A stretch of DNA of 64,000 bases from contig OX485806.1 in the NCBI GenBank assembly GCA_950295325.1, forward strand, positions 54,493,169-54,557,168, given 5' to 3'. The position numbers and the translations under genes were made by a program. Positions 1-64,000 of the stretch are shown one piece after another; positions within the stretch are counted from its first letter, which is position 1; every line of letters starts with the position of its first letter. The notes beneath the pieces were generated by a model, which was not told the DNA's origin, made no database searches, and saw only the letters and a program-made list of their open reading frames with translations. The DNA comes from Polytrichum commune. Lineage: Eukaryota > Streptophyta > Polytrichopsida > Polytrichales > Polytrichaceae.

Positions 1-1
1 T

Positions 2-73
2 ACGGACAAAGGGATTGCAGATAAGATTATTCCTGCTGAGACTTCGGAGAGCAATCAGGAGATTGACTCCTGA
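2..73 (+). CDS. Possible 3' end of an upstream gene (partial)
   Basis: An open frame enters from the left edge of the window and ends at a TGA after 23 codons. It reads as a polar, Glu/Ser-rich tail. It is too short to identify and could be chance. It is listed only because the following 1.4 kb before the kinase gene would suit a downstream untranslated or intergenic stretch. Confidence 0.2.
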   Translation, partial: TDKGIADKIIPAETSESNQEIDS

Positions 74-3851
<3,778 letters not shown>

Positions 3852-5272
3852 CTCCTACTCATATGTAGGTAGAAGATCTTCTTTATGACTGCCATCAACC
3901 TGTTTAGTAGTTGCATGTCACATTTTTAATTAGTAAGACTGGATTTGCACCAGAGTGGGGTTGTGTTTGGTTTTCATTGTTATCGCTCTGATTATATTGA
4001 AGGTGGTTAACAGGATTTTCAGCCTTTAGACGTTTTACAAACATTTGCACACACTTCACTCATGTTCTCAGTTTAGTTCCTGTTGCTAGGAGAATTCAGC
4101 ACCAGGAAAAGAAGCTACAATAAGCATCAAAATAAAATTAGGTTGACATGAGCTCCCCAAAAATATTATTTCTGAATATGAACAGTCATAGTCATGTTTA
4201 TGCAATTTCTGATATGACACAATCTGAGTTTATCTACACTAATTATGGTAAATACTGTGGGCTGCACTAGTAATAAGAATCCATGCTAAAAATATGGTGG
4301 ATAGTGCTGTGGGTGCACGCTATTTACAAACCCATGTCATATGATATAAGAGGTTGAAGAAGTGAATGATGATATCTCCTTCAGAAATTGCCAATCTTCC
4401 ACATATAAGTTGTCTATCTTGTAGTGCTTCTCGTGCTCTTTCTAAAAACACCAAAATCACCTTCAAATTCTTAGCCATTTGGTCATTGTGACCATACAAA
4501 GATCAAGAAACACATGCATGTTGATTTTTGATGTCTTTTTACCTTGAGTCTTGAACTTAGGAAATGACTCCATGTTTTTTGGATTCACATTCTCAATTGT
4601 TTTAAATTGAAACCTTACCCACAACTAGAAAGTGAGAATTAAAGCGTAGTGTGTGGTTGAAGATTCAAGTGTAACATGCTAATTTTCATACCGTATGGCG
4701 AATTATGTCTTATAATGGTCCTTGCAACTGTGAGACAATTGAGTCTTACAAAATTTGAGAGCTCAGTTGGAGATTGAGGGTTGTGTGGAATGGCTGTTCG
4801 AGTATTTGGGATGTAGAGGAGAAATGCATATCCAAGAGAAAACTAGAAGCGATGAACGCTATTGGGCAACATATTTCTGTCATCCCTATTATGGATATGA
4901 CTGACATGGAAGGGCATGGAAAGCACATGCGCTTGGAGGAGTGTGGCACATAGGCAAACGATGCCATGCAACTAGGAGCATCTAGGAACCTGGGGGCAAT
5001 ACGGGTGACCACACCAAAACCACAATTCATAAATTGTTCACCAACTTCAAGAAGTCACACTTACTATCCACATTATGTTGAAACCTTTATGCCCACCTCT
5101 TGGTTACCAAGAAATCTATTAGGGTAGTTATTCTTTTACCTTTAAGGTAACTTCCAGGATTAGAGCTTAGTTTTAGTATAGATCTTGTACTTCCCCTTAC
5201 TTCAATGAACAGTTGAGTTCCGAGCAGTGAGTTCTGCATTGGTTCTTTTCAAGCTCTACTGAGGTTTTTTCA
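3852..5272 (+). other. 3' flank of SRPK and inferred copia 5' LTR end
   Basis: The kinase 3' untranslated region presumably lies in the first few hundred bases. The segment ends in TTTTTTCA at 5272, directly before a retroviral primer-binding site, so its right part must be the 5' LTR of the copia element. I could not find the LTR's left border or a matching 3' LTR. The open frame on the minus strand at 4746-5030 is not recognised. Confidence 0.4.
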
Positions 5273-5284
5273 TGGTATCAGAGC
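5273..5284 (+). promoter_or_regulatory. Primer-binding site of the Ty1/copia element
   Basis: TGGTATCAGAGC is the classic plant retrotransposon primer-binding site, complementary to the 3' end of initiator-methionine tRNA. It abuts a CA dinucleotide that would close the 5' LTR and lies 139 bases before the gag start codon. Confidence 0.85.
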
Positions 5285-5422
5285 AAGCTCTCTAGAGACC
5301 TGCAAGTTTTATCTTTTCTTGACTGGAGGTGAGACCTTGCTACGAAGTGAAATTTTTGGTTTCTTCTCCCTTCTCTTAGATCTCATCCCAACTATAGACA
5401 ACTTAGAGGAAGATACATCATC

Positions 5423-8400
5423 ATGGCTGGAGACAAGGAATCCCTGAGAGTTACCATCTTGATAGAGGTTCGACCTTTGGGATTTGGGCATATTGTGTGA
5501 AGAATTTGCTTTAGAAGGACGGATGCTTTCAATACTGCCTTACACCTCCAAACACGCCCATGAGTGAGGAAGAACGAATGGCACGTCAACAAGTCATGAG
5601 CATAATCGACATCAATGCTAAGGACAATGCTCTCAAACTCCTTCGATGCTGTAACAATCCCTATGAGTGTTGGACAAAATTGAAAGCAAGATACGAATCT
5701 GACAGCAATCCTCGTTGAGTGATGCTCATAGATAGGTTCTTTGCCTTGAGGAAAACAGAATCTGTTTGATGGATGCCCACCTCACTGAAGTTTTAAATCT
5801 CTTAGAAGAAGTGGATGTCAACGTTCCTGAAGACATCATTGTTTACTGCACCTTGAGGAACTTGTCCAAGGAGTATGAGATTTTCAAGAGGATGGAGATC
5901 GCTGCTCAAACTCTACCAACTTATGAGCAATTGGTGGCCAAGCTAATATCCTAAGAGACATCAATACGACTATAGGCTCAACAGAAGGAAGATGGAAAAA
6001 CACTCCTGCTTCACAGAGAGAGAGGGAAAAGATTTCAGCCTGTGCCAAGACATGATACTCTTCTTTGATGTCTGATAACTGCAATCGAGGGATGGCTCCT
6101 CAACACAAACAACATCCCGGTGACATGTTCATGGATTTGGGAGAATCATTTGCACCAAGATACTCCAATCCAGTGGCTCCCTCAACCCACTTTGGAGCAC
6201 CACCAAAGGCCAATACTCCGTCCAATCAACCCCGCTACTAGCACAAGGGACTTTGACAGACAACGACAAGAGCTCTGCAATTCTTGTGGATTGACGGACA
6301 TTTTGAATGAGAATGCGACTTGATGTCAATGCTAGACCGCATGAAAGATTACAAGCACCGACTTCTTGAGCGTCGCAATCGAACTCTTAGCGGCCAAGTA
6401 CACAATTTAGAAGAATTGCATGAGGGATCAGATCAAGAGCATGACCCTGACAAATTTGAGTTAGCAAGCGAAGTTATAGATGCTTGCTTAGTGGAGCTCA
6501 ATATGCTAAAATCCTCACAACAAATTAGCTCGTGGTATCTTGATTCTGGGGCCACCCATCATGTATCTGGTGACCCGTCAGTCTTCAAATCAATTTACCC
6601 AGCTCGTGGAGCTTGCATTTGCTCTGAGGGAGGACACAATCATGAAGTAATTGGAGTCGGAAATGTTGACATTCCAGTTTCATCCGGAGCAATAAAATCA
6701 GTTTCATCTGTTCTTTATACACCGGGTATCACAAAAAAACTTATGGAGTGTAGGATTTCTTGTCGACAATCCACACTTTTATCTTTAAGTCAGCGGGATG
6801 CTTCATAGTTGACAATGATACACTTGATTTAGTAGCTTTTTCTCCTAGAGAAAATGGGAAAGGCTCGTACAAGCTCGGAGGAAGAATGACATCTTCAAGC
6901 CCAGGAGTCAACTTGCTTCATCCTCAAACTCTTCGGTCAGATAACGGTGGCGAGTACATATCTCAAGCTTTGCATGAGTTTTGTTCTTCAGGAGGAAATT
7001 CCAAGGAATTTACTCTCCCCATACACACCAGAGCGCAACGGGGTGGCATAACGACGAAACTGATCCTTGCTAGATATTACGAGATGTTATTTTATTGGAT
7101 AAGGCCCTCCCTGATCACCTTTGGGCTGAGGCCGTCAGAGCTGTCAGCATAATTCTCAACCTCCTGTCTAAAAAGAGGAATCCTAACAGAACTCCAAACA
7201 AAACATTTTTAGGTGTAAACCATTCGTGGCCCACTTGAGAGTGTTTGGCTCTTCTATTTTTGTCCATATTTCCAAAGCATCCTGTACCAAACTAGAAGCT
7301 CGCTCCGAGAGATGCATACTGCTCATCTTTGATGATGATGCTAAAGCCTATCGATGTTATCGACCATCCAAGCGAAAAGTTTTCAATTTTTGTGACATTA
7401 AGATAGACGGGGACAACTCATTATCAACAAGGGATGAACCGGAGCCCCCATCTATTCTAGGCGGCCCTCCTATTGACACCCCAACTCTTGACTTGTCACG
7501 ATATGTGGAGCCACCGACCTTTCCAGCACCATCACCGCCGTCTTCCCCAACTTTCTCTGTACTAACTCCACCTTTGCTAGCTTCACCCATGTCAACTCCA
7601 AGATTGCCAACTCCACTCCCATTCACGGCCACACCTTTAATCGCCTACGTTTGCAGGCCACGCCATCGCCATCACTTGAGTCACTCTAGAGATCAGATTG
7701 GATTCGACGTTTTCCTCGCACTTTAGAAGACTTTGTTGCTCAAGTTCAACTTGACGATTCCATCTTTAATGCCGACATCTTCTTTTCTGAAGATGGAGAC
7801 AAAATGATTACTTTCCAACTAGCTCGCACCCACTCCAAGTGGTAGGCCGCCATGTAGGCGGAATTTGATTCAATCCAGAAGAATGCTATTCGGTCCCTCA
7901 TGCCTCTTCTTATCGGCAAAAATGCTATCAGTTCTCGTTGGATTTATAAGGTGAAGCTGGGTGTAAACGGTGGACTCTATCGCTTTAAACCTCGCTTAGT
8001 CACGCGCGGTTATGAACAAACATTTTGGGATTGGCTTCACTAATACTTTTGCACCAGTTGTGGATTGGGAAACTATCAGGATTCTGACTGCGATTTCCGT
8101 GCATCTCAATTGGCCAATTCATCAACTCGATGTGTTGACATTTTTTTGAACGGTATTCTTGATGAAGAAGTGTTTATGGAACAACCTTAAGATTTTGTAA
8201 AACCTGGTGAAGGTCACCTAGTCTGTAAGCTTCGCAAATCTCTATACGGCTTACATTAAAGTCCTTGAGCTTGGCATGCTCGATTTCATGCTGCACTTCT
8301 TACTTGGGGTCTCATACATTCATACTTCAATCCAAATCTTTATTTTGCTCGCGTCGGCACTAACACAGTAGTACTCATCATTAATGTCGATGATATATTT

Positions 8401-9345
8401 GTCACAGGCAACAACTCAAGTCTCATTACTCAACCGAAGAATAATCTGCACAAAACTTTTGAAACCAATGATCTCAGCCCCATTCAATGGTACCTAGAAG
8501 TTCAATTTGATAGGCATTCCTCTGGTTTACAAATGCACCAAACCGAATATGCCCTCAAATTCTTCATCAATTTGGTATGGATGATTGTGCACCTTCTCAC
8601 ACTCCTCTCTTTGAAAGCTTGACTCTATCAAAAGTTACATACTCACCTTGTGTAGATGCTACGTTGTATAGGGTGTTAGTCGGAAAGCTTTTTTTCTTAC
8701 TAAAACCCGACTAGATATTACATGTGTTGTAAGTATCGTTAGTAGATTCATGCGAACCCTTCAAGAGTTGCACTTATAGGCAATATAACATATTTTGCGT
8801 CATCTGCGTCGATATCCAGTTAGAGGCTTATTCTTTACAAAGCTACATGGCTATATCGACGCTGATTATGGTCAAGAGGTAGATGACAAAATATTAATCG
8901 CTGCCTACATTTTCTTTCTAGGAAGAACACCAATTTCTTGGAATTCCAAGAAACAATCCAACACCTCTAGATCATTGTGTGAGTTTGAGTCCTAGCTCAA
9001 TGCTCATGTAAAGCCTAATGGATTAGATTACTACAAGAACTTAGATTTTCAGACGACAAACCAACCACTTTCTACTCTGATAATCAGAGAAGTATCAAAC
9101 TCAGTTGCAATCTTGTCTTCCATGAAAATTCCAAGCACTTTGAAACTGATTATCATTTCACTCGTCAAAAGGTAGAAAGTGGCACTATCAAGGTAGAGTA
9201 TATTTTATCTCAAGAACAACCGGCAGATCTCTTGACAAAATAGCTTGGGAGAACAATGTTTGAAGAATGCAGAAGAAAACTCCACCTTTGCAGTATTGAT
9301 CCTTCTATCGATCAGTCTAAGAATTCTATGAAAGGAAAAAGATAG
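5423..9345 (+). pseudogene. Ty1/copia gag-pol polyprotein, heavily decayed
   Basis: Fragments in several frames follow copia order. Gag starts at MAGDKES (5423) and continues at 5766-5954 with LNLLEEVDVNVPED. The protease motif WYLDSGATHH is near 6532. Integrase remains include LRSDNGGEY (about 6935). RT remains include SRWIYKVKLG (about 7935), the VDDIF catalytic region (about 8388) and the following thumb. RNase H shows GYIDADYG (about 8850) and the terminal QPADLLTK (about 9220). Integrase before RT is the copia gene order. Many stops and frameshifts interrupt every domain, and the Gag zinc knuckle has lost its pattern, so it cannot be active. A purine-rich AAAGGAAAAAGA near 9331 may be the polypurine tract. 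Confidence 0.88.
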
Positions 9346-10953
9346 TAAACTATCATAGAATCCTTGGAGAATGGTGTATTTGTGTCATAGAAATATTCCT
9401 TGCCTCTTCGAATTCCATTGTATTGATAATAGTTCAAGTAGTACTCAAGGTCGGGATACATTATTCCTCTTGCTCTTCTATATCGACGTAATTGCCCCCT
9501 ATTCCATCTGTCATGCCTCTCCTAGTGTGATGTGTTTTAAGTGTTGTGTGTATCTTGTTTATTTCCTAGCCTGATGGTTACTGCTGAGCTCTATGATCTA
9601 ACAATGTATGCCTTCTTTGCCTTCAAAACGTGAATGCAAATTGTGCAAAAGAGTGTCGGTGAGTTGGTGCATTGCACAGTTGGCTACATGCAAATGATTG
9701 AACAGGTACGTATCTTGGAGGTTTTGCAACTTCTCATTGGTTCCATCTATTTGTAGTAGGCACCACCAAAAAATTACATGATGATTGGAACACCCTTTGA
9801 TAGTATGAGGTCTATAGGCTCAATCCAAGGTTGTCTCTCTAGGAGAATTTTGATTGTCTGCGAAATGACACAATGCATCCAACAACACATGACATGCTAG
9901 GTACTCTGAAGTGTTACTAAGTGTTTTTTTTTGATACGTACAAACTTGTTCGCATGATTCAAACCGATGTGTTGCTAATGAGAATGATGTGACATATAAT
10001 TGTCATGTTTCGGATTAGATTTCATGACATCTCAAATTTGCCTTCTATGAGTTGTTGTATTGTGACAATCTATTCACAATCAGCCATTGTAAAGGCATTG
10101 TAAATTAAAAAAAACAATGACTAAATATGTAATGTTTCAATAGAGAATATCTCAATGTTGTTGCAATTGAAGTATGTCACAATGTTGATCCAAATTGAAC
10201 ATGTTCAATGCGAATTTCGTACATGATTGTAATACTATGGTTGGAAATTGGTCTTGAAACAATGTCTTGACAATGGTTTGTCAGTGGCTGTTGATTCTTT
10301 GCCTTTACAATGCTCGATTGTTTCAATGTTGGAAAGTTCTACTGTTATTTAATATAGATACAATATCATCTCGATTTTGGACCCCCATGGAGTTAATACT
10401 TATTCATTGTTGATTCAATAACATCAAAGTTCAATGCTAGTTTAATGTATTTTTTGGTATTGTGTCATCACTTAAGCAATGACCATTGAAGCAACAATAA
10501 ATCAACATTAAATGATACAATCTTGTTTTTATGCTTATTAGACAATTGGCATTGTAACAACATCCATATAGTGCATTTTTTCTTCCATTTCTAAATCAAC
10601 ACTAAGTTTGTGCAAATTGATTCAATACTTTATGAACAAGTATTCAAGATGCGACATTGCATCAACCTTGTTTCTATACTAAATCACCAATCAATCATCT
10701 ATAACATTGATTCAACATTATTTATGCAACATCCAATCAATGATATGATGTTGTTTATTTATTGATTCAACACTATTTTAACACTATTGATGTTTAACAA
10801 AACCATGAATCAAACACACACTCACTATACTTGTAGCCTTTGAAACTTTCCCTGCAACAATCTACAATCACTGCAATCTCTATGTGCATGAAAGTAAGTA
10901 CAAAAATTAGGCACTCACCTGATAACTCAAGAGTAACTAGTGATACTCAAAGT
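9346..10953. other. AT-rich spacer with recurring CAATG/ATTGA words
   Basis: No gene is recognised. The first part should contain the copia 3' LTR, but it could not be matched to the 5' side. From about 10070 to 10800 the words CAATG, CAACATT and TTGATTCAA recur at irregular spacing, which suggests an old decayed tandem repeat. Confidence 0.35.
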
Positions 10954-13900
10954 TCAAAACTTAAATGAGTTTTGAAAGAAGAAGCCTACTTTCACAAAAT
11001 GAGGAACCACTTGCACAGCTTTGAGAATAGAAGTTGTTTCTATCACTACATAAGCTTCTGTTTGTGTCTGTAACCACTTCAACTCAGCACACTCTACAGT
11101 AGTGTTGAACCTCACATAGTCATACATTCTTACAAGTGCTAAATCTTTTGTGACCTTGTTTCTTTCTACATCCAATAAGCTACATCGAAATAACAAACGA
11201 AGCTGACCATATGAAGTCCTCTCCTCTTCACCAACATCTTCCATTTGAATGGCAATTGAACAGTACCACTCTTTTCCATGGAATTCGTGAGATGCTCGTG
11301 CATACATAGGCCAGTCCCCAAATCGAGCACCATTGCCAGGAGGTATAGCTAGTGAGCCATAAACCTGCAATACCTGGAATTGACAAAAGGAAGCATCATA
11401 TGTCAACAAGTATGAACAAATATCAAGCCCAAAGATAAATACTAAAAAATACAAGATATCCAAAAATTTGAATTGGTCGACATAATTTACTTACTTCAGC
11501 ATCTTTCAAATTGTTGTCATGGGTGTAGGATTTCAAGGCCATTGCCAATTCCAAACCAATCTCTGGTTGTGCAAAAAGTATTCGTTGCAATTTGGCTGGA
11601 TTTGAGTAGCTGGATGTGGCAATGCTGTCAAGTGCCAAAGTTCGTATGCGCAAGGTAGTTTGGTATCTAGCTAAGACATTTTGCCCAACCTCCACAGCCT
11701 ACAATCCACTCAAAAAATTATAGATAGCATAACTACTTCAAATACATAATAAAAATTTGCATTATAAGCCAACTTGGTAGGTTTAAAGCATTAGGTTTGG
11801 ATCATACCAAGTCTAGAGCTGTTGTTTTCTCAACAATGGGTGCAAAACCTTCTCTTTCTTGGGCATTTTTCCGAAGTGCTTGTAATCTTCTATTGTGCTT
11901 GACAATATAGTTGATATAGTCTTTTCTGTTGCTCCGTCTGTAAGCTGATTTCATTAAAGCTATATGCAAGTGCTCGTACAGATTAGAGCTGTATTCAAAT
12001 GGCGTACCAGACCTCCGAATTGCATCACTAAAATGGCTCATTGCATGGACTTTTACTAAATGAAAATCTGATTTTTGCCATTTTGATAATGCTCCTGTAA
12101 ATGCTTGAATTGCTCTGTGAAACCACAAACATCACATTATAGTTCATTAGAAAAAAGATGACCAGATCGTACATAATAAAACTTACCATCTTCACAACAC
12201 ATAAAAAGGATTAATTGGATAAGCATCTAAACCTAGTTGGAATGCAATATACAAGAAGTCATCAATAAACTCTGCTATGAGCTGATCACTTACTCTTGCA
12301 TGAGCTTATCCATATTTGCAAGGGATTCTTCAGTGTGTTCCTTTGATCGGCAAGCTTTCTCATTCCACCTTAAAAATTTCACAACAGCTTTGATGATATC
12401 CCTTCTGAACAATCCAATTATGCACACAGCAATCACCTGCACCACAATTTTGGATTATGTTAAATAATAATAAATACATTCTCAAAGTTTCTACATGTAT
12501 TGAAATCACACCTAAATTTGAACACCTAAATCTTATTAATCATTCTTTTTATTATATTAGTGACATAAATCTCATTTGCAACATAATTACTAACCTGCAT
12601 TACTGACCGATGCTCAAAGGCTGCATAATTTGAGTTGGCAGTGAAGTATCCTCCTTTGTTTGTGCCAGGAACTTGGAACTCTGAAAATCTAGAAGAATTT
12701 TTAATGCAAAGAAGCCTTTGATCCAACTCAGGGAGAATGGCTACAGACGTTGAAGTTGCAATGCTTCTTAATATATCTACAAGTGTCTTAAACACTCCTA
12801 AATCTGACTGATGAAGCATGTCAACATTCACTGCTCTACAGGGATTACCAAATGTAGTATCTCCTCCTGCAAAGCCCCATAGAGCACACTGTTCCAACAT
12901 GACAAGTAATTAGACAAATAAATTTGATTATATTTCAAAGATCTGCTTAATATATGCATTTAAATTTTCCTAGGTTTACAAGCAGAATACAAAACGAGGT
13001 AAGTGGCATACCTGTACAGGATGAATAGAATATCGTTTGGAAAGCTCAGTAGCCATAGATGGGGAAGAAATCTGAATCTCTTCTAAGAGCCTCTTCATTT
13101 CCATCTCTGTTCTATACGGGAATCTCTCCTAGACATCCCTCAATTTATCTAAAGGGCAAAAACACATGCTACAAGGAAGCATACACTTGTTTGTGTCAAA
13201 AGTACACGTAACCTGTAAAATTCAACACTTTTTTTATATTAGTAACAAGAAATTATAATCTCCAAAACTTCAAATGAAAATACCAAAAAATATATATTAG
13301 AATCATTTATAACTTGTGTCAAAACTTGATATACCTTATAACCCTCTGAATGGTCACACACATATGAGTACAATCGAGGATACACCCATCTCTCTTCACC
13401 ATTAGGATCTGATAGTAAGATTCCGCTACAACAAACAAGTACCATCAAGTTAGAATTGAAACAAACTCAACTTAGAAACAAGCATTTCAACCATATAACA
13501 ACAATTTGAAACAAAATTTTAGATCATGATTAGGCTTACGTTTTGCTAGCATCTTTCAATGGTTTTAAAATATGCTCCAAACAACTCTGAAAAAGTTGCA
13601 ATCTCTCCAAGTAGGTAGTTTCCGTAGATGGAAGTATGGGAAAAACTGCTAGAAGAGCATGTCCTTCATCCAGATATCTGTTTTCACAAGATATATTTCC
13701 AATGCCGAGCAGTAAAGGATGCCCACTAACTTTTCCATCTTTAGACAGTGAAGTCTGATCGCTGTAAAGTATTAGTGGAGCAATCACAACACCTTCACTA
13801 TTGACATGGTCCTGCAAAGACACAATAAGAGGGTTTAGAAAATGAGACATCATACATCAAAAAATCAAGATCTTGCAAAATACCAAAATATCATTAGCTT

Positions 13901-14515
13901 GTAACTTACTTGCATCTATTTCCACCAATTAGCTGTGCCAGGAGTTGAATACACCTTCTCATAGATAGCCAAATTCTTGGAGTTTGGGTATATTTCAAAT
14001 CCTTCGGCTACAATAGGAGAAGAGAATAGAGATCCCAAAGCATCTATAGGATCTCGATAGTGTAAAATGTGCCCTTGAATAAGTTCTTGTTTCCAACCAT
14101 CCGCTGCAGCTAATGTCTCTCCTTCATAGCTATCCAAATCAACACTTGATCTTACTGAAACATCTTCTAATTTAAAGCTTGGGTGAAAGAGGACTTGGTT
14201 GAATAGAACATTTATGTCTCTTATTGATAGACCACTGTTGTTTCTGCAAGTACGTATCCAATGTACTAGACTAAATGTAGAATCATAAGGGACCTTAGAA
14301 TCATCCTCTTGAAAAAAAGAAAAATCATCCACAGGAGACTCAGGAGACTCAAATACAGGAGGTGGTGGATCTAAATTCACATGAAGTGGGGCAATAGTTG
14401 GACTTCTTGGCCTCTTGGAGCCACATCCCAAATACTTCTTGTGAGCACCAAGAGCCCCTGCATTCCCAAATCCTGTAGCTCCACAAACACTACAACTAAA
14501 ACTAAAGGCTTCCAT
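10954..14515 (-). pseudogene. Plavaka-type DNA transposase, nine exons, two in-frame TAG codons
   Basis: Nine exons on the minus strand (14515-13910, 13811-13540, 13425-13335, 13212-13012, 12888-12595, 12436-12294, 12114-11808, 11698-11495, 11373-10954) join with GT-AG borders and consistent phase into 846 codons. The N-terminus has a C2H2-like finger (CSVCGATGF...HKKYLGC). Family-like blocks follow: PLILYSDQTSLS, LLGIGNIS, NVDMLHQSDLGVFK, VKVHAMSHFSDAIRRSGTPF with YEHLHIALMKSAYRRSNRKDY, and a C-terminal VQVVPHFVKVGFFFQN. These resemble Plavaka transposases (KDZ-like cut-and-paste elements best known from fungi). TAG codons interrupt exon 1 just before its splice donor (after ANWWK) and exon 4 (after KLRDV); otherwise the frame is open. 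It is either a recently dead copy or needs readthrough. Terminal inverted repeats were not found. Confidence 0.78.
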
Positions 14516-15412
14516 TCAAACACAGACCCAATCAAGTGCACTAGTTTAGTAATTCCATAACTCTCCCTGCAAATATCCACACCAAGTGGCTAAGAATTGA
14601 GCTTCCATGCTTCAAGTAGTAGGAACAATATATCAGTGCATAAGTTCATAAGATTATAAGAATATAAGAACAAATAAACAAATATAAATATAAGAATATA
14701 ACAAATGAACTTCAGTTGTCAATGACATTCCATTCACCCAATTTTGTAAAAGCCAACAAGTTGAAGAAATAACCTACCACACTTTAAAAATACCTCCTGA
14801 TACCTGACTGGCCTTGTTAGCTGTCGATGCTCGTGCCTCAATCAACAGCCTCAATCATCTCCTAATCCAATTGATCGCATCAACCTTCACTTCCCAATCG
14901 CAAACTTCCAATCTAACACCTAGCACAAGCAAACCCTAATAACCCAGTCCGACCAAAAAACCAACGCAGAATTTCACGCACACATATCTGCCATACGCAT
15001 CCATAGCAATCCACCTAGAACGAAAAATTCCCCGACAGCTGCAATTTTTCTATCTATCACTCACTACGAGGGTTTCAGGTTGGGGGTCGAGATGAAAGAC
15101 CATCGCATCTACTTAGAATTTCAGACCCTGTGACAAATGGCTCGCAGGATCGCTGAATAGAAGGTTGTACCAGCCATCGATCCATCATAAAGCCCAATTT
15201 GCGAGTACTCACACAAGCTTAACATCGAAAAATCAACTTAACACCACAAGATGATGTTGAAGCAACTCTGGGCTTGGACAACAAAAGCTAAAGCAAGTGG
15301 CAGACAGACACAGGAGGAGCCCGCACCAGTCACCATTAAGATTATGGGTCCGGTGAATACCATAGCAAATACCTGACCTCTTTGTAAATCCAGAGAAAGA
15401 ATGAAATAGCAA
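14516..15412. other. Upstream flank of the transposase gene, no gene recognised
   Basis: This stretch should contain the promoter and the transposon end, but I could not find a terminal inverted repeat or target duplication. From about 14820 base composition becomes more balanced. No reading frame here is recognisable. Confidence 0.35.
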
Positions 15413-15602
15413 CTAATTTTGCCTGTTGGCGATGTAATCTGCAAGTGCGAGAAGTGGTGCTGCTTTATCTTGGTCAAACACAGAAAGCTGGTCCTTGGCT
15501 TTTTTTTTGCAACTCCTTTGCAAATGTCCTGGATTGCTCAAGTCCCTGGATTGTCTCGAGTTCTTTAGAAGACTTTGTGAGATCAAGGATGTCATCCACA
15601 AC
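15413..15602 (-). pseudogene. C-terminal fragment of a geranylgeranyl/geranyl diphosphate synthase
   Basis: On the minus strand, a splice-acceptor-like TTACAG is followed by VVDDILDLTKSSKELE, the second aspartate-rich region of plastid-type trans-prenyl diphosphate synthases. After a frame change at a run of nine A residues, the fragment ends in FDQDKAAPLLALADYIANRQN and a stop, the expected extreme C-terminus of plant GGPPS. The stretch normally lying between these parts is shorter here by roughly 15-20 residues. No first aspartate-rich motif or upstream exons were seen. The retained intron border argues for a broken genomic copy, not a retrocopy. Intact family members condense isopentenyl diphosphate into GPP or GGPP in plastids. 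Confidence 0.72.
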
Positions 15603-16045
15603 CTGTAAGAATCAACAGTGGTATCTATCAATAAAAATTCTGGACCTGGGCCATTGCTCTTTGAAATATATGCGTATCATGTGGATGAACAAGACCAATG
15701 TGCATCAAAAAACCAAGCAAAATTTCCCTCCAGAAGAAATCTTCAATACAAAATCCCCACCACCTAGAACTTCTGACCATGAACAAAGTCCAGAGTGGAT
15801 GGTGGATGTCTGGCTGGGCCTTCACTAACCTTTGACCCATAATTCTCAACATAGACTTGTCTTCAAAGGCCAAAATAGAAGACAGATACAGGTCAGCAAA
15901 TATTCCATTTGCAGCTAGATTGATCTCCAATGTCCACCTCATGATACATGTTTGACTCTAGCGGCAGACTAAGGCCCCATTACAGTTGAGAGCTTGAACT
16001 TGCAATTTTCGGGAGTTTGATACTTGGAGTTGACAAGCTTTTAAA

Positions 16046-16096
16046 GCTCAAACTATTGAGAGCTTGACCAATCTTCAAGCTCTCAATAGTTTGAGC
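16046..16096. repeat. Perfect 22-bp inverted repeat with 7-base loop
   Basis: Bases 16046-16067 and 16075-16096 are exact reverse complements separated by CCAATCT. Several further copies of the word AGCTTGA/TCAAGCT lie within 100 bases. It could be the tip of a foldback transposon or a small hairpin RNA source. Confidence 0.85.
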
Positions 16097-16143
16097 ATGC
16101 TCAAAGTGAGATATCAAGGGGGGAATGTCTTCAGGAGTTTGGT

Positions 16144-16189
16144 GGTGCACTCCCTATATGGTGAGTGCACCCCACTCAGATATAGGGAG
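16144..16189. repeat. Two overlapping, mutually exclusive hairpins
   Basis: GGTGCACTC (16144-16152) pairs with GAGTGCACC (16163-16171). CTCCCTATAT (16150-16159) pairs with ATATAGGGAG (16180-16189). The left arms overlap by three bases, so the two stems compete. Confidence 0.7.
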
Positions 16190-16199
16190 GACACAGCCA

Positions 16200-16216
16200 C
16201 CAAGGGTCGGTTGGCG

Positions 16217-16266
<50 letters not shown>

Positions 16267-18247
16267 ATATCTGTTTTCTTGAATTTTTCTAGTGCCCGTC
16301 ATGGGCTGCCCAGAAAATTATTGCCGGCAAATGATCTGTATATAAGACCTAAGTGCACTACAGCAGACTGTGCCTACAGTCGTTCTCCGCATACTAGAAT
16401 TCTCTGCTACCGGGGGTTCTCCGCGAGCTAACATCGCGGCTAGCCATCTCTGCAAGCTTTACAGGGATAGTTATATTGTCCAGAAGCTAGTGATCTGAGA
16501 CTCCACAGAGAGAACTACTGCCAGGTTGTGAACTGTGTATAAAGATTGCTGAGGAACTGCGATACTCTTGTGACAGTACTAACAGCAAAATGGACAAGAC
16601 AGGCTCTGCTTCTGCATCTGACGAGTTCAAGGTGTCAAGAGGATCTTGAAATGCTAAAACTCTTACACAGCACAAACAGACATGGGAGTTACATAAATTG
16701 TACATATGTCAATTTATTATTATCTAAGCTCTATGAGAATTGTAAGGATGGTGTTTATATATATTTATGGATATTTATCTACATCTAAGGAAGTGTTTAA
16801 AGCCTTGTTGACATCGATAACAAGTAAGAAGGTCTGAATACACCTGTTGTACGCTCCACTAACTTATGTCTTGGTAATGTTGGGAGCATGGGCACAGGTG
16901 AGGACCTCTTCTACAAGTGCAATACGCCTTCCGAAGATCCGTCCACTCTAGTCAATTCTTAAAAGACTTCATAATCTTGGAATTGACTTTGAGTACTTCC
17001 TATTTTTACACCATACTTTCTTTACATACTACATTCTCTATTCAAACTTCAGCTTATGCTCTATTCGAAGCAGTTGAATAGTTAATAAAGATATCAAGAA
17101 TACAATTATATAATCTGTCATACCACTATATATGGTAAACAGAATAAAGACAGTTATTCTTGATGTACTCTACAATAACGAAATAGAGTTTCAGAATTCT
17201 ATGTTCAAATCATGCATACTGTGCTTAGATATACTCTCTTGAAATAATATGGTTCTGTTTGGCCTGAATTGTAAAATTTATGAGAACCCAATATGCAGAT
17301 ATACATACATTTATGTATACAGGATCAGGCGGCAAGGGATAAATAAAAGAAGTGTTGATAAAGGAGATATACATAGACTGCTTGACAGTCTGTGTTTGGT
17401 TCTATCCATGCTGTCATGTGCAGTTGGAAAGAATTACCTGATATAAACAGGATATACTATCATTCTTAACAGAACGAATGATTTGGAATCAGACTAACAG
17501 CCTGTGAAATCAAGAAAACTATCGAAATTTGAGGATTTCTTATTTAAGCTAAATAAGTTATTTACCTGCTCAATAAAGTGCTGTTTACAACCATGTAATA
17601 GGATTAGTAGTGTTGACTACTAAGTACATATTGATGCCTATATCAAAAGATGTGTATGAAAATAAGTTCGAAGCTCGTTGAATTTCGACTAATGTACACT
17701 CCCTGAAAACTACTGAAAGCCAAGATATATATATACTGTGATATATACAGATATAACCTGAAGTAAGATGGGCTGTTCTAACTTGTGAAGATAGACAGCT
17801 TCATAAGTTATTTGACTAACCAGATCAGCAGAGGGAGTAGACATCTGAGTAAAACAGCAAACAGGGAAAACTGCTATAACTGATTCTGAATGAACAAGTA
17901 TAAGTTTACATGATATCAAGTCTTATTTTCTGAAAATATTATGTATACTTATTTATAGTAGTACATAAAATTCATACAAGGTGATACTCTCCTTCTGTTA
18001 CAAGACTGTTATTAGAGAAGGTTGAGTTTGGAATAATAAGTAAAATGCTTGGTTATCGGGACCCTAACAAGGGATGTATGTTGTCATAACATAACATAAC
18101 TTGACCTGTATAGTGATGACCTATCCTAACAGGACAATCTGCTGTAGTGCACTTAGGTCTTATATACAGATCATTTGCCGGCAATAATTTTCTGGGCAGC
18201 CCATGACGGGCACTAGAAAAATTCAAGAAAATCAAGAAAACAGATAT

Positions 18248-18282
<35 letters not shown>

Positions 18283-18303
18283 TCTATGGGTCGGACCCTT
18301 GTT
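16200..18303. mobile_element. 2.1-kb element bounded by long inverted repeats with (TC)n/(GA)n tips
   Basis: The sequence 16263-16367 reappears inverted at 18138-18251, differing mainly by a 9-base insertion in the right copy and a few substitutions. Outside these arms lie a (TC)n run at 16220-16262 and the complementary (GA)n run at 18252-18279. Beyond them CAAGGGTC (16201) matches the inverted TCGGACCCTTG on the right, so the arms probably extend to about 165 bp. The interior holds only short open frames with no recognisable transposase. This fits a non-autonomous foldback or MULE-like element; target duplications were not resolved. Confidence 0.75.
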
Positions 18304-20112
18304 TTGCAAAAAAACATGGAGTCCTATCACTTTGAAAATATTGTTGTATAGGAAATACAATCAGGTTTGCTTCACATTTTATTGACTTGCATTTTGAAAT
18401 TGCTATGACCAATCATGTCTCCTAATTCTACAATGCCATCCTTCGATTTTTCATCTCCAACATCATCATAGTTCCTGTAACCGCTGAAGTTTCTCAATGA
18501 GGTGAACTATTATTTGTTTACTACCTGGGTTTGTTTAATGCGTGATTGTTTGAACAAAGTTAAGATTTATGCGTTACTTTGGGGCCTATATATGACACAA
18601 ACCCGACTTTCAATTGTGGGTAGGAATATTGTTGTTGGAAGAGCTAGTCGCCATGTTTGACAATGGATGGACTTCAATTAATAGAATGACAACTAGTAGA
18701 AGCTAGCTAGGGATGAAATTAAAAAAATTAGGGATGGTGATGATGAATTTTAGAAAATTGTTAGGAACTACAATTGCCACATGTAGTTTTTGGATCAATT
18801 TTACATCCTATTGTATATATAAAAAAATTATATGTACTCAATTATATATATGTATATGTATATATCATATTTATTTCTAACAAAATGATCATTTTTTTTG
18901 TTCACTATTTTCATCCATTACTTCTTATTATTCATGTCCATTATTGCCATTCCCTTTCTCATTTGATGTTTTCATTTGTTGTTCTCAAACATTGTTTTTG
19001 TTGATTATTTTTGTTCATATTATTCATCAATCCGTGATCCACAATCCACATTCTGCAGTCTCCAAATTTTTTTCAACATTATCCCAACATATTCTTAGCA
19101 TTCTCCCAAAATTGCTCCATAAATCTCCCAAAAACTCAACATTCTTCATGTAACTCTAATCGTGAACATTATTCAGTCTATGACAAAATATGAACGGTAT
19201 ACCTATAATATACTATATTCAGGTTAGTTACTCTAATCCTATTCTTTCTCTTATATCATTTTACTTTTTGGTATGGAATATGTTTTACCATCATCTCATG
19301 CTTCTCATTTTCATTAGAATGAATCTCTTAACACTATATTGGAACAATATCACTTACACAATCCCAATGATAGAATGAAAGATATTGCCACTAGATTTTT
19401 GTTGAATCATCTTCACAATTGCCGTTTTCACAAGTAATAAGCTTATATAATACCTCAAACATAAATGTCATACAAACAAAGAATGTTTATATCAATATTT
19501 TACTAATGATACTATACGTATAAGTGGTACTTCTAATGATGTCATTACAAATGATGTTTATTCAATTGATGATGTTATTACACATTATGATAATTCTTCC
19601 AATGATATTCTTCTAAATGATGCTACTTTTTTTACTACAATTTTTTTTCTCTTTCGACAAATAATAAATGGATTCATATTATTTATGCTAACACAATTAC
19701 TAATGAAAACAAAAAAAAGATGTATGAATTTATTTTCATGGATTGACCATGATGACGAAATTGCATATGTTTTGCATGTTATAAATTCCTTATCTTATTT
19801 TTAAATAGCTGAAATATTTTAAAATCAACCCCAAAATCTCAAATTGTGCAAATTGGAGTTACCCGACATAGTATTTAGAAACCAATGTAAATCACTTATA
19901 TATAATAATTCCTCATACCAACAAATAGTCCAATAGGAATTGTTACACATGCAACATGACTTTGTTATATGAATATTCCCAAAAAATTTCTTTAAAGCCA
20001 TCAAAATTTATATTAAAAGGTACAAAAGTGTGCTATAACAAGATTGAAATTTTTATTATATTCTAAAACATTAAAAACCTCAAAAGTCAAAGACAAACCC
20101 AATTTGGATACA
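18304..20112. other. AT-rich stretch with faint decayed coding signal
   Basis: No gene can be named. Around 19320-19640 one plus-strand frame reads continuously for dozens of codons (including LHNPNDRMKDIATRF and repeated SND/NDV words). It may be an old transposon coding remnant, possibly an N-terminal piece of the Helitron to the right. Several TATATA runs occur near 18800-18870. Confidence 0.3.
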
Positions 20113-21459
20113 TGTGAGGCCAAACCACCCACCCTTAAGCGTCCTAGTCCGGGTGAGGGAATGGGTATCACATTCGTGTTCACATAACTCCATCTTACCA
20201 ATTCCATAAAATTCCCTCTCAATTCCCATCAATTCTTGCACACCACTTTATTCCATAATAAGAGTACAAGCATTGAAAAATGCTCTCCTCTACTGTCAAC
20301 CCCGTATTACATCCCATAGTAAAACCCATACAACTAGTGAACATTCAATACCATCACCTAACATGACGTGGTGTGCTCACTTACTTACTAATTAATCAAT
20401 TAGGCCAACTTAGGCCAACTTAGGCCAACCCAAATCAATAATGTGAGCTTCCCAGATGCTCCCTTTGCTACTGTAATCAGCCTCTACAATCAGCTGATCC
20501 CTTTGCTACTGTAATCAGCCCTGCAGCTCCAGCTGCTCCCTCTGCTACTGTAATCAGCCCGGCAGTCCAGCTGCTCCATTGCTACTGTAATCAGCCTGGC
20601 AGTCCAGCTGCTCCTTTGCTACTGTAATCAGCCTCTACAGTCCAGCTGATCCCTTTGCTACTGTAATCAGCCCTGCAACTCCAGTTGCTCCCTTTGCTAC
20701 TGTAATCAGCCTCTACAGTCCAGCTGATCCCTTTGCTATTGTAATCAGCCCTGCTGCTCCAGCTGCTCCCTCTGCTACTGTAATCAGCCCCGCAGCTCCA
20801 GCTGCTCCCTTTGCTACTGTAATCAGCCCGGCAGTCCAACTGCTCCTTTGCTACTATAATCAGCCCGGCAGTCCAGCTGCTCCTTTGCTACTGTAATCAA
20901 CCTCTACAGTCCAGCTGATCCCTTTGCTAATTCCATTAATCTCCCTACCTAATCCCACTAAGCCCACTAAATTCCCTACCTAATTCCCGCATCTACTACT
21001 CGAGCTCTAAGAGCTCAAAATCTATTAGAGAAGAGAAGAGAGAGAGAGTGAGAGGAAGAAAAAAGAAAAGAGGAGAGTAAGGATGAGAGGAGGGGGGTGA
21101 GAGGAAGGAGTGAAGGAAGGTGCACCCAAGACCACAAACCCCTTAACCCTCTCTTACTTAGTAGGACCTTATCCTATCCACTAAATCCTCACCCTCTAAA
21201 CCAACAAGAGCATGTTCTAAATCAAACATTAAAATCCAAGGCCCTTTCCCTTGCTTCATCAAACACTACTCACTTACCAAAACGCTCCCTAATGTCACTA
21301 AGTTCTACTTAACAACACAAAATAGGCTTAAGGCCTAAAACATAAACCACACCAAACCTCACTCTTTTTATACTTTTGATTGTTTCAATAACACTCCAAA
21401 TGCAATTCTAAATAAATTCTAAACATAAAACAAATATGAGCACTCATTTTGGGCTCATA
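20113..21459 (-). mobile_element. Solo LTR related to the 33.5-44.2 kb gypsy element
   Basis: Read on the plus strand it starts TGTGAGGCCAAACC and continues CCACCCTTAAGCGTCC, the reverse complement of the end of the young gypsy LTR. It ends with CATTTTGGGCTCATA, close to the reverse complement of that LTR's start. Candidate 5-bp duplications are ATACA (20108-20112) and ATATA (21460-21464), one mismatch. There is no internal coding region, so it is a solo LTR or related fragment of about 1.35 kb in minus orientation. A 38-39 bp minisatellite occupies its middle. Confidence 0.72.
20455..20930. repeat. Minisatellite, 38-39 bp period, about 12 copies
   Basis: Units follow the pattern CTGCTCCCTTTGCTACTG + TAATCAGCC + a variable CTACAGTCCAG or CTGCAGCTCCAG end. 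Two unit types, beginning CTGATCC and CTGCTCC, are interspersed. The array lies inside the minus-oriented solo LTR. Its 13-codon periodicity creates a repetitive but meaningless open frame on the minus strand. Confidence 0.92.
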
Positions 21460-21504
21460 ATATAATTATAGAGTCCTACATAGGATTTTGAGATTTGGTT
21501 AACC

Positions 21505-21570
21505 TTCAAACATCTTCCGATTACATAGAAAAACTCCCTAAAAACTCTATCCAATCGGAAGATGTTTGAA
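21505..21570. repeat. Perfect 18-bp inverted repeat, 30-base spacer
   Basis: TTCAAACATCTTCCGATT (21505-21522) is the exact reverse complement of 21553-21570. The arms are not part of the neighbouring solo LTR or MITE. A foldback element remnant or hairpin RNA precursor are both possible. Confidence 0.85.
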
Positions 21571-21803
21571 AACAACTTGGCCCACCCATATTTCCTGTCA
21601 TATTCACAAATGTAAAATGTTGGTTAAAAATATTTAGAAAATATTAATTATTTTCTATAAAAATAGAATGCAGTTGCCACAAAATATTGGTGACTTGAAA
21701 GCCACTTATGTCATAGTATTGATCAAAATTGATGTTTAAATATGTACTAGATACTATCAACATCTAATTAGGAATTTAATAAAGGTTAGGAAAGTGCACA
21801 TGA

Positions 21804-22277
21804 CCCGGGTACGCAACTCCCATATTATACGCAAGGGGCATCGTACTTAAAACAGCTTAGAGGACGGCTTTTGTAAAAATTATATCAAATTATATCAAAT
21901 TAAAATGATCAAAAAGTTGGGTGAAGACCAAATTAAATAAAATGAGATGAAAAAAAAAGTTGGGTTGCATATTTATTAAGCCTCCCATTAAAATTATAAT
22001 TCATTCACAATGTTAAAATTTTATTAAAAAATCCAAAAATTTGGGTAGTTTGACCTATGGTACATGTATTAAAAAAATCATATAATTAGGTTTTTAATGC
22101 AATTATATGCTTCAAAATACATTCATTTCCTATATATAATTACATTTTTGGATTCTTTGTTAGAAGGGCTACAAGGGTTTCCTACATTAAAACAAATTGT
22201 ATCACTCAATATTGGACTAAAACGCATTATAAGTGATTATAATCAGGACCATATAATACGGGAGTTGCGTACCCGGG
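21804..22277. mobile_element. MITE, 474 bp, 25-bp TIRs and 8-bp target duplication
   Basis: The left end begins CCCGGGTACGCAACTCCC and the right end is its inverted copy, with one mismatch over 25 bases. Both sides are flanked by GCACATGA (21796-21803 and 22278-22285). An 8-bp duplication is typical of hAT and some Mutator-like transposons. The interior has no recognised coding sequence, so it is non-autonomous. It lies at the edge of the Helitron remains. Confidence 0.88.
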
Positions 22278-22289
22278 GCACATGACCAT

Positions 22290-24292
22290 GGATTGACGTG
22301 GACAAAAAATGTTCCAATATACAAAATAAATTCCAATGAAGAAATTAAGGCGTTTATCAATAAATGCATTTTATGTGACAAATCAGATCTAAAAGATCAC
22401 AATGCCATAGATATTCTAAAACTTGTAAAAAAAAAAAACACGTTTTATGTAAGTCTCATTACCTTTTACAGCCCATACTTTTAACTGAAATTTTGGAATT
22501 GTCTCAACAACACAAAGAACTTTATTTGATTAAGACGTTCTTGAAAAAACACATAAAGAATTTTTTGAGCTTTATATAAAATGAAAATGGGGAATGACTC
22601 ATGTTTTGATGATTTTTAACGGTTGATTGATATGGATGAACATACATATAATTTCACTGAGAAACCAATTGATAAAATCACATGTATCCTTACGTAAAGC
22701 ACCAAATAACATACATACAAATGCATTCAATCCCAAAGTTGCAGATATGTGGCATGCCAATATAAGTATTCAACTCACATTTGATCCATATGTTGTTGCG
22801 ACTTATTGTACACCATGTATGATTAAGGTGAATAAAATAATTACTTTTGAATTTAATACAATCATCCATGCATGTATAGCATATATGAATAAGTTGAAGC
22901 CAATAATGTTTTTTTTGAACTAGGAAATGCATTTTTAAATGATCAACAAATGTCAACACAATTGGATGTATACATCATATTTTCCATGTTTTAATACCAC
23001 ATGTTGCATACATTTGAATTCATAAACAATTCTCCATACAACGAGAGAGCATTTCTTTAAAATCTCAAAAGTAATAATGAAAATTGGATCTGGAATCTAT
23101 AGACATTATGTCTTCTTCTCACATAGATTAATATATCAATATACCTTCACGTATGGAAAATTTCCATTAATAGAAATTTCCACTAATTGTAATGATCATA
23201 ATTCAAATTTGACTAGATTTCAGAAAATGAAAATCATCAAAAACAATTATTAGTAAAAAATTTGAAGACTTGGAAAACTGGGTTCGAGAGAAAAATTCAT
23301 TACACATATCTTTTTGAAAAAATATTCCCAAAGTGGTTCACATGAAACATGGTATGCAACATATAAAAAATTACAAGAAATTATATCAAAATTTTATAGA
23401 AGGTTCCATTTTCAAATATCTTAAATATATTTTAGTAGATGAAAATAAAGTGTGGACAACTTTGGAAGACCTAGCAACACATTTGACGCATGATAATCAA
23501 AATAATATTTAGGCCAATGTAATGTTGAATGATAAAAATGATGTACCAAATCATTCACTCACAAACTACTTAAGTATTGAAAATTATGACCTTAAGATGG
23601 ACAACACTATAAGGGTTGTTGTGACTTCTTCAAAATTAGATGATGCAAAGGTGTTTTCTCAACCACGATATTTGCTTGGTATAGAATTACAAAAGTCTAA
23701 TATTTATCAATTGGATGAAGAATAAGGACCAATATTTGTTGATGTAGTGTATGTCAAGAGAGTATATCCAAACGTATATATACATTTATTTTAAATTAGT
23801 GCTGCTAGAGATGAAATTATATTTAATTTAAAATTAATATCCAAGACCTCTTATGCCTTTATAATAAAGAATCAACTTCATTTTGCAAAAAATAAAAACA
23901 TTGTTAATAGCATTCATTGAAAAAATGCCATTCAATATGGATGAACTGCTATCCACTTTGCGCTACATACTCCAATTAACGAATCATTATTTAATATTCC
24001 AAAATTATCATTTCAAATGTTAAACAACTTGATAAGTCATTATGAAAAATTGCATTTTATTGTTATAAATGAAATTTTACTTGTTGGTACAAAAATGTTG
24101 AATTCTGCAGACTGTAAACTATGAGATGTAAAGCATGTTCAAAATAGGTGTCTTGGAATTGTAGATGACATATTCTATGGAATATTTTTTCAAGATCTAT
24201 CAATACAAGATGTGTAGATATTTAACAAAAGATTGATTGGAGGTTTTGATGGAAATCCTCCGGATTTTTGAGTAGATGAAATCAAATGTTAT
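22290..24292 (+). pseudogene. Helitron Rep/PIF1-like helicase remnant, left part
   Basis: In several broken plus-strand frames I read pieces typical of plant Helitron proteins: an HNAIDILKLVKKK-like stretch (about 22400), NAFNPKVADMWHANIS with LTFDPYVVATYC (22710-22815), FLNDQQMSTQLDVYII (about 22930), and helicase-like IHFALHTPI followed by FIVINEILLVGTKML (about 24060-24105, the Walker B-like region). Stops and shifts are frequent. The left portion continues after an insertion at 24.3-26.46 kb. Active Helitrons use Rep and helicase for rolling-circle transposition; this copy is dead. Confidence 0.66.
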
Positions 24293-25657
24293 TGTGGAGG
24301 TCACCTTCAACCTTCCAGCCTCAGACGGTGTAACCCGTTGCTGAACCGGTTTACATGGAAGTTACTCCCACCAAAATTAGATCTTCTTCTCTCTAAGTCT
24401 CGTGAAGGTGTTTGCATCCTTCTGTGTCTCAATCCCGTAACATATAGTTTCAATGCTCTTATAAACTCTCTAGGAGTAGTTGAACTAAGGTTACAAGTTT
24501 ATGTCCCCCTAAAGTGTCCTTAACAAGAAACACGTGAATGCATATTCAATATCTCTCAATAACTCTCTAATGAACTCATAATGAGTAAGTGCCTTAGAAC
24601 TTAAGTTAATGTTTCCCAAAAGTGTAATGTCAAGGTTTAGTGTTCCTAAGAGGAAAACATCCTCCTACAATATCTTTCATGGTTAAATTCATCTAAAACA
24701 TATTTCAAGTTTATAACTCTCATAATTTGAAACCATCTAAAATCTCATACCTACAATATCTTTCATGGTTTGAATTTATATCATATTGATTTGTAATTCT
24801 AAATAGAATCCTTATTCATTCGTTCAAGTCCCAATGCAATATCTTCTATTCCGTTCAAGTCCTCAACCCCATTGCCTAATTACTTTCACAAGGCAAGCAT
24901 ACTCCCTTGCTAAGTCAAGACAACCTAGCTCACGGAAGATACTTTGACATAATTGAACTAAATTTTTTTACATTCCATTAGTTATGAGTGTATGCTCTCG
25001 GCCAAATCTCTAAGGCTTTAATGCATAATTGTTAATTCCTTAGTACATTCTCAATCTTGGGCAAGGGCCGGCTTGAATCCCAGAATATTCTCTTAGGCCA
25101 CGATTTCCTTAGGTGCTATGATAGGGGGTTTGATGACGAGGCCAACACTTAACCTTCCCTAGATCAATTCCTTTGCTTGTTGACCTATTCGATTAGATTT
25201 GTTAAGTCCTATCAAGCAAGCTAATATAGGTAACTCATGACCGATAGTGTGTGAGGTAATGATGAGTAGTTTTGCTTAGGTGTCAACTTTGGCTTGAGGT
25301 CTCATGCCCCCTCTCTTCCCATGAACACCACTTAAGTGATTTGATTTTACTTAGCTTTATTTACTTACCTAAAACATTTGCTAAGTTCGGGTGACCTTAC
25401 CGGATGCCATGTGTACTCCGAATTTGTATATGTGATAACCTCAAGCTCGACGTGATGCGATTGCTCCTCCGGTAGTCATCCTATGTGAAATCACGAGCAT
25501 TTATTGAATTCCTCTTATGTGGTGCTTGCCAATAAGCCGCAAGTAAGTTCCTTAATTTTGACTCCTTTCCATAAAGCTCTCGCTCGTTGCGCGTCTCAAC
25601 AATTTGCCTAGGCCTACGTGAAAACTTTCTCTTTGCTTTGCCGCATTATTTCTTACC

Positions 25658-25800
25658 GCACCGAGGGTGCCAATTTCTTGTCTTATACCTTACCACACCG
25701 AGGGTGCCAATTTCGATCCCTATCGCACCGTGGGTGCCAATTTGACTTAAGTGCACCGAGGGTGCCGATTTTCTATCTAATGCACCGCGGGTGCCAATTG
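25658..25800. repeat. Five copies of a semi-palindromic 19-bp box
   Basis: GCACCGAGGGTGCCAATTT occurs at 25658, 25695, 25725, 25753 and 25782 with one or two changes each. The core GCACC-GAG-GGTGC is itself an inverted repeat. Spacers of about 9-18 bases differ between copies while the box is kept. Confidence 0.85.
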
Positions 25801-26231
25801 CGAACTCAAGACTCAAGACTCGGGAGCTCGGACACTCATGTAAAGTCTTCTTATGCGAATGAAGTGTATTAGGGCCCTTAAGTTGGCCTCTTAAATAGAG
25901 TTTCACATCTAGGTATTTGTGGATTTTTGTAAATGTTAGCTTCAGTTAAAATTAGCCCTACATCTAAATATAGTCTAAATTAAAGGCCATAAGTCTATTT
26001 TTATCAATCTACCCTAATTAAAATGTCTTTCCTAGCTACATACCCCTTGGTATCCAATTAGGTAATTATTCATTTACCCATTACATTCATCCTTGAATTT
26101 GGCCACATGTTTAAAAGGGGGGGTCGGCTGGTGCCCTTTCAATTCTCCAGTCGGCCTTGTTTCCATTAGGCTGCTCGTCCTGACTTGGCCGTTCATCCCA
26201 CTCCACGCCGGCGGTCCATCCTCGCTCCCCG

Positions 26232-26377
26232 CTGGCCATTCATCCCTGCTCCACGCTGGACCTTCCTCCGCTCTTCCGAGCTGGCAGTCCATCCTTGCTC
26301 CCCGCTGGCCATTCATCCCTGCTCCACGCTGGACCTTCCTCCGCTCTTCCAAGCTGGCAGTCCATCCTTGCTTTCCA
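26232..26377. repeat. 73-bp tandem duplication, C-rich
   Basis: The unit starting CTGGCCATTCATCCCTGCTC at 26232 is repeated at 26305 with about one difference near CTTCCGAGC/CTTCCAAGC. Weaker relatives of the same words lie at about 26190-26230. The array creates overlapping repetitive open frames on both strands that are not genes. Confidence 0.85.
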
Positions 26378-26467
26378 CTTCGCCGTTGGCTGCCAGAGCT
26401 TCCTCCTCTTTGTTGCTCCTTTACTGGGCTAATGCCTCTACAGTTATGAATTGCACACTGTGATGCG

Positions 26468-27150
26468 GAAGAATATAACACAATTTATCAATATACTAAT
26501 AGACTTCGAATAGCTAATCAGTCTGATATAGACTTAGATATAATAATAAAATAATGTTTACATTTGCCACCAATAAATCAAACCATACCATACATGTTGT
26601 ACAAAATTGAACATGCAAAACAACATAATTTAGTAATTTTCATAAAAGTGAATGTCAAATCTATACACTTAAGGCAATTGATACACAACATTGATCACTT
26701 CCATCAACATGGGAACTTCCAAATGATTGTATAAGAAGCCATAAATCTCATAAACTGTAAGAAGAATACAATTTTCTATCCAATTAGCCGGTATGAGGAC
26801 GATTCACCGCTCATAAGGTTTAGTAGTAGATGAAATGGCTTTTGTTCCTACAAATGTTGTTAAACATGGGTTGACTTATACAGCTCTTTGTCAAATATGA
26901 ACAAATGAGAAATTACAACATAAAAACTTTTGTGTAGATGAATAGGTTTCACAAAAATGTCCAGGCTTAGATCACATGCTAAATGAATACCTTTCAATTC
27001 CTAAACTTAAGTTGTTGAGAAATTCTTATATTAAAAATCAAAGTTTCGACGCAATTTCATTACAAAACATCAAAAATATATTGATGCAGATTTAAACCTT
27101 TAATCATCACACATTCTATGGCTACAAGAAACTTGGATATGATCATCGTG
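26468..27150 (+). pseudogene. Helitron helicase remnant, right part
   Basis: Directly after the insertion one frame reads EEYNTIYQYTNRLRIANQSD, then PPINQTIPYMLYKIEHAKQH (about 26576-26635), similar to the region of Helitron PIF1-like helicases after the Walker motifs. The signal fades in frame-shifted AT-rich sequence beyond about 27000. Confidence 0.6.
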
Positions 27151-27604
27151 TGATGTTCAAAAATTTAAATATAAATATATCACAATATTTGATGCCATAG
27201 ATACATACTTATGCATGATAATCATATGATTATTTAGTCTCATTAAACAAAATTAGGTTATGGATTTGATTTTATTGCATCAACTTTTAATCCTTCAAGT
27301 ATAAATGCTATTCATGTTATTTTAGTGTATTTCTCACAATTGATTAAATTACAAATATTTTTATACATATAAAATAATTTCAAACTCTCCCACATTTTGT
27401 CCTCTAAGTATCTTGGTTATTTCAAAATCATATGTTTCAAATAAATGACCCTCATAAAGTCATGAATCAAAATGCCTTCAAAGTTTTATAATCGAACATG
27501 AATTACATATAAAAATGAACAACAATATTTCAGAATGTAATACATTGCTTGATCATGTTTGCACAAATGTTCTAGAAAATAATTCAAAAGCAGGGAAGAC
27601 GGAA
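27151..27604. other. AT-rich flank, no gene recognised
   Basis: This stretch lies between the Helitron remains and the end of the outer gypsy element. It may be further Helitron sequence, but no motif can be read. Confidence 0.4.
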
Positions 27605-27710
27605 TGTCGTGTAAATACCGATCGTGTGTCACTGTAGCTTGAGTACCAACCACCACTAACAAACAACACTAAAACATAGCAAGGTCACACATGAACAACA
27701 CATCTCGACA
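27605..27710 (-). repeat. Probable 3' LTR of the DNMT-carrying gypsy element, only 106 bp
   Basis: The block starts TGTCG and ends CGACA, a perfect 5-bp inverted terminal repeat, and directly follows (on the minus strand) a polypurine tract. An LTR this short is unusual for Ty3/gypsy. No second copy was found beyond the gag end, so this rests on position, TG...CA ends and the polypurine tract. Confidence 0.6.
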
Positions 27711-27720
27711 TGCCCCCCTT
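27711..27720 (-). promoter_or_regulatory. Polypurine tract of the DNMT-carrying gypsy element
   Basis: On the minus strand AAGGGGGGCA immediately precedes the TGTCG that opens the putative LTR. Such a tract primes plus-strand DNA synthesis in LTR retrotransposons. Confidence 0.7.
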
Positions 27721-27905
27721 AGCTGACTATGAAGTCCCACCAAGCAGCTAGGACCAAGTCAATCCAAGGGTATGGATAATGAAGGATTGCTCCGCAACCA
27801 ACTAGTGTAGCGAATGTCATCCCAAGGAACTGTAGGTTGGGTGCAATGTGAGCCCCATCCTTAATCGCCTCTGATGGTTGGCTATCAGATTCCGCAGAAT
27901 TAATT

Positions 27906-28952
27906 TCACCGCCTCATGTTGATTGCGTTTCTAAGCCATAACTCCTCATCTTCTATTTGGGCAGGCACAAGATGATGAAAACCACACAGGATCATTAAGT
28001 ACGATTGGTGGAAGCACCAAGTACCGAAGATCCTCGACAGCGAGGACAAACTCCACTGTCCAGATGGTAAAGAAGTCAAGGGTGGCCTCAAACATGCCAC
28101 GTGCCAACCACGTTGACACTGATCACACAAAAACATAGTAGCCGCTCCTTTCTTCTCTCCACACACAAAACATGAAAGACCCTCTGGCACAACGGCCAGT
28201 TTAGGATGAACTGTACCCTCAATGGGTAGATGATATGGGTCACAATTTTTGGAATGCTCGCGATATTCCCTGCCATCCGTGCCTTCCAACAACAACAAAC
28301 CACTCGGCAACACCTCCTTCACCCGAAGGATAGTGCGCCCCGCCTTGACATCCAATGTCGTAGGCGCCTCACGTTGGAAATAAACATAATCCCCTTGCCG
28401 GAATCTTCGCAACTGAGGTCGGTAAGCACCACTGCGAATGCGTGCATAACGCAATGTGTCACGGTGCTGAGCAATGGACAAATTCTTCATGGCCATAGGC
28501 ATGGCCCTCTGGAAGAATTAAGTCCGCTCCTGCAAACACTTTGCCCAAATGTTTGGGTCATCCAAGTCCACAACATGATATAGTTTTTCCTGAATAAAAC
28601 TCGGGAGTATAGGCTCACGTCCATACAATAACTGATACGGGCTGTAGGATGCCAAAGAGGCCTGCCTACTAAATCGATAGCCCATAGCAATCCATGGCAA
28701 CATAAGGTCCCAATCCCGGTGGCTTCTTCGAAGTAATCCATACTTCCTCAAGCCACGCTTGGTTGTCTGAACAACCCGTTCAGCCAAGCCATCCGCCTCC
28801 GGATGATCCTGAGAGGTGGTGCGGTGATCTATGAGCGCCTTAGTGCACAACTCCTCAAAGGCACCAAGGAACTCCCTCCCTTGGTCCGTCAACACCTCAG
28901 CCGGTGCTCCAAAACGTGCCAACACACAATCCAAAAAGGTAGCTGCAGCCAA
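27906..28952 (-). pseudogene. Ty3/gypsy integrase core end, C-terminal domain and PHD finger
   Basis: The frame 28952-28518 carries the second integrase Asp in LTDQGREF and the Glu in GLAERVVQ, then LLYGREPILPSF. The next frame (28502-27906) holds an integrase C-terminal module (RRFRQGDYVYF...VLPSGLLLLEGTDG) and then a PHD-type zinc finger: Cys111, Cys114, Cys126, Cys129, His134 and Cys137 in CFVCG...FLCDQCQRGWHVAC. The last CxxC pair (CPRC, near 28040) is present only after a one-base frame change beyond SGQW. Chromoviral integrases end in a chromodomain; a PHD finger, a family that often reads histone H3 tails, could play a comparable targeting role. Several frame breaks make this copy inactive. 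Confidence 0.83.
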
Positions 28953-30262
28953 CTCTGCAGAGTTTTGGGGTAGAGCAACAAGCTCAATCCATTGCTAAAG
29001 TGCTCCACCATCACCAACACATACTTTGCGCCACGTGATGTAACAACCAACGGCCCTGCAAAGTCCAGCGACCAACGGTAGCCCAATCCCATGATAGGTA
29101 AGGACTGTAACTGAGGTGACAAGGTGTTAAAGCTAGACCTGATCCGGTCACAAACTTCACACCTCCCGACATAAGCAGCCACCTGTTGATACATGCCAGT
29201 CCACCAATATTGGCCACGCAACATTGAATGTGTCCTGCGTATGCCAAAATGGCCAAGTTTCTCGTGCACTTGTTGCACCAAAGAGACCCTCTGATCCGAC
29301 CTTGGGACAATACGCCTTGTCCCGTCCGGCCACAATCGAAATAACAAACCGCTCTCCCAACGGAACCTTGTTATTCGATGTCCAATCCTATCCCTTTCTA
29401 TTGCCGATATAGACAAAGGAAAGGTACCCTGTTGAAGCTTATGCAATACGGGAAGATCTTCCCATATATCCGCAATAGCTTGAGGCCGATCAGTCTCATC
29501 ATTCGAGCCCTGTATCAGAATCTCAATAGATGCACTAGAAAATAAAGTGAGGTAAGCCGCCGCGTGCCAACCTGGAACCACCTCTCGATCACAATCTCCA
29601 TGCCACCTGGCCCCGGTCAAGTCCTCATCCGAAGGACTTGGATTGCGTGAGAGTCCATCTGCATCCATGTTGGTAACCCCAGCACGGTGTACCACCTCAA
29701 AGTCATACTCTTGGAGCAACAAAGCCCACCTGGCAAGCTTGTCAGTAGGCTTATCCGATTCCATGAGCCACCGTAACGGCTGATGGTTAGTCACTAAAGT
29801 AAAGTGCTGACCATAAAGATACGGCCTAAAATGGGCAATAGCCCATACTGCCGCCAATGCTTCTCCCTCGTAGGATGAATAATTAGCCTCCACCGTGTTC
29901 TTGCTTCGCGAAGCGTAAGCAACAACATACTCCCGGCCAAAATCATCCTTCTTAGTGAAAACTTCTCCCAAACCCAATGAACTCCAATCCGTATGCAATT
30001 GGAAAGATTTGGAGACATCTGGACGTCGAAGCACTGGAGCCGTACCCAGTTTCTGCTTCAATGTCTCAAACGCCTGTTGTTGCTTACGACCCCAAGTCCA
30101 CAGTTGGTCCTTGCTCGTGAGAATGGTGAGAGGCTTGGCGATCAAGCTAAAGTTCTTGACGAATCGACGATAATAATTCGCCAAGCCGAAGAAAGCATGA
30201 AGTCTTGGCACATCGACCGGTGCCGGGATCTTCTGCAAGGCGTCCACCTTAGCTTGTTGCAC
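28953..30262 (-). pseudogene. Ty3/gypsy RNase H and integrase N-terminal half
   Basis: The frame begins in the RT connection (FFGLANYYRRFVKNFS) and runs through RNase H: FQLHTDWSSLG, YEGEALAAVWAIAHF, VTNHQPLRWL (usual TDH is TNH here, so one catalytic Asp is replaced) and NMDADGLSR. The integrase zinc-binding HHCC follows (HEKLGHFG and CEVCDR), then the first catalytic Asp in SLDFAGPL. RT before RNase H before integrase is the Ty3/gypsy order. A frame break separates this part from the rest of integrase at about 28950. Confidence 0.9.
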
Positions 30263-30271
30263 CCCAAGACC

Positions 30272-31120
30272 TCATGGAATAATCATATGACCTAGATATG
30301 CTAGTCGGTCATGGAAAAACTTGCACTTGCCATGGTACAAGCGCAATCCCCACCGCCGTAATCGCTCAAAAACGACTTGAAGATGCTTTACATGCTCATG
30401 TGGTGTTTTGCTAAAAATGATCATGTCATCAATGTAACATCGAGCAAAAGGCAAGCCAGAGAGAACTTGGTCCATCACTCTCTGAAATTCAGCAGGCGCA
30501 TTCTTAAGGCCAAATGGAAGAAACTTCCAATGGTATAGTTGATCCTTCCCATCATGATCAACTCCCCAAAATACGGTCTTTACCCGATCTCCCATAAGTA
30601 ATGAAAGTTGGTGATATCCGGATCTCAAGTCCAAGGTGCTAAATACCCGAGAAAATCCGATGGCATCGAACAACTCTTCCAGGATTGGCATGGGATATCG
30701 ATCCGACTTGGTCTTCCGATTAACTGGACGGTAATCCCCACACATCCGCTTCTCCGTCCAATTGCCAAAGATATCCTTCTTCAATGGCATAACCGTAGTA
30801 CAAGCATACTCCCCGTTGGAAAGTTCGAATAGCCCTGCTGCTAAGAGCTCTCGGCAACGAGCCTGAATGCCAATCCGCTCGGAAACACTGAGCCTGTAAG
30901 GTCTCCGAAAAATGGGATGGTCGTCTTCCAACTGAATGTGGATAGATTTTCCTTTATAACCTTCAAGATCCTGAAGGCTAAAAGCAAAACACCTACGGTA
31001 CGAGCGAATGAATACCTTTCGTGCCTCAGCACCAGTGAGATGAGGGCCTAATTCCAATGGCCAATCATCAAACTCTGTAGTCTCCCTCTCCACCAAAGGA
31101 GAACCACTTGATGCTGGCAT
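30272..31120 (-). pseudogene. Ty3/gypsy reverse transcriptase of the DNMT-carrying element
   Basis: An open frame of 282 codons covers the RT fingers and palm: MCGDYRPVNRKTKSDRYPMP, FSTLDLRSGYHQL, FLPFGLKNAPAEFQRVMD, and the catalytic box YIDDMIIFS, followed by the thumb GLRLYHGKCKF and YLGHMI. All active-site aspartates appear intact. It is out of frame with RNase H just downstream and separated from the methyltransferase upstream by about 290 bases of broken linker. Confidence 0.93.
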
Positions 31121-31412
31121 AGACTCTAATTGCTAATGAGAAGAGGGGACATTGACCATGCCCCCAGTCTCGGTGTTAGTACTACAGTCTAGCATTTCTT
31201 CATCACCACTAATATGTGATGATGAAGCCACCACCGGAGGCAAAAAAACCGAAGCAGTGTAAAAATGTTGAGCTCAAAGCTCCTCCATCACATGTTGCTC
31301 GAATTGAAAAATTCGTTCGGCTTCTCCAACCATGGTGTGAATTCCCTCCTCCATGGGTGTGGACCGCTGTGCCCCCTGACCAGAGTCTTGTTCCCCCAGA
31401 GACAACCACTGG

Positions 31413-32196
31413 TCACCACGATGCCCTTTGCAATGAAAGGCATAAAACAACAGTCCACACCATGGTATGAATATCCATGGCTTGGCCCAACACGAAGTGT
31501 CTTCGGCCCTCAGAAAGGCCGGGAGCTGCGGTGGTGCCAATGCGGAATCCCATAGTACGCTCCCATTCGTCAACCATTGGTTCAATGTGGGTTTTGGTGT
31601 GAACATCCCACACCATACCCGACCCCCGATCGCGAAAAGCGAAGGACTGTGGAAACGTCATAAATGTGGGAAAGGCCCGCCGTGGTGCCCCACTTTATTG
31701 ACCAATGCCAATGGGGGTAAATCATCTCGAACAACCGGCAAAGAAGTCCGGTTTGGATCCAAGATGTCATCCACCTTTTGATCAAAAGGTGGAGGCACTG
31801 CAGAAAATGTTGCAGCTAAAGTAGATGACGGTACGAGATTGGTCCAAATTCACCGAGGCCGGTGGGCATAAGAACCAATGCTCGCGGCATCCACAAAAAT
31901 GGGATCTCCAAGGTGTTGACAAACATAATGATCGCCTTCCAACACCTTGTCCTGAGAGTCTCCCAACAAAGGTACATTCTCGAAAATATACCCTGGAGGG
32001 GAAGGTTGGTGGAAAAACCACCACTGCATGAGGCATATGAGGTCCCAAAATAGACTAGACCGAGAATCCTCTAGTCCTCCGCCTGCTCGAGCACGTGAAT
32101 GGCCTTGGCATGGCCATCCCGCAATCACCATATCCACCGAGCCCAAGTGTCGTAAGTCGGCCTCACTGATGAATGTGACATCATGAGGGAGACGTG
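31413..32196 (-). pseudogene. Retrotransposon-encoded C5 cytosine DNA methyltransferase, motifs IV-X
   Basis: On the minus strand, after SEADLRHLGSVDMVIAGW, comes the catalytic PCQGHSRA (motif IV, Cys at about 32108-32110). Then follow YIFENVP (motif VI, about 31975), DAASIGSYAHRPR (motif VIII-like) and, after two frame breaks, EWERTMGF (motif IX-like) and VLGQAMDIHTMVW (motif X-like) at 31413-31661. These are the signature blocks of C5 DNA methyltransferases in canonical order, so it is not a circularly permuted DRM-type enzyme. Similarity in the last block to DNMT3 is possible but unproven. It is the right-hand continuation of motif I at 46.0 kb, separated by the nested insertion. Downstream (minus) it runs towards RT. 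Confidence 0.86.
32192..32196. repeat. Target-site duplication ACGTG, left copy
   Basis: It is identical to 45859-45863 and marks the insertion point of the 2.96-kb LTR-like element inside the methyltransferase reading frame. Confidence 0.88.
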
Positions 32197-33503
32197 TGTG
32201 GTACTTTTGGGCCACCCCCTTTCGAGGGAGATTAAAAGTATCACACAAGCCCTTCGGTGAAGATGGCCTGCATTTGCAGGCGCCCAAGCCGAACCTGGAT
32301 GATAGGTGTATAACATGAGTAGTTAGATTTTTAAGGGAGATTAAATATGCGTCGTAGTACCTCCGGAGGTTGGACCTTAGTTTTTTACTAGTGTGGCTTT
32401 AAACTTCACTAACCAATTTCATATCTAGTTCTAACCTTAACCTACAACCTATTCTACGCGCAGATGTACCAGCCTTGAAACCAAGGCAATCCTAATTTGT
32501 GAATTGGGATGGTTCTGATACATCCAACTGGGTGTGACTCATACCACCCTAACTCAACGAACGGAATAACGACAATTTGATGGACCATTCAATTCTTCCT
32601 ATTTCTTTATTTAGTTCTATTTAGTTTTCTAAGCGGGGGAACTTGGCCTAAGTCCCACCCTTCACACAAATTCCTTCTTAATTACTTACGTTTGTCTGTA
32701 CGTCCTAACTCACTACATTAACATATTAGGCATCACCCCTTATCTGGTTGGTGCACCCCTTACCTCGGAACCTTCTAAGGCCTCGTGCAGGTCCTTTGAA
32801 GGTTGAGTGACATCTCAAACCCATTCGAATATCAATGGTTCGAAGGGTGGTATCACTCTACCGAGTTAAGTTTCCGATTCGGGTCTCTTGCCAACAAGGG
32901 TTCACGATTTATTTTGTATGTTTTGATTGTTAAATGTGTTTACACTGGATAGACCACGAAATGCAACTCAATGGGATCAGGGTGACGGGTGACCTGTAGG
33001 TTCAACCTGTTGCGCAATCTACATAAATTGGGGCCATTACTCCTAATCTATGGGGCCAACAACATAATAGTCGATTCGCGGGTCATTAACCCCACCTTTC
33101 CATCGACAACATTAAGAGTGGTTATGTCGGTGATTAATCTGACTTACCACACACGAAACTTGCTAATAAATGAAGCTACTACCACAAAACATACCAAGGG
33201 CCCCGAAAACAATGGAGTTGGGTATTCCCTTGGCGGTCAAGTGGTCAAGCCACTTGACCTTACGAGATAGGTGAGTGGGTTCATAGATGAGTACCTTAGC
33301 CGCGCTCCCTCCAACCCTAAATGGAAGGCTAGCGTTAGTAAATTTACCTCAATTCTCCTCGGTTGATTTGGGCTCGATGGAGGCCGAGCCGCTACCTCCT
33401 TCCTTGCTCCACTTCCCGAGCGTCGACCTTGCCTCATTCTTTGTAACTAGTTTGGTAGTAAGCGTACCTTAGTTAACAATTAAAATGTAAAGTGTTTATT
33501 CTG

Positions 33504-33508
33504 TACTG
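33504..33508. repeat. Target-site duplication TACTG, left copy
   Basis: It is identical to 44208-44212 and directly flanks the TG of the 5' LTR of the young gypsy element. Confidence 0.93.
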
Positions 33509-35257
33509 TGTGAGCCCAAAAGGGTGCCCACATTTAGTCTTAGACCCTTGAAACGTTAGTTGATGCACTTTGAAGTAGCATGTTACTTCACAAAAATATA
33601 AAAAGAGTGAAATGTTAGTCTTAGAAGTACCATGTTGTAAGAGGCTAGGATGTGAGTTGTTATTGTGTTTTTACCTTCGGAAGGATTTGAGTGAATGAGG
33701 ATAGGTAAGGAGAACTTGGATTGAGTAGTTAGTGAGTAGGCTAGTACAAATGGATGGAGACAACCAAAGTGACTCAAGAGGCAAGTGCATTCGAATTGGG
33801 ATGAATGGAGGATCACATGGAGCGCACAAGTGGACCACCTCATCATGGCCACTTAATGGGGAAGGCCCAAGGAAGAATGCAAGGTGGAGGATAAGCAAAT
33901 TCTCAAAGCACCAATCAAATCACGAGTTAAGCATCGTGGTTTGAATTAAGTGGTGAGCGACGATTTGGGAAAGTAAGGGGAGAAAGTTATGGCGGCGGAA
34001 AGCGAAGGAGGCTAAGTTTGGGTTGAAGCATCCCAAGTTTGGTAAAGTGCGGTAGGTAGAAAGCCAAGGCTAGTTAAATGTTCGAATTAGGATCCTTGTT
34101 GATCATTTGAGGGAGGAAGACTTAGAAGATAGGATTGGCGCCTACTAAGTAGGAGGAAATCTCAAGGGCTTATCGTGAGCCTTGAGGGTGCTCACCCCCT
34201 CAAGCTTACTATATAATCCTTCATTCTTCCCTCACTCATCCTCTCTTTCCTTTGTGCTCCAAGGCACCCCACGAGTTATAAGTGTGGGTGTGGGAAGCCA
34301 TATTGGAGCACATGTGTGTGCTTAGTTTTTAGTTTGAGAGCCAAGGCTTGTTAGCCTTGAAGAGGGCTTGACCTCTTGGTAGAATTAGTGTTGACGTGAA
34401 GGATTTTAAAGTTAATTCATGATTCCAATTTGTGGTACTTAAAGTTCATGTTTTGAATACACGTGGTTGCAAGTTCCATGTTTAAGAGTTGAGCACTTGA
34501 TGTTGTGATGAGTGCAAAAATATACTTGTGTGGGTTAGTTAGTCTTAGTGAAGTTAGGAAATTCTCTCTCCCCCTTTCCTCTCTAGGATTTTAGGATTTT
34601 AGGATTAGAGAAGAATTGTGTGATTAGAAAGGGGTTGTTAGTAGAATTAGGGAAATTAGGTAGGAAGATTAGTTAAGGGCTTGAATAATTAGTGAGGTAG
34701 TTGGGGATTACAACTACAAAGTTGTGGGTTCATGAAGGAGCTGGGTTTGTTTAGTTAGAAAATAAAGAGCTGGGTTTATGAAGGACCTGGGTTTGTTTAG
34801 TTAGAAGCTAAGGAGCTGGGTTTATGAAGGAGCTGGGTTTATGAAGGAGCTGGGTTTGTTTAGTTAGAAGCTAAGAAGCTGGGTTTATGAAGGAGCTGGG
34901 TAGATAGCCTACCTAATTAGCTCATAGACAAGTAGTTAGTTACATTATGCTAGTTAGTGTTATGTGTGGCTTTCACAAGTAAATGTATTTGAGATTGACT
35001 ATAGAGAATAGTGTTTTTTTAACACTTGCATCCTCTCTTTAAAAATAAACCACGTGCACAAATTAATGGAGAATGTGGAGCACTCTCGCGATGGCAAGAC
35101 AAAGGAAGCAACGACCAAAATTAAATCCAAGACCACTTGAAGGGTGAACCTTGCACTATGGACTCATCCAAGTCCAAATCCAATACCGCGGAGGAATGTG
35201 AGCCCAAACCCACTACTCGGACTACGGACGCTTAAGGGTGGGGGGTTTGGCCTCACA
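33509..35257 (+). repeat. 5' LTR of the young gypsy element
   Basis: It starts TGTGAGCCC and ends GGCCTCACA; the terminal TGTGAG/CTCACA is inverted. A TATATAAT box lies at 34210-34217 and is probably the core promoter. A GCTGGGTTTATGAAGGA-type minisatellite occupies 34730-34905. Three open frames of 70-89 codons inside it recur in the 3' LTR and are not genes. Confidence 0.96.
34730..34905. repeat. Minisatellite inside the LTR
   Basis: Words AGCTGGGTTTATGAAGG and GGGTTTGTTTAGTTAGAAGC alternate about five times with small changes. The same array is present in the 3' LTR at 43680-43855. Confidence 0.88.
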
Positions 35258-36166
35258 TAATTGGTGCGTCCGCCGGGAGCGAAGCGGAAGGTAGTTACAA
35301 GACTTGGAGGCGACTAGGAGACTTGGAGGCAACTAGGAAAAATTGGAGACACAAACTTGAGAGAAGGGAAGGAGCACCCGAAACTCGGTAAGTATTCTCT
35401 CTTTGGGTTACATTTGAATTCATTGTATTTCAACTATTCCTTGGAATGAATTGCATTGTCAATTACGCAAATTCATTTTTGAGGAAGGAGCGCGGCGAAG
35501 GTACGTCCTCAACCTTTTGGGGATTTGCTAAGAACTTAAAATGAACCTATAACCGAGTAGCTCATTAAAACATTAGAGGGTAAATTCACCTTAGGACATT
35601 GAACTTTGACACTCACCTCGGGGTGAGTCTCAAAGTTTTGGGAGTTGTCATTTCATGCTCTAGATTAAATTAATATTTCACAAAGTTTATGGTGTTGTTA
35701 CATTGAGTCACGATTGAGGGGAGTGCTAACTCACAGGGGGATGCGATTGCTCAAGGTATGTTTATTTCTTCAAAGTGAACTCATTAACTAATTAAGGAAT
35801 GCCTTTTGTACTCGTGATTGTTGTTATCCGTTGTAGAGGGTAATTCCCGAATTGTGGATGGTGTGAGAAGTTGAAGGGTGAAGCCTCGACTTTTAACATA
35901 ATCTACTCGGAAGGTCACCCCCTCACAATCGGTATTGTGGTGAGTGTTAATTTGCGGGAAGGTGCGGAGGTGATGCTCCGACTTAACCAAAAAATTAACA
36001 TGAACATGCCTATCCCCTATTGGGATTCTTTCACCTAAGTGGGCTTGCAGGTTCTTTTCCTCACCTCCTAAAAAAAATTATAACCACACCAAGACAAGTG
36101 AAAATATTAAGAGGGGAATTGCTAGGATTATGTGTGGTCAAGTGAGGGTCGATCGATTCTTATGGA
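35258..36166 (+). other. Leader with primer-binding-site-like sequence
   Basis: Directly after the 5' LTR comes TAAT and then TGGTGCGTCCGCCGGGAG (from 35262), where a tRNA primer-binding site beginning TGG is expected. I cannot assign the tRNA. The rest is an untranslated leader of about 900 bases before the first long ATG; no separate gene is seen. Confidence 0.6.
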
Positions 36167-39100
36167 ATGCAAGGTAGGACTCGCTCACAAAAACCAAGTT
36201 TGATAGTAGGACTAGAGAAATCTACTCGAAAGAGGCGGTCCTCTAAAATCAGTGATAGATTAGAACAAGATAATGTTAGAATAGAGAGTTGTTTGAACGT
36301 CGAACCTAGGACTAGGTCAATTCTAGACACCTTAGAACTTGGAGCTCAACTTGAAGAGGAGATCACTCCCTCCAAATTGAGTGGTGAAACTTCTTCGGAA
36401 AATTACACACTTAGAGAAGAATTCCCGGTAGAAGTTGATAGGGGATTGTTGAATAGTTCACCGGTCACCATGGCTGAGGAACGGGGGATGGATCCACCAC
36501 CCATACCCCCAATTCCGCCCATACCTCCTATACCTCCAATAGACCCATTGGTTAGGCCAAGAGGCCTACCAATTGTGGTTCCACAAAATTTAGCGGCGAT
36601 GGATATGCCATCTCATCTCCCTAAATTTTATGGGACCAAGGATGAGGACCCCTCTCGGCACATGGAACGGTATATCGAACGGTTGGCTAGCTTCCTCATA
36701 ACCGACCCGGGTTATTGGTTAGTGTGGTTTCCTACCACTCTAGAGGGGGAAGCCTATGAATGGTATCGGGATCATGCCGAGGGACATTTTAGGGGATGGG
36801 AACAATTACAAAGGGAGTTTCTTAACGAATTTAGGCCGGAAGTGGGTCAAAGTACCGCATTAAGGGCATTGTCGTCATTGAAGCAAGGAAGGGAGGAAGA
36901 AATTTCGGCTTACATTAGGAGGTTTGATTTAGTGTGCACTAGATTTGTGGGTACCATGCTCAACGATGACACGCTAAAGCAATTTTTCATTCAAGGGTTT
37001 TTTAAGTCCGGAACTATTAGGGGTGTTCTAGAAAGGAATCCCTTGACCTTGGCGGATGCCAAGCGTGCGGCTAGAGATATTGAAAACTTGGATAAAGATC
37101 ACGAAAGGCTATGGAGAAGGGAGGATGAATTGATCCCACAATTCATCCCCATACGCCCTAGGGCGGTAGCGGTAGAACCCGCTAAGTATGAGAACCAAAT
37201 TCCATATGCCATTGTGGACACCGGTCCCCGACCTTTAGCGGTTAGGGAACCGGCACCTCTTTTGGCACTACCGGCCCCTAGAACGGATCCACACTTGGAG
37301 GAGGTTGAGAGAAGACTAGGTGCTAGCCAACTAGGATTCCAAGAGGCTATGATAAAACAAATGCAAAGCCTCACGGATCAAATGTCATTAATGATCCGGA
37401 GTCAACAACCGGGGCCTCCACCCCCGGTTGAGTCGGGTAGGCATTCTTCCGGATTATGGTGTGTCCAATGTGGCCAACCGGGCCACACGCGTCAATTTTG
37501 TAGAAGTGGACAAAACCGTGACCAAAGAGGAAACGGTAACCCACCTCAACAAAATCAACGAGGTCAAGCGCCACCTCACTATGGAAATGGAAGCAATAGA
37601 GGACCACAACCTAGAGGGCAAGGTGGCCAAAATTTAGAGAAGAAGGAATTTCATCCCTTTTGTGGAAGGTGGCACGCTCAAGGACAATGTTGGTCCGAAG
37701 GTCAAGAGTTTAATTGTAGCAATTGTGGAGGAAGTCATCCCTCGGATACGTGTCGCCAACCGGACAAAATAATTAATGTCCCTTACCCGGTGGCTAATCC
37801 ACAACAACAAGCAAGGGATAATATGCGAGGTGCTAGGCCACAAGGAGTACCGGCCAATGAACTTAGGCCACCTAACTTATACTATGACCATAGTAATGCT
37901 AGGCAAACTTTTCATCCACCGGCGGGCTTGCAAACTACAACCGGTTACATTCCAATACAAAATAGACAAGGAGTTCCACCTAATGGTAGTAACGGGAGAC
38001 AAGCGCCTCCAACGGATCCGGGACCATCTAACTCCCAAGATGTTAGGTTCATGGATGGAGTGTTGGAGGCCACATGTGATGACATGCTTCCTCTCCCAAC
38101 GAGAATTGGAGAGGAGCAAAGTCAATGGCCTCCTCACACCAATGCTATTACATATGAGTTAGTGAAGGGTAAGGGTGTGGTTGAAGAAGCACCTGCACTA
38201 GCGGTAACTACTAGGGCTAGGAGAGGGGATGCCCCGTTGGAGGTAGGAATAGGAGAGCAAGGAAATTACTCTTCGGATGAAGAGATTAATCTCTCCGAGT
38301 TGGATAGGGTAGCTAGAAGAGCTACTAAGGATGTGGAGAGGGAAAATATAATTTTACAAGATAGGGAGAGGACTAATGCGGTACATGACTTGGATAATAG
38401 CGATGTGGGTGAATGGGAAGGACCGGGGGTTCCCGTAGACGAATTCGACGTAGTGGGTAATTCTAAGGTGGAAAGATCTACCGGGTACGACTTGTGGGCG
38501 GACCTTAGTACACTCAAGGCGGATATTACTTTCGGCCAACTATTGGAAATTTCACCCACGGCAAGGAAAACATTAAAGGAGGGAATGCCGGTACACAAGA
38601 GGATGAGGAAGGTGAAAGCTAAAATAGCCGCTAGGATCCAATCACAAGGTGGAAGAGACGTGAAAGCTATAGAAATAGAAGTTGTTATAGTAGATAAGGT
38701 GGTTCCTAATGTGCTAGTCGACGGAGGGAGTAGTCTAAATATACTACCGGAGGATACTATGAAAAAATTGGGACTTGGACTCACGGGGCCTTCACCTTTG
38801 GTCATAAATATGGCAAATCAAAGTTCGACTACGCCTTTGGGGATGATCAAGGATTGTAGAATGACTACGGGAGGTGAGGAGTACTTCCATGTCATTAAAA
38901 TGCACTCCAACAAGGACACCTTCCCCATTTTGCTAGGTAGGCCTTGGTTGCGGATGGCGAATGCTATGGTCAATTGGGGTGGACCTAAACCATCCATCAC
39001 TTATGGTCCGGAGGGTAATAGGGTCATAGTGTCCATTGGTTCATTAGAAGGATGGATGAAGAAGGAGATGTATTTGCCATTGGAGAAGGAAATTGATGAC

Positions 39101-42100
39101 TTAAATGAGAATGAGATTGGCAAGGCATTGGTGGGAGTCGTCCATCCCGAAGGTCAAAGGGTTGTTATAGATTCGGGCTCGGGAAGTCTAGGTCCTAATT
39201 TTTACAATTATGGGGATAATGGGGATTATGCCCAATGGCTAAGGGAGTACCCCGAGTCCGAGGTTGATGTAATGGTTACATTTCACCAAGTAGGCTTAGG
39301 GAGTGAATTTCCTAGTATTAGTTTAGGAGAGGGCTCATTGTTGGAGCCATGTGAGGTGCTCACCGAGGAAGAGTGGATTAGCGGTGGGTTAACACCTTGG
39401 GTAGATGACGTGGAAGAGGGTGAGGTTAGTTTAATTCATGTAGATGGGACTCAAGAGGAGGATGTGATTATTGAGTCATCGAAATTGGAGGAGCCTTTAC
39501 ATTTCAAGACCACGTCTACGGGGATAGTTGTAGGTCAAGATGTGAAAGATTACCCCAATGTGCCTTCCGATTGGTATCGGAACAAAGAGGAACAAGCACA
39601 TGTGTCGGAAGCGGATTGGCGGTACGTGGATGTGAAATTAAAGGATGGAAAAACCCGACAAATGAAGATGGGCTCCAAATTGGGGGAGAAAGAGGTTAGG
39701 GAGTATAGCAATTTGGTGGATGAGTTTAGTGATACTTTTGCATGGTCCTACGATGAGCTTAAGGGAATTCCTAGGGAAATGGTAGAGCACCGGATTCCTT
39801 TAATTCCGGGGGCGAGGCCAATTAGACAAAAGGAGAGGAGGATGAATCCTCAATTGCAATTGTTGGTGAAAGCGGAATTGGAAAGGTTATTGAAGGCCGG
39901 GTTTATCAAGCCGGTGGAAATCACGGATTGGGTTTCTCCTATGGTCTTAGTAAAGAAAAAAAATGGGAAATTAAGGGTTTGTGTCGACTATAGGAAATTG
40001 AATTCGTGCACACAAAATGATCACTTCCCCTTACCTTTTATCACCTTGTTGCTTGAGGAGGTTGGAGGTCATTCGCGATATACCTTTATGGATGGGTATG
40101 CGGGTTATAATCAAATTTCCATAGCCCTCCAAGATATCCATAAAACGGCTTTTACTACACCTTGGGGTATTTTTGTGTGGGTAGTGATGCCATTTGGGTT
40201 ATGTAATGCCCCGGCTACTTTCCAACGATTAGTAATGTATATCTTCACCGACTTGTTGTTCAAATCCATGACCGTCTTTGTGGACGATTTTAGCACACAA
40301 AGTAATGTGGATGATCACCTACATTGTGTTAGGGAGGCATTGGTTAGGTGTAGGAAGATGAGGTTAGCATTGAACCCGGATAAGACATTTTTTGGAGTGA
40401 ATAAGGGAGTGTTGTTGGGTTATGTTGTTAGTGAGAAAGGTAGAGAACCCGATCCAGATAAGATTGCGGCCATAAGCGACTTGGCAACTCCAACCAATTC
40501 CAAGGGGATCTCTAAGTTGTTAGGACATGTGGGATGGTACCGGGAACTTATTCCTAATTTTTCAAAGATAGCGGTGCCCATTACCCATTTGCTCAAAAAG
40601 GATGTCAAATTCGAGTGGACGGATGCTTGTCAAAAAGCCTTTGAGGAATTGCGGGATAGGTTGAGCACCTATCCGGTGTTGATACCACCCAATTGGGGTA
40701 AAACTTTTCACGTCTATTGTGATGCTAGTAATGTGGCAATAGGGAGTGCGCTTTGTCAAGCAACGGGAGAAAAAGAGAAGGATCAACCTATAGCTTATGC
40801 GAGTAAGCAATTGACCCCCGCCGAAAGAAACTACTCTACAACGGAGAGGGAGTGCCTAGCCATGGTGTTTTCCGTTAAAAAATTTAGGCATTACCTCATG
40901 TGCAACCCGGTTGTATTTTTTGTTGACCACATGGCTATCAAGTATCTAATTAACAAGGCGGAGTTAAGTGGTAGGTTAGCTAGGTGGGTTTTGTTATTAG
41001 AAGAATTCGACTACACGGTGGAATATAAACCGGGTCGTATGCATTTACAAGCGGACCACTTGTCTAGGTTGTCGGAGGAGATAGGAAAAAATCCGGTAAA
41101 TGATATGTTAGTAGATGATAGCCTCTTTGTGGTCACTTCTACACCGGAGTGGTATGCGGGCATAGTGGAATTTCTAACAACCCACAAGTTGCCCAAAGAG
41201 TGGACAAAAGAAGAGAGAAGGAAGGTGAGGGTAAATAGTAGGCAATTTGTTGTAGTGGGCCATAGGTTGTTTAGAAGGGGGTCCGATGGTATTTTACGAC
41301 GATGCGTGTCAAAAACGGAGGTTGAAGCGATTTTAATCGCTTGCCACGATAGCGCTTGCGGCGGTCACTTCTCGGGTCAACTCACCGGTCAAAAAATACT
41401 TAGAGCGGGCTACTTTTGGCCTACACTATTTAAGGACGCCCATGACTATGTAAGGAAATGCGACGCTTGCCAACGGTATGCCCGAGACGACCTTAGAATG
41501 GAGATGCCTTTACATGTATCATTACCCTTAATTCCTTTCGAAAAATGGGGCATCGACTATGTGGGTGAGGTCCATCCCCAATCTTCAAAAGGAATGAAAT
41601 ATATTGTGGTGGCAACCGAGTACCTCACCAAGTGGGCGGAAGCCAAAGCGGTGAAGACCGACACGGCGGAACACGCGGCAACATTTATGTACGAAAACAT
41701 AATTTCGCGGTTCGGGGTGCCGAAGATCCTAGTAAGCGATAGGGGTACTCACTTTTTGAATGACTTGATTAGAGAGATGACAGAGAAATTTAAAATTGAT
41801 CACCGGAAGACTACTCCCTACCACCCACAAACCAATGGACAAACGGAAAGGGTTAACGGAATTTTGGTGAGTATACTACGCAAGACGGTTATAGACTCGA
41901 AGCGGGATTGGGATACGAAACTAACGGCGGCACTTTGGGCATACCGTACAACCTATAAGGTAACTACGCGTGCTACACCATTTTCCTTAGTCTATGGTCT
42001 TGAAGCGACACTACCAATCGAATATGAAGTCGAGTCACTTAGGGTGGCCGTGAGTACGAGACTTACCGAAAGTCAATCCTTACGAAATCGACTAACCGAT

Positions 42101-42397
42101 TTGGAAGCACTTGACGAAGGGAGGAGAATGGCGGCTCAACATATTGAGGCAATCCAAAGAAGGAGAAAGATTACTTTCAACAAACGACATAAGAGAAGGG
42201 CCCTAACACCGGGAATGATGGTCATGATTCAAGACGCACGAAAGCTTGAATTTCCGGCGAAATTCAATGCGGTATGGTTAGGACCTTACCTTGTCTATGA
42301 GGTCTTTCCTAATAATTCAATTCAATTGGAAACGTTGAATGGTGAGCTCTTTCCTACCCGTACATCGGGAAATAGATGTAAGGAGTACGGAGCTTGA
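36167..42397 (+). CDS. Ty3/gypsy Gag-Pol polyprotein, 2076 aa, uninterrupted
   Basis: One frame encodes everything. Gag has a proline-rich PPIPPIPPIPPI tract (about residues 110-125), a capsid-like region, and zinc knuckles CVQCGQPGHTRQFC (from about 432) and CSNCGGSHPSDTC. Protease shows LVDGGSSLNIL (Asp852) and ILLGRPW. RT shows VCVDYRKLNS, TFMDGYAGYNQ, MPFGLCNAPATFQR and the catalytic FVDDF (about 1372). RNase H shows FHVYCDASN, TERECLAMVF, FFVDHMAIKYL and LQADHLSRL. Integrase shows HFSGQ...CDACQR, then Asp in GIDYVG, Asp in VSDRGTHF and Glu in GQTERVNG. The C-terminus (VWLGPYLVYEVF) ends without a chromodomain or PHD finger. All catalytic residues I can check are present, so the protein could be active. 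Gag and Pol share a frame, so their ratio must be set after translation or by splicing. Confidence 0.96.
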   Translation: MQGRTRSQKPSLIVGLEKSTRKRRSSKISDRLEQDNVRIESCLNVEPRTRSILDTLELGAQLEEEITPSKLSGETSSENYTLREEFPVEVDRGLLNSSPVTMAEERGMDPPPIPPIPPIPPIPPIDPLVRPRGLPIVVPQNLAAMDMPSHLPKFYGTKDEDPSRHMERYIERLASFLITDPGYWLVWFPTTLEGEAYEWYRDHAEGHFRGWEQLQREFLNEFRPEVGQSTALRALSSLKQGREEEISAYIRRFDLVCTRFVGTMLNDDTLKQFFIQGFFKSGTIRGVLERNPLTLADAKRAARDIENLDKDHERLWRREDELIPQFIPIRPRAVAVEPAKYENQIPYAIVDTGPRPLAVREPAPLLALPAPRTDPHLEEVERRLGASQLGFQEAMIKQMQSLTDQMSLMIRSQQPGPPPPVESGRHSSGLWCVQCGQPGHTRQFCRSGQNRDQRGNGNPPQQNQRGQAPPHYGNGSNRGPQPRGQGGQNLEKKEFHPFCGRWHAQGQCWSEGQEFNCSNCGGSHPSDTCRQPDKIINVPYPVANPQQQARDNMRGARPQGVPANELRPPNLYYDHSNARQTFHPPAGLQTTTGYIPIQNRQGVPPNGSNGRQAPPTDPGPSNSQDVRFMDGVLEATCDDMLPLPTRIGEEQSQWPPHTNAITYELVKGKGVVEEAPALAVTTRARRGDAPLEVGIGEQGNYSSDEEINLSELDRVARRATKDVERENIILQDRERTNAVHDLDNSDVGEWEGPGVPVDEFDVVGNSKVERSTGYDLWADLSTLKADITFGQLLEISPTARKTLKEGMPVHKRMRKVKAKIAARIQSQGGRDVKAIEIEVVIVDKVVPNVLVDGGSSLNILPEDTMKKLGLGLTGPSPLVINMANQSSTTPLGMIKDCRMTTGGEEYFHVIKMHSNKDTFPILLGRPWLRMANAMVNWGGPKPSITYGPEGNRVIVSIGSLEGWMKKEMYLPLEKEIDDLNENEIGKALVGVVHPEGQRVVIDSGSGSLGPNFYNYGDNGDYAQWLREYPESEVDVMVTFHQVGLGSEFPSISLGEGSLLEPCEVLTEEEWISGGLTPWVDDVEEGEVSLIHVDGTQEEDVIIESSKLEEPLHFKTTSTGIVVGQDVKDYPNVPSDWYRNKEEQAHVSEADWRYVDVKLKDGKTRQMKMGSKLGEKEVREYSNLVDEFSDTFAWSYDELKGIPREMVEHRIPLIPGARPIRQKERRMNPQLQLLVKAELERLLKAGFIKPVEITDWVSPMVLVKKKNGKLRVCVDYRKLNSCTQNDHFPLPFITLLLEEVGGHSRYTFMDGYAGYNQISIALQDIHKTAFTTPWGIFVWVVMPFGLCNAPATFQRLVMYIFTDLLFKSMTVFVDDFSTQSNVDDHLHCVREALVRCRKMRLALNPDKTFFGVNKGVLLGYVVSEKGREPDPDKIAAISDLATPTNSKGISKLLGHVGWYRELIPNFSKIAVPITHLLKKDVKFEWTDACQKAFEELRDRLSTYPVLIPPNWGKTFHVYCDASNVAIGSALCQATGEKEKDQPIAYASKQLTPAERNYSTTERECLAMVFSVKKFRHYLMCNPVVFFVDHMAIKYLINKAELSGRLARWVLLLEEFDYTVEYKPGRMHLQADHLSRLSEEIGKNPVNDMLVDDSLFVVTSTPEWYAGIVEFLTTHKLPKEWTKEERRKVRVNSRQFVVVGHRLFRRGSDGILRRCVSKTEVEAILIACHDSACGGHFSGQLTGQKILRAGYFWPTLFKDAHDYVRKCDACQRYARDDLRMEMPLHVSLPLIPFEKWGIDYVGEVHPQSSKGMKYIVVATEYLTKWAEAKAVKTDTAEHAATFMYENIISRFGVPKILVSDRGTHFLNDLIREMTEKFKIDHRKTTPYHPQTNGQTERVNGILVSILRKTVIDSKRDWDTKLTAALWAYRTTYKVTTRATPFSLVYGLEATLPIEYEVESLRVAVSTRLTESQSLRNRLTDLEALDEGRRMAAQHIEAIQRRRKITFNKRHKRRALTPGMMVMIQDARKLEFPAKFNAVWLGPYLVYEVFPNNSIQLETLNGELFPTRTSGNRCKEYGA

Positions 42398-42458
42398 CTA
42401 GGCAACTTACCCTTGGAGCAAGAGATGTTTGGATTCATCCCCCGATGGTCGCCAATTA
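42398..42458 (+). other. 3' untranslated stretch lacking a canonical polypurine tract
   Basis: Between the stop codon and the 3' LTR the nearest purine-rich run is GGAGCAAGAGATG, about 30 bases away. The bases next to the LTR are pyrimidine-rich and end CGCCAATTA. Confidence 0.6.
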
Positions 42459-44207
42459 TGTGAGCCCAAAAGGGTGCCCACATTTAGTCTTAGACCCTTG
42501 AAACGTTAGTTGATGCACTTTGAAGTAGCATGTTACTTCACAAAAATATAAAAAGAGTGAAATGTTAGTCTTAGAAGTACCATGTTGTAAGAGGCTAGGA
42601 TGTGAGTTGTTATTGTGTTTTTACCTTCGGAAGGATTTGAGTGAATGAGGATAGGTAAGGAGAACTTGGATTGAGTAGTTAGTGAGTAGGCTAGTACAAA
42701 TGGATGGAGACAACCAAAGTGACTCAAGAGGCAAGTGCATTCGAATTGGGATGAATGGAGGATCACATGGAGCGCACAAGTGGACCACCTCATCATGGCC
42801 ACTTAATGGGGAAGGCCCAAGGAAGAATGCAAGGTGGAGGATAAGCAAATTCTCAAAGCACCAATCAAATCACGAGTTAAGCATCGTGGTTTGAATTAAG
42901 TGGTGAGCGACGATTTGGGAAAGTAAGGGGAGAAAGTTATGGCGGCGGAAAGCGAAGGAGGCTAAGTTTGGGTTGAAGCATCCCAAGTTTGGTAAAGTGC
43001 GGTAGGTAGAAAGCCAAGGCTAGTTAAATGTTCGAATTAGGATCCTTGTTGATCATTTGAGGGAGGAAGACTTAGAAGATAGGATTGGCGCCTACTAAGT
43101 AGGAGGAAATCTCAAGGGCTTATCGTGAGCCTTGAGGGTGCTCACCCCCTCAAGCTTACTATATAATCCTTCATTCTTCCCTCACTCATCCTCTCTTTCC
43201 TTTGTGCTCCAAGGCACCCCACGAGTTATAAGTGTGGGTGTGGGAAGCCATATTGGAGCACATGTGTGTGCTTAGTTTTTAGTTTGAGAGCCAAGGCTTG
43301 TTAGCCTTGAAGAGGGCTTGACCTCTTGGTAGAATTAGTGTTGACGTGAAGGATTTTAAAGTTAATTCATGATTCCAATTTGTGGTACTTAAAGTTCATG
43401 TTTTGAATACACGTGGTTGCAAGTTCCATGTTTAAGAGTTGAGCACTTGATGTTGTGATGAGTGCAAAAATATACTTGTGTGGGTTAGTTAGTCTTAGTG
43501 AAGTTAGGAAATTCTCTCTCCCCCTTTCCTCTCTAGGATTTTAGGATTTTAGGATTAGAGAAGAATTGTGTGATTAGAAAGGGGTTGTTAGTAGAATTAG
43601 GGAAATTAGGTAGGAAGATTAGTTAAGGGCTTGAATAATTAGTGAGGTAGTTGGGGATTACAACTACAAAGTTGTGGGTTCATGAAGGAGCTGGGTTTGT
43701 TTAGTTAGAAAATAAAGAGCTGGGTTTATGAAGGACCTGGGTTTGTTTAGTTAGAAGCTAAGGAGCTGGGTTTATGAAGGAGCTGGGTTTATGAAGGAGC
43801 TGGGTTTGTTTAGTTAGAAGCTAAGAAGCTGGGTTTATGAAGGAGCTGGGTAGATAGCCTACCTAATTAGCTCATAGACAAGTAGTTAGTTACATTATGC
43901 TAGTTAGTGTTATGTGTGGCTTTCACAAGTAAATGTATTTGAGATTGACTATAGAGAATAGTGTTTTTTTAACACTTGCATCCTCTCTTTAAAAATAAAC
44001 CACGTGCACAAATTAATGGAGAATGTGGAGCACTCTCGCGATGGCAAGACAAAGGAAGCAACGACCAAAATTAAATCCAAGACCACTTGAAGGGTGAACC
44101 TTGCACTATGGACTCATCCAAGTCCAAATCCAATACCGCGGAGGAATGTGAGCCCAAACCCACTACTCGGACTACGGACGCTTAAGGGTGGGGGGTTTGG
44201 CCTCACA
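42459..44207 (+). repeat. 3' LTR of the young gypsy element
   Basis: It has the same length as the 5' LTR and no difference was seen where lines were compared. TATA-like box at 43160-43167; it ends GGCCTCACA before TACTG. Confidence 0.96.
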
Positions 44208-44212
44208 TACTG
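44208..44212. repeat. Target-site duplication TACTG, right copy
   Basis: It matches 33504-33508. Confidence 0.93.
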
Positions 44213-44388
44213 TAATTTAATCCTAAACATAATATTTATACTTAGTGCACCTAATTATCTTTCCAATGATCTAAAAATCACTGGAATCGGATAAGAAATG
44301 CAAAAGTTATGAGGGTTGGAAGTGTGAGGTCGATTCAACCGACCCTTCCAACCCACCTATATAACTTCTAACTTCAAAAATTCATAGC

Positions 44389-45070
44389 ACATTTCTTATA
44401 ACTTGGGTCTAGGCTTTCCTCATACCATTGGAAAGCTATGAATATGTTCTAACTAGGAAAATTATGACATCAACAGGTTAAGCTAATAGAAATTCAACAG
44501 ACTCCTTGCATTCAATCAAGAAGGCTTAAACTATGTATCTCGCCTTCAACAATTCATATCTAATTCAAATCTTATTCAAATCAAACGTTCTATATGACTC
44601 TGGAGATATATTAAAAATATTTATTTGATAAAATATGTGATTAGAAAGGTAAGCCGAAATGAACCCAGCAGATCCTCTGTAATGCAGCAGTCAACCAAAA
44701 GTTCTCAAACTATGTGTCCCATCTTGCACAATTCATATCTAATTCAAATCATGCTCAAATCAAATGTTCTAAGCCATTTTGGAAAGCTTCACAAAAGTTC
44801 TACTTGGGAAAAATATAACTTCTTGGAATTAAAATTCCTATTTGGGTCGCGGGTCTGATCCAACAGCCGCTACCCACAAGACCACCCAGTTTTTCTACTC
44901 CATCTTTGAAAATTCATAACTAATTGTCACCTTAACCAAATCACAAATGGGAAACGGCTATGGATAGCTATAGGAAATATCTCTAAGAAGAAATTGATAA
45001 GTATCTTGTTCTAGCTTCTGAACTAAGCCTTCAGGGCATTGGCAGATGAGGTCTACAATGCCTCCACTCA
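44389..45070. repeat. Degenerate tandem repeat of about 180 bp inside the LTR-like insertion
   Basis: The phrase AATTCATA(T)C(T)AATTCAAATC recurs at 44389, 44551, 44730 and 44911, spaced 162, 179 and 181 bases. It is followed each time by related text such as CAAATCAAA-GTTCTA and TGGAAAGCT. Four diverged units are visible. Confidence 0.65.
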
Positions 45071-45858
45071 AAATTCTACCATCCAACCTACCTCTACAAA
45101 AGAAGGAATCATTTTGTTGGTGTGTTAATAAACACACATTCTAACTAGGAGAGAGAGTAGAGGAGGTTCTCAAGCCTTTCTTTTAGGCCATTAAGAATGC
45201 ATGCTAAAGGATTTTTTCCTAACTACATTGAAGTAGGGCTTCGCCCAAAAACTAGAAAAAGAAAAAAAGCTACAAGGTGGAAGGATGGATTTTTAAACCC
45301 TCTCACAAAAGGGTTGGACCCCTCCTCCACCGGATCCATTTTTCAAACCCTTTCCCGAAATTTTGGCCCGGGGGTTTTCCCGGTTGAGGTTGCCACCCTC
45401 TCGCCGAGGTGGCTCCGACGGGAAACCTAGAAATCTTTCTAATTTTTCGCCATCGAGTTGGCAAGGGGGCAAGTGGGCAAGTAGCCCCCTTGTTTTTTTT
45501 TTTTTTGTCTTCAAAAGTCTTCAAACTGATTTTGTCTTATTACGTAAAACACCTCTAATAATCTTGTGTGCCTCACACTAACTAATAAACTAACACTTGC
45601 TTAGCTAGCATTTACTAACATTTGCTTAATAGCTAGCATCTACTAATATTTGCTTAGCTAGTTGTTTTTACTAGCTAGCATATTTTTTCTACTTTGCTAT
45701 CTTCTAGCATTACTTAGTTTCATTTTGACCTTCCTTCTTCTAGGCTAAATGCTAAATGAACTAATTTTCCCTAAATTCCCGATCAATTCTAACTTCTAAT
45801 GCTAACATTCTAATTAAAAGTGATCCCACGGAGTGGTGGACCACTCAAAGGGTTCACA

Positions 45859-45863
45859 ACGTG
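45859..45863. repeat. Target-site duplication ACGTG, right copy
   Basis: It matches 32192-32196 and immediately follows the CA that ends the LTR-like insertion. Confidence 0.88.
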
Positions 45864-46057
45864 AAAGACACCCACGAATGGCAGTTGGGTGTAACTGCTG
45901 GGGTATAATACCATCAACTGGTGAAGATGGTGACGAGCCACATGGGTGGACACTAAAGAGTTGTCCATATAGACATATTGTTTGACCGTGAGGCCAACCT
46001 CCTATACGGCTGCTAATCCTGTGCCGATGCCCCCAAACAACTCCACCAAAGTGATCC
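45859..46057 (-). pseudogene. Retrotransposon-encoded DNA methyltransferase, motif I segment
   Basis: Fused downstream of the protease linker, the minus strand reads GITLVELFGGIGTGLAAV, the SAM-binding motif I of C5 DNA methyltransferases (FGGxGxG). A TAG follows at about 46001. The reading continues as EVGLTVKQYVYMDNSLVSTH (motif II-like) and, after a one-base shift, to the ACGTG site where the nested insertion lies. Coding resumes in a compatible way at 32196. The methyltransferase therefore lay between protease and RT of the original element. Confidence 0.86.
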
Positions 46058-46860
46058 CCGTGTTTGGAGGGCGCCACAAAATGGGGCGTGCCAATGTGGA
46101 TAGACTATCCGATATGACTGGTGTGGTAGAACTGAGAGAAAGGACAATGTCCTCACAGTGTTGGAACAAGCCGGAGGAATCACGCCACGGAGGTAGAGGG
46201 TCCTTAGGATGGTGTACCAATGTATGCCTAGGTGCCATCTCTCGTGGGTCTTCAACATCCTCCATGAATGCCAATGACTCCTCCAATAATGCGGATCCAT
46301 AAGGCAATGTATCCACAATAGCACTGCATCCAAAAACCATGGATAATGGTTCGATGGTGGCGGCCGCTGCAAAGGCCACATGAATAAGTTCCCTACGGCC
46401 GTCTCCAACTGACCAACCTGGTCGAATCCAAGCCTCCACAGTCCAGTTGTCCAAACCAAAGCCAAGAGGGTAAAGTGCTTGCTGACCAACTAAAATGTCA
46501 TAATTGGTTGCATCCGTCACCGCACACCTGAAAAGAAGAGGTGCGGGTGAATCTCCAAGCTTCACTTGGAAGCTAAGTTGTAATGGCTCCCGAGTATAAC
46601 CAGTGGCCCGCTCCACGTGGCCAATAGATGTGACGATGGTAAATGGGCATGGAGCCAAGTCGTCGGCTGTCAACCGCAATACCTGCACCAATTTTTTGCC
46701 GATCATAACAGGTTGTGCTCCTGAATCCATCATCACACACTGTAGAACAACTCAAATAGGGTTGCCACGAGCCCGACTGACCATCAAAATGCCAGAATCA
46801 TTCACCATCCGTACAACGCTAGGTCGAATGCCTCGACGCTCACGAGCAGGTCGAGCAGCG
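46058..46860 (-). pseudogene. Aspartic protease and linker of the DNMT-carrying gypsy element
   Basis: The minus frame 46736-46002 starts in a retropepsin: MMDSGAQPVMIG (catalytic DSG, about 46730) and TNYDILVGQQAL (the ILG-like flap partner, about 46500). About 110 residues of linker then lead in the same frame into methyltransferase motif I. Upstream coding (SGILMVSRARGNPI) is separated by a single TGA at about 46750, suggesting one polyprotein before decay. Confidence 0.87.
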
Positions 46861-48881
46861 ACATCTGAAAGATAAGCGGCGCCTGCAGAGGCTGGTGAAT
46901 CATGAGATGAGGTTGGCTCTTGGCCATCTGAGTCGTGTGCGTCAAAAGACGCAATGGCCTCCGCCGCAAGCCTCGCTCGTAGTTTGGCGGCTTCCGTAGG
47001 ATCGTTCGTGGTAGGAATGTCCGCGGTGGCTTGAGCCACAATAAAAGAAAACGGGGATGCCTTGCCTTCCAAAATCCTACTTGCTAGGTGAAAAACCTTA
47101 GTGGGTTGGACATCCGATGACGACCACTCCATCGCTGTAAACAAAGGGGTGTGCAACACTTTGGATGCCAAAGTGTGCACCACGTCGGTTTTCGGATTCG
47201 AAGCCTCCAAGCTTGAATTACGACCACTGATAGATTGGGCACCATCAGCCAATCCAAAAGACAATGAAAGACGTGCCTGGCCAATCTGATCCGCAAGACC
47301 ATTATTCAAAGCATGTAAGTTGTCCACAGACTTCCCTGTGGTCGGAGGCGTGGGTTGTGACACGGTTTGAGCACGTGTCACCACTGCGGAACTCACCACC
47401 TATCCAGAAGCTCCGAACATATAATAATCTGGAATGGAAGAACTAGCCTTAGTTCCGGAGGTAGATGGTAAGTCCAAAATTTGGTTGGATGACGCCAAAA
47501 TTTTGAACCTCTCGTCCAAGACTCCAATCTTTGCCTCCAACGTTTTTTTCCGTTCGAAAGAAGGACGTTTCTCTAGATGGAGAGCGAAGCAGTTCTCCAC
47601 CGCGTGATTGTTCTGCCCACAATGGGAACACTTTAACTGTTTGGGTATCTAATTGCCCATCCCCTTCGCTAAGCCCTTAGCGGGAACAAATGGTTTCCGC
47701 TTTGGAGTAGTGACGGTTTGGGCTTGCCTTTGCTTTGAAGGACAATCCTTCTTAGCATAGCCCGCCTGCCCACAAGACCAATATTGCAAGGTCTTGTCCA
47801 CCTCTGCTTCCGCCAACCCCGCAGCCGCAACCGAAACCTTCCGGGATTTGCTAAAATCCACTAGCATGGACACCTAGTCATTGGCGTCGTGCTGACACAA
47901 GGCATGATTACACTGCTCAACCACGGCAAATGCCTCAGCGAGTGTCGTCCGACCACCAAACTCCATGATGATCATGGGCAACGCCAAGTCAAGGAGGCGT
48001 TTGTCAATCTTTGACAAGAACACCTTCACCAACTGACTTTCTGCGAACACACTTCCAGATTCCCTGGCAAACCTTGCTAACCTCGTGTACATGGTACGAT
48101 GTGTGTCATCTTTCTCTCGTCAAAATTTCTGGATACGCTGCATTTGATCGCGGCGGAAGCCTCCATATTCTTCCTCCAAATGGACTTGGAATTCTTGCAG
48201 AGGATCAAAATCCGGCGGAGCTCCTAAAGAAATTAATGCCGCCTGGGTAGCCTGGACATAACGTGACAGTGGAAGAATGGAGTTTGAAGTACTCGCCGCG
48301 GCGGGAGCAGGACCCATAGCCCTCGGCTCACTAGGAGGAGTTTCCTCCACATCCACCACATAACCTCCCTCTGGTACCTCTGACTTAACCTCAGGAACAG
48401 CCATCAAACTGGAAGTTGCGCCTTCCTTCAATGCGGACACCAATTCAACCCGAGTCTCCTAGTACCACTCCACCTAGCGCAGCTCCATCCAATGAGCATC
48501 CGTCCATTGCTCATAGGTCTGGAGAGCTTTGTGCTCCAAATGCTGTGGTAGAAGCTCGAACGCATATCAATCGTTGACGTTGGTATTGCATTGACGCTTC
48601 TCCTTCATCCATGTTCTGAACCGAATTTTCCAATCTTGCAGGGAAATGGTCCCCGCTCGACCAAAAAATCGGTCCCGGATGCCGCCTCGCGTCTCCTCCT
48701 CCATCTCGTCAAAAGATCCCACCCAAAGGACGTGAGACCGAATGGCAGTCCCCCACGCCGAAGTAGGCTGAAAAACCTCGTCGGATGCTACCACAGGTTC
48801 ACTGTCTAAAAGGTCCAAAGATCGACCTTGCGATGATGCCGGAGATGGAGAACGATAATGTTGGCTCCGAGTTGTAACCAT
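46861..48881 (-). pseudogene. Gag of the DNMT-carrying gypsy element
   Basis: Gag opens at MVTTRSQHYRSPSPASSQGR (48881) and runs through several frames. The capsid-like part includes FGRAGTISLQDWKIRF and EEYGGFRRDQMQRIQKF. A first zinc knuckle is degenerate (YWSCGQAGYAKKDC, lacking the first Cys and the His). A second is intact, CSHCGQNNHAVENC at about 47600. The C-terminal part (47399-46860) is Ala/Ser-rich and leads into the protease. At least five frame breaks or stops make it non-functional. Confidence 0.8.
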
Positions 48882-49454
48882 AAATCCGTAATGGATTTGG
48901 TCACTGGAGCCAACAAACTAAATTAATGTGGTATTAAGGTAAAGGCAACCTGCACCTACAACCACCACCAAACTTATGGTCTGCTGGTCATCAACCTAGT
49001 TTCACCATAAGGAAAAACAAGCACTGCCCATTTGGTGCACACACAAGGGTCTCGTTGGTCATTACTCCGACCTCAGCCCCACAATACCCTATCACAATCT
49101 AGAACAACATAAAATGGGTCAGTGCTGGAACAATCCAGCACAACAAGCCCACCACAGGGGAAGGTACCACAACAAAATACAAGGAACAATGCAATAACAA
49201 CACTAGATCCTCTTCCCCAACACAACACTTAAACAAAAATTAAAAGCGACCGCAACCAACCGGCATCCGCCTGCGGTTGGTGGTCAGAATGAAGAGCCCC
49301 TGTTGCTTAAAAAAATAAATTGTATAAGCACATCTCTCATCTCCCCACCATTAATAAGAATCCCTCCTCACAACAATGCCAAGAATATGTGTTGATAAAC
49401 ATAATTTGACTTTAACAATTCGTCACACAACCCTCAATCAATACCTCAACAATC

Positions 49455-49610
49455 CCAAATGAATCCCAACACCTATACCCCCCTGAAATGAATCATAACG
49501 CCCACAAATTGTTCCTAAATAAATCCAATGCCCACAACCCGCCTCTAAATAAATCTAATGATCAAAACCCGCCCCGAAATGAATCCAATGATTACAACTC
49601 GCCCCAATTC
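49455..49610. repeat. Minisatellite of about 31 bp, four to five units
   Basis: Units of the type AAATGAATCCAATGCCCACA + ACCCGCCCC repeat with substitutions between 49455 and 49610. Confidence 0.7.
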
Positions 49611-49986
49611 TTTGAAGCAAAAGAAAAAAAATGAAAATCCCACTATGCCAAGTATCTCTATCCAGTCGAGGTGAAAGCGGAATAAACCAATCGCAAATGG
49701 CCGCGATCTAACGCCCGCCGCGTGTGGCCAAATGCTTCCGCGAACCTCTCCCGCAATGCTCCACCCTCCCGAATCCCAAAAAGCTTTAATGTTTAGAAAC
49801 GCCGGTATCGGATCGTCTCCAAGTCCCCAAATTTGTTCTTGATTAATGGCAATAACCTTGGCAAAATACTTGCCTAAATGTTTGGTTTACAAAGCCAAGA
49901 ATTGAATATAGGACACTCTATAGATATATAGATATATTGAAATATATCTATATATGATTTTTTTTAATTTTAATTTTTTTTTTAAA

Positions 49987-50330
49987 TGGGGGGGGGTACT
50001 GGCAGCCAGCAGTTTGCCCTGCAGCCGCAGGGCTGCAGGGCCCCGGGGGGGGGGAAGAATCTATCGGGGGGGGGTAAGGGGTAGGGGAGTAAGGGGGGAA
50101 AGGGGGTAGGTCCACCTGGGCTAGGTCTAGGGTAGGGTAGGGGTTAGGGGTAGGGGTAGGAAGAGGGTAGGTAGATAGGTACCTAGGGGAGGTGGTTAGG
50201 GGGGTACCTAAGTTAGGTAAAGGAAGGGAATGAGGGAGGAAGGGGCCGGGTGGGGAGGGCCCGGGGGAAGAAGAAGAAGGGAGGAGGGGGGGTGGGACCG
50301 GCGTGCCGCGGGTTGAGAAACCAGGAGCTC
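49987..50330 (+). other. G-rich block with hairpin, likely G-quadruplex former
   Basis: After an AT-only stretch the plus strand switches to runs of three to ten G. These include GGGTAGGGTAGGGGTTAGGG-like phrases at about 50130-50160 that resemble degenerate telomeric repeats. At 50016-50041 a perfect hairpin GCCCTGCAGCC-GCAG-GGCTGCAGGGC is embedded. An open frame at 50250-50438 is a by-product of composition. Confidence 0.7.
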
Positions 50331-51302
50331 CTCCGCCTCTCCTTTTTTTCCCCTTTTAATTTTTTTTTGTTTATTGTTTTGAATGAAATCACACTTGAAT
50401 TAAAATCAAGAGTGTTCTTGACAAGCTTAATAATGTGAATTCAAGCTTGCAAGCAAACAAATGACACGAAATTCCGTGGAGAATTCAAGATTTCTCACCA
50501 CAAATCAAAGTGATGTCTAAACTTCACAAGCACACCTCTTTCTTCTTATTGCTTCAACAATCCGCGGTTTTTTCCGCTCCAAAACTCCAGAATTTCGTCG
50601 CTCATTGTCCCCACGCGTCCCCTTGTGCGTTAAATGTCAAGAATCAAGAGGAAAATAGCAAAAATAAATAAATAAAATGAAGCATTCTTGCCAAGTGAGA
50701 AGGAAGAGAGTTAAACCCTCATAAGAGCTTTAAATCTCTCTTCAAATGCACACATTGAATCAAAATATCTCTCACTCCACCACGGGAGAATCCAAGAGTG
50801 TAAGTAGGGAAAGAAGATCTCAAGATTTATTGCAAAAACATGCAATCTTCACCTCACACAAGCTCTCTCCACACACTAACTCACAAGACTTGACTTGGCA
50901 AGAATGCCAAGCCAAGGAGGAGGCTCCTCACTTAGGAGCCTCACTTTCCAAAACTAAGGTTCATCCATCCAACTCTAAATGAATGAAGCCCAACGGATAA
51001 GGTGCGGCCGCCGACGCCGCATACCGTGACAGGAAGCTTATTGACCGGATTATCATAAACTTATGTATTTTGCATTTAAACCTCTAAACCATATACCTAT
51101 TTATAATAGAAATACTTGCAATCATAACTTCATTTAATACAATTTATAATAAGCATGCATGTCTATTATTTAATACATAATTTGAAATAGATTATTGGAC
51201 AAAGCCTCTCATGGCCACGCCATCTTGTTTTAGGTCACAAGGATTATCTTATTATGAAGATTCAGTCATGAAGTGACATCAACTGATTCTTTTTTTCTAT
51301 AG

Positions 51303-53202
51303 GTCATGCATTTGCATGCCGAAAAGGAGATGATGCCTCAATATGTAGCATTTCTCGGAATGTTTGTTTGTGCTCGTGAGCTGAACATTCAATATCTGGA
51401 TCTGGTATGTCGTCAAAAGCTATTAGCGAAGGCGACTTGCAAAACACCTTCTTTAGTTGTTTGAGCTCTCTAGAAATTTCTTCTTTGATTGTTTAACTTA
51501 TTCTTTATCATATCCTAATTGGATATGTTTGTTTGCAGGAAAACATGACAAGGATGTTGTTAGTAGCAAACGTGGCGGACATCATCAAGGAAAGATCCCG
51601 ATATCAGGTGCCTGGGTGAAATGGCTTTGGTTTTGGTTGTGTAACAATATTAATCCTGTTTTATGGAAAATCTTTATGGCAAAGGTGCTTGCTCTGGTAT
51701 GTATTGCATCTTATTCTCTTTAGTTCTTTGGAACTAACGTAATGAATGGTATGAATTTTTTTGCATATTATCGAAAGGATTGACTGGAAGGTTTGGTTTT
51801 TTTTCTCTCTGTTTCCCACAGTGAATTGGATTTGATATTGATTTGATCTCATCAGAAGATATTGATTATTAGACTGGTGTTGTGGCAGCATTCAGAGGCG
51901 CCCTTTGGACTTGCTATATGGCTTGTGTGACGTCACCAATGCTAAGGAAATTGTGCAAGAGCTTCTGCAGGTCTGAACTCACACCAGTATAGGCCATTTT
52001 CAGTTGATTACTGTATAGGAGCCATTTTTGCAGTTCAAATCAACTAAATTTATCCACTTCTATCACCTTGTTTGATGACACATATCTTTTCCTCATGACA
52101 GTATCTTACAACTGCTGATTTTGGCATTCGGGAAAAGCTTGCATTGAAGGCTGCCATTCTGGCAGAAAATTTTGGTCGAGATCTATGATGGTAATATAAA
52201 TATATCCGCAAAGGTGTTAAAGTAATTTGCAAATTGGGTTTTGGAGTACTTATAGAGCTACCTATAGTTACTGACCTTTATGGGTATTGACTTGGTATTG
52301 TTAGTTGCCATGTATGCAGTTCTGTCATTTGATGGATGTTCAACTTATGCTTTATCAGGAATTGATATATGTCGTTTAACATCTTATGAACTCTGTAATT
52401 TGGTCTGTGTTGCAGGTATGTAGACATCATATTACGACTGATTGGAAAAACAGGGGAATTTGAGGGTGATGATATCTGGTTTCGAGTTGTCCAGTTTGTT
52501 ACCAACAATGATGACCTTCAGGTAATGTCTGCATCCACACTCTGGGAGAACATAAGCATTTTTGACTTACATGATTTCTTCTTCATTAATTAGTGCAAGA
52601 ACATCTTGATATGTTTTTCCAGCATCTCTTTTGTTTTACTTGTTTGACCATCACATACCTTCAATTAAAAGCAGTGCCTTATTGGACATGAATCACTTAC
52701 AAGAAATTAGGAAAAATAGATCAATCCTTTTTGTTCATTTGTTGAAATTATGTTCTGCATAACGTATTACAAGATATCCAATAACCTCCTGTCATTGTGG
52801 TTTTGTGATGTGTGAAATTTGCAGGTAGCAGGTTATCTTCTAGCCAGGAAACCAGTCTGCAGCCCAAGCATATCTTCTATGTTATTCATGACAAGTTCTT
52901 AGCAGTCACATATGTATAACAGTTATTCCAGTCTTTCTTTCTTTTAGACATGAATTTGAATTGGCCTTTGAAGTCATTGCCCAACACACTATGTGATACA
53001 TATACCAATATTCGTAGTTCTTTAGGCTGTGACTGTTTGTGTCACTTTGCACAAGACTGTCTTTAACAACTCCTATTCATTGATAATTGTTGTTCAGCAC
53101 ACCAATGAAGGCACTACTTATATCAACATATGCCAAGATCTTAATGCATTCTCAGCCTCAGGATCTTGAGCTGCAGGATCTTGTTGGAGTGGTGTTCAAA
53201 AG
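51303..53202 (+). pseudogene. AP-2 complex subunit alpha (alpha-adaptin) pseudogene, internal exons
   Basis: Exons with GT-AG borders match the alpha-adaptin trunk: 51303-51404 (VMHLHAEKEMMPQYV), 51539-51607 (ENMTRMLLVANVADIIKE), 51889-51970 (RRPLDLLYGLCDVTNAKEIV), 52102-52190 (LALKAAILAENFGRDL), 52416-52521 (DDIWFRVVQFVTNNDDLQ), then degraded pieces at about 52825-52905 (GYLLARKPVCSP, frame-shifted) and 53098-53202 (LLISTYAKILMHSQPQDLEL). Joining 52190 to 52416 places a TGA where the family has Ser before WYVD. The exon expected between 51607 and 51889 and one after 52521 are missing. The 5' and 3' thirds are absent. Retained introns show a decayed genomic copy, not a retrocopy. Intact AP-2 alpha recruits clathrin and cargo at the plasma membrane. 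Confidence 0.88.
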
Positions 53203-55306
53203 GTGTATCTTAATCTCTTGACAGATCTGTCAAAGAGAGCTCACATTTCAGGAATAACACATCTCCTATTATCATGTATCCTGGTAAATTTCCTTGTCTG
53301 GAAAGTATGCAATATTCGAGGAGCAGGATGGAAGGGATTTAATTGTCAGTCTTTGTTTTTTAATTTAGTGCAATGTTCCTGTTGAGTTTATCACTTAGTA
53401 ATTTGAAGTTGGTAAAGGGCAAGGGTTGGTCTGTGTCATGTGACGTTTTGGAGGAGACTATGGATCTCAAGGGACCATGACAGTACTATGTTGTCCACTT
53501 GTGACATTGGAGCTTGTGGACATCCAATGGCTCTCGTAGTTTCACCAAAATTCATTATTGACATATCTTGTTGCTTCCTTGACAGATGTGCATTGTGCTT
53601 TTGTGTGTAGGTATGTGAGCTTACAATTAAAATCCAAGTCTAACATGTTTAAGCTTGATCCAATCAACCAATCAAGGATTATGTGAAGTTGGGAAATAAA
53701 TGAAACCCTAGTAAGTTCCTGTGTGAAATCATGGCCCTTACCTCTGATAGCTTGATACTGCACTTGATTTGCAGATTTTTTTTTTTATGCTTTGTTTGGT
53801 GTCAATCAGTTATTGCAAAAAATAAACATATTTCAACCAACATTACCCTATACAATTGTGTATCCAAATTGGCATGGTTATGTGAATTTGAGAGTGGTTG
53901 CTAGATCTGATTAAAAATAGTCATGTCTGTGGACTCGGTTCAAATTTTTACCCAATCACTGAAACATTCTTCCATACAAAGAAAAACTTCTAAATCTGAC
54001 TAATTTAGTGTACCTGATATTGTTTTCAATGTTAAAGCACTGCTTGAAACAGCCTATGCTATCACTACTGAATTTTATTTTGTTTTTACTAAATTAATTG
54101 TTCAATTATAGCTCCTGCAACATTTTAAGAATGAGTAATTATGAATGTAGGAATATTGGTAATTATTGTACACTTCAACAAATAGACAAGCATGTTTGAT
54201 TGATGTACGCGAATCTTGTGGAAAGTAGTACTCTAGCAATTTCTAATAAATAGAAATTACTCAGAAATTGAGCGTTTCTACACTGATTATTCCAAGTAGT
54301 GCGTGTACTAATTTCCGAAACACACACTATTTTTTCAAGTCTCAAAATTTGTGAGGGCTGAACTTCTGATTGAGTGGTACTAAATTCATGACTACATGCT
54401 CATGTACCATATTTTTCAAGAATTAGTGCATGCTCTTAAGTGTTTGTAGAGTGAGAAGAAAATCACATGCAAAAGTAAATAGTAATTTTAGTGAATAATG
54501 CCGGGATGAACAATACTTCCTAGATTCTTTTGTGGTATTAATTTCATAGCGTAAAAAAAATTAGTATCACATGCAGTAATTTCCTACACTCACTTCTAGC
54601 CCTCCCTCACTAATTGGGATAATTAGTGCAGTAAAATGTGAAATAAGAAAAAATTGTCTTTCATTGAAAACCAGTTGGCGTCCAACCAGTAATAATTGAC
54701 TACTACTTTTCATAAATCATGGATAAATTTATGCACCACGAGGGCAACATTGAAGGTAGACTGCGAGAAAAGTAACTTCCTTGGTTGCACCAAATAAAAC
54801 AGTTTGTATAAACATGTTATTAAACGAGTTGGTGCCCCTTTATAACGAGGTGGTGTATGCTACTCAGTACATTGCAGATTTATATGTTGGAATCAAGAAG
54901 AAGAAAAAAATGTGTAAAATTCAAGACACCACCACTTGGGCATGTCCATTTCAACAACAATAGCTGTCACAATCAACACCATCAATACGATTTCATATTA
55001 AGTTGGACAATCTTTCTGGTGGTGTTAGCATTGAGGTAAAAGCAAAAAAATTACAAGTCAAGGTAGGATCCATAAGATGAACATATCTCCATAATATCCA
55101 TGCAAGCTAAACTAATCTCCATTTTATAATGCATCTTTTAAAAAATAGTTTGGAAATGTTTACATGAAGCTCATGGTCTTATATACAAGGTCGACATATG
55201 GATGTGATCATTGACTTTGACCTTGATAGTTCTATAGATCATTTGCAAACCTCATTTTGTAAACAACATTGAAAAGATAAAAAAAACTCATAAATATTAA
55301 AGGTTA
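53203..55306. other. Intergenic AT-rich sequence, nothing recognised
   Basis: Short open frames only. The first few hundred bases may contain further decayed alpha-adaptin introns or exons, but none could be read. Confidence 0.4.
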
Positions 55307-55440
55307 GGGGAATGCTATCATGTGAGCAAAGAGTGGTGACGTGTGAGCAATGAGGAAAAAAAATAGATAAAGGGGCATTTGAATCCTATAATTACAGATT
55401 CCCAGGAAATTTGGGATCACACATAAAAAATAATGAGCTT
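55307..55440 (+). repeat. Dispersed repeat, copy 1
   Basis: GGGGAATGCTATCATGTGAGC followed by GTGAGCAATGAGGAAAA and AATCCTATAATTACAGAT matches, with indels, the copy at 58453. Both are in the same orientation. Confidence 0.65.
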
Positions 55441-58400
55441 AAATCCCCATTATGGGTAGGATTTCTAAACTTTCAAAATGGATTGCAAACATTGCAATAG
55501 GGAACAAATTGTGTCATAGGCAAAAAAAAATGAGACAAATGTGAAAAACAAGAGTATGTCCACAAAACGTGGTTATTGTGAAATCAAAAACCAAAACATC
55601 ACTTGTAGATTAAAGTAACAAATGCTCTAAAGTCACTCTATGTAGAATTTTGTGTTGAAGCACCATGACTATTCATATGTTTTTCTATTCCTTCACCCCC
55701 ATCAATAATTTTCTCCACATCATTACACTTAATTGCTATATCATCTTTAAGTGGATTGCTAATGAGGCATGTTGATTTGCGTTGAGGTTTAGGTGTAGAA
55801 GTCTTTGCCATAACCTTGGCTACACTTTTTAGCATATGCAGGAATCCCCACCATCTTAGGAGACTTGATGGATTTGATTGGGTTTGTGTCCACGCCATTC
55901 TTCATTATTGATGGTGTTGATGTTTCTTGCCTTATGATAAAGATATGTGGCAACAAAATAGTATAAGAATAACTTACTTTGTTTCCAACAACATGATGTT
56001 GTGTAACCTATTGAGAATGAAGAAGAAATGGGGTGGGGGTGATTAGGACAAAACTTGTTTGTGTCGAACCAATTGGAGTTTCTTGAACAACTTGCGATGA
56101 AGTTGATGAGCTTCGGGTCTCCTTCGTAAGAGTGGTCATGTAAGAAAATGACATGCATGTATGAGGCAACGGTAGATGACATGATCTAAGCATTCATGCA
56201 AATTGTTAAATACCATTCCTAACTTAAACGGTGTTCCAACCCTTGCTAGCTCCCCTTAATTACTTTAACCGTTTCTCAATTCTAACAAGGGTCACAAACG
56301 CTAACCCTTCACATTCCATCCATGTGAATGGTCAACGCCCAATACCTTGGCCCTCCTACACTTGCATTTGAGACCCTCCATTTAGTCGGTAGCCAATTGT
56401 TAGATGAGGACTTTCATTCATGGAAGTCCAATCTTTAGTTGATCATCGCATTGCCAGAACAACACTACAACAACCCAAACCATACTAGGCAACTATGCCT
56501 CCACGTTGGGCCAATGCCGTGCCATTCGGCCTCAAGTGGGTTCGGTTGGCCATACTGCCTCACCCATATAAGCCTCTAGGACTTTGAGTAGGGCCCCTAC
56601 CCTACTGTCAAGTAACCTTTTGTCTCTCTCCTAAGAATTGGGGCCAAGTAGACATTTTTCCTTAGCCGCTAGGGCTAGAAGCCCCCAGCAGCTTCAGACC
56701 TCCATAACTTTGTCATGTGATATTTTCTTCTATCAAGCGACCACTTCATTGACATCTACTTGTTGCATTCAAGAAAGTATTGAAGAATTTATGGTTATTC
56801 AAACCTTGGCAATCCCAGGCGCCACTCCTAGGTCACTGCTGTCCCAAGACGTTGTCTCTAAGCAACGCCCCACTCAAATTGCCATATCTCCTAGCTCACA
56901 CCTCCGATTAAGGTGTTCTTGAGCATTCTAGAATCTAGACACTATAAGCTACTCATAGCTCATGCCTTTACCCTTGTGACTCCTAGTCTCCATGGGTGGG
57001 AGGCGTTTCCAACGCTCAGGGCCCTCACCCACACTAGAATCACTTGGGACCTATCACCAATGGCGCCACAAGTCCCGGATGTCACTTTGGGGTCCCCCTT
57101 GTGCCCATGGTGTTTTAGGCATTCCTCATGAAGAGGTGCACAACAAAAGGGGGTTTTATGTGAAAGGGCCTAAACTAGGCGTCATTGAAATTAAAATTTG
57201 CATCTTACATTGGTATTCAAAGTTTCTCAAAGAAGCTATGAGGTCTTGCCTAGAAGCAAAGGATCTCAACACAAAGAAATGTGCATTGGAGAGGTTTCAA
57301 TTGTTTGGATCAACCAAGAGAAATTGGATTTGCCTCTAGGTTTTGAATATGATCCTCATTGTCCAAACAAGGTGAATTACTTCATCCCCCACCCTGACAT
57401 AGGATTCATTGGGGCATGCATTGAGGAGTCCCTCACATATGATGAGAATGTGATGTCTCACACTACCGACATACTAGAGTTTAAATGTTTGGAATACACA
57501 TGTTTAGATTGCTTTCTTTATCAAAGAAAGAGTGCCAAATGTTGTAGGCCAATACATGACATCCATGCAAGGCCAATGCCAACATACAAATGTTTGATGA
57601 AAAGGTTCAACAACCACGTAACTCTTAACTTTTGGTTTTGTTTAAATGACATCAACCATTGCATTAAAGGTAGCAAAAAAAAGTGGGTGTTTGATTGACC
57701 GAATCTTTTCATTGTGTGGTTGGTGAAGGTTGGAATAAACCTCACATAGGAGGAGGTTTTTGCCTTGGATAAAGTTGGTTTTCAGTTGTAGCATTAGGAT
57801 ACCCTATCATCACGTCATTGTTTGGGCACAATTCTTGACCTTCCCATCTTTAGATCGCAATTTTGAATTCCAAAAAACCAAAATGCTTTCTTCACCACAT
57901 GGTTTTCCAAAGCAGTTGTCATAATATGGTGCACCGTTGCCGGAGCTCATAACTGATGGAAGAGCACATTACATATGAGTGGGTATTATATGGTGGGAAT
58001 GGTCGCCATCCCTTGCCTTGGATTCAAGTGCATCACAACCTTAATTTCCAAAGAGTAGTAGATTAACCTCATGTCCATCGTAGATAATCCACTATGCATT
58101 TGCCTTGATTTTGCAAGTGTGTTGTGTGGCGGAACAAACTTAGAGAAATGATAGTGATGGAGTGGACACATAATTTCAATATATAGAAACTTATATGTTA
58201 ACCCCTAGGATGTGTAATGCACATTGATGTTGCAACTATATGGTTGTAAGTCACAATAAAGCACTTTGATTTAATTATGTGTTTGTCATTTCAATAAAAT
58301 GCCCATGACCATGAACAACCACTGAGCAATGCCTCCCATTCAGCATGGGCCTCAAGTGGTCCAAACCAAGCCCATGTTTACTATGACCACAACCACCAAG

Positions 58401-58452
58401 TTTTCAATGTATAATATACATATACATATACATTCTAACCTCCATAATATCA
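55441..58452. other. Unrecognised sequence with a 167-codon open stretch
   Basis: The longest plus frame, 57198-57698, reads FEYDPHCPNKVNYFIPHPDI and a Cys-rich CLDCFLYQRKSAKCC. It lacks an early ATG and is not recognised. Minus frames at 55638-56193 and plus frames at 56638-57339 are equally anonymous. The interval is bracketed by the two copies of the dispersed repeat, so it might be the body of one unknown element. Confidence 0.3.
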
Positions 58453-58560
58453 GGGGAGTGCTATCATGTGAGCGGTGAGCGGTGAGGAGGGAAAGGATGT
58501 TGGTTTCACACACAATTGTATCCTATAACCGTGGATTTTTTACATGAAATATATGAACAT
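58453..58560 (+). repeat. Dispersed repeat, copy 2
   Basis: GGGGAGTGCTATCATGTGAGC with GGTGAGGAGGGAAAGG and TATCCTATAACCGTGGAT is a diverged copy of 55307-55440. Confidence 0.65.
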
Positions 58561-60239
58561 TATTTGTGAACATATGAAGGGGGATTGAAAAAAAATGTCT
58601 TTATTTTATTAATTTATATTAGTTTGATTATGTGCAAATGCTTAGGTTGTTTCTTAAATTCAAAAGTCAATAGAAGTGGCCAACACGTTGTTAAAGAAAT
58701 GATATGCCAATAGAGGTACCTTAATGGATAAATGATCTCAATGACAAAGGACTTGAAATCCATGAAGATCAAGTTAGTTTAGAACTTTGAAAACAAAACC
58801 CAACACATTGCATTCATCGAGCAATCTCCACATTATGTTCAATAAAATTGGTAATTTTTTTCAAAATTCTCAAAATCAAACCAATTGTCAAATCAAATAA
58901 AAAACAGAACCAAAACAAATGTATTTATATACTATGGTCTTCTGTTGCCTCTAAGAGGAAAAAAATCTCCACTTGTGACAATAACCTCCTTGTTCTAATA
59001 CGAGGTACAGGTGTGGACGTGGCTGCATATGCAATAGCCTCTGCATATTCAAGAAACACCATTGCTTTCGGAGGGAAGTCCAATAACTTCATCAACTTTG
59101 CACTACAAACACCAATTATCATATGAATGAGGAACGATAAAGAAATGCCAATGGAAAAATAGAAACATTAAAAAAATCCAAGGAGAAACTCATGTACTCA
59201 AACAAGTTTTTCTAGCCATTTTTTTGACATGTTCTTCATCATCCTCTACGACCATGGATTGTGTTAGTATTTGCACTCTAGGATGCTAAGCGGATAATGT
59301 ACAAAGTGGAGCAAAAATGACACTAAAGATACGGGATTTTGCCTCCTACGCAATAAGGTGACGACCATTGTTCAAACACACATGAACAAAAACACATGCA
59401 AACATCATTGACATATATTTCAATATGGTAGATTTAGAAATCAATTTGAGCAAATGCATCTAGTTTTGTTACAGTTTAGAGAATGGGCATTAATCTCAGG
59501 TGGGGGAATGTGGGTGATAGGTTAGCTAAGTGGTGAACTAAAACTAGGATTAATTGATAGACAATTATGGTGTAGAACCTTTACTAGGAGAGTAGGGAGT
59601 GTGAATTGTGTTGGGTGTGATCCAAGTATTTTTAAATGCTTGTGGTTAAGTATAATAAAGAAGAAGTACATGTGAGTCATGAACATCACCCGGACACAGA
59701 CGCATAAGGGTGGGGGTTTATGGCTGACACTACACGCCAATGAACATTCCAAGTTGCTCCCATTTTAACATTCATTTCAAATTGAGTATCTTTTTTTATC
59801 ATAAATTGATACATAGAGAACCCTATCGCCTTCTATATAGCCATTGATATATTCATTCCGTAAGAATTGCACGTTAACCTCAAGCACATATTGAACCATA
59901 GCCAATGATACCAAATGGTACATATAAATGGAAATCCTAAACTTCTTTGGTGGTTTAATGCGTAAGGTGTTGATCACAAAATTGAAGTTTGTTTTCTATG
60001 ATTTTACATTTCATTAACAATCTTGTCAACATCTTCCAATGATTCAACATTCACATCATCATCATCATCATCATCATCACGATCACTAGGGTTACAATCC
60101 TAAATCCAAAAAAAATTACAAATCATTAATGATGAAATATTAAAATTCAATCACACAAATGATAATGACAAAATGAAGAACCAAATATGTAATTAAGTAA
60201 GCTTAAAATATTTAAAATTCAAATATACTAAGTAAGTAT
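58561..60239. other. Intergenic sequence with an LTR-end fragment
   Basis: No gene is recognised. The segment 59470-59735 ends GACGCATAAGGGTGGGGG then TTTATGGCTGACA. This resembles the end of the young gypsy LTR (GACGCTTAAGGGTGGGGGG then TTTGGCCTCACA), so it is probably a diverged LTR end in plus orientation. A (CAT)n run sits at about 60050-60080. Confidence 0.45.
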
Positions 60240-62210
60240 GATTTCATATTCACACATATTAACACTCACACGCACCTACACACATTTTCATTCAAGCATA
60301 TAAACACACACACACACACATGAACATTACTACTCACACTCACATACATACTCTCACATATATATTCTTATTTATAATCACACACATTCATATTCTCATA
60401 CATACACACTTACACATTCTCATTTACACTCTCCTATACATACATTTACACACTCACGTACATATTATCACTTATACTCTCATATACACTCACATTCATA
60501 TTATCATTCACATTCATATAGACACTCACATACATGTTATCACTCACAGTCACATACACATTCATGTACATATTATCATTCACATTCATATAGACACTCA
60601 CATACATGTTATCACTCACAGTCACATACACACTCATGTACATATTATCACTCATACTCATATACACACTCTCACACATACACACATACACACTCACATA
60701 CACACTCATGTACATATTATCACTCACACTTATATACACTCACATACATGTTATCACTCACACTCTCACACATATATCCTCACATACATGTTATCACTCA
60801 CACTCACATACACACTCTCACACATACACACTCACATATACAATTTTACATCTATATACACATATTATCGCTCAAACTCATATTCTCATTCACTCTCTTG
60901 TACTTACACTCGTGTACATGCATTCTCATTCAAATTTTTATACACACACATTTTTATTCATATTTATTCATAGACACACTCATATATACACATTTTCATT
61001 CATACACATATACATATGTCTTTGTCATTCGATTTGATTAGATTGCAAACCCAAGTTTATAACTTTTGGGTTATCTGTCATACATACATTAACACACACA
61101 TTCTTACACTTACATACACATTCTTACTTATGTCCATGCACACATTCTCATTCACACTCTCACACACACATTCTCATTCACTCCTCTATACACACTCACA
61201 TTATTTCAAATTCACACATATACATTCTCATTCACACTCATACCCACATTTTCATTCACAAACACATATCTTTGTCATTGGATTTGGTGAAGATATTGGG
61301 TTCCACATTCCAAATTTCTAACTTTTGGCTTATCTCTCATACCCTTACTAACACTTTCATTCTTACACTCACACACATATTCTCACTCATATGCACATTC
61401 TCACTTATATTCATACACACATTTGCATTCACACACATACATAAACATTTTTATTCACATAAGCATATACACACATACCTTTGTCATTGAATTTGGTGAA
61501 GACATTAGGATTGCACACTTCACGTTCCTAACTTTTAGCTTATCTCTGATACCTACACTAACACACATATTCTCACTCACTTACACATTCTCACTTATAC
61601 TCATACACATATTCGCATTCACATTCTTACACACTCATACATACATACACATTTTTATTCATACACACATACAAACACATACCTTTGTCATTGGATTTGG
61701 TGAAGACATTGGGGTTACATACTCCAAGTTCCTCCCTTTTGGTTTATCCTTTATACCCACATTACACTCTCAATCTCATGTACACATTTATTATAAACCC
61801 TAATATTAAAAACATTGGGTTGCACTCTCTAAGTTTGTCGCTTTCGATTTGTCTTTCATACCCACACTTAAACTTCCATTCTCACACTCACAACTATATT
61901 CTCAGTCACACCCACATATACATTCTCTCTTACATTCTCACTTATACAAACACACATGTTCTCATTCACACTCCCACACTCTCATACTCACACACATACA
62001 TTCTCATTCACACTCCCATACACATTATCATTCATATTTTCACATACTCACTCACATTCACACACACATTTTCATTCACACACTTATACACTTACACTCA
62101 TACACACATTCTTACTCTCACACATATACACACATTCTCACTCTCACACATACACACACATTCTCACTCTCATACATACACACACTTATAATAAACCCCA
62201 ATATTGAGGC
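60240..62210. repeat. CA/TCA-rich simple repeat with a higher-order 85-bp core
   Basis: Cryptic CACACATACATTCTCATTCA-type sequence dominates. From 61019 a non-simple core of about 85 bp (CTTTGTCATTGGATTTGGTG, then AACTTTTGGCTTATCTCTCA) recurs at about 61019, 61271, 61481 and 61683, with a partial one near 61805. Unit length is about 200-250 bp. His/Thr/Ile-rich open frames over the region are artefacts of the repeat. Confidence 0.88.
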
Positions 62211-62219
62211 TAATACGAG

Positions 62220-63580
62220 ACGGAGGGTGAGAGAATGGGGGTCACGTTTTTCTCTCAAAGTCGCATCTCGGATCCGAGATGACAATTTGGAAAAATATAT
62301 CAATCCCCCCACCGAAAAATTTCACAAACAATTCAATCAAAAAAATTAAAATTAAAACCTCAATTTTTTTAATTTCCTTGAATTCATTTCAATCATTTGT
62401 GAAACTTTTTGAGGGGTGATTCTTTTATTTTGAATAAGTGGCATCTCAGATCCGAAATGTCACTTTCATAAAAACAAACAATCAACCCCATAGAAAGTTA
62501 TGCAAATTTTTTAAATAAATTCCAAAAATAATTCAAAATAATAATTCAAAAAATTCAAAACCAATGACCTCGCATGTAAAGACATATTTGTTAGTTATTC
62601 TAAAAATTTTGGAATTTTTATAAACCAGTTATAGAACATTCTCATAAAGAAGGGTATTAGTTATTCTTTCAAAAGTGGCATCTCGGATCCAAGATGCCAC
62701 TTTTTAAAAAGAAACCATCTACCTTCCAAAAAATTTTACAGTAAACTCAAAAAAATCAAAACAATTCACAAAAAATCAAAAGTTATTGACCTAACATGTA
62801 AAGACAAATTTGTGAATTCTTTTGGAAGTTTTTGGAATTTTCTAGAATCAATTATGAAACTCTTTGGGAAGGGGGGGAATCAATTTTTGTTTTCTTTAAA
62901 GTGGTATCTTGGATCCAAGATGCCATTTTTTTGTAAAGAAAACTATCTACCTCCCAAAAATGTTTACAAAAAATCCAAGAAAATCCCAAAAAATCACAAA
63001 ATCCAAACTTATTGAGCTCTTGTGTGAAGAAAAATTTGTGAATTTTTGGAATTTTTTGGAACCATCTGTGAAACTTTCTATGCAAAGGAGTTCATTCATT
63101 CTTTTGAAAGTGGCATCTCGGATTTAAAAAAAAACCATCTAATTGCTAGAAATTTTTACAAACAATTTTTAAAAAATGAAAAAAATCCAAAAAAATCCAA
63201 AAAATCACAAAATCTAATACTATTGAGTTTTTGTGTGAAGAACGTATTTTTGAATTTCGGAGAATTTTTTGAAAACTTTTTGAATTTTTTCGAATCAGCT
63301 TTGAAACTTCTGGGGGGGTCGTTTATTTTATTAGAAGTCGTATCTCGAATCTGAGATGTCACTTTTTAAAAAAAAAACTATCCCTCTTGTTTAGAATTTT
63401 TACAAATTATTCTAAGAAAATTCCCAAAAAAAACACAAAATCTAAAGCTATTGAGCTCACCATTCATGTGCGAGGACATATTTGTGAATTTTTTAATTTT
63501 GTTTTGAATGCTTTGTTTGTTGATTTGTCTTAAGGGTACATCATTGTTTTTCATAAAGTGGCATCTCGGATCTAAGATGC
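62220..63580. repeat. Satellite of about 175-235 bp units, each with a palindromic box
   Basis: The box GTGGCATCTCGGATCC + (G/A)AGATGCCAC recurs near 62262, 62439, 62674, 62901, 63109, 63336 and 63560. In the best copies it is a near-perfect palindrome. The rest of each unit is A-rich (AAAAATCCAAAAAATCACAA), then TTGTGAATTTTTGGAATTTT and a G-run. The array continues to the right. Confidence 0.88.
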
Positions 63581-63945
63581 CACTTTGAAATTAAACATCC
63601 ATCTCCTTCCCATAAATGTTTATAGAGAATTCAAACGACTTCCGATAAAATTTCAAAAATATCCGATATTTTGTCACATCAACATAGAGTTGACAATAGA
63701 AAAATTGAGGGCACATGTGTTGTTGAATATGGAAACTTGTAGAGGAGATCCAAGAGGTCACTTTGAAATTAAACATCCATCTCCTTCCCATAAATGTTTA
63801 TAGAGAATTCAAACGACTTCCGATAAAATTTCAAAAATATCCGATATTTTGTCACATCAACATAGAGTTGACAATAGAAAAATTGAGGGCACATGTGTTG
63901 TTGAATATGGAAACTTGTAGAGGAGATCCAAGAGGTCACTTTGAA
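63575..63945. repeat. 178-bp tandem duplication at the end of the satellite
   Basis: The segment starting CACTTTGAAATTAAACATCC at about 63575 is repeated 178 bases later almost without change; the open frame at 63585 recurs at 63763. A third copy begins near 63935 and diverges into a C-run. The unit retains only half of the palindromic box (GATCCAAGAGGTCACTTT). Confidence 0.92.
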
Positions 63946-64000
63946 ATAAGATTTCTATTCCCCCCCACCCCCATAAATTTTTGACAATCCCAGTCGTTGA

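Follow-up and report, generated by a model that had tools for sequence, protein, structure and literature searches.

We analysed a window of 64,000 nucleotides of the Polytrichum commune genome (contig OX485806.1) whose minus strand carries, in this order, gag, protease, a cytosine methyltransferase that appears to be of DNMT3 type, reverse transcriptase (RT), RNase H, integrase and a PHD finger. This is almost certainly a dead copy of a bryophyte Ty3/gypsy family in which one open reading frame (ORF1) encodes gag, protease and DNA methyltransferase (DNMT), followed by an in-frame ORF2. The initial annotation of this DNA had listed the same order, which was borne out, the PHD finger being an addition that had been missed. 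The copy had also been called dead, and this holds because nine stops interrupt the frame shared by gag, protease and motif I.

An intact element for comparison was found on a closed environmental contig, L001, with a gag-protease-DNMT ORF1, the stop context TAG CAATCA and an in-frame ORF2 encoding RT, RNase H, integrase and PHD finger. The features of the window element and of the DNA nested in it are as follows.

49158..51032 (49158-49302, 50768-50920, 51001-51032), minus strand: remnants of the 5' LTR/leader, from blastn of the non-coding stretch 6636-8611 of L001; matches of 65-88% over 26-161 nt, best E 4e-10 to 2e-3, reaching about 51032
46800..48881, minus strand: gag, start MVTTRSQHYRSPSP at 48881, matched from residue 1 by P0001/P0002 in tblastn; in-frame stops; 48-56% amino-acid identity to L001
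46350..46800, minus strand: retropepsin-like protease, DSGA (46727) to DILVG (46499); 65% amino-acid identity to L001
45864..46070, minus strand: first half of the methyltransferase, DNMT motifs I-III, by homology to relatives; one stop and a frameshift
44213..45858, unstranded: right part of nested insertion C, same target-site duplication (TSD) as its left part; no LTR-sized direct repeat inside the insertion
33509..44207, plus strand: intact nested Ty3/gypsy element B inside C; TSD TACTG at 33504-33508/44208-44212
32197..33508, unstranded: left part of nested insertion C, solo-LTR-like, with TGTG..CACA ends; TSD ACGTG at 32192-32196 and 45859-45863
31422..32196, minus strand: second half of the methyltransferase, motifs IV (PCQ), VI (ENV), VIII (HRPR.IWTNL), IX and X; PF00145 at 8e-10; 65% identical to P0001 across 177 aa; interrupted by stops at 31852 and 31660; the match for 31691-31422 lies in a different frame
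31127..31135, minus strand: ORF1 stop TAG with CAATTA (TAG-CARYYA read-through context); TAG CAATCA in L001 at 3489
30272..31132, minus strand: ORF2 RT, in the frame of the main DNMT piece; PF00078 at 2.7e-29; 81% to L001
29600..30271, minus strand: ORF2 RNase H, with a stop at 30274 ahead of it; PF17917 and PF17919; 85% to L001
28190..29600, minus strand: ORF2 integrase (H2C2, core, C-terminal part), frameshift near 28980; PF17921, rve under cut-off; 77-88% to L001
28050..28200, minus strand: ORF2 C-terminal PHD finger; PF00628 at 9.4e-9; 77% to L001
27824..27870, minus strand: untranslated stretch shortly 3' of ORF2; 87-90% to L001 over 42-47 nt

The element had been assigned the span 27605-48881; it is present at both ends of this span, but most of the span is foreign, with nested DNA at 32197-45858. 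There, insertion C, which has a 5-bp TSD and holds element B, splits the DNMT-bearing element, and the breakpoints proposed at 32196 and 45859 proved exact, falling in the TSD ACGTG. Element B has repeats of 1751 bp that are 100% identical, a single 2083-aa ORF and no DNMT match. The full-length relative P0002 spanned both window halves in tblastn, with residues 1-987 at 48881-45864, residues 989-1353 at 32194-31139 and a single unmatched residue at the junction, where P0001 left ten residues uncovered. Self-comparison of the window revealed no LTR pair belonging to the element, whose 5' traces emerged only via L001. No matching 3' LTR was found in the window, and none of the nine tRNA ends tried gave a convincing primer-binding site.

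Pfam scans of the window placed RVT_1, RT_RNaseH, Integrase_H2C2 and PHD above their cut-offs, and rve, at 29.2 against 32.6, and the protease, at 13.7 against 28.2, under theirs. In these scans RT, RNase H and integrase follow one another in the Ty3/gypsy order. Further Ty3/gypsy marks are a CCHC motif at 47630 and the aspartic protease motifs DSGA/DILVG, in a domain that is under the Pfam cut-off and has homologues in the relatives. Where several zinc knuckles had been claimed, the one at 47630 is intact and a second has decayed. The best solved matches of the window RT were 4ol8 (128 bits), which we take to be the Ty3 RT/RNase H, and the Ty3 Gag-Pol structure 7q5b (125 bits), the next match having 86 bits. 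A DIRS-like identity was ruled out by the integrase H2C2 and rve matches (the latter under its cut-off in the window).

The methyltransferase that had been predicted at 31413-32196 was found: DNA_methylase (PF00145) matched the minus-strand ORF 32398-31850 at 39.1 bits against a cut-off of 22 (E 8e-10). Taken by itself, the motif I piece (45864-46070) had no Pfam methylase match, but it did match 11 relatives, with identities of 52-62% over 60 residues in six and 32-45% in five. Protease and motif I do share one frame, as had been stated, since DSGA (46727), DILVG (46499) and FGGIGTG (46037) all lie within a stop-free stretch of 249 aa (46751-46002). Catalytic motifs I, IV, VI, VIII and IX/X were all located in the window domain and its relatives. 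The top matches of its predicted fold and of its profile are DNMT3A/B, which points to a DNMT3-type enzyme. It was also nearer to DNMT3 than to DRM, DNMT2 or bacterial enzymes in a comparison that contained no plant DNMT3 sequences, and no DNMT1/CMT/MET1 chain was among the solved-structure matches at E 0.01. A bacterial or viral origin was considered and rejected: in a run where a DNMT3A fragment scored 73 bits, six phage-collection loci (L002-L007) had 33-35 bits. In a structure search of the domain the best E-value was 5.8e-16 in BFVD versus 1.8e-19 in the PDB, and P0003 alone had no relative in viral contigs. An older viral route of the domain may have existed.

All family searches used the methyltransferase as the query. 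Among the relatives gathered in this way, L001 is the only one seen with both ORFs intact, and it has the DNMT between protease and RT. Motif I was located, with 150 aa or more ahead of it, in 34 proteins. In 28 of these a protease motif precedes it by 123-211 residues; inspection of the other six by eye gave a protease tail in two, RNase H instead in three and an unclear case in one. The ORF1 of full-length relatives thus supports the earlier view of the methyltransferase as part of a polyprotein. A refinement suggested by these reading frames is that it closes the Gag-side ORF before the stop and is not placed in Pol. Amino-acid identity between the window and L001 is 42-67% in ORF1 and 77-88% in ORF2, ORF1 evolving faster. 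In Marchantia polymorpha, 11 gene models (P0014-P0016, P0018-P0025) match the domain. As in the window, the protease adjoins the DNMT, and gag and CCHC are present in most of the six sequences read, and the DNMT is 31-45% identical to that of the window (51% for the RT of P0015); it lies on a separate branch of the DNMT tree. P0027-type elements, from an ENA contig, likewise have a Ty3-type polyprotein with both DNMT and PHD; unlike the window copy, they have the DNMT between RNase H and integrase, and an additional C-terminal region, perhaps a methyltransferase. A search of the window for a second C-terminal methyltransferase of this kind found none. The window also contains an SRPK gene, which groups with a moss; together with the Marchantia gene models this supports the land-plant setting that had been presumed.

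Retrotransposon DNMTs as such are already known, and the earlier reports mentioned in the initial annotation are confirmed in print for dinoflagellates and a charophyte. According to the accessible text of de Mendoza et al. 2018 (PMC5890265), KnitGypsy-Dnmt3 of Klebsormidium nitens is likewise an LTR gypsy element with a DNMT3-type domain, which is intronless and under purifying selection. By its description there, it has DIRS-like repeats and carries the DNMT in the Pol polyprotein ORF, whereas in the window family the DNMT ends the gag-protease ORF before a read-through-type stop (in L001, with the window stop at the same place). The same text describes SymbioDIRS-Dnmt3, whose enzyme is CG-active in yeast, and SymbioLINE-Dnmt, both from dinoflagellates, as encoding a cytosine DNMT; the former has a tyrosine recombinase and the latter is a LINE, while the window copy and L001 have a Ty3-type integrase. 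Land plants are without retrotransposon-borne DNMTs according to a 2019 paper (PMC6338049), and the literature available in part does not call the Marchantia models retrotransposon DNMTs. We found no published land-plant retrotransposon DNMT, or its parts, in the literature searched, from which most subscription papers were missing.

The stop at 31135 most probably belongs to the element itself and did not arise by decay. The ORF1/ORF2 junction reads TAG CAATTA in the window and TAG CAATCA at the same place in L001, and from this context in two DNA sequences Pol is probably made by read-through of the ORF1 stop. As a pattern in the window, TAG-CARYYA is not enriched (6 occurrences versus 3.8 expected, reached by 20 of 100 shuffles). 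In the accessible part of PMC3441728, CARYYA is named as important for read-through and leaky-stop retroelements with CARYYA have the stop between the gag and pol ORFs, as here; the element described there is itself without CARYYA. The present family differs in that the DNMT sits ahead of the stop. That re-initiation or a spliced RNA, in place of read-through, accounts for ORF2 expression is unlikely: a Met at ORF2 residue 5 of the window copy would suit re-initiation, and Marchantia model P0015, which may be a spliced prediction, joins DNMT to RT, but ORF2 of L001 is free of Met up to residue 117, and both copies keep one frame and CARYYA.

We lean towards an overall explanation that combines a two-ORF family, read-through Pol and a particle DNMT acting on the element's own cDNA. 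ORF1 would end at UAG followed by CAR-YYA, and occasional suppression of this stop would yield ORF2. Because the DNMT lies in the Gag-side ORF before the stop, the proposal has it made at the level of Gag; it would then be packed into the virus-like particle, be freed by the protease, and methylate cytosines of the cDNA de novo, either in the particle or in the pre-integration complex. New copies would arrive pre-marked like host heterochromatin. That cDNA methylation is the main role of the enzyme we suggest with reserve. Points that weigh against the overall explanation are the K. nitens enzyme, which gave no methylation in yeast (an outcome its own authors call inconclusive), the lack of TAG-CARYYA enrichment in the window, the faster evolution of ORF1 and two family proteins (P0161, P0185) that have no catalytic Cys.

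Alternatively, the enzyme might have the host genome as its target, working in trans, so that methylation rises at other sites or silencing is eased. DNMT3-type enzymes methylate chromatin, and the PHD finger of ORF2 is a chromatin-reading type of domain. We consider this improbable, as the enzyme forms the C-terminal part of a Gag-protease protein, which favours the particle, and the K. nitens methylome is land-plant-like despite its DNMT elements (de Mendoza et al. 2018, PMC5890265, accessible text). No better placed is a domain that has lost catalysis or targets RNA, serving as a nucleic-acid-binding part of Gag. RNA as the target of a LINE-borne DNMT has been discussed in print, and GWPCQ is replaced by GWPYQ, without the catalytic Cys, in P0161 and P0185 and by GWDCC in P0180. 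Against this, GWPCQ is present in 83 and GWECQ in 8 of 134 family proteins, many of which are fragments; most positions of motifs VI and VIII are at least 90% conserved (44 aligned rows), and constraint on the DNMT domain is similar to that on the protease. Synonymous sites are saturated, and therefore no dN/dS is given for the DNMT. That a host or bacterial DNMT gene fell by chance into an ordinary Ty3 element, as the broken and split window copy might suggest, is in our view refuted by L001 and other full-length ORF1 proteins, which carry the domain in the gag-protease ORF that the window halves tile, and is very improbable.

Returning to a particle-bound enzyme acting on cDNA, cytosine methylation is a main plant weapon against transposons, and an element that carries the enzyme is a paradox. 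With the DNMT placed ahead of a read-through stop, the enzyme is predicted to be made at Gag level and bound to the particle, and this is biochemically checkable. Marchantia is a tractable model, and its copies would allow a direct test of why a transposon should methylate DNA. It is a more speculative suggestion that bryophyte Ty3 elements have kept a Gag-level DNMT3 via a leaky stop since before the main branches of the family split, methylating their cDNA before integration. If true, land-plant elements would have an epigenetic state as part of their transposition cycle.

The minus-strand ORFs of the DNMT element, a decayed Ty3/gypsy retrotransposon with its own DNMT3-type cytosine methyltransferase, run from 48881 to 28050 and encode gag, protease, cytosine methyltransferase, RT, RNase H, integrase and a PHD finger. 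Pfam matches above the cut-off were obtained for DNA_methylase (39.1 bits), RVT_1 (102.8 bits), RT_RNaseH (113.3 bits), Integrase_H2C2 (61.9 bits) and PHD (35.6 bits), while the rve and protease matches stayed below their own cut-offs. Protease and DNMT motif I share a stop-free frame of 249 residues (46751-46002); the whole gag-protease-motif I frame of this copy holds nine stops and a single intact CCHC knuckle. A further frame, 32398-28889, carries DNMT motifs IV-VIII, the end of ORF1, RT, RNase H and the first part of integrase, with stops present, and motifs IX-X (near 31691-31422) match the relatives in a different frame from this piece.

The DNMT is interrupted by insertion C (32197-45858), which ends in TGTG..CACA and is flanked by the 5-bp repeat ACGTG (32192-32196 and 45859-45863). 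No LTR-sized repeats were found inside insertion C, which is probably a solo LTR. It hosts a second, young element:

33509-44207, plus strand: element B, Ty3/gypsy, nested in insertion C, with identical 1751-bp terminal repeats, target-site duplication TACTG and one 2083-aa gag-pol ORF

Element B was rejected as a member of the DNMT family, its RT region being 28% identical to that of the relative P0015, versus 51% for the DNMT element.

Elsewhere in the window, an SRPK gene (1927-3237) shares, among the best 120 of 7124 matches listed, 92% identity with an ENA protein, 70% with the moss Ceratodon, 62% with Diphasiastrum and 55% with Marchantia. A midpoint-rooted, single-gene tree of 28 rows placed it among the 16 rows (support 99/95, long stem of 0.82) of which Ceratodon is the sole named member; Marchantia, Diphasiastrum and seed plants lie opposite. 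On this one gene the host is likely a moss. Fragments resembling by eye a degraded Ty1/copia polyprotein (6311-8622, plus strand), a tandem repeat of about 12 copies of a 39-bp unit (20452-20929) and a long CACA-rich tandem array with strong strand skew (60421-62190) were also observed.

Searching with the DNMT stretch only returned 27 proteins at E <= 1e-3 among 1309 candidates, 11 of them Marchantia polymorpha gene models, and a profile search added 107 at E <= 1e-5 among 7998 candidates scored (134 in total). Since all queries were methyltransferases, these counts cover DNMT-bearing proteins and are uninformative on the frequency of the same pol in elements that lack a DNMT. In tblastn against the window, residues 1-987 of P0002 (1354 aa) were covered in one frame at 48881-45864 and residues 989-1353 in one frame at 32194-31139; because P0002 thus tiles both halves, the window copy formerly had a complete ORF. 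Residues 997-1006 of P0001 were uncovered.

Most, not all, of the relatives read have the order gag, CCHC knuckles, DSGA/ILVG protease, DNMT; P0015 reads protease, DNMT, RT, RNase H. A motif I pattern was found in 58 of the 134 proteins, 34 of which have at least 150 residues upstream, and in 28 of these 34 a protease motif lies 123-211 residues upstream of motif I. In the remaining six, a protease tail can be made out by eye in P0240 and P0246, while P0027, P0180 and P0193 carry RNase H instead and P0206 was assigned neither. P0027, a 2143-aa polyprotein (RT, RNase H, DNMT, integrase, PHD), places its DNMT 3' of RNase H, and its extra C-terminal part has a weak, sub-threshold match (PF02086, E 0.024) to D12 adenine methyltransferases, so that one element perhaps carries two methyltransferases. 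P0161 and P0185 read GWPYQ, without the catalytic cysteine, and may be decayed copies or have changed function.

An intact relative, L001 (CADCWO010000201.1, 9285 bp), closes on itself via a 127-nt overlap; its ORF1 starts at 8609, runs through the overlap and ends at 3491, and ORF2 follows in the same frame (3492-6635). Between window and L001, codon positions 1, 2 and 3 differ by 25, 17 and 54% in DNMT IV-VIII and by 15, 9 and 44% in RT. pN/pS was 0.14 for RT/RNase H and 0.15 for integrase/PHD, and 0.33 for DNMT, 0.29 for protease, 0.45 for gag and 0.51 for the protease-DNMT linker, where saturated pS in ORF1 means that pN/pS exceeds the true dN/dS. A share of the window-copy changes postdates the element's death. 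Identity to L001 is 77-88% in ORF2 versus only 42-67% in ORF1, reflecting either fast ORF1 evolution or module exchange between elements.

ORF1 stops at TAG CAATCA in L001 and TAG CAATTA in the window, both fitting CARYYA, which is cited as a read-through signal in the available text of PMC3441728. Border sites included, the pattern follows 6 of 1877 window TAGs and 2 of 187 L001 TAGs. It is not enriched in the window (6 versus 3.8 expected; a count of 6 is reached in 20 of 100 shuffles), and its weight therefore comes only from its position where ORF1 meets ORF2, in the window copy as in L001. The L001 ORF1 end, GGMNALSATK, resembles the C-terminus GGM....(S/P)(A/S)T plus one residue of 7 of the 12 proteins P0001-P0012 (P0001, P0004 and P0010-P0012 differ), and GGMVNVPSSH of the window is close. 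The first Met of ORF2 comes no earlier than residue 117 in L001 and at residue 5 in the window. From its position before a probably leaky stop, we infer that the DNMT would be supplied at Gag level and packed into the particle, where the nearest DNA would be reverse-transcribed cDNA. The PHD finger 3' of integrase could help target-site choice.

In the accessible parts of the literature, DNMT-bearing elements are described from dinoflagellates and K. nitens (de Mendoza et al. 2018, PMC5890265), where the DIRS enzymes showed CG activity and no activity was detected for the K. nitens enzyme in yeast; a 2025 survey (PMC12344493) names streptophyte and dinoflagellate cases, citing that study. Land plants were held to lack retrotransposon DNMTs (Morozov et al. 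2019, PMC6338049). The term 'dnmt' does not occur in the available text of a 2022 study that mined angiosperm elements for additional domains (PMC9289625), and that of the Marchantia methylome paper (PMC5784723) names five methyltransferases of the host and none from retroelements.

L001 is filed under a cyanobacterial MAG, evidently through eukaryotic contamination, and P0149 is named after a bacterial MAG. Contamination of such MAGs brings a DNMT into bacterial gene lists.
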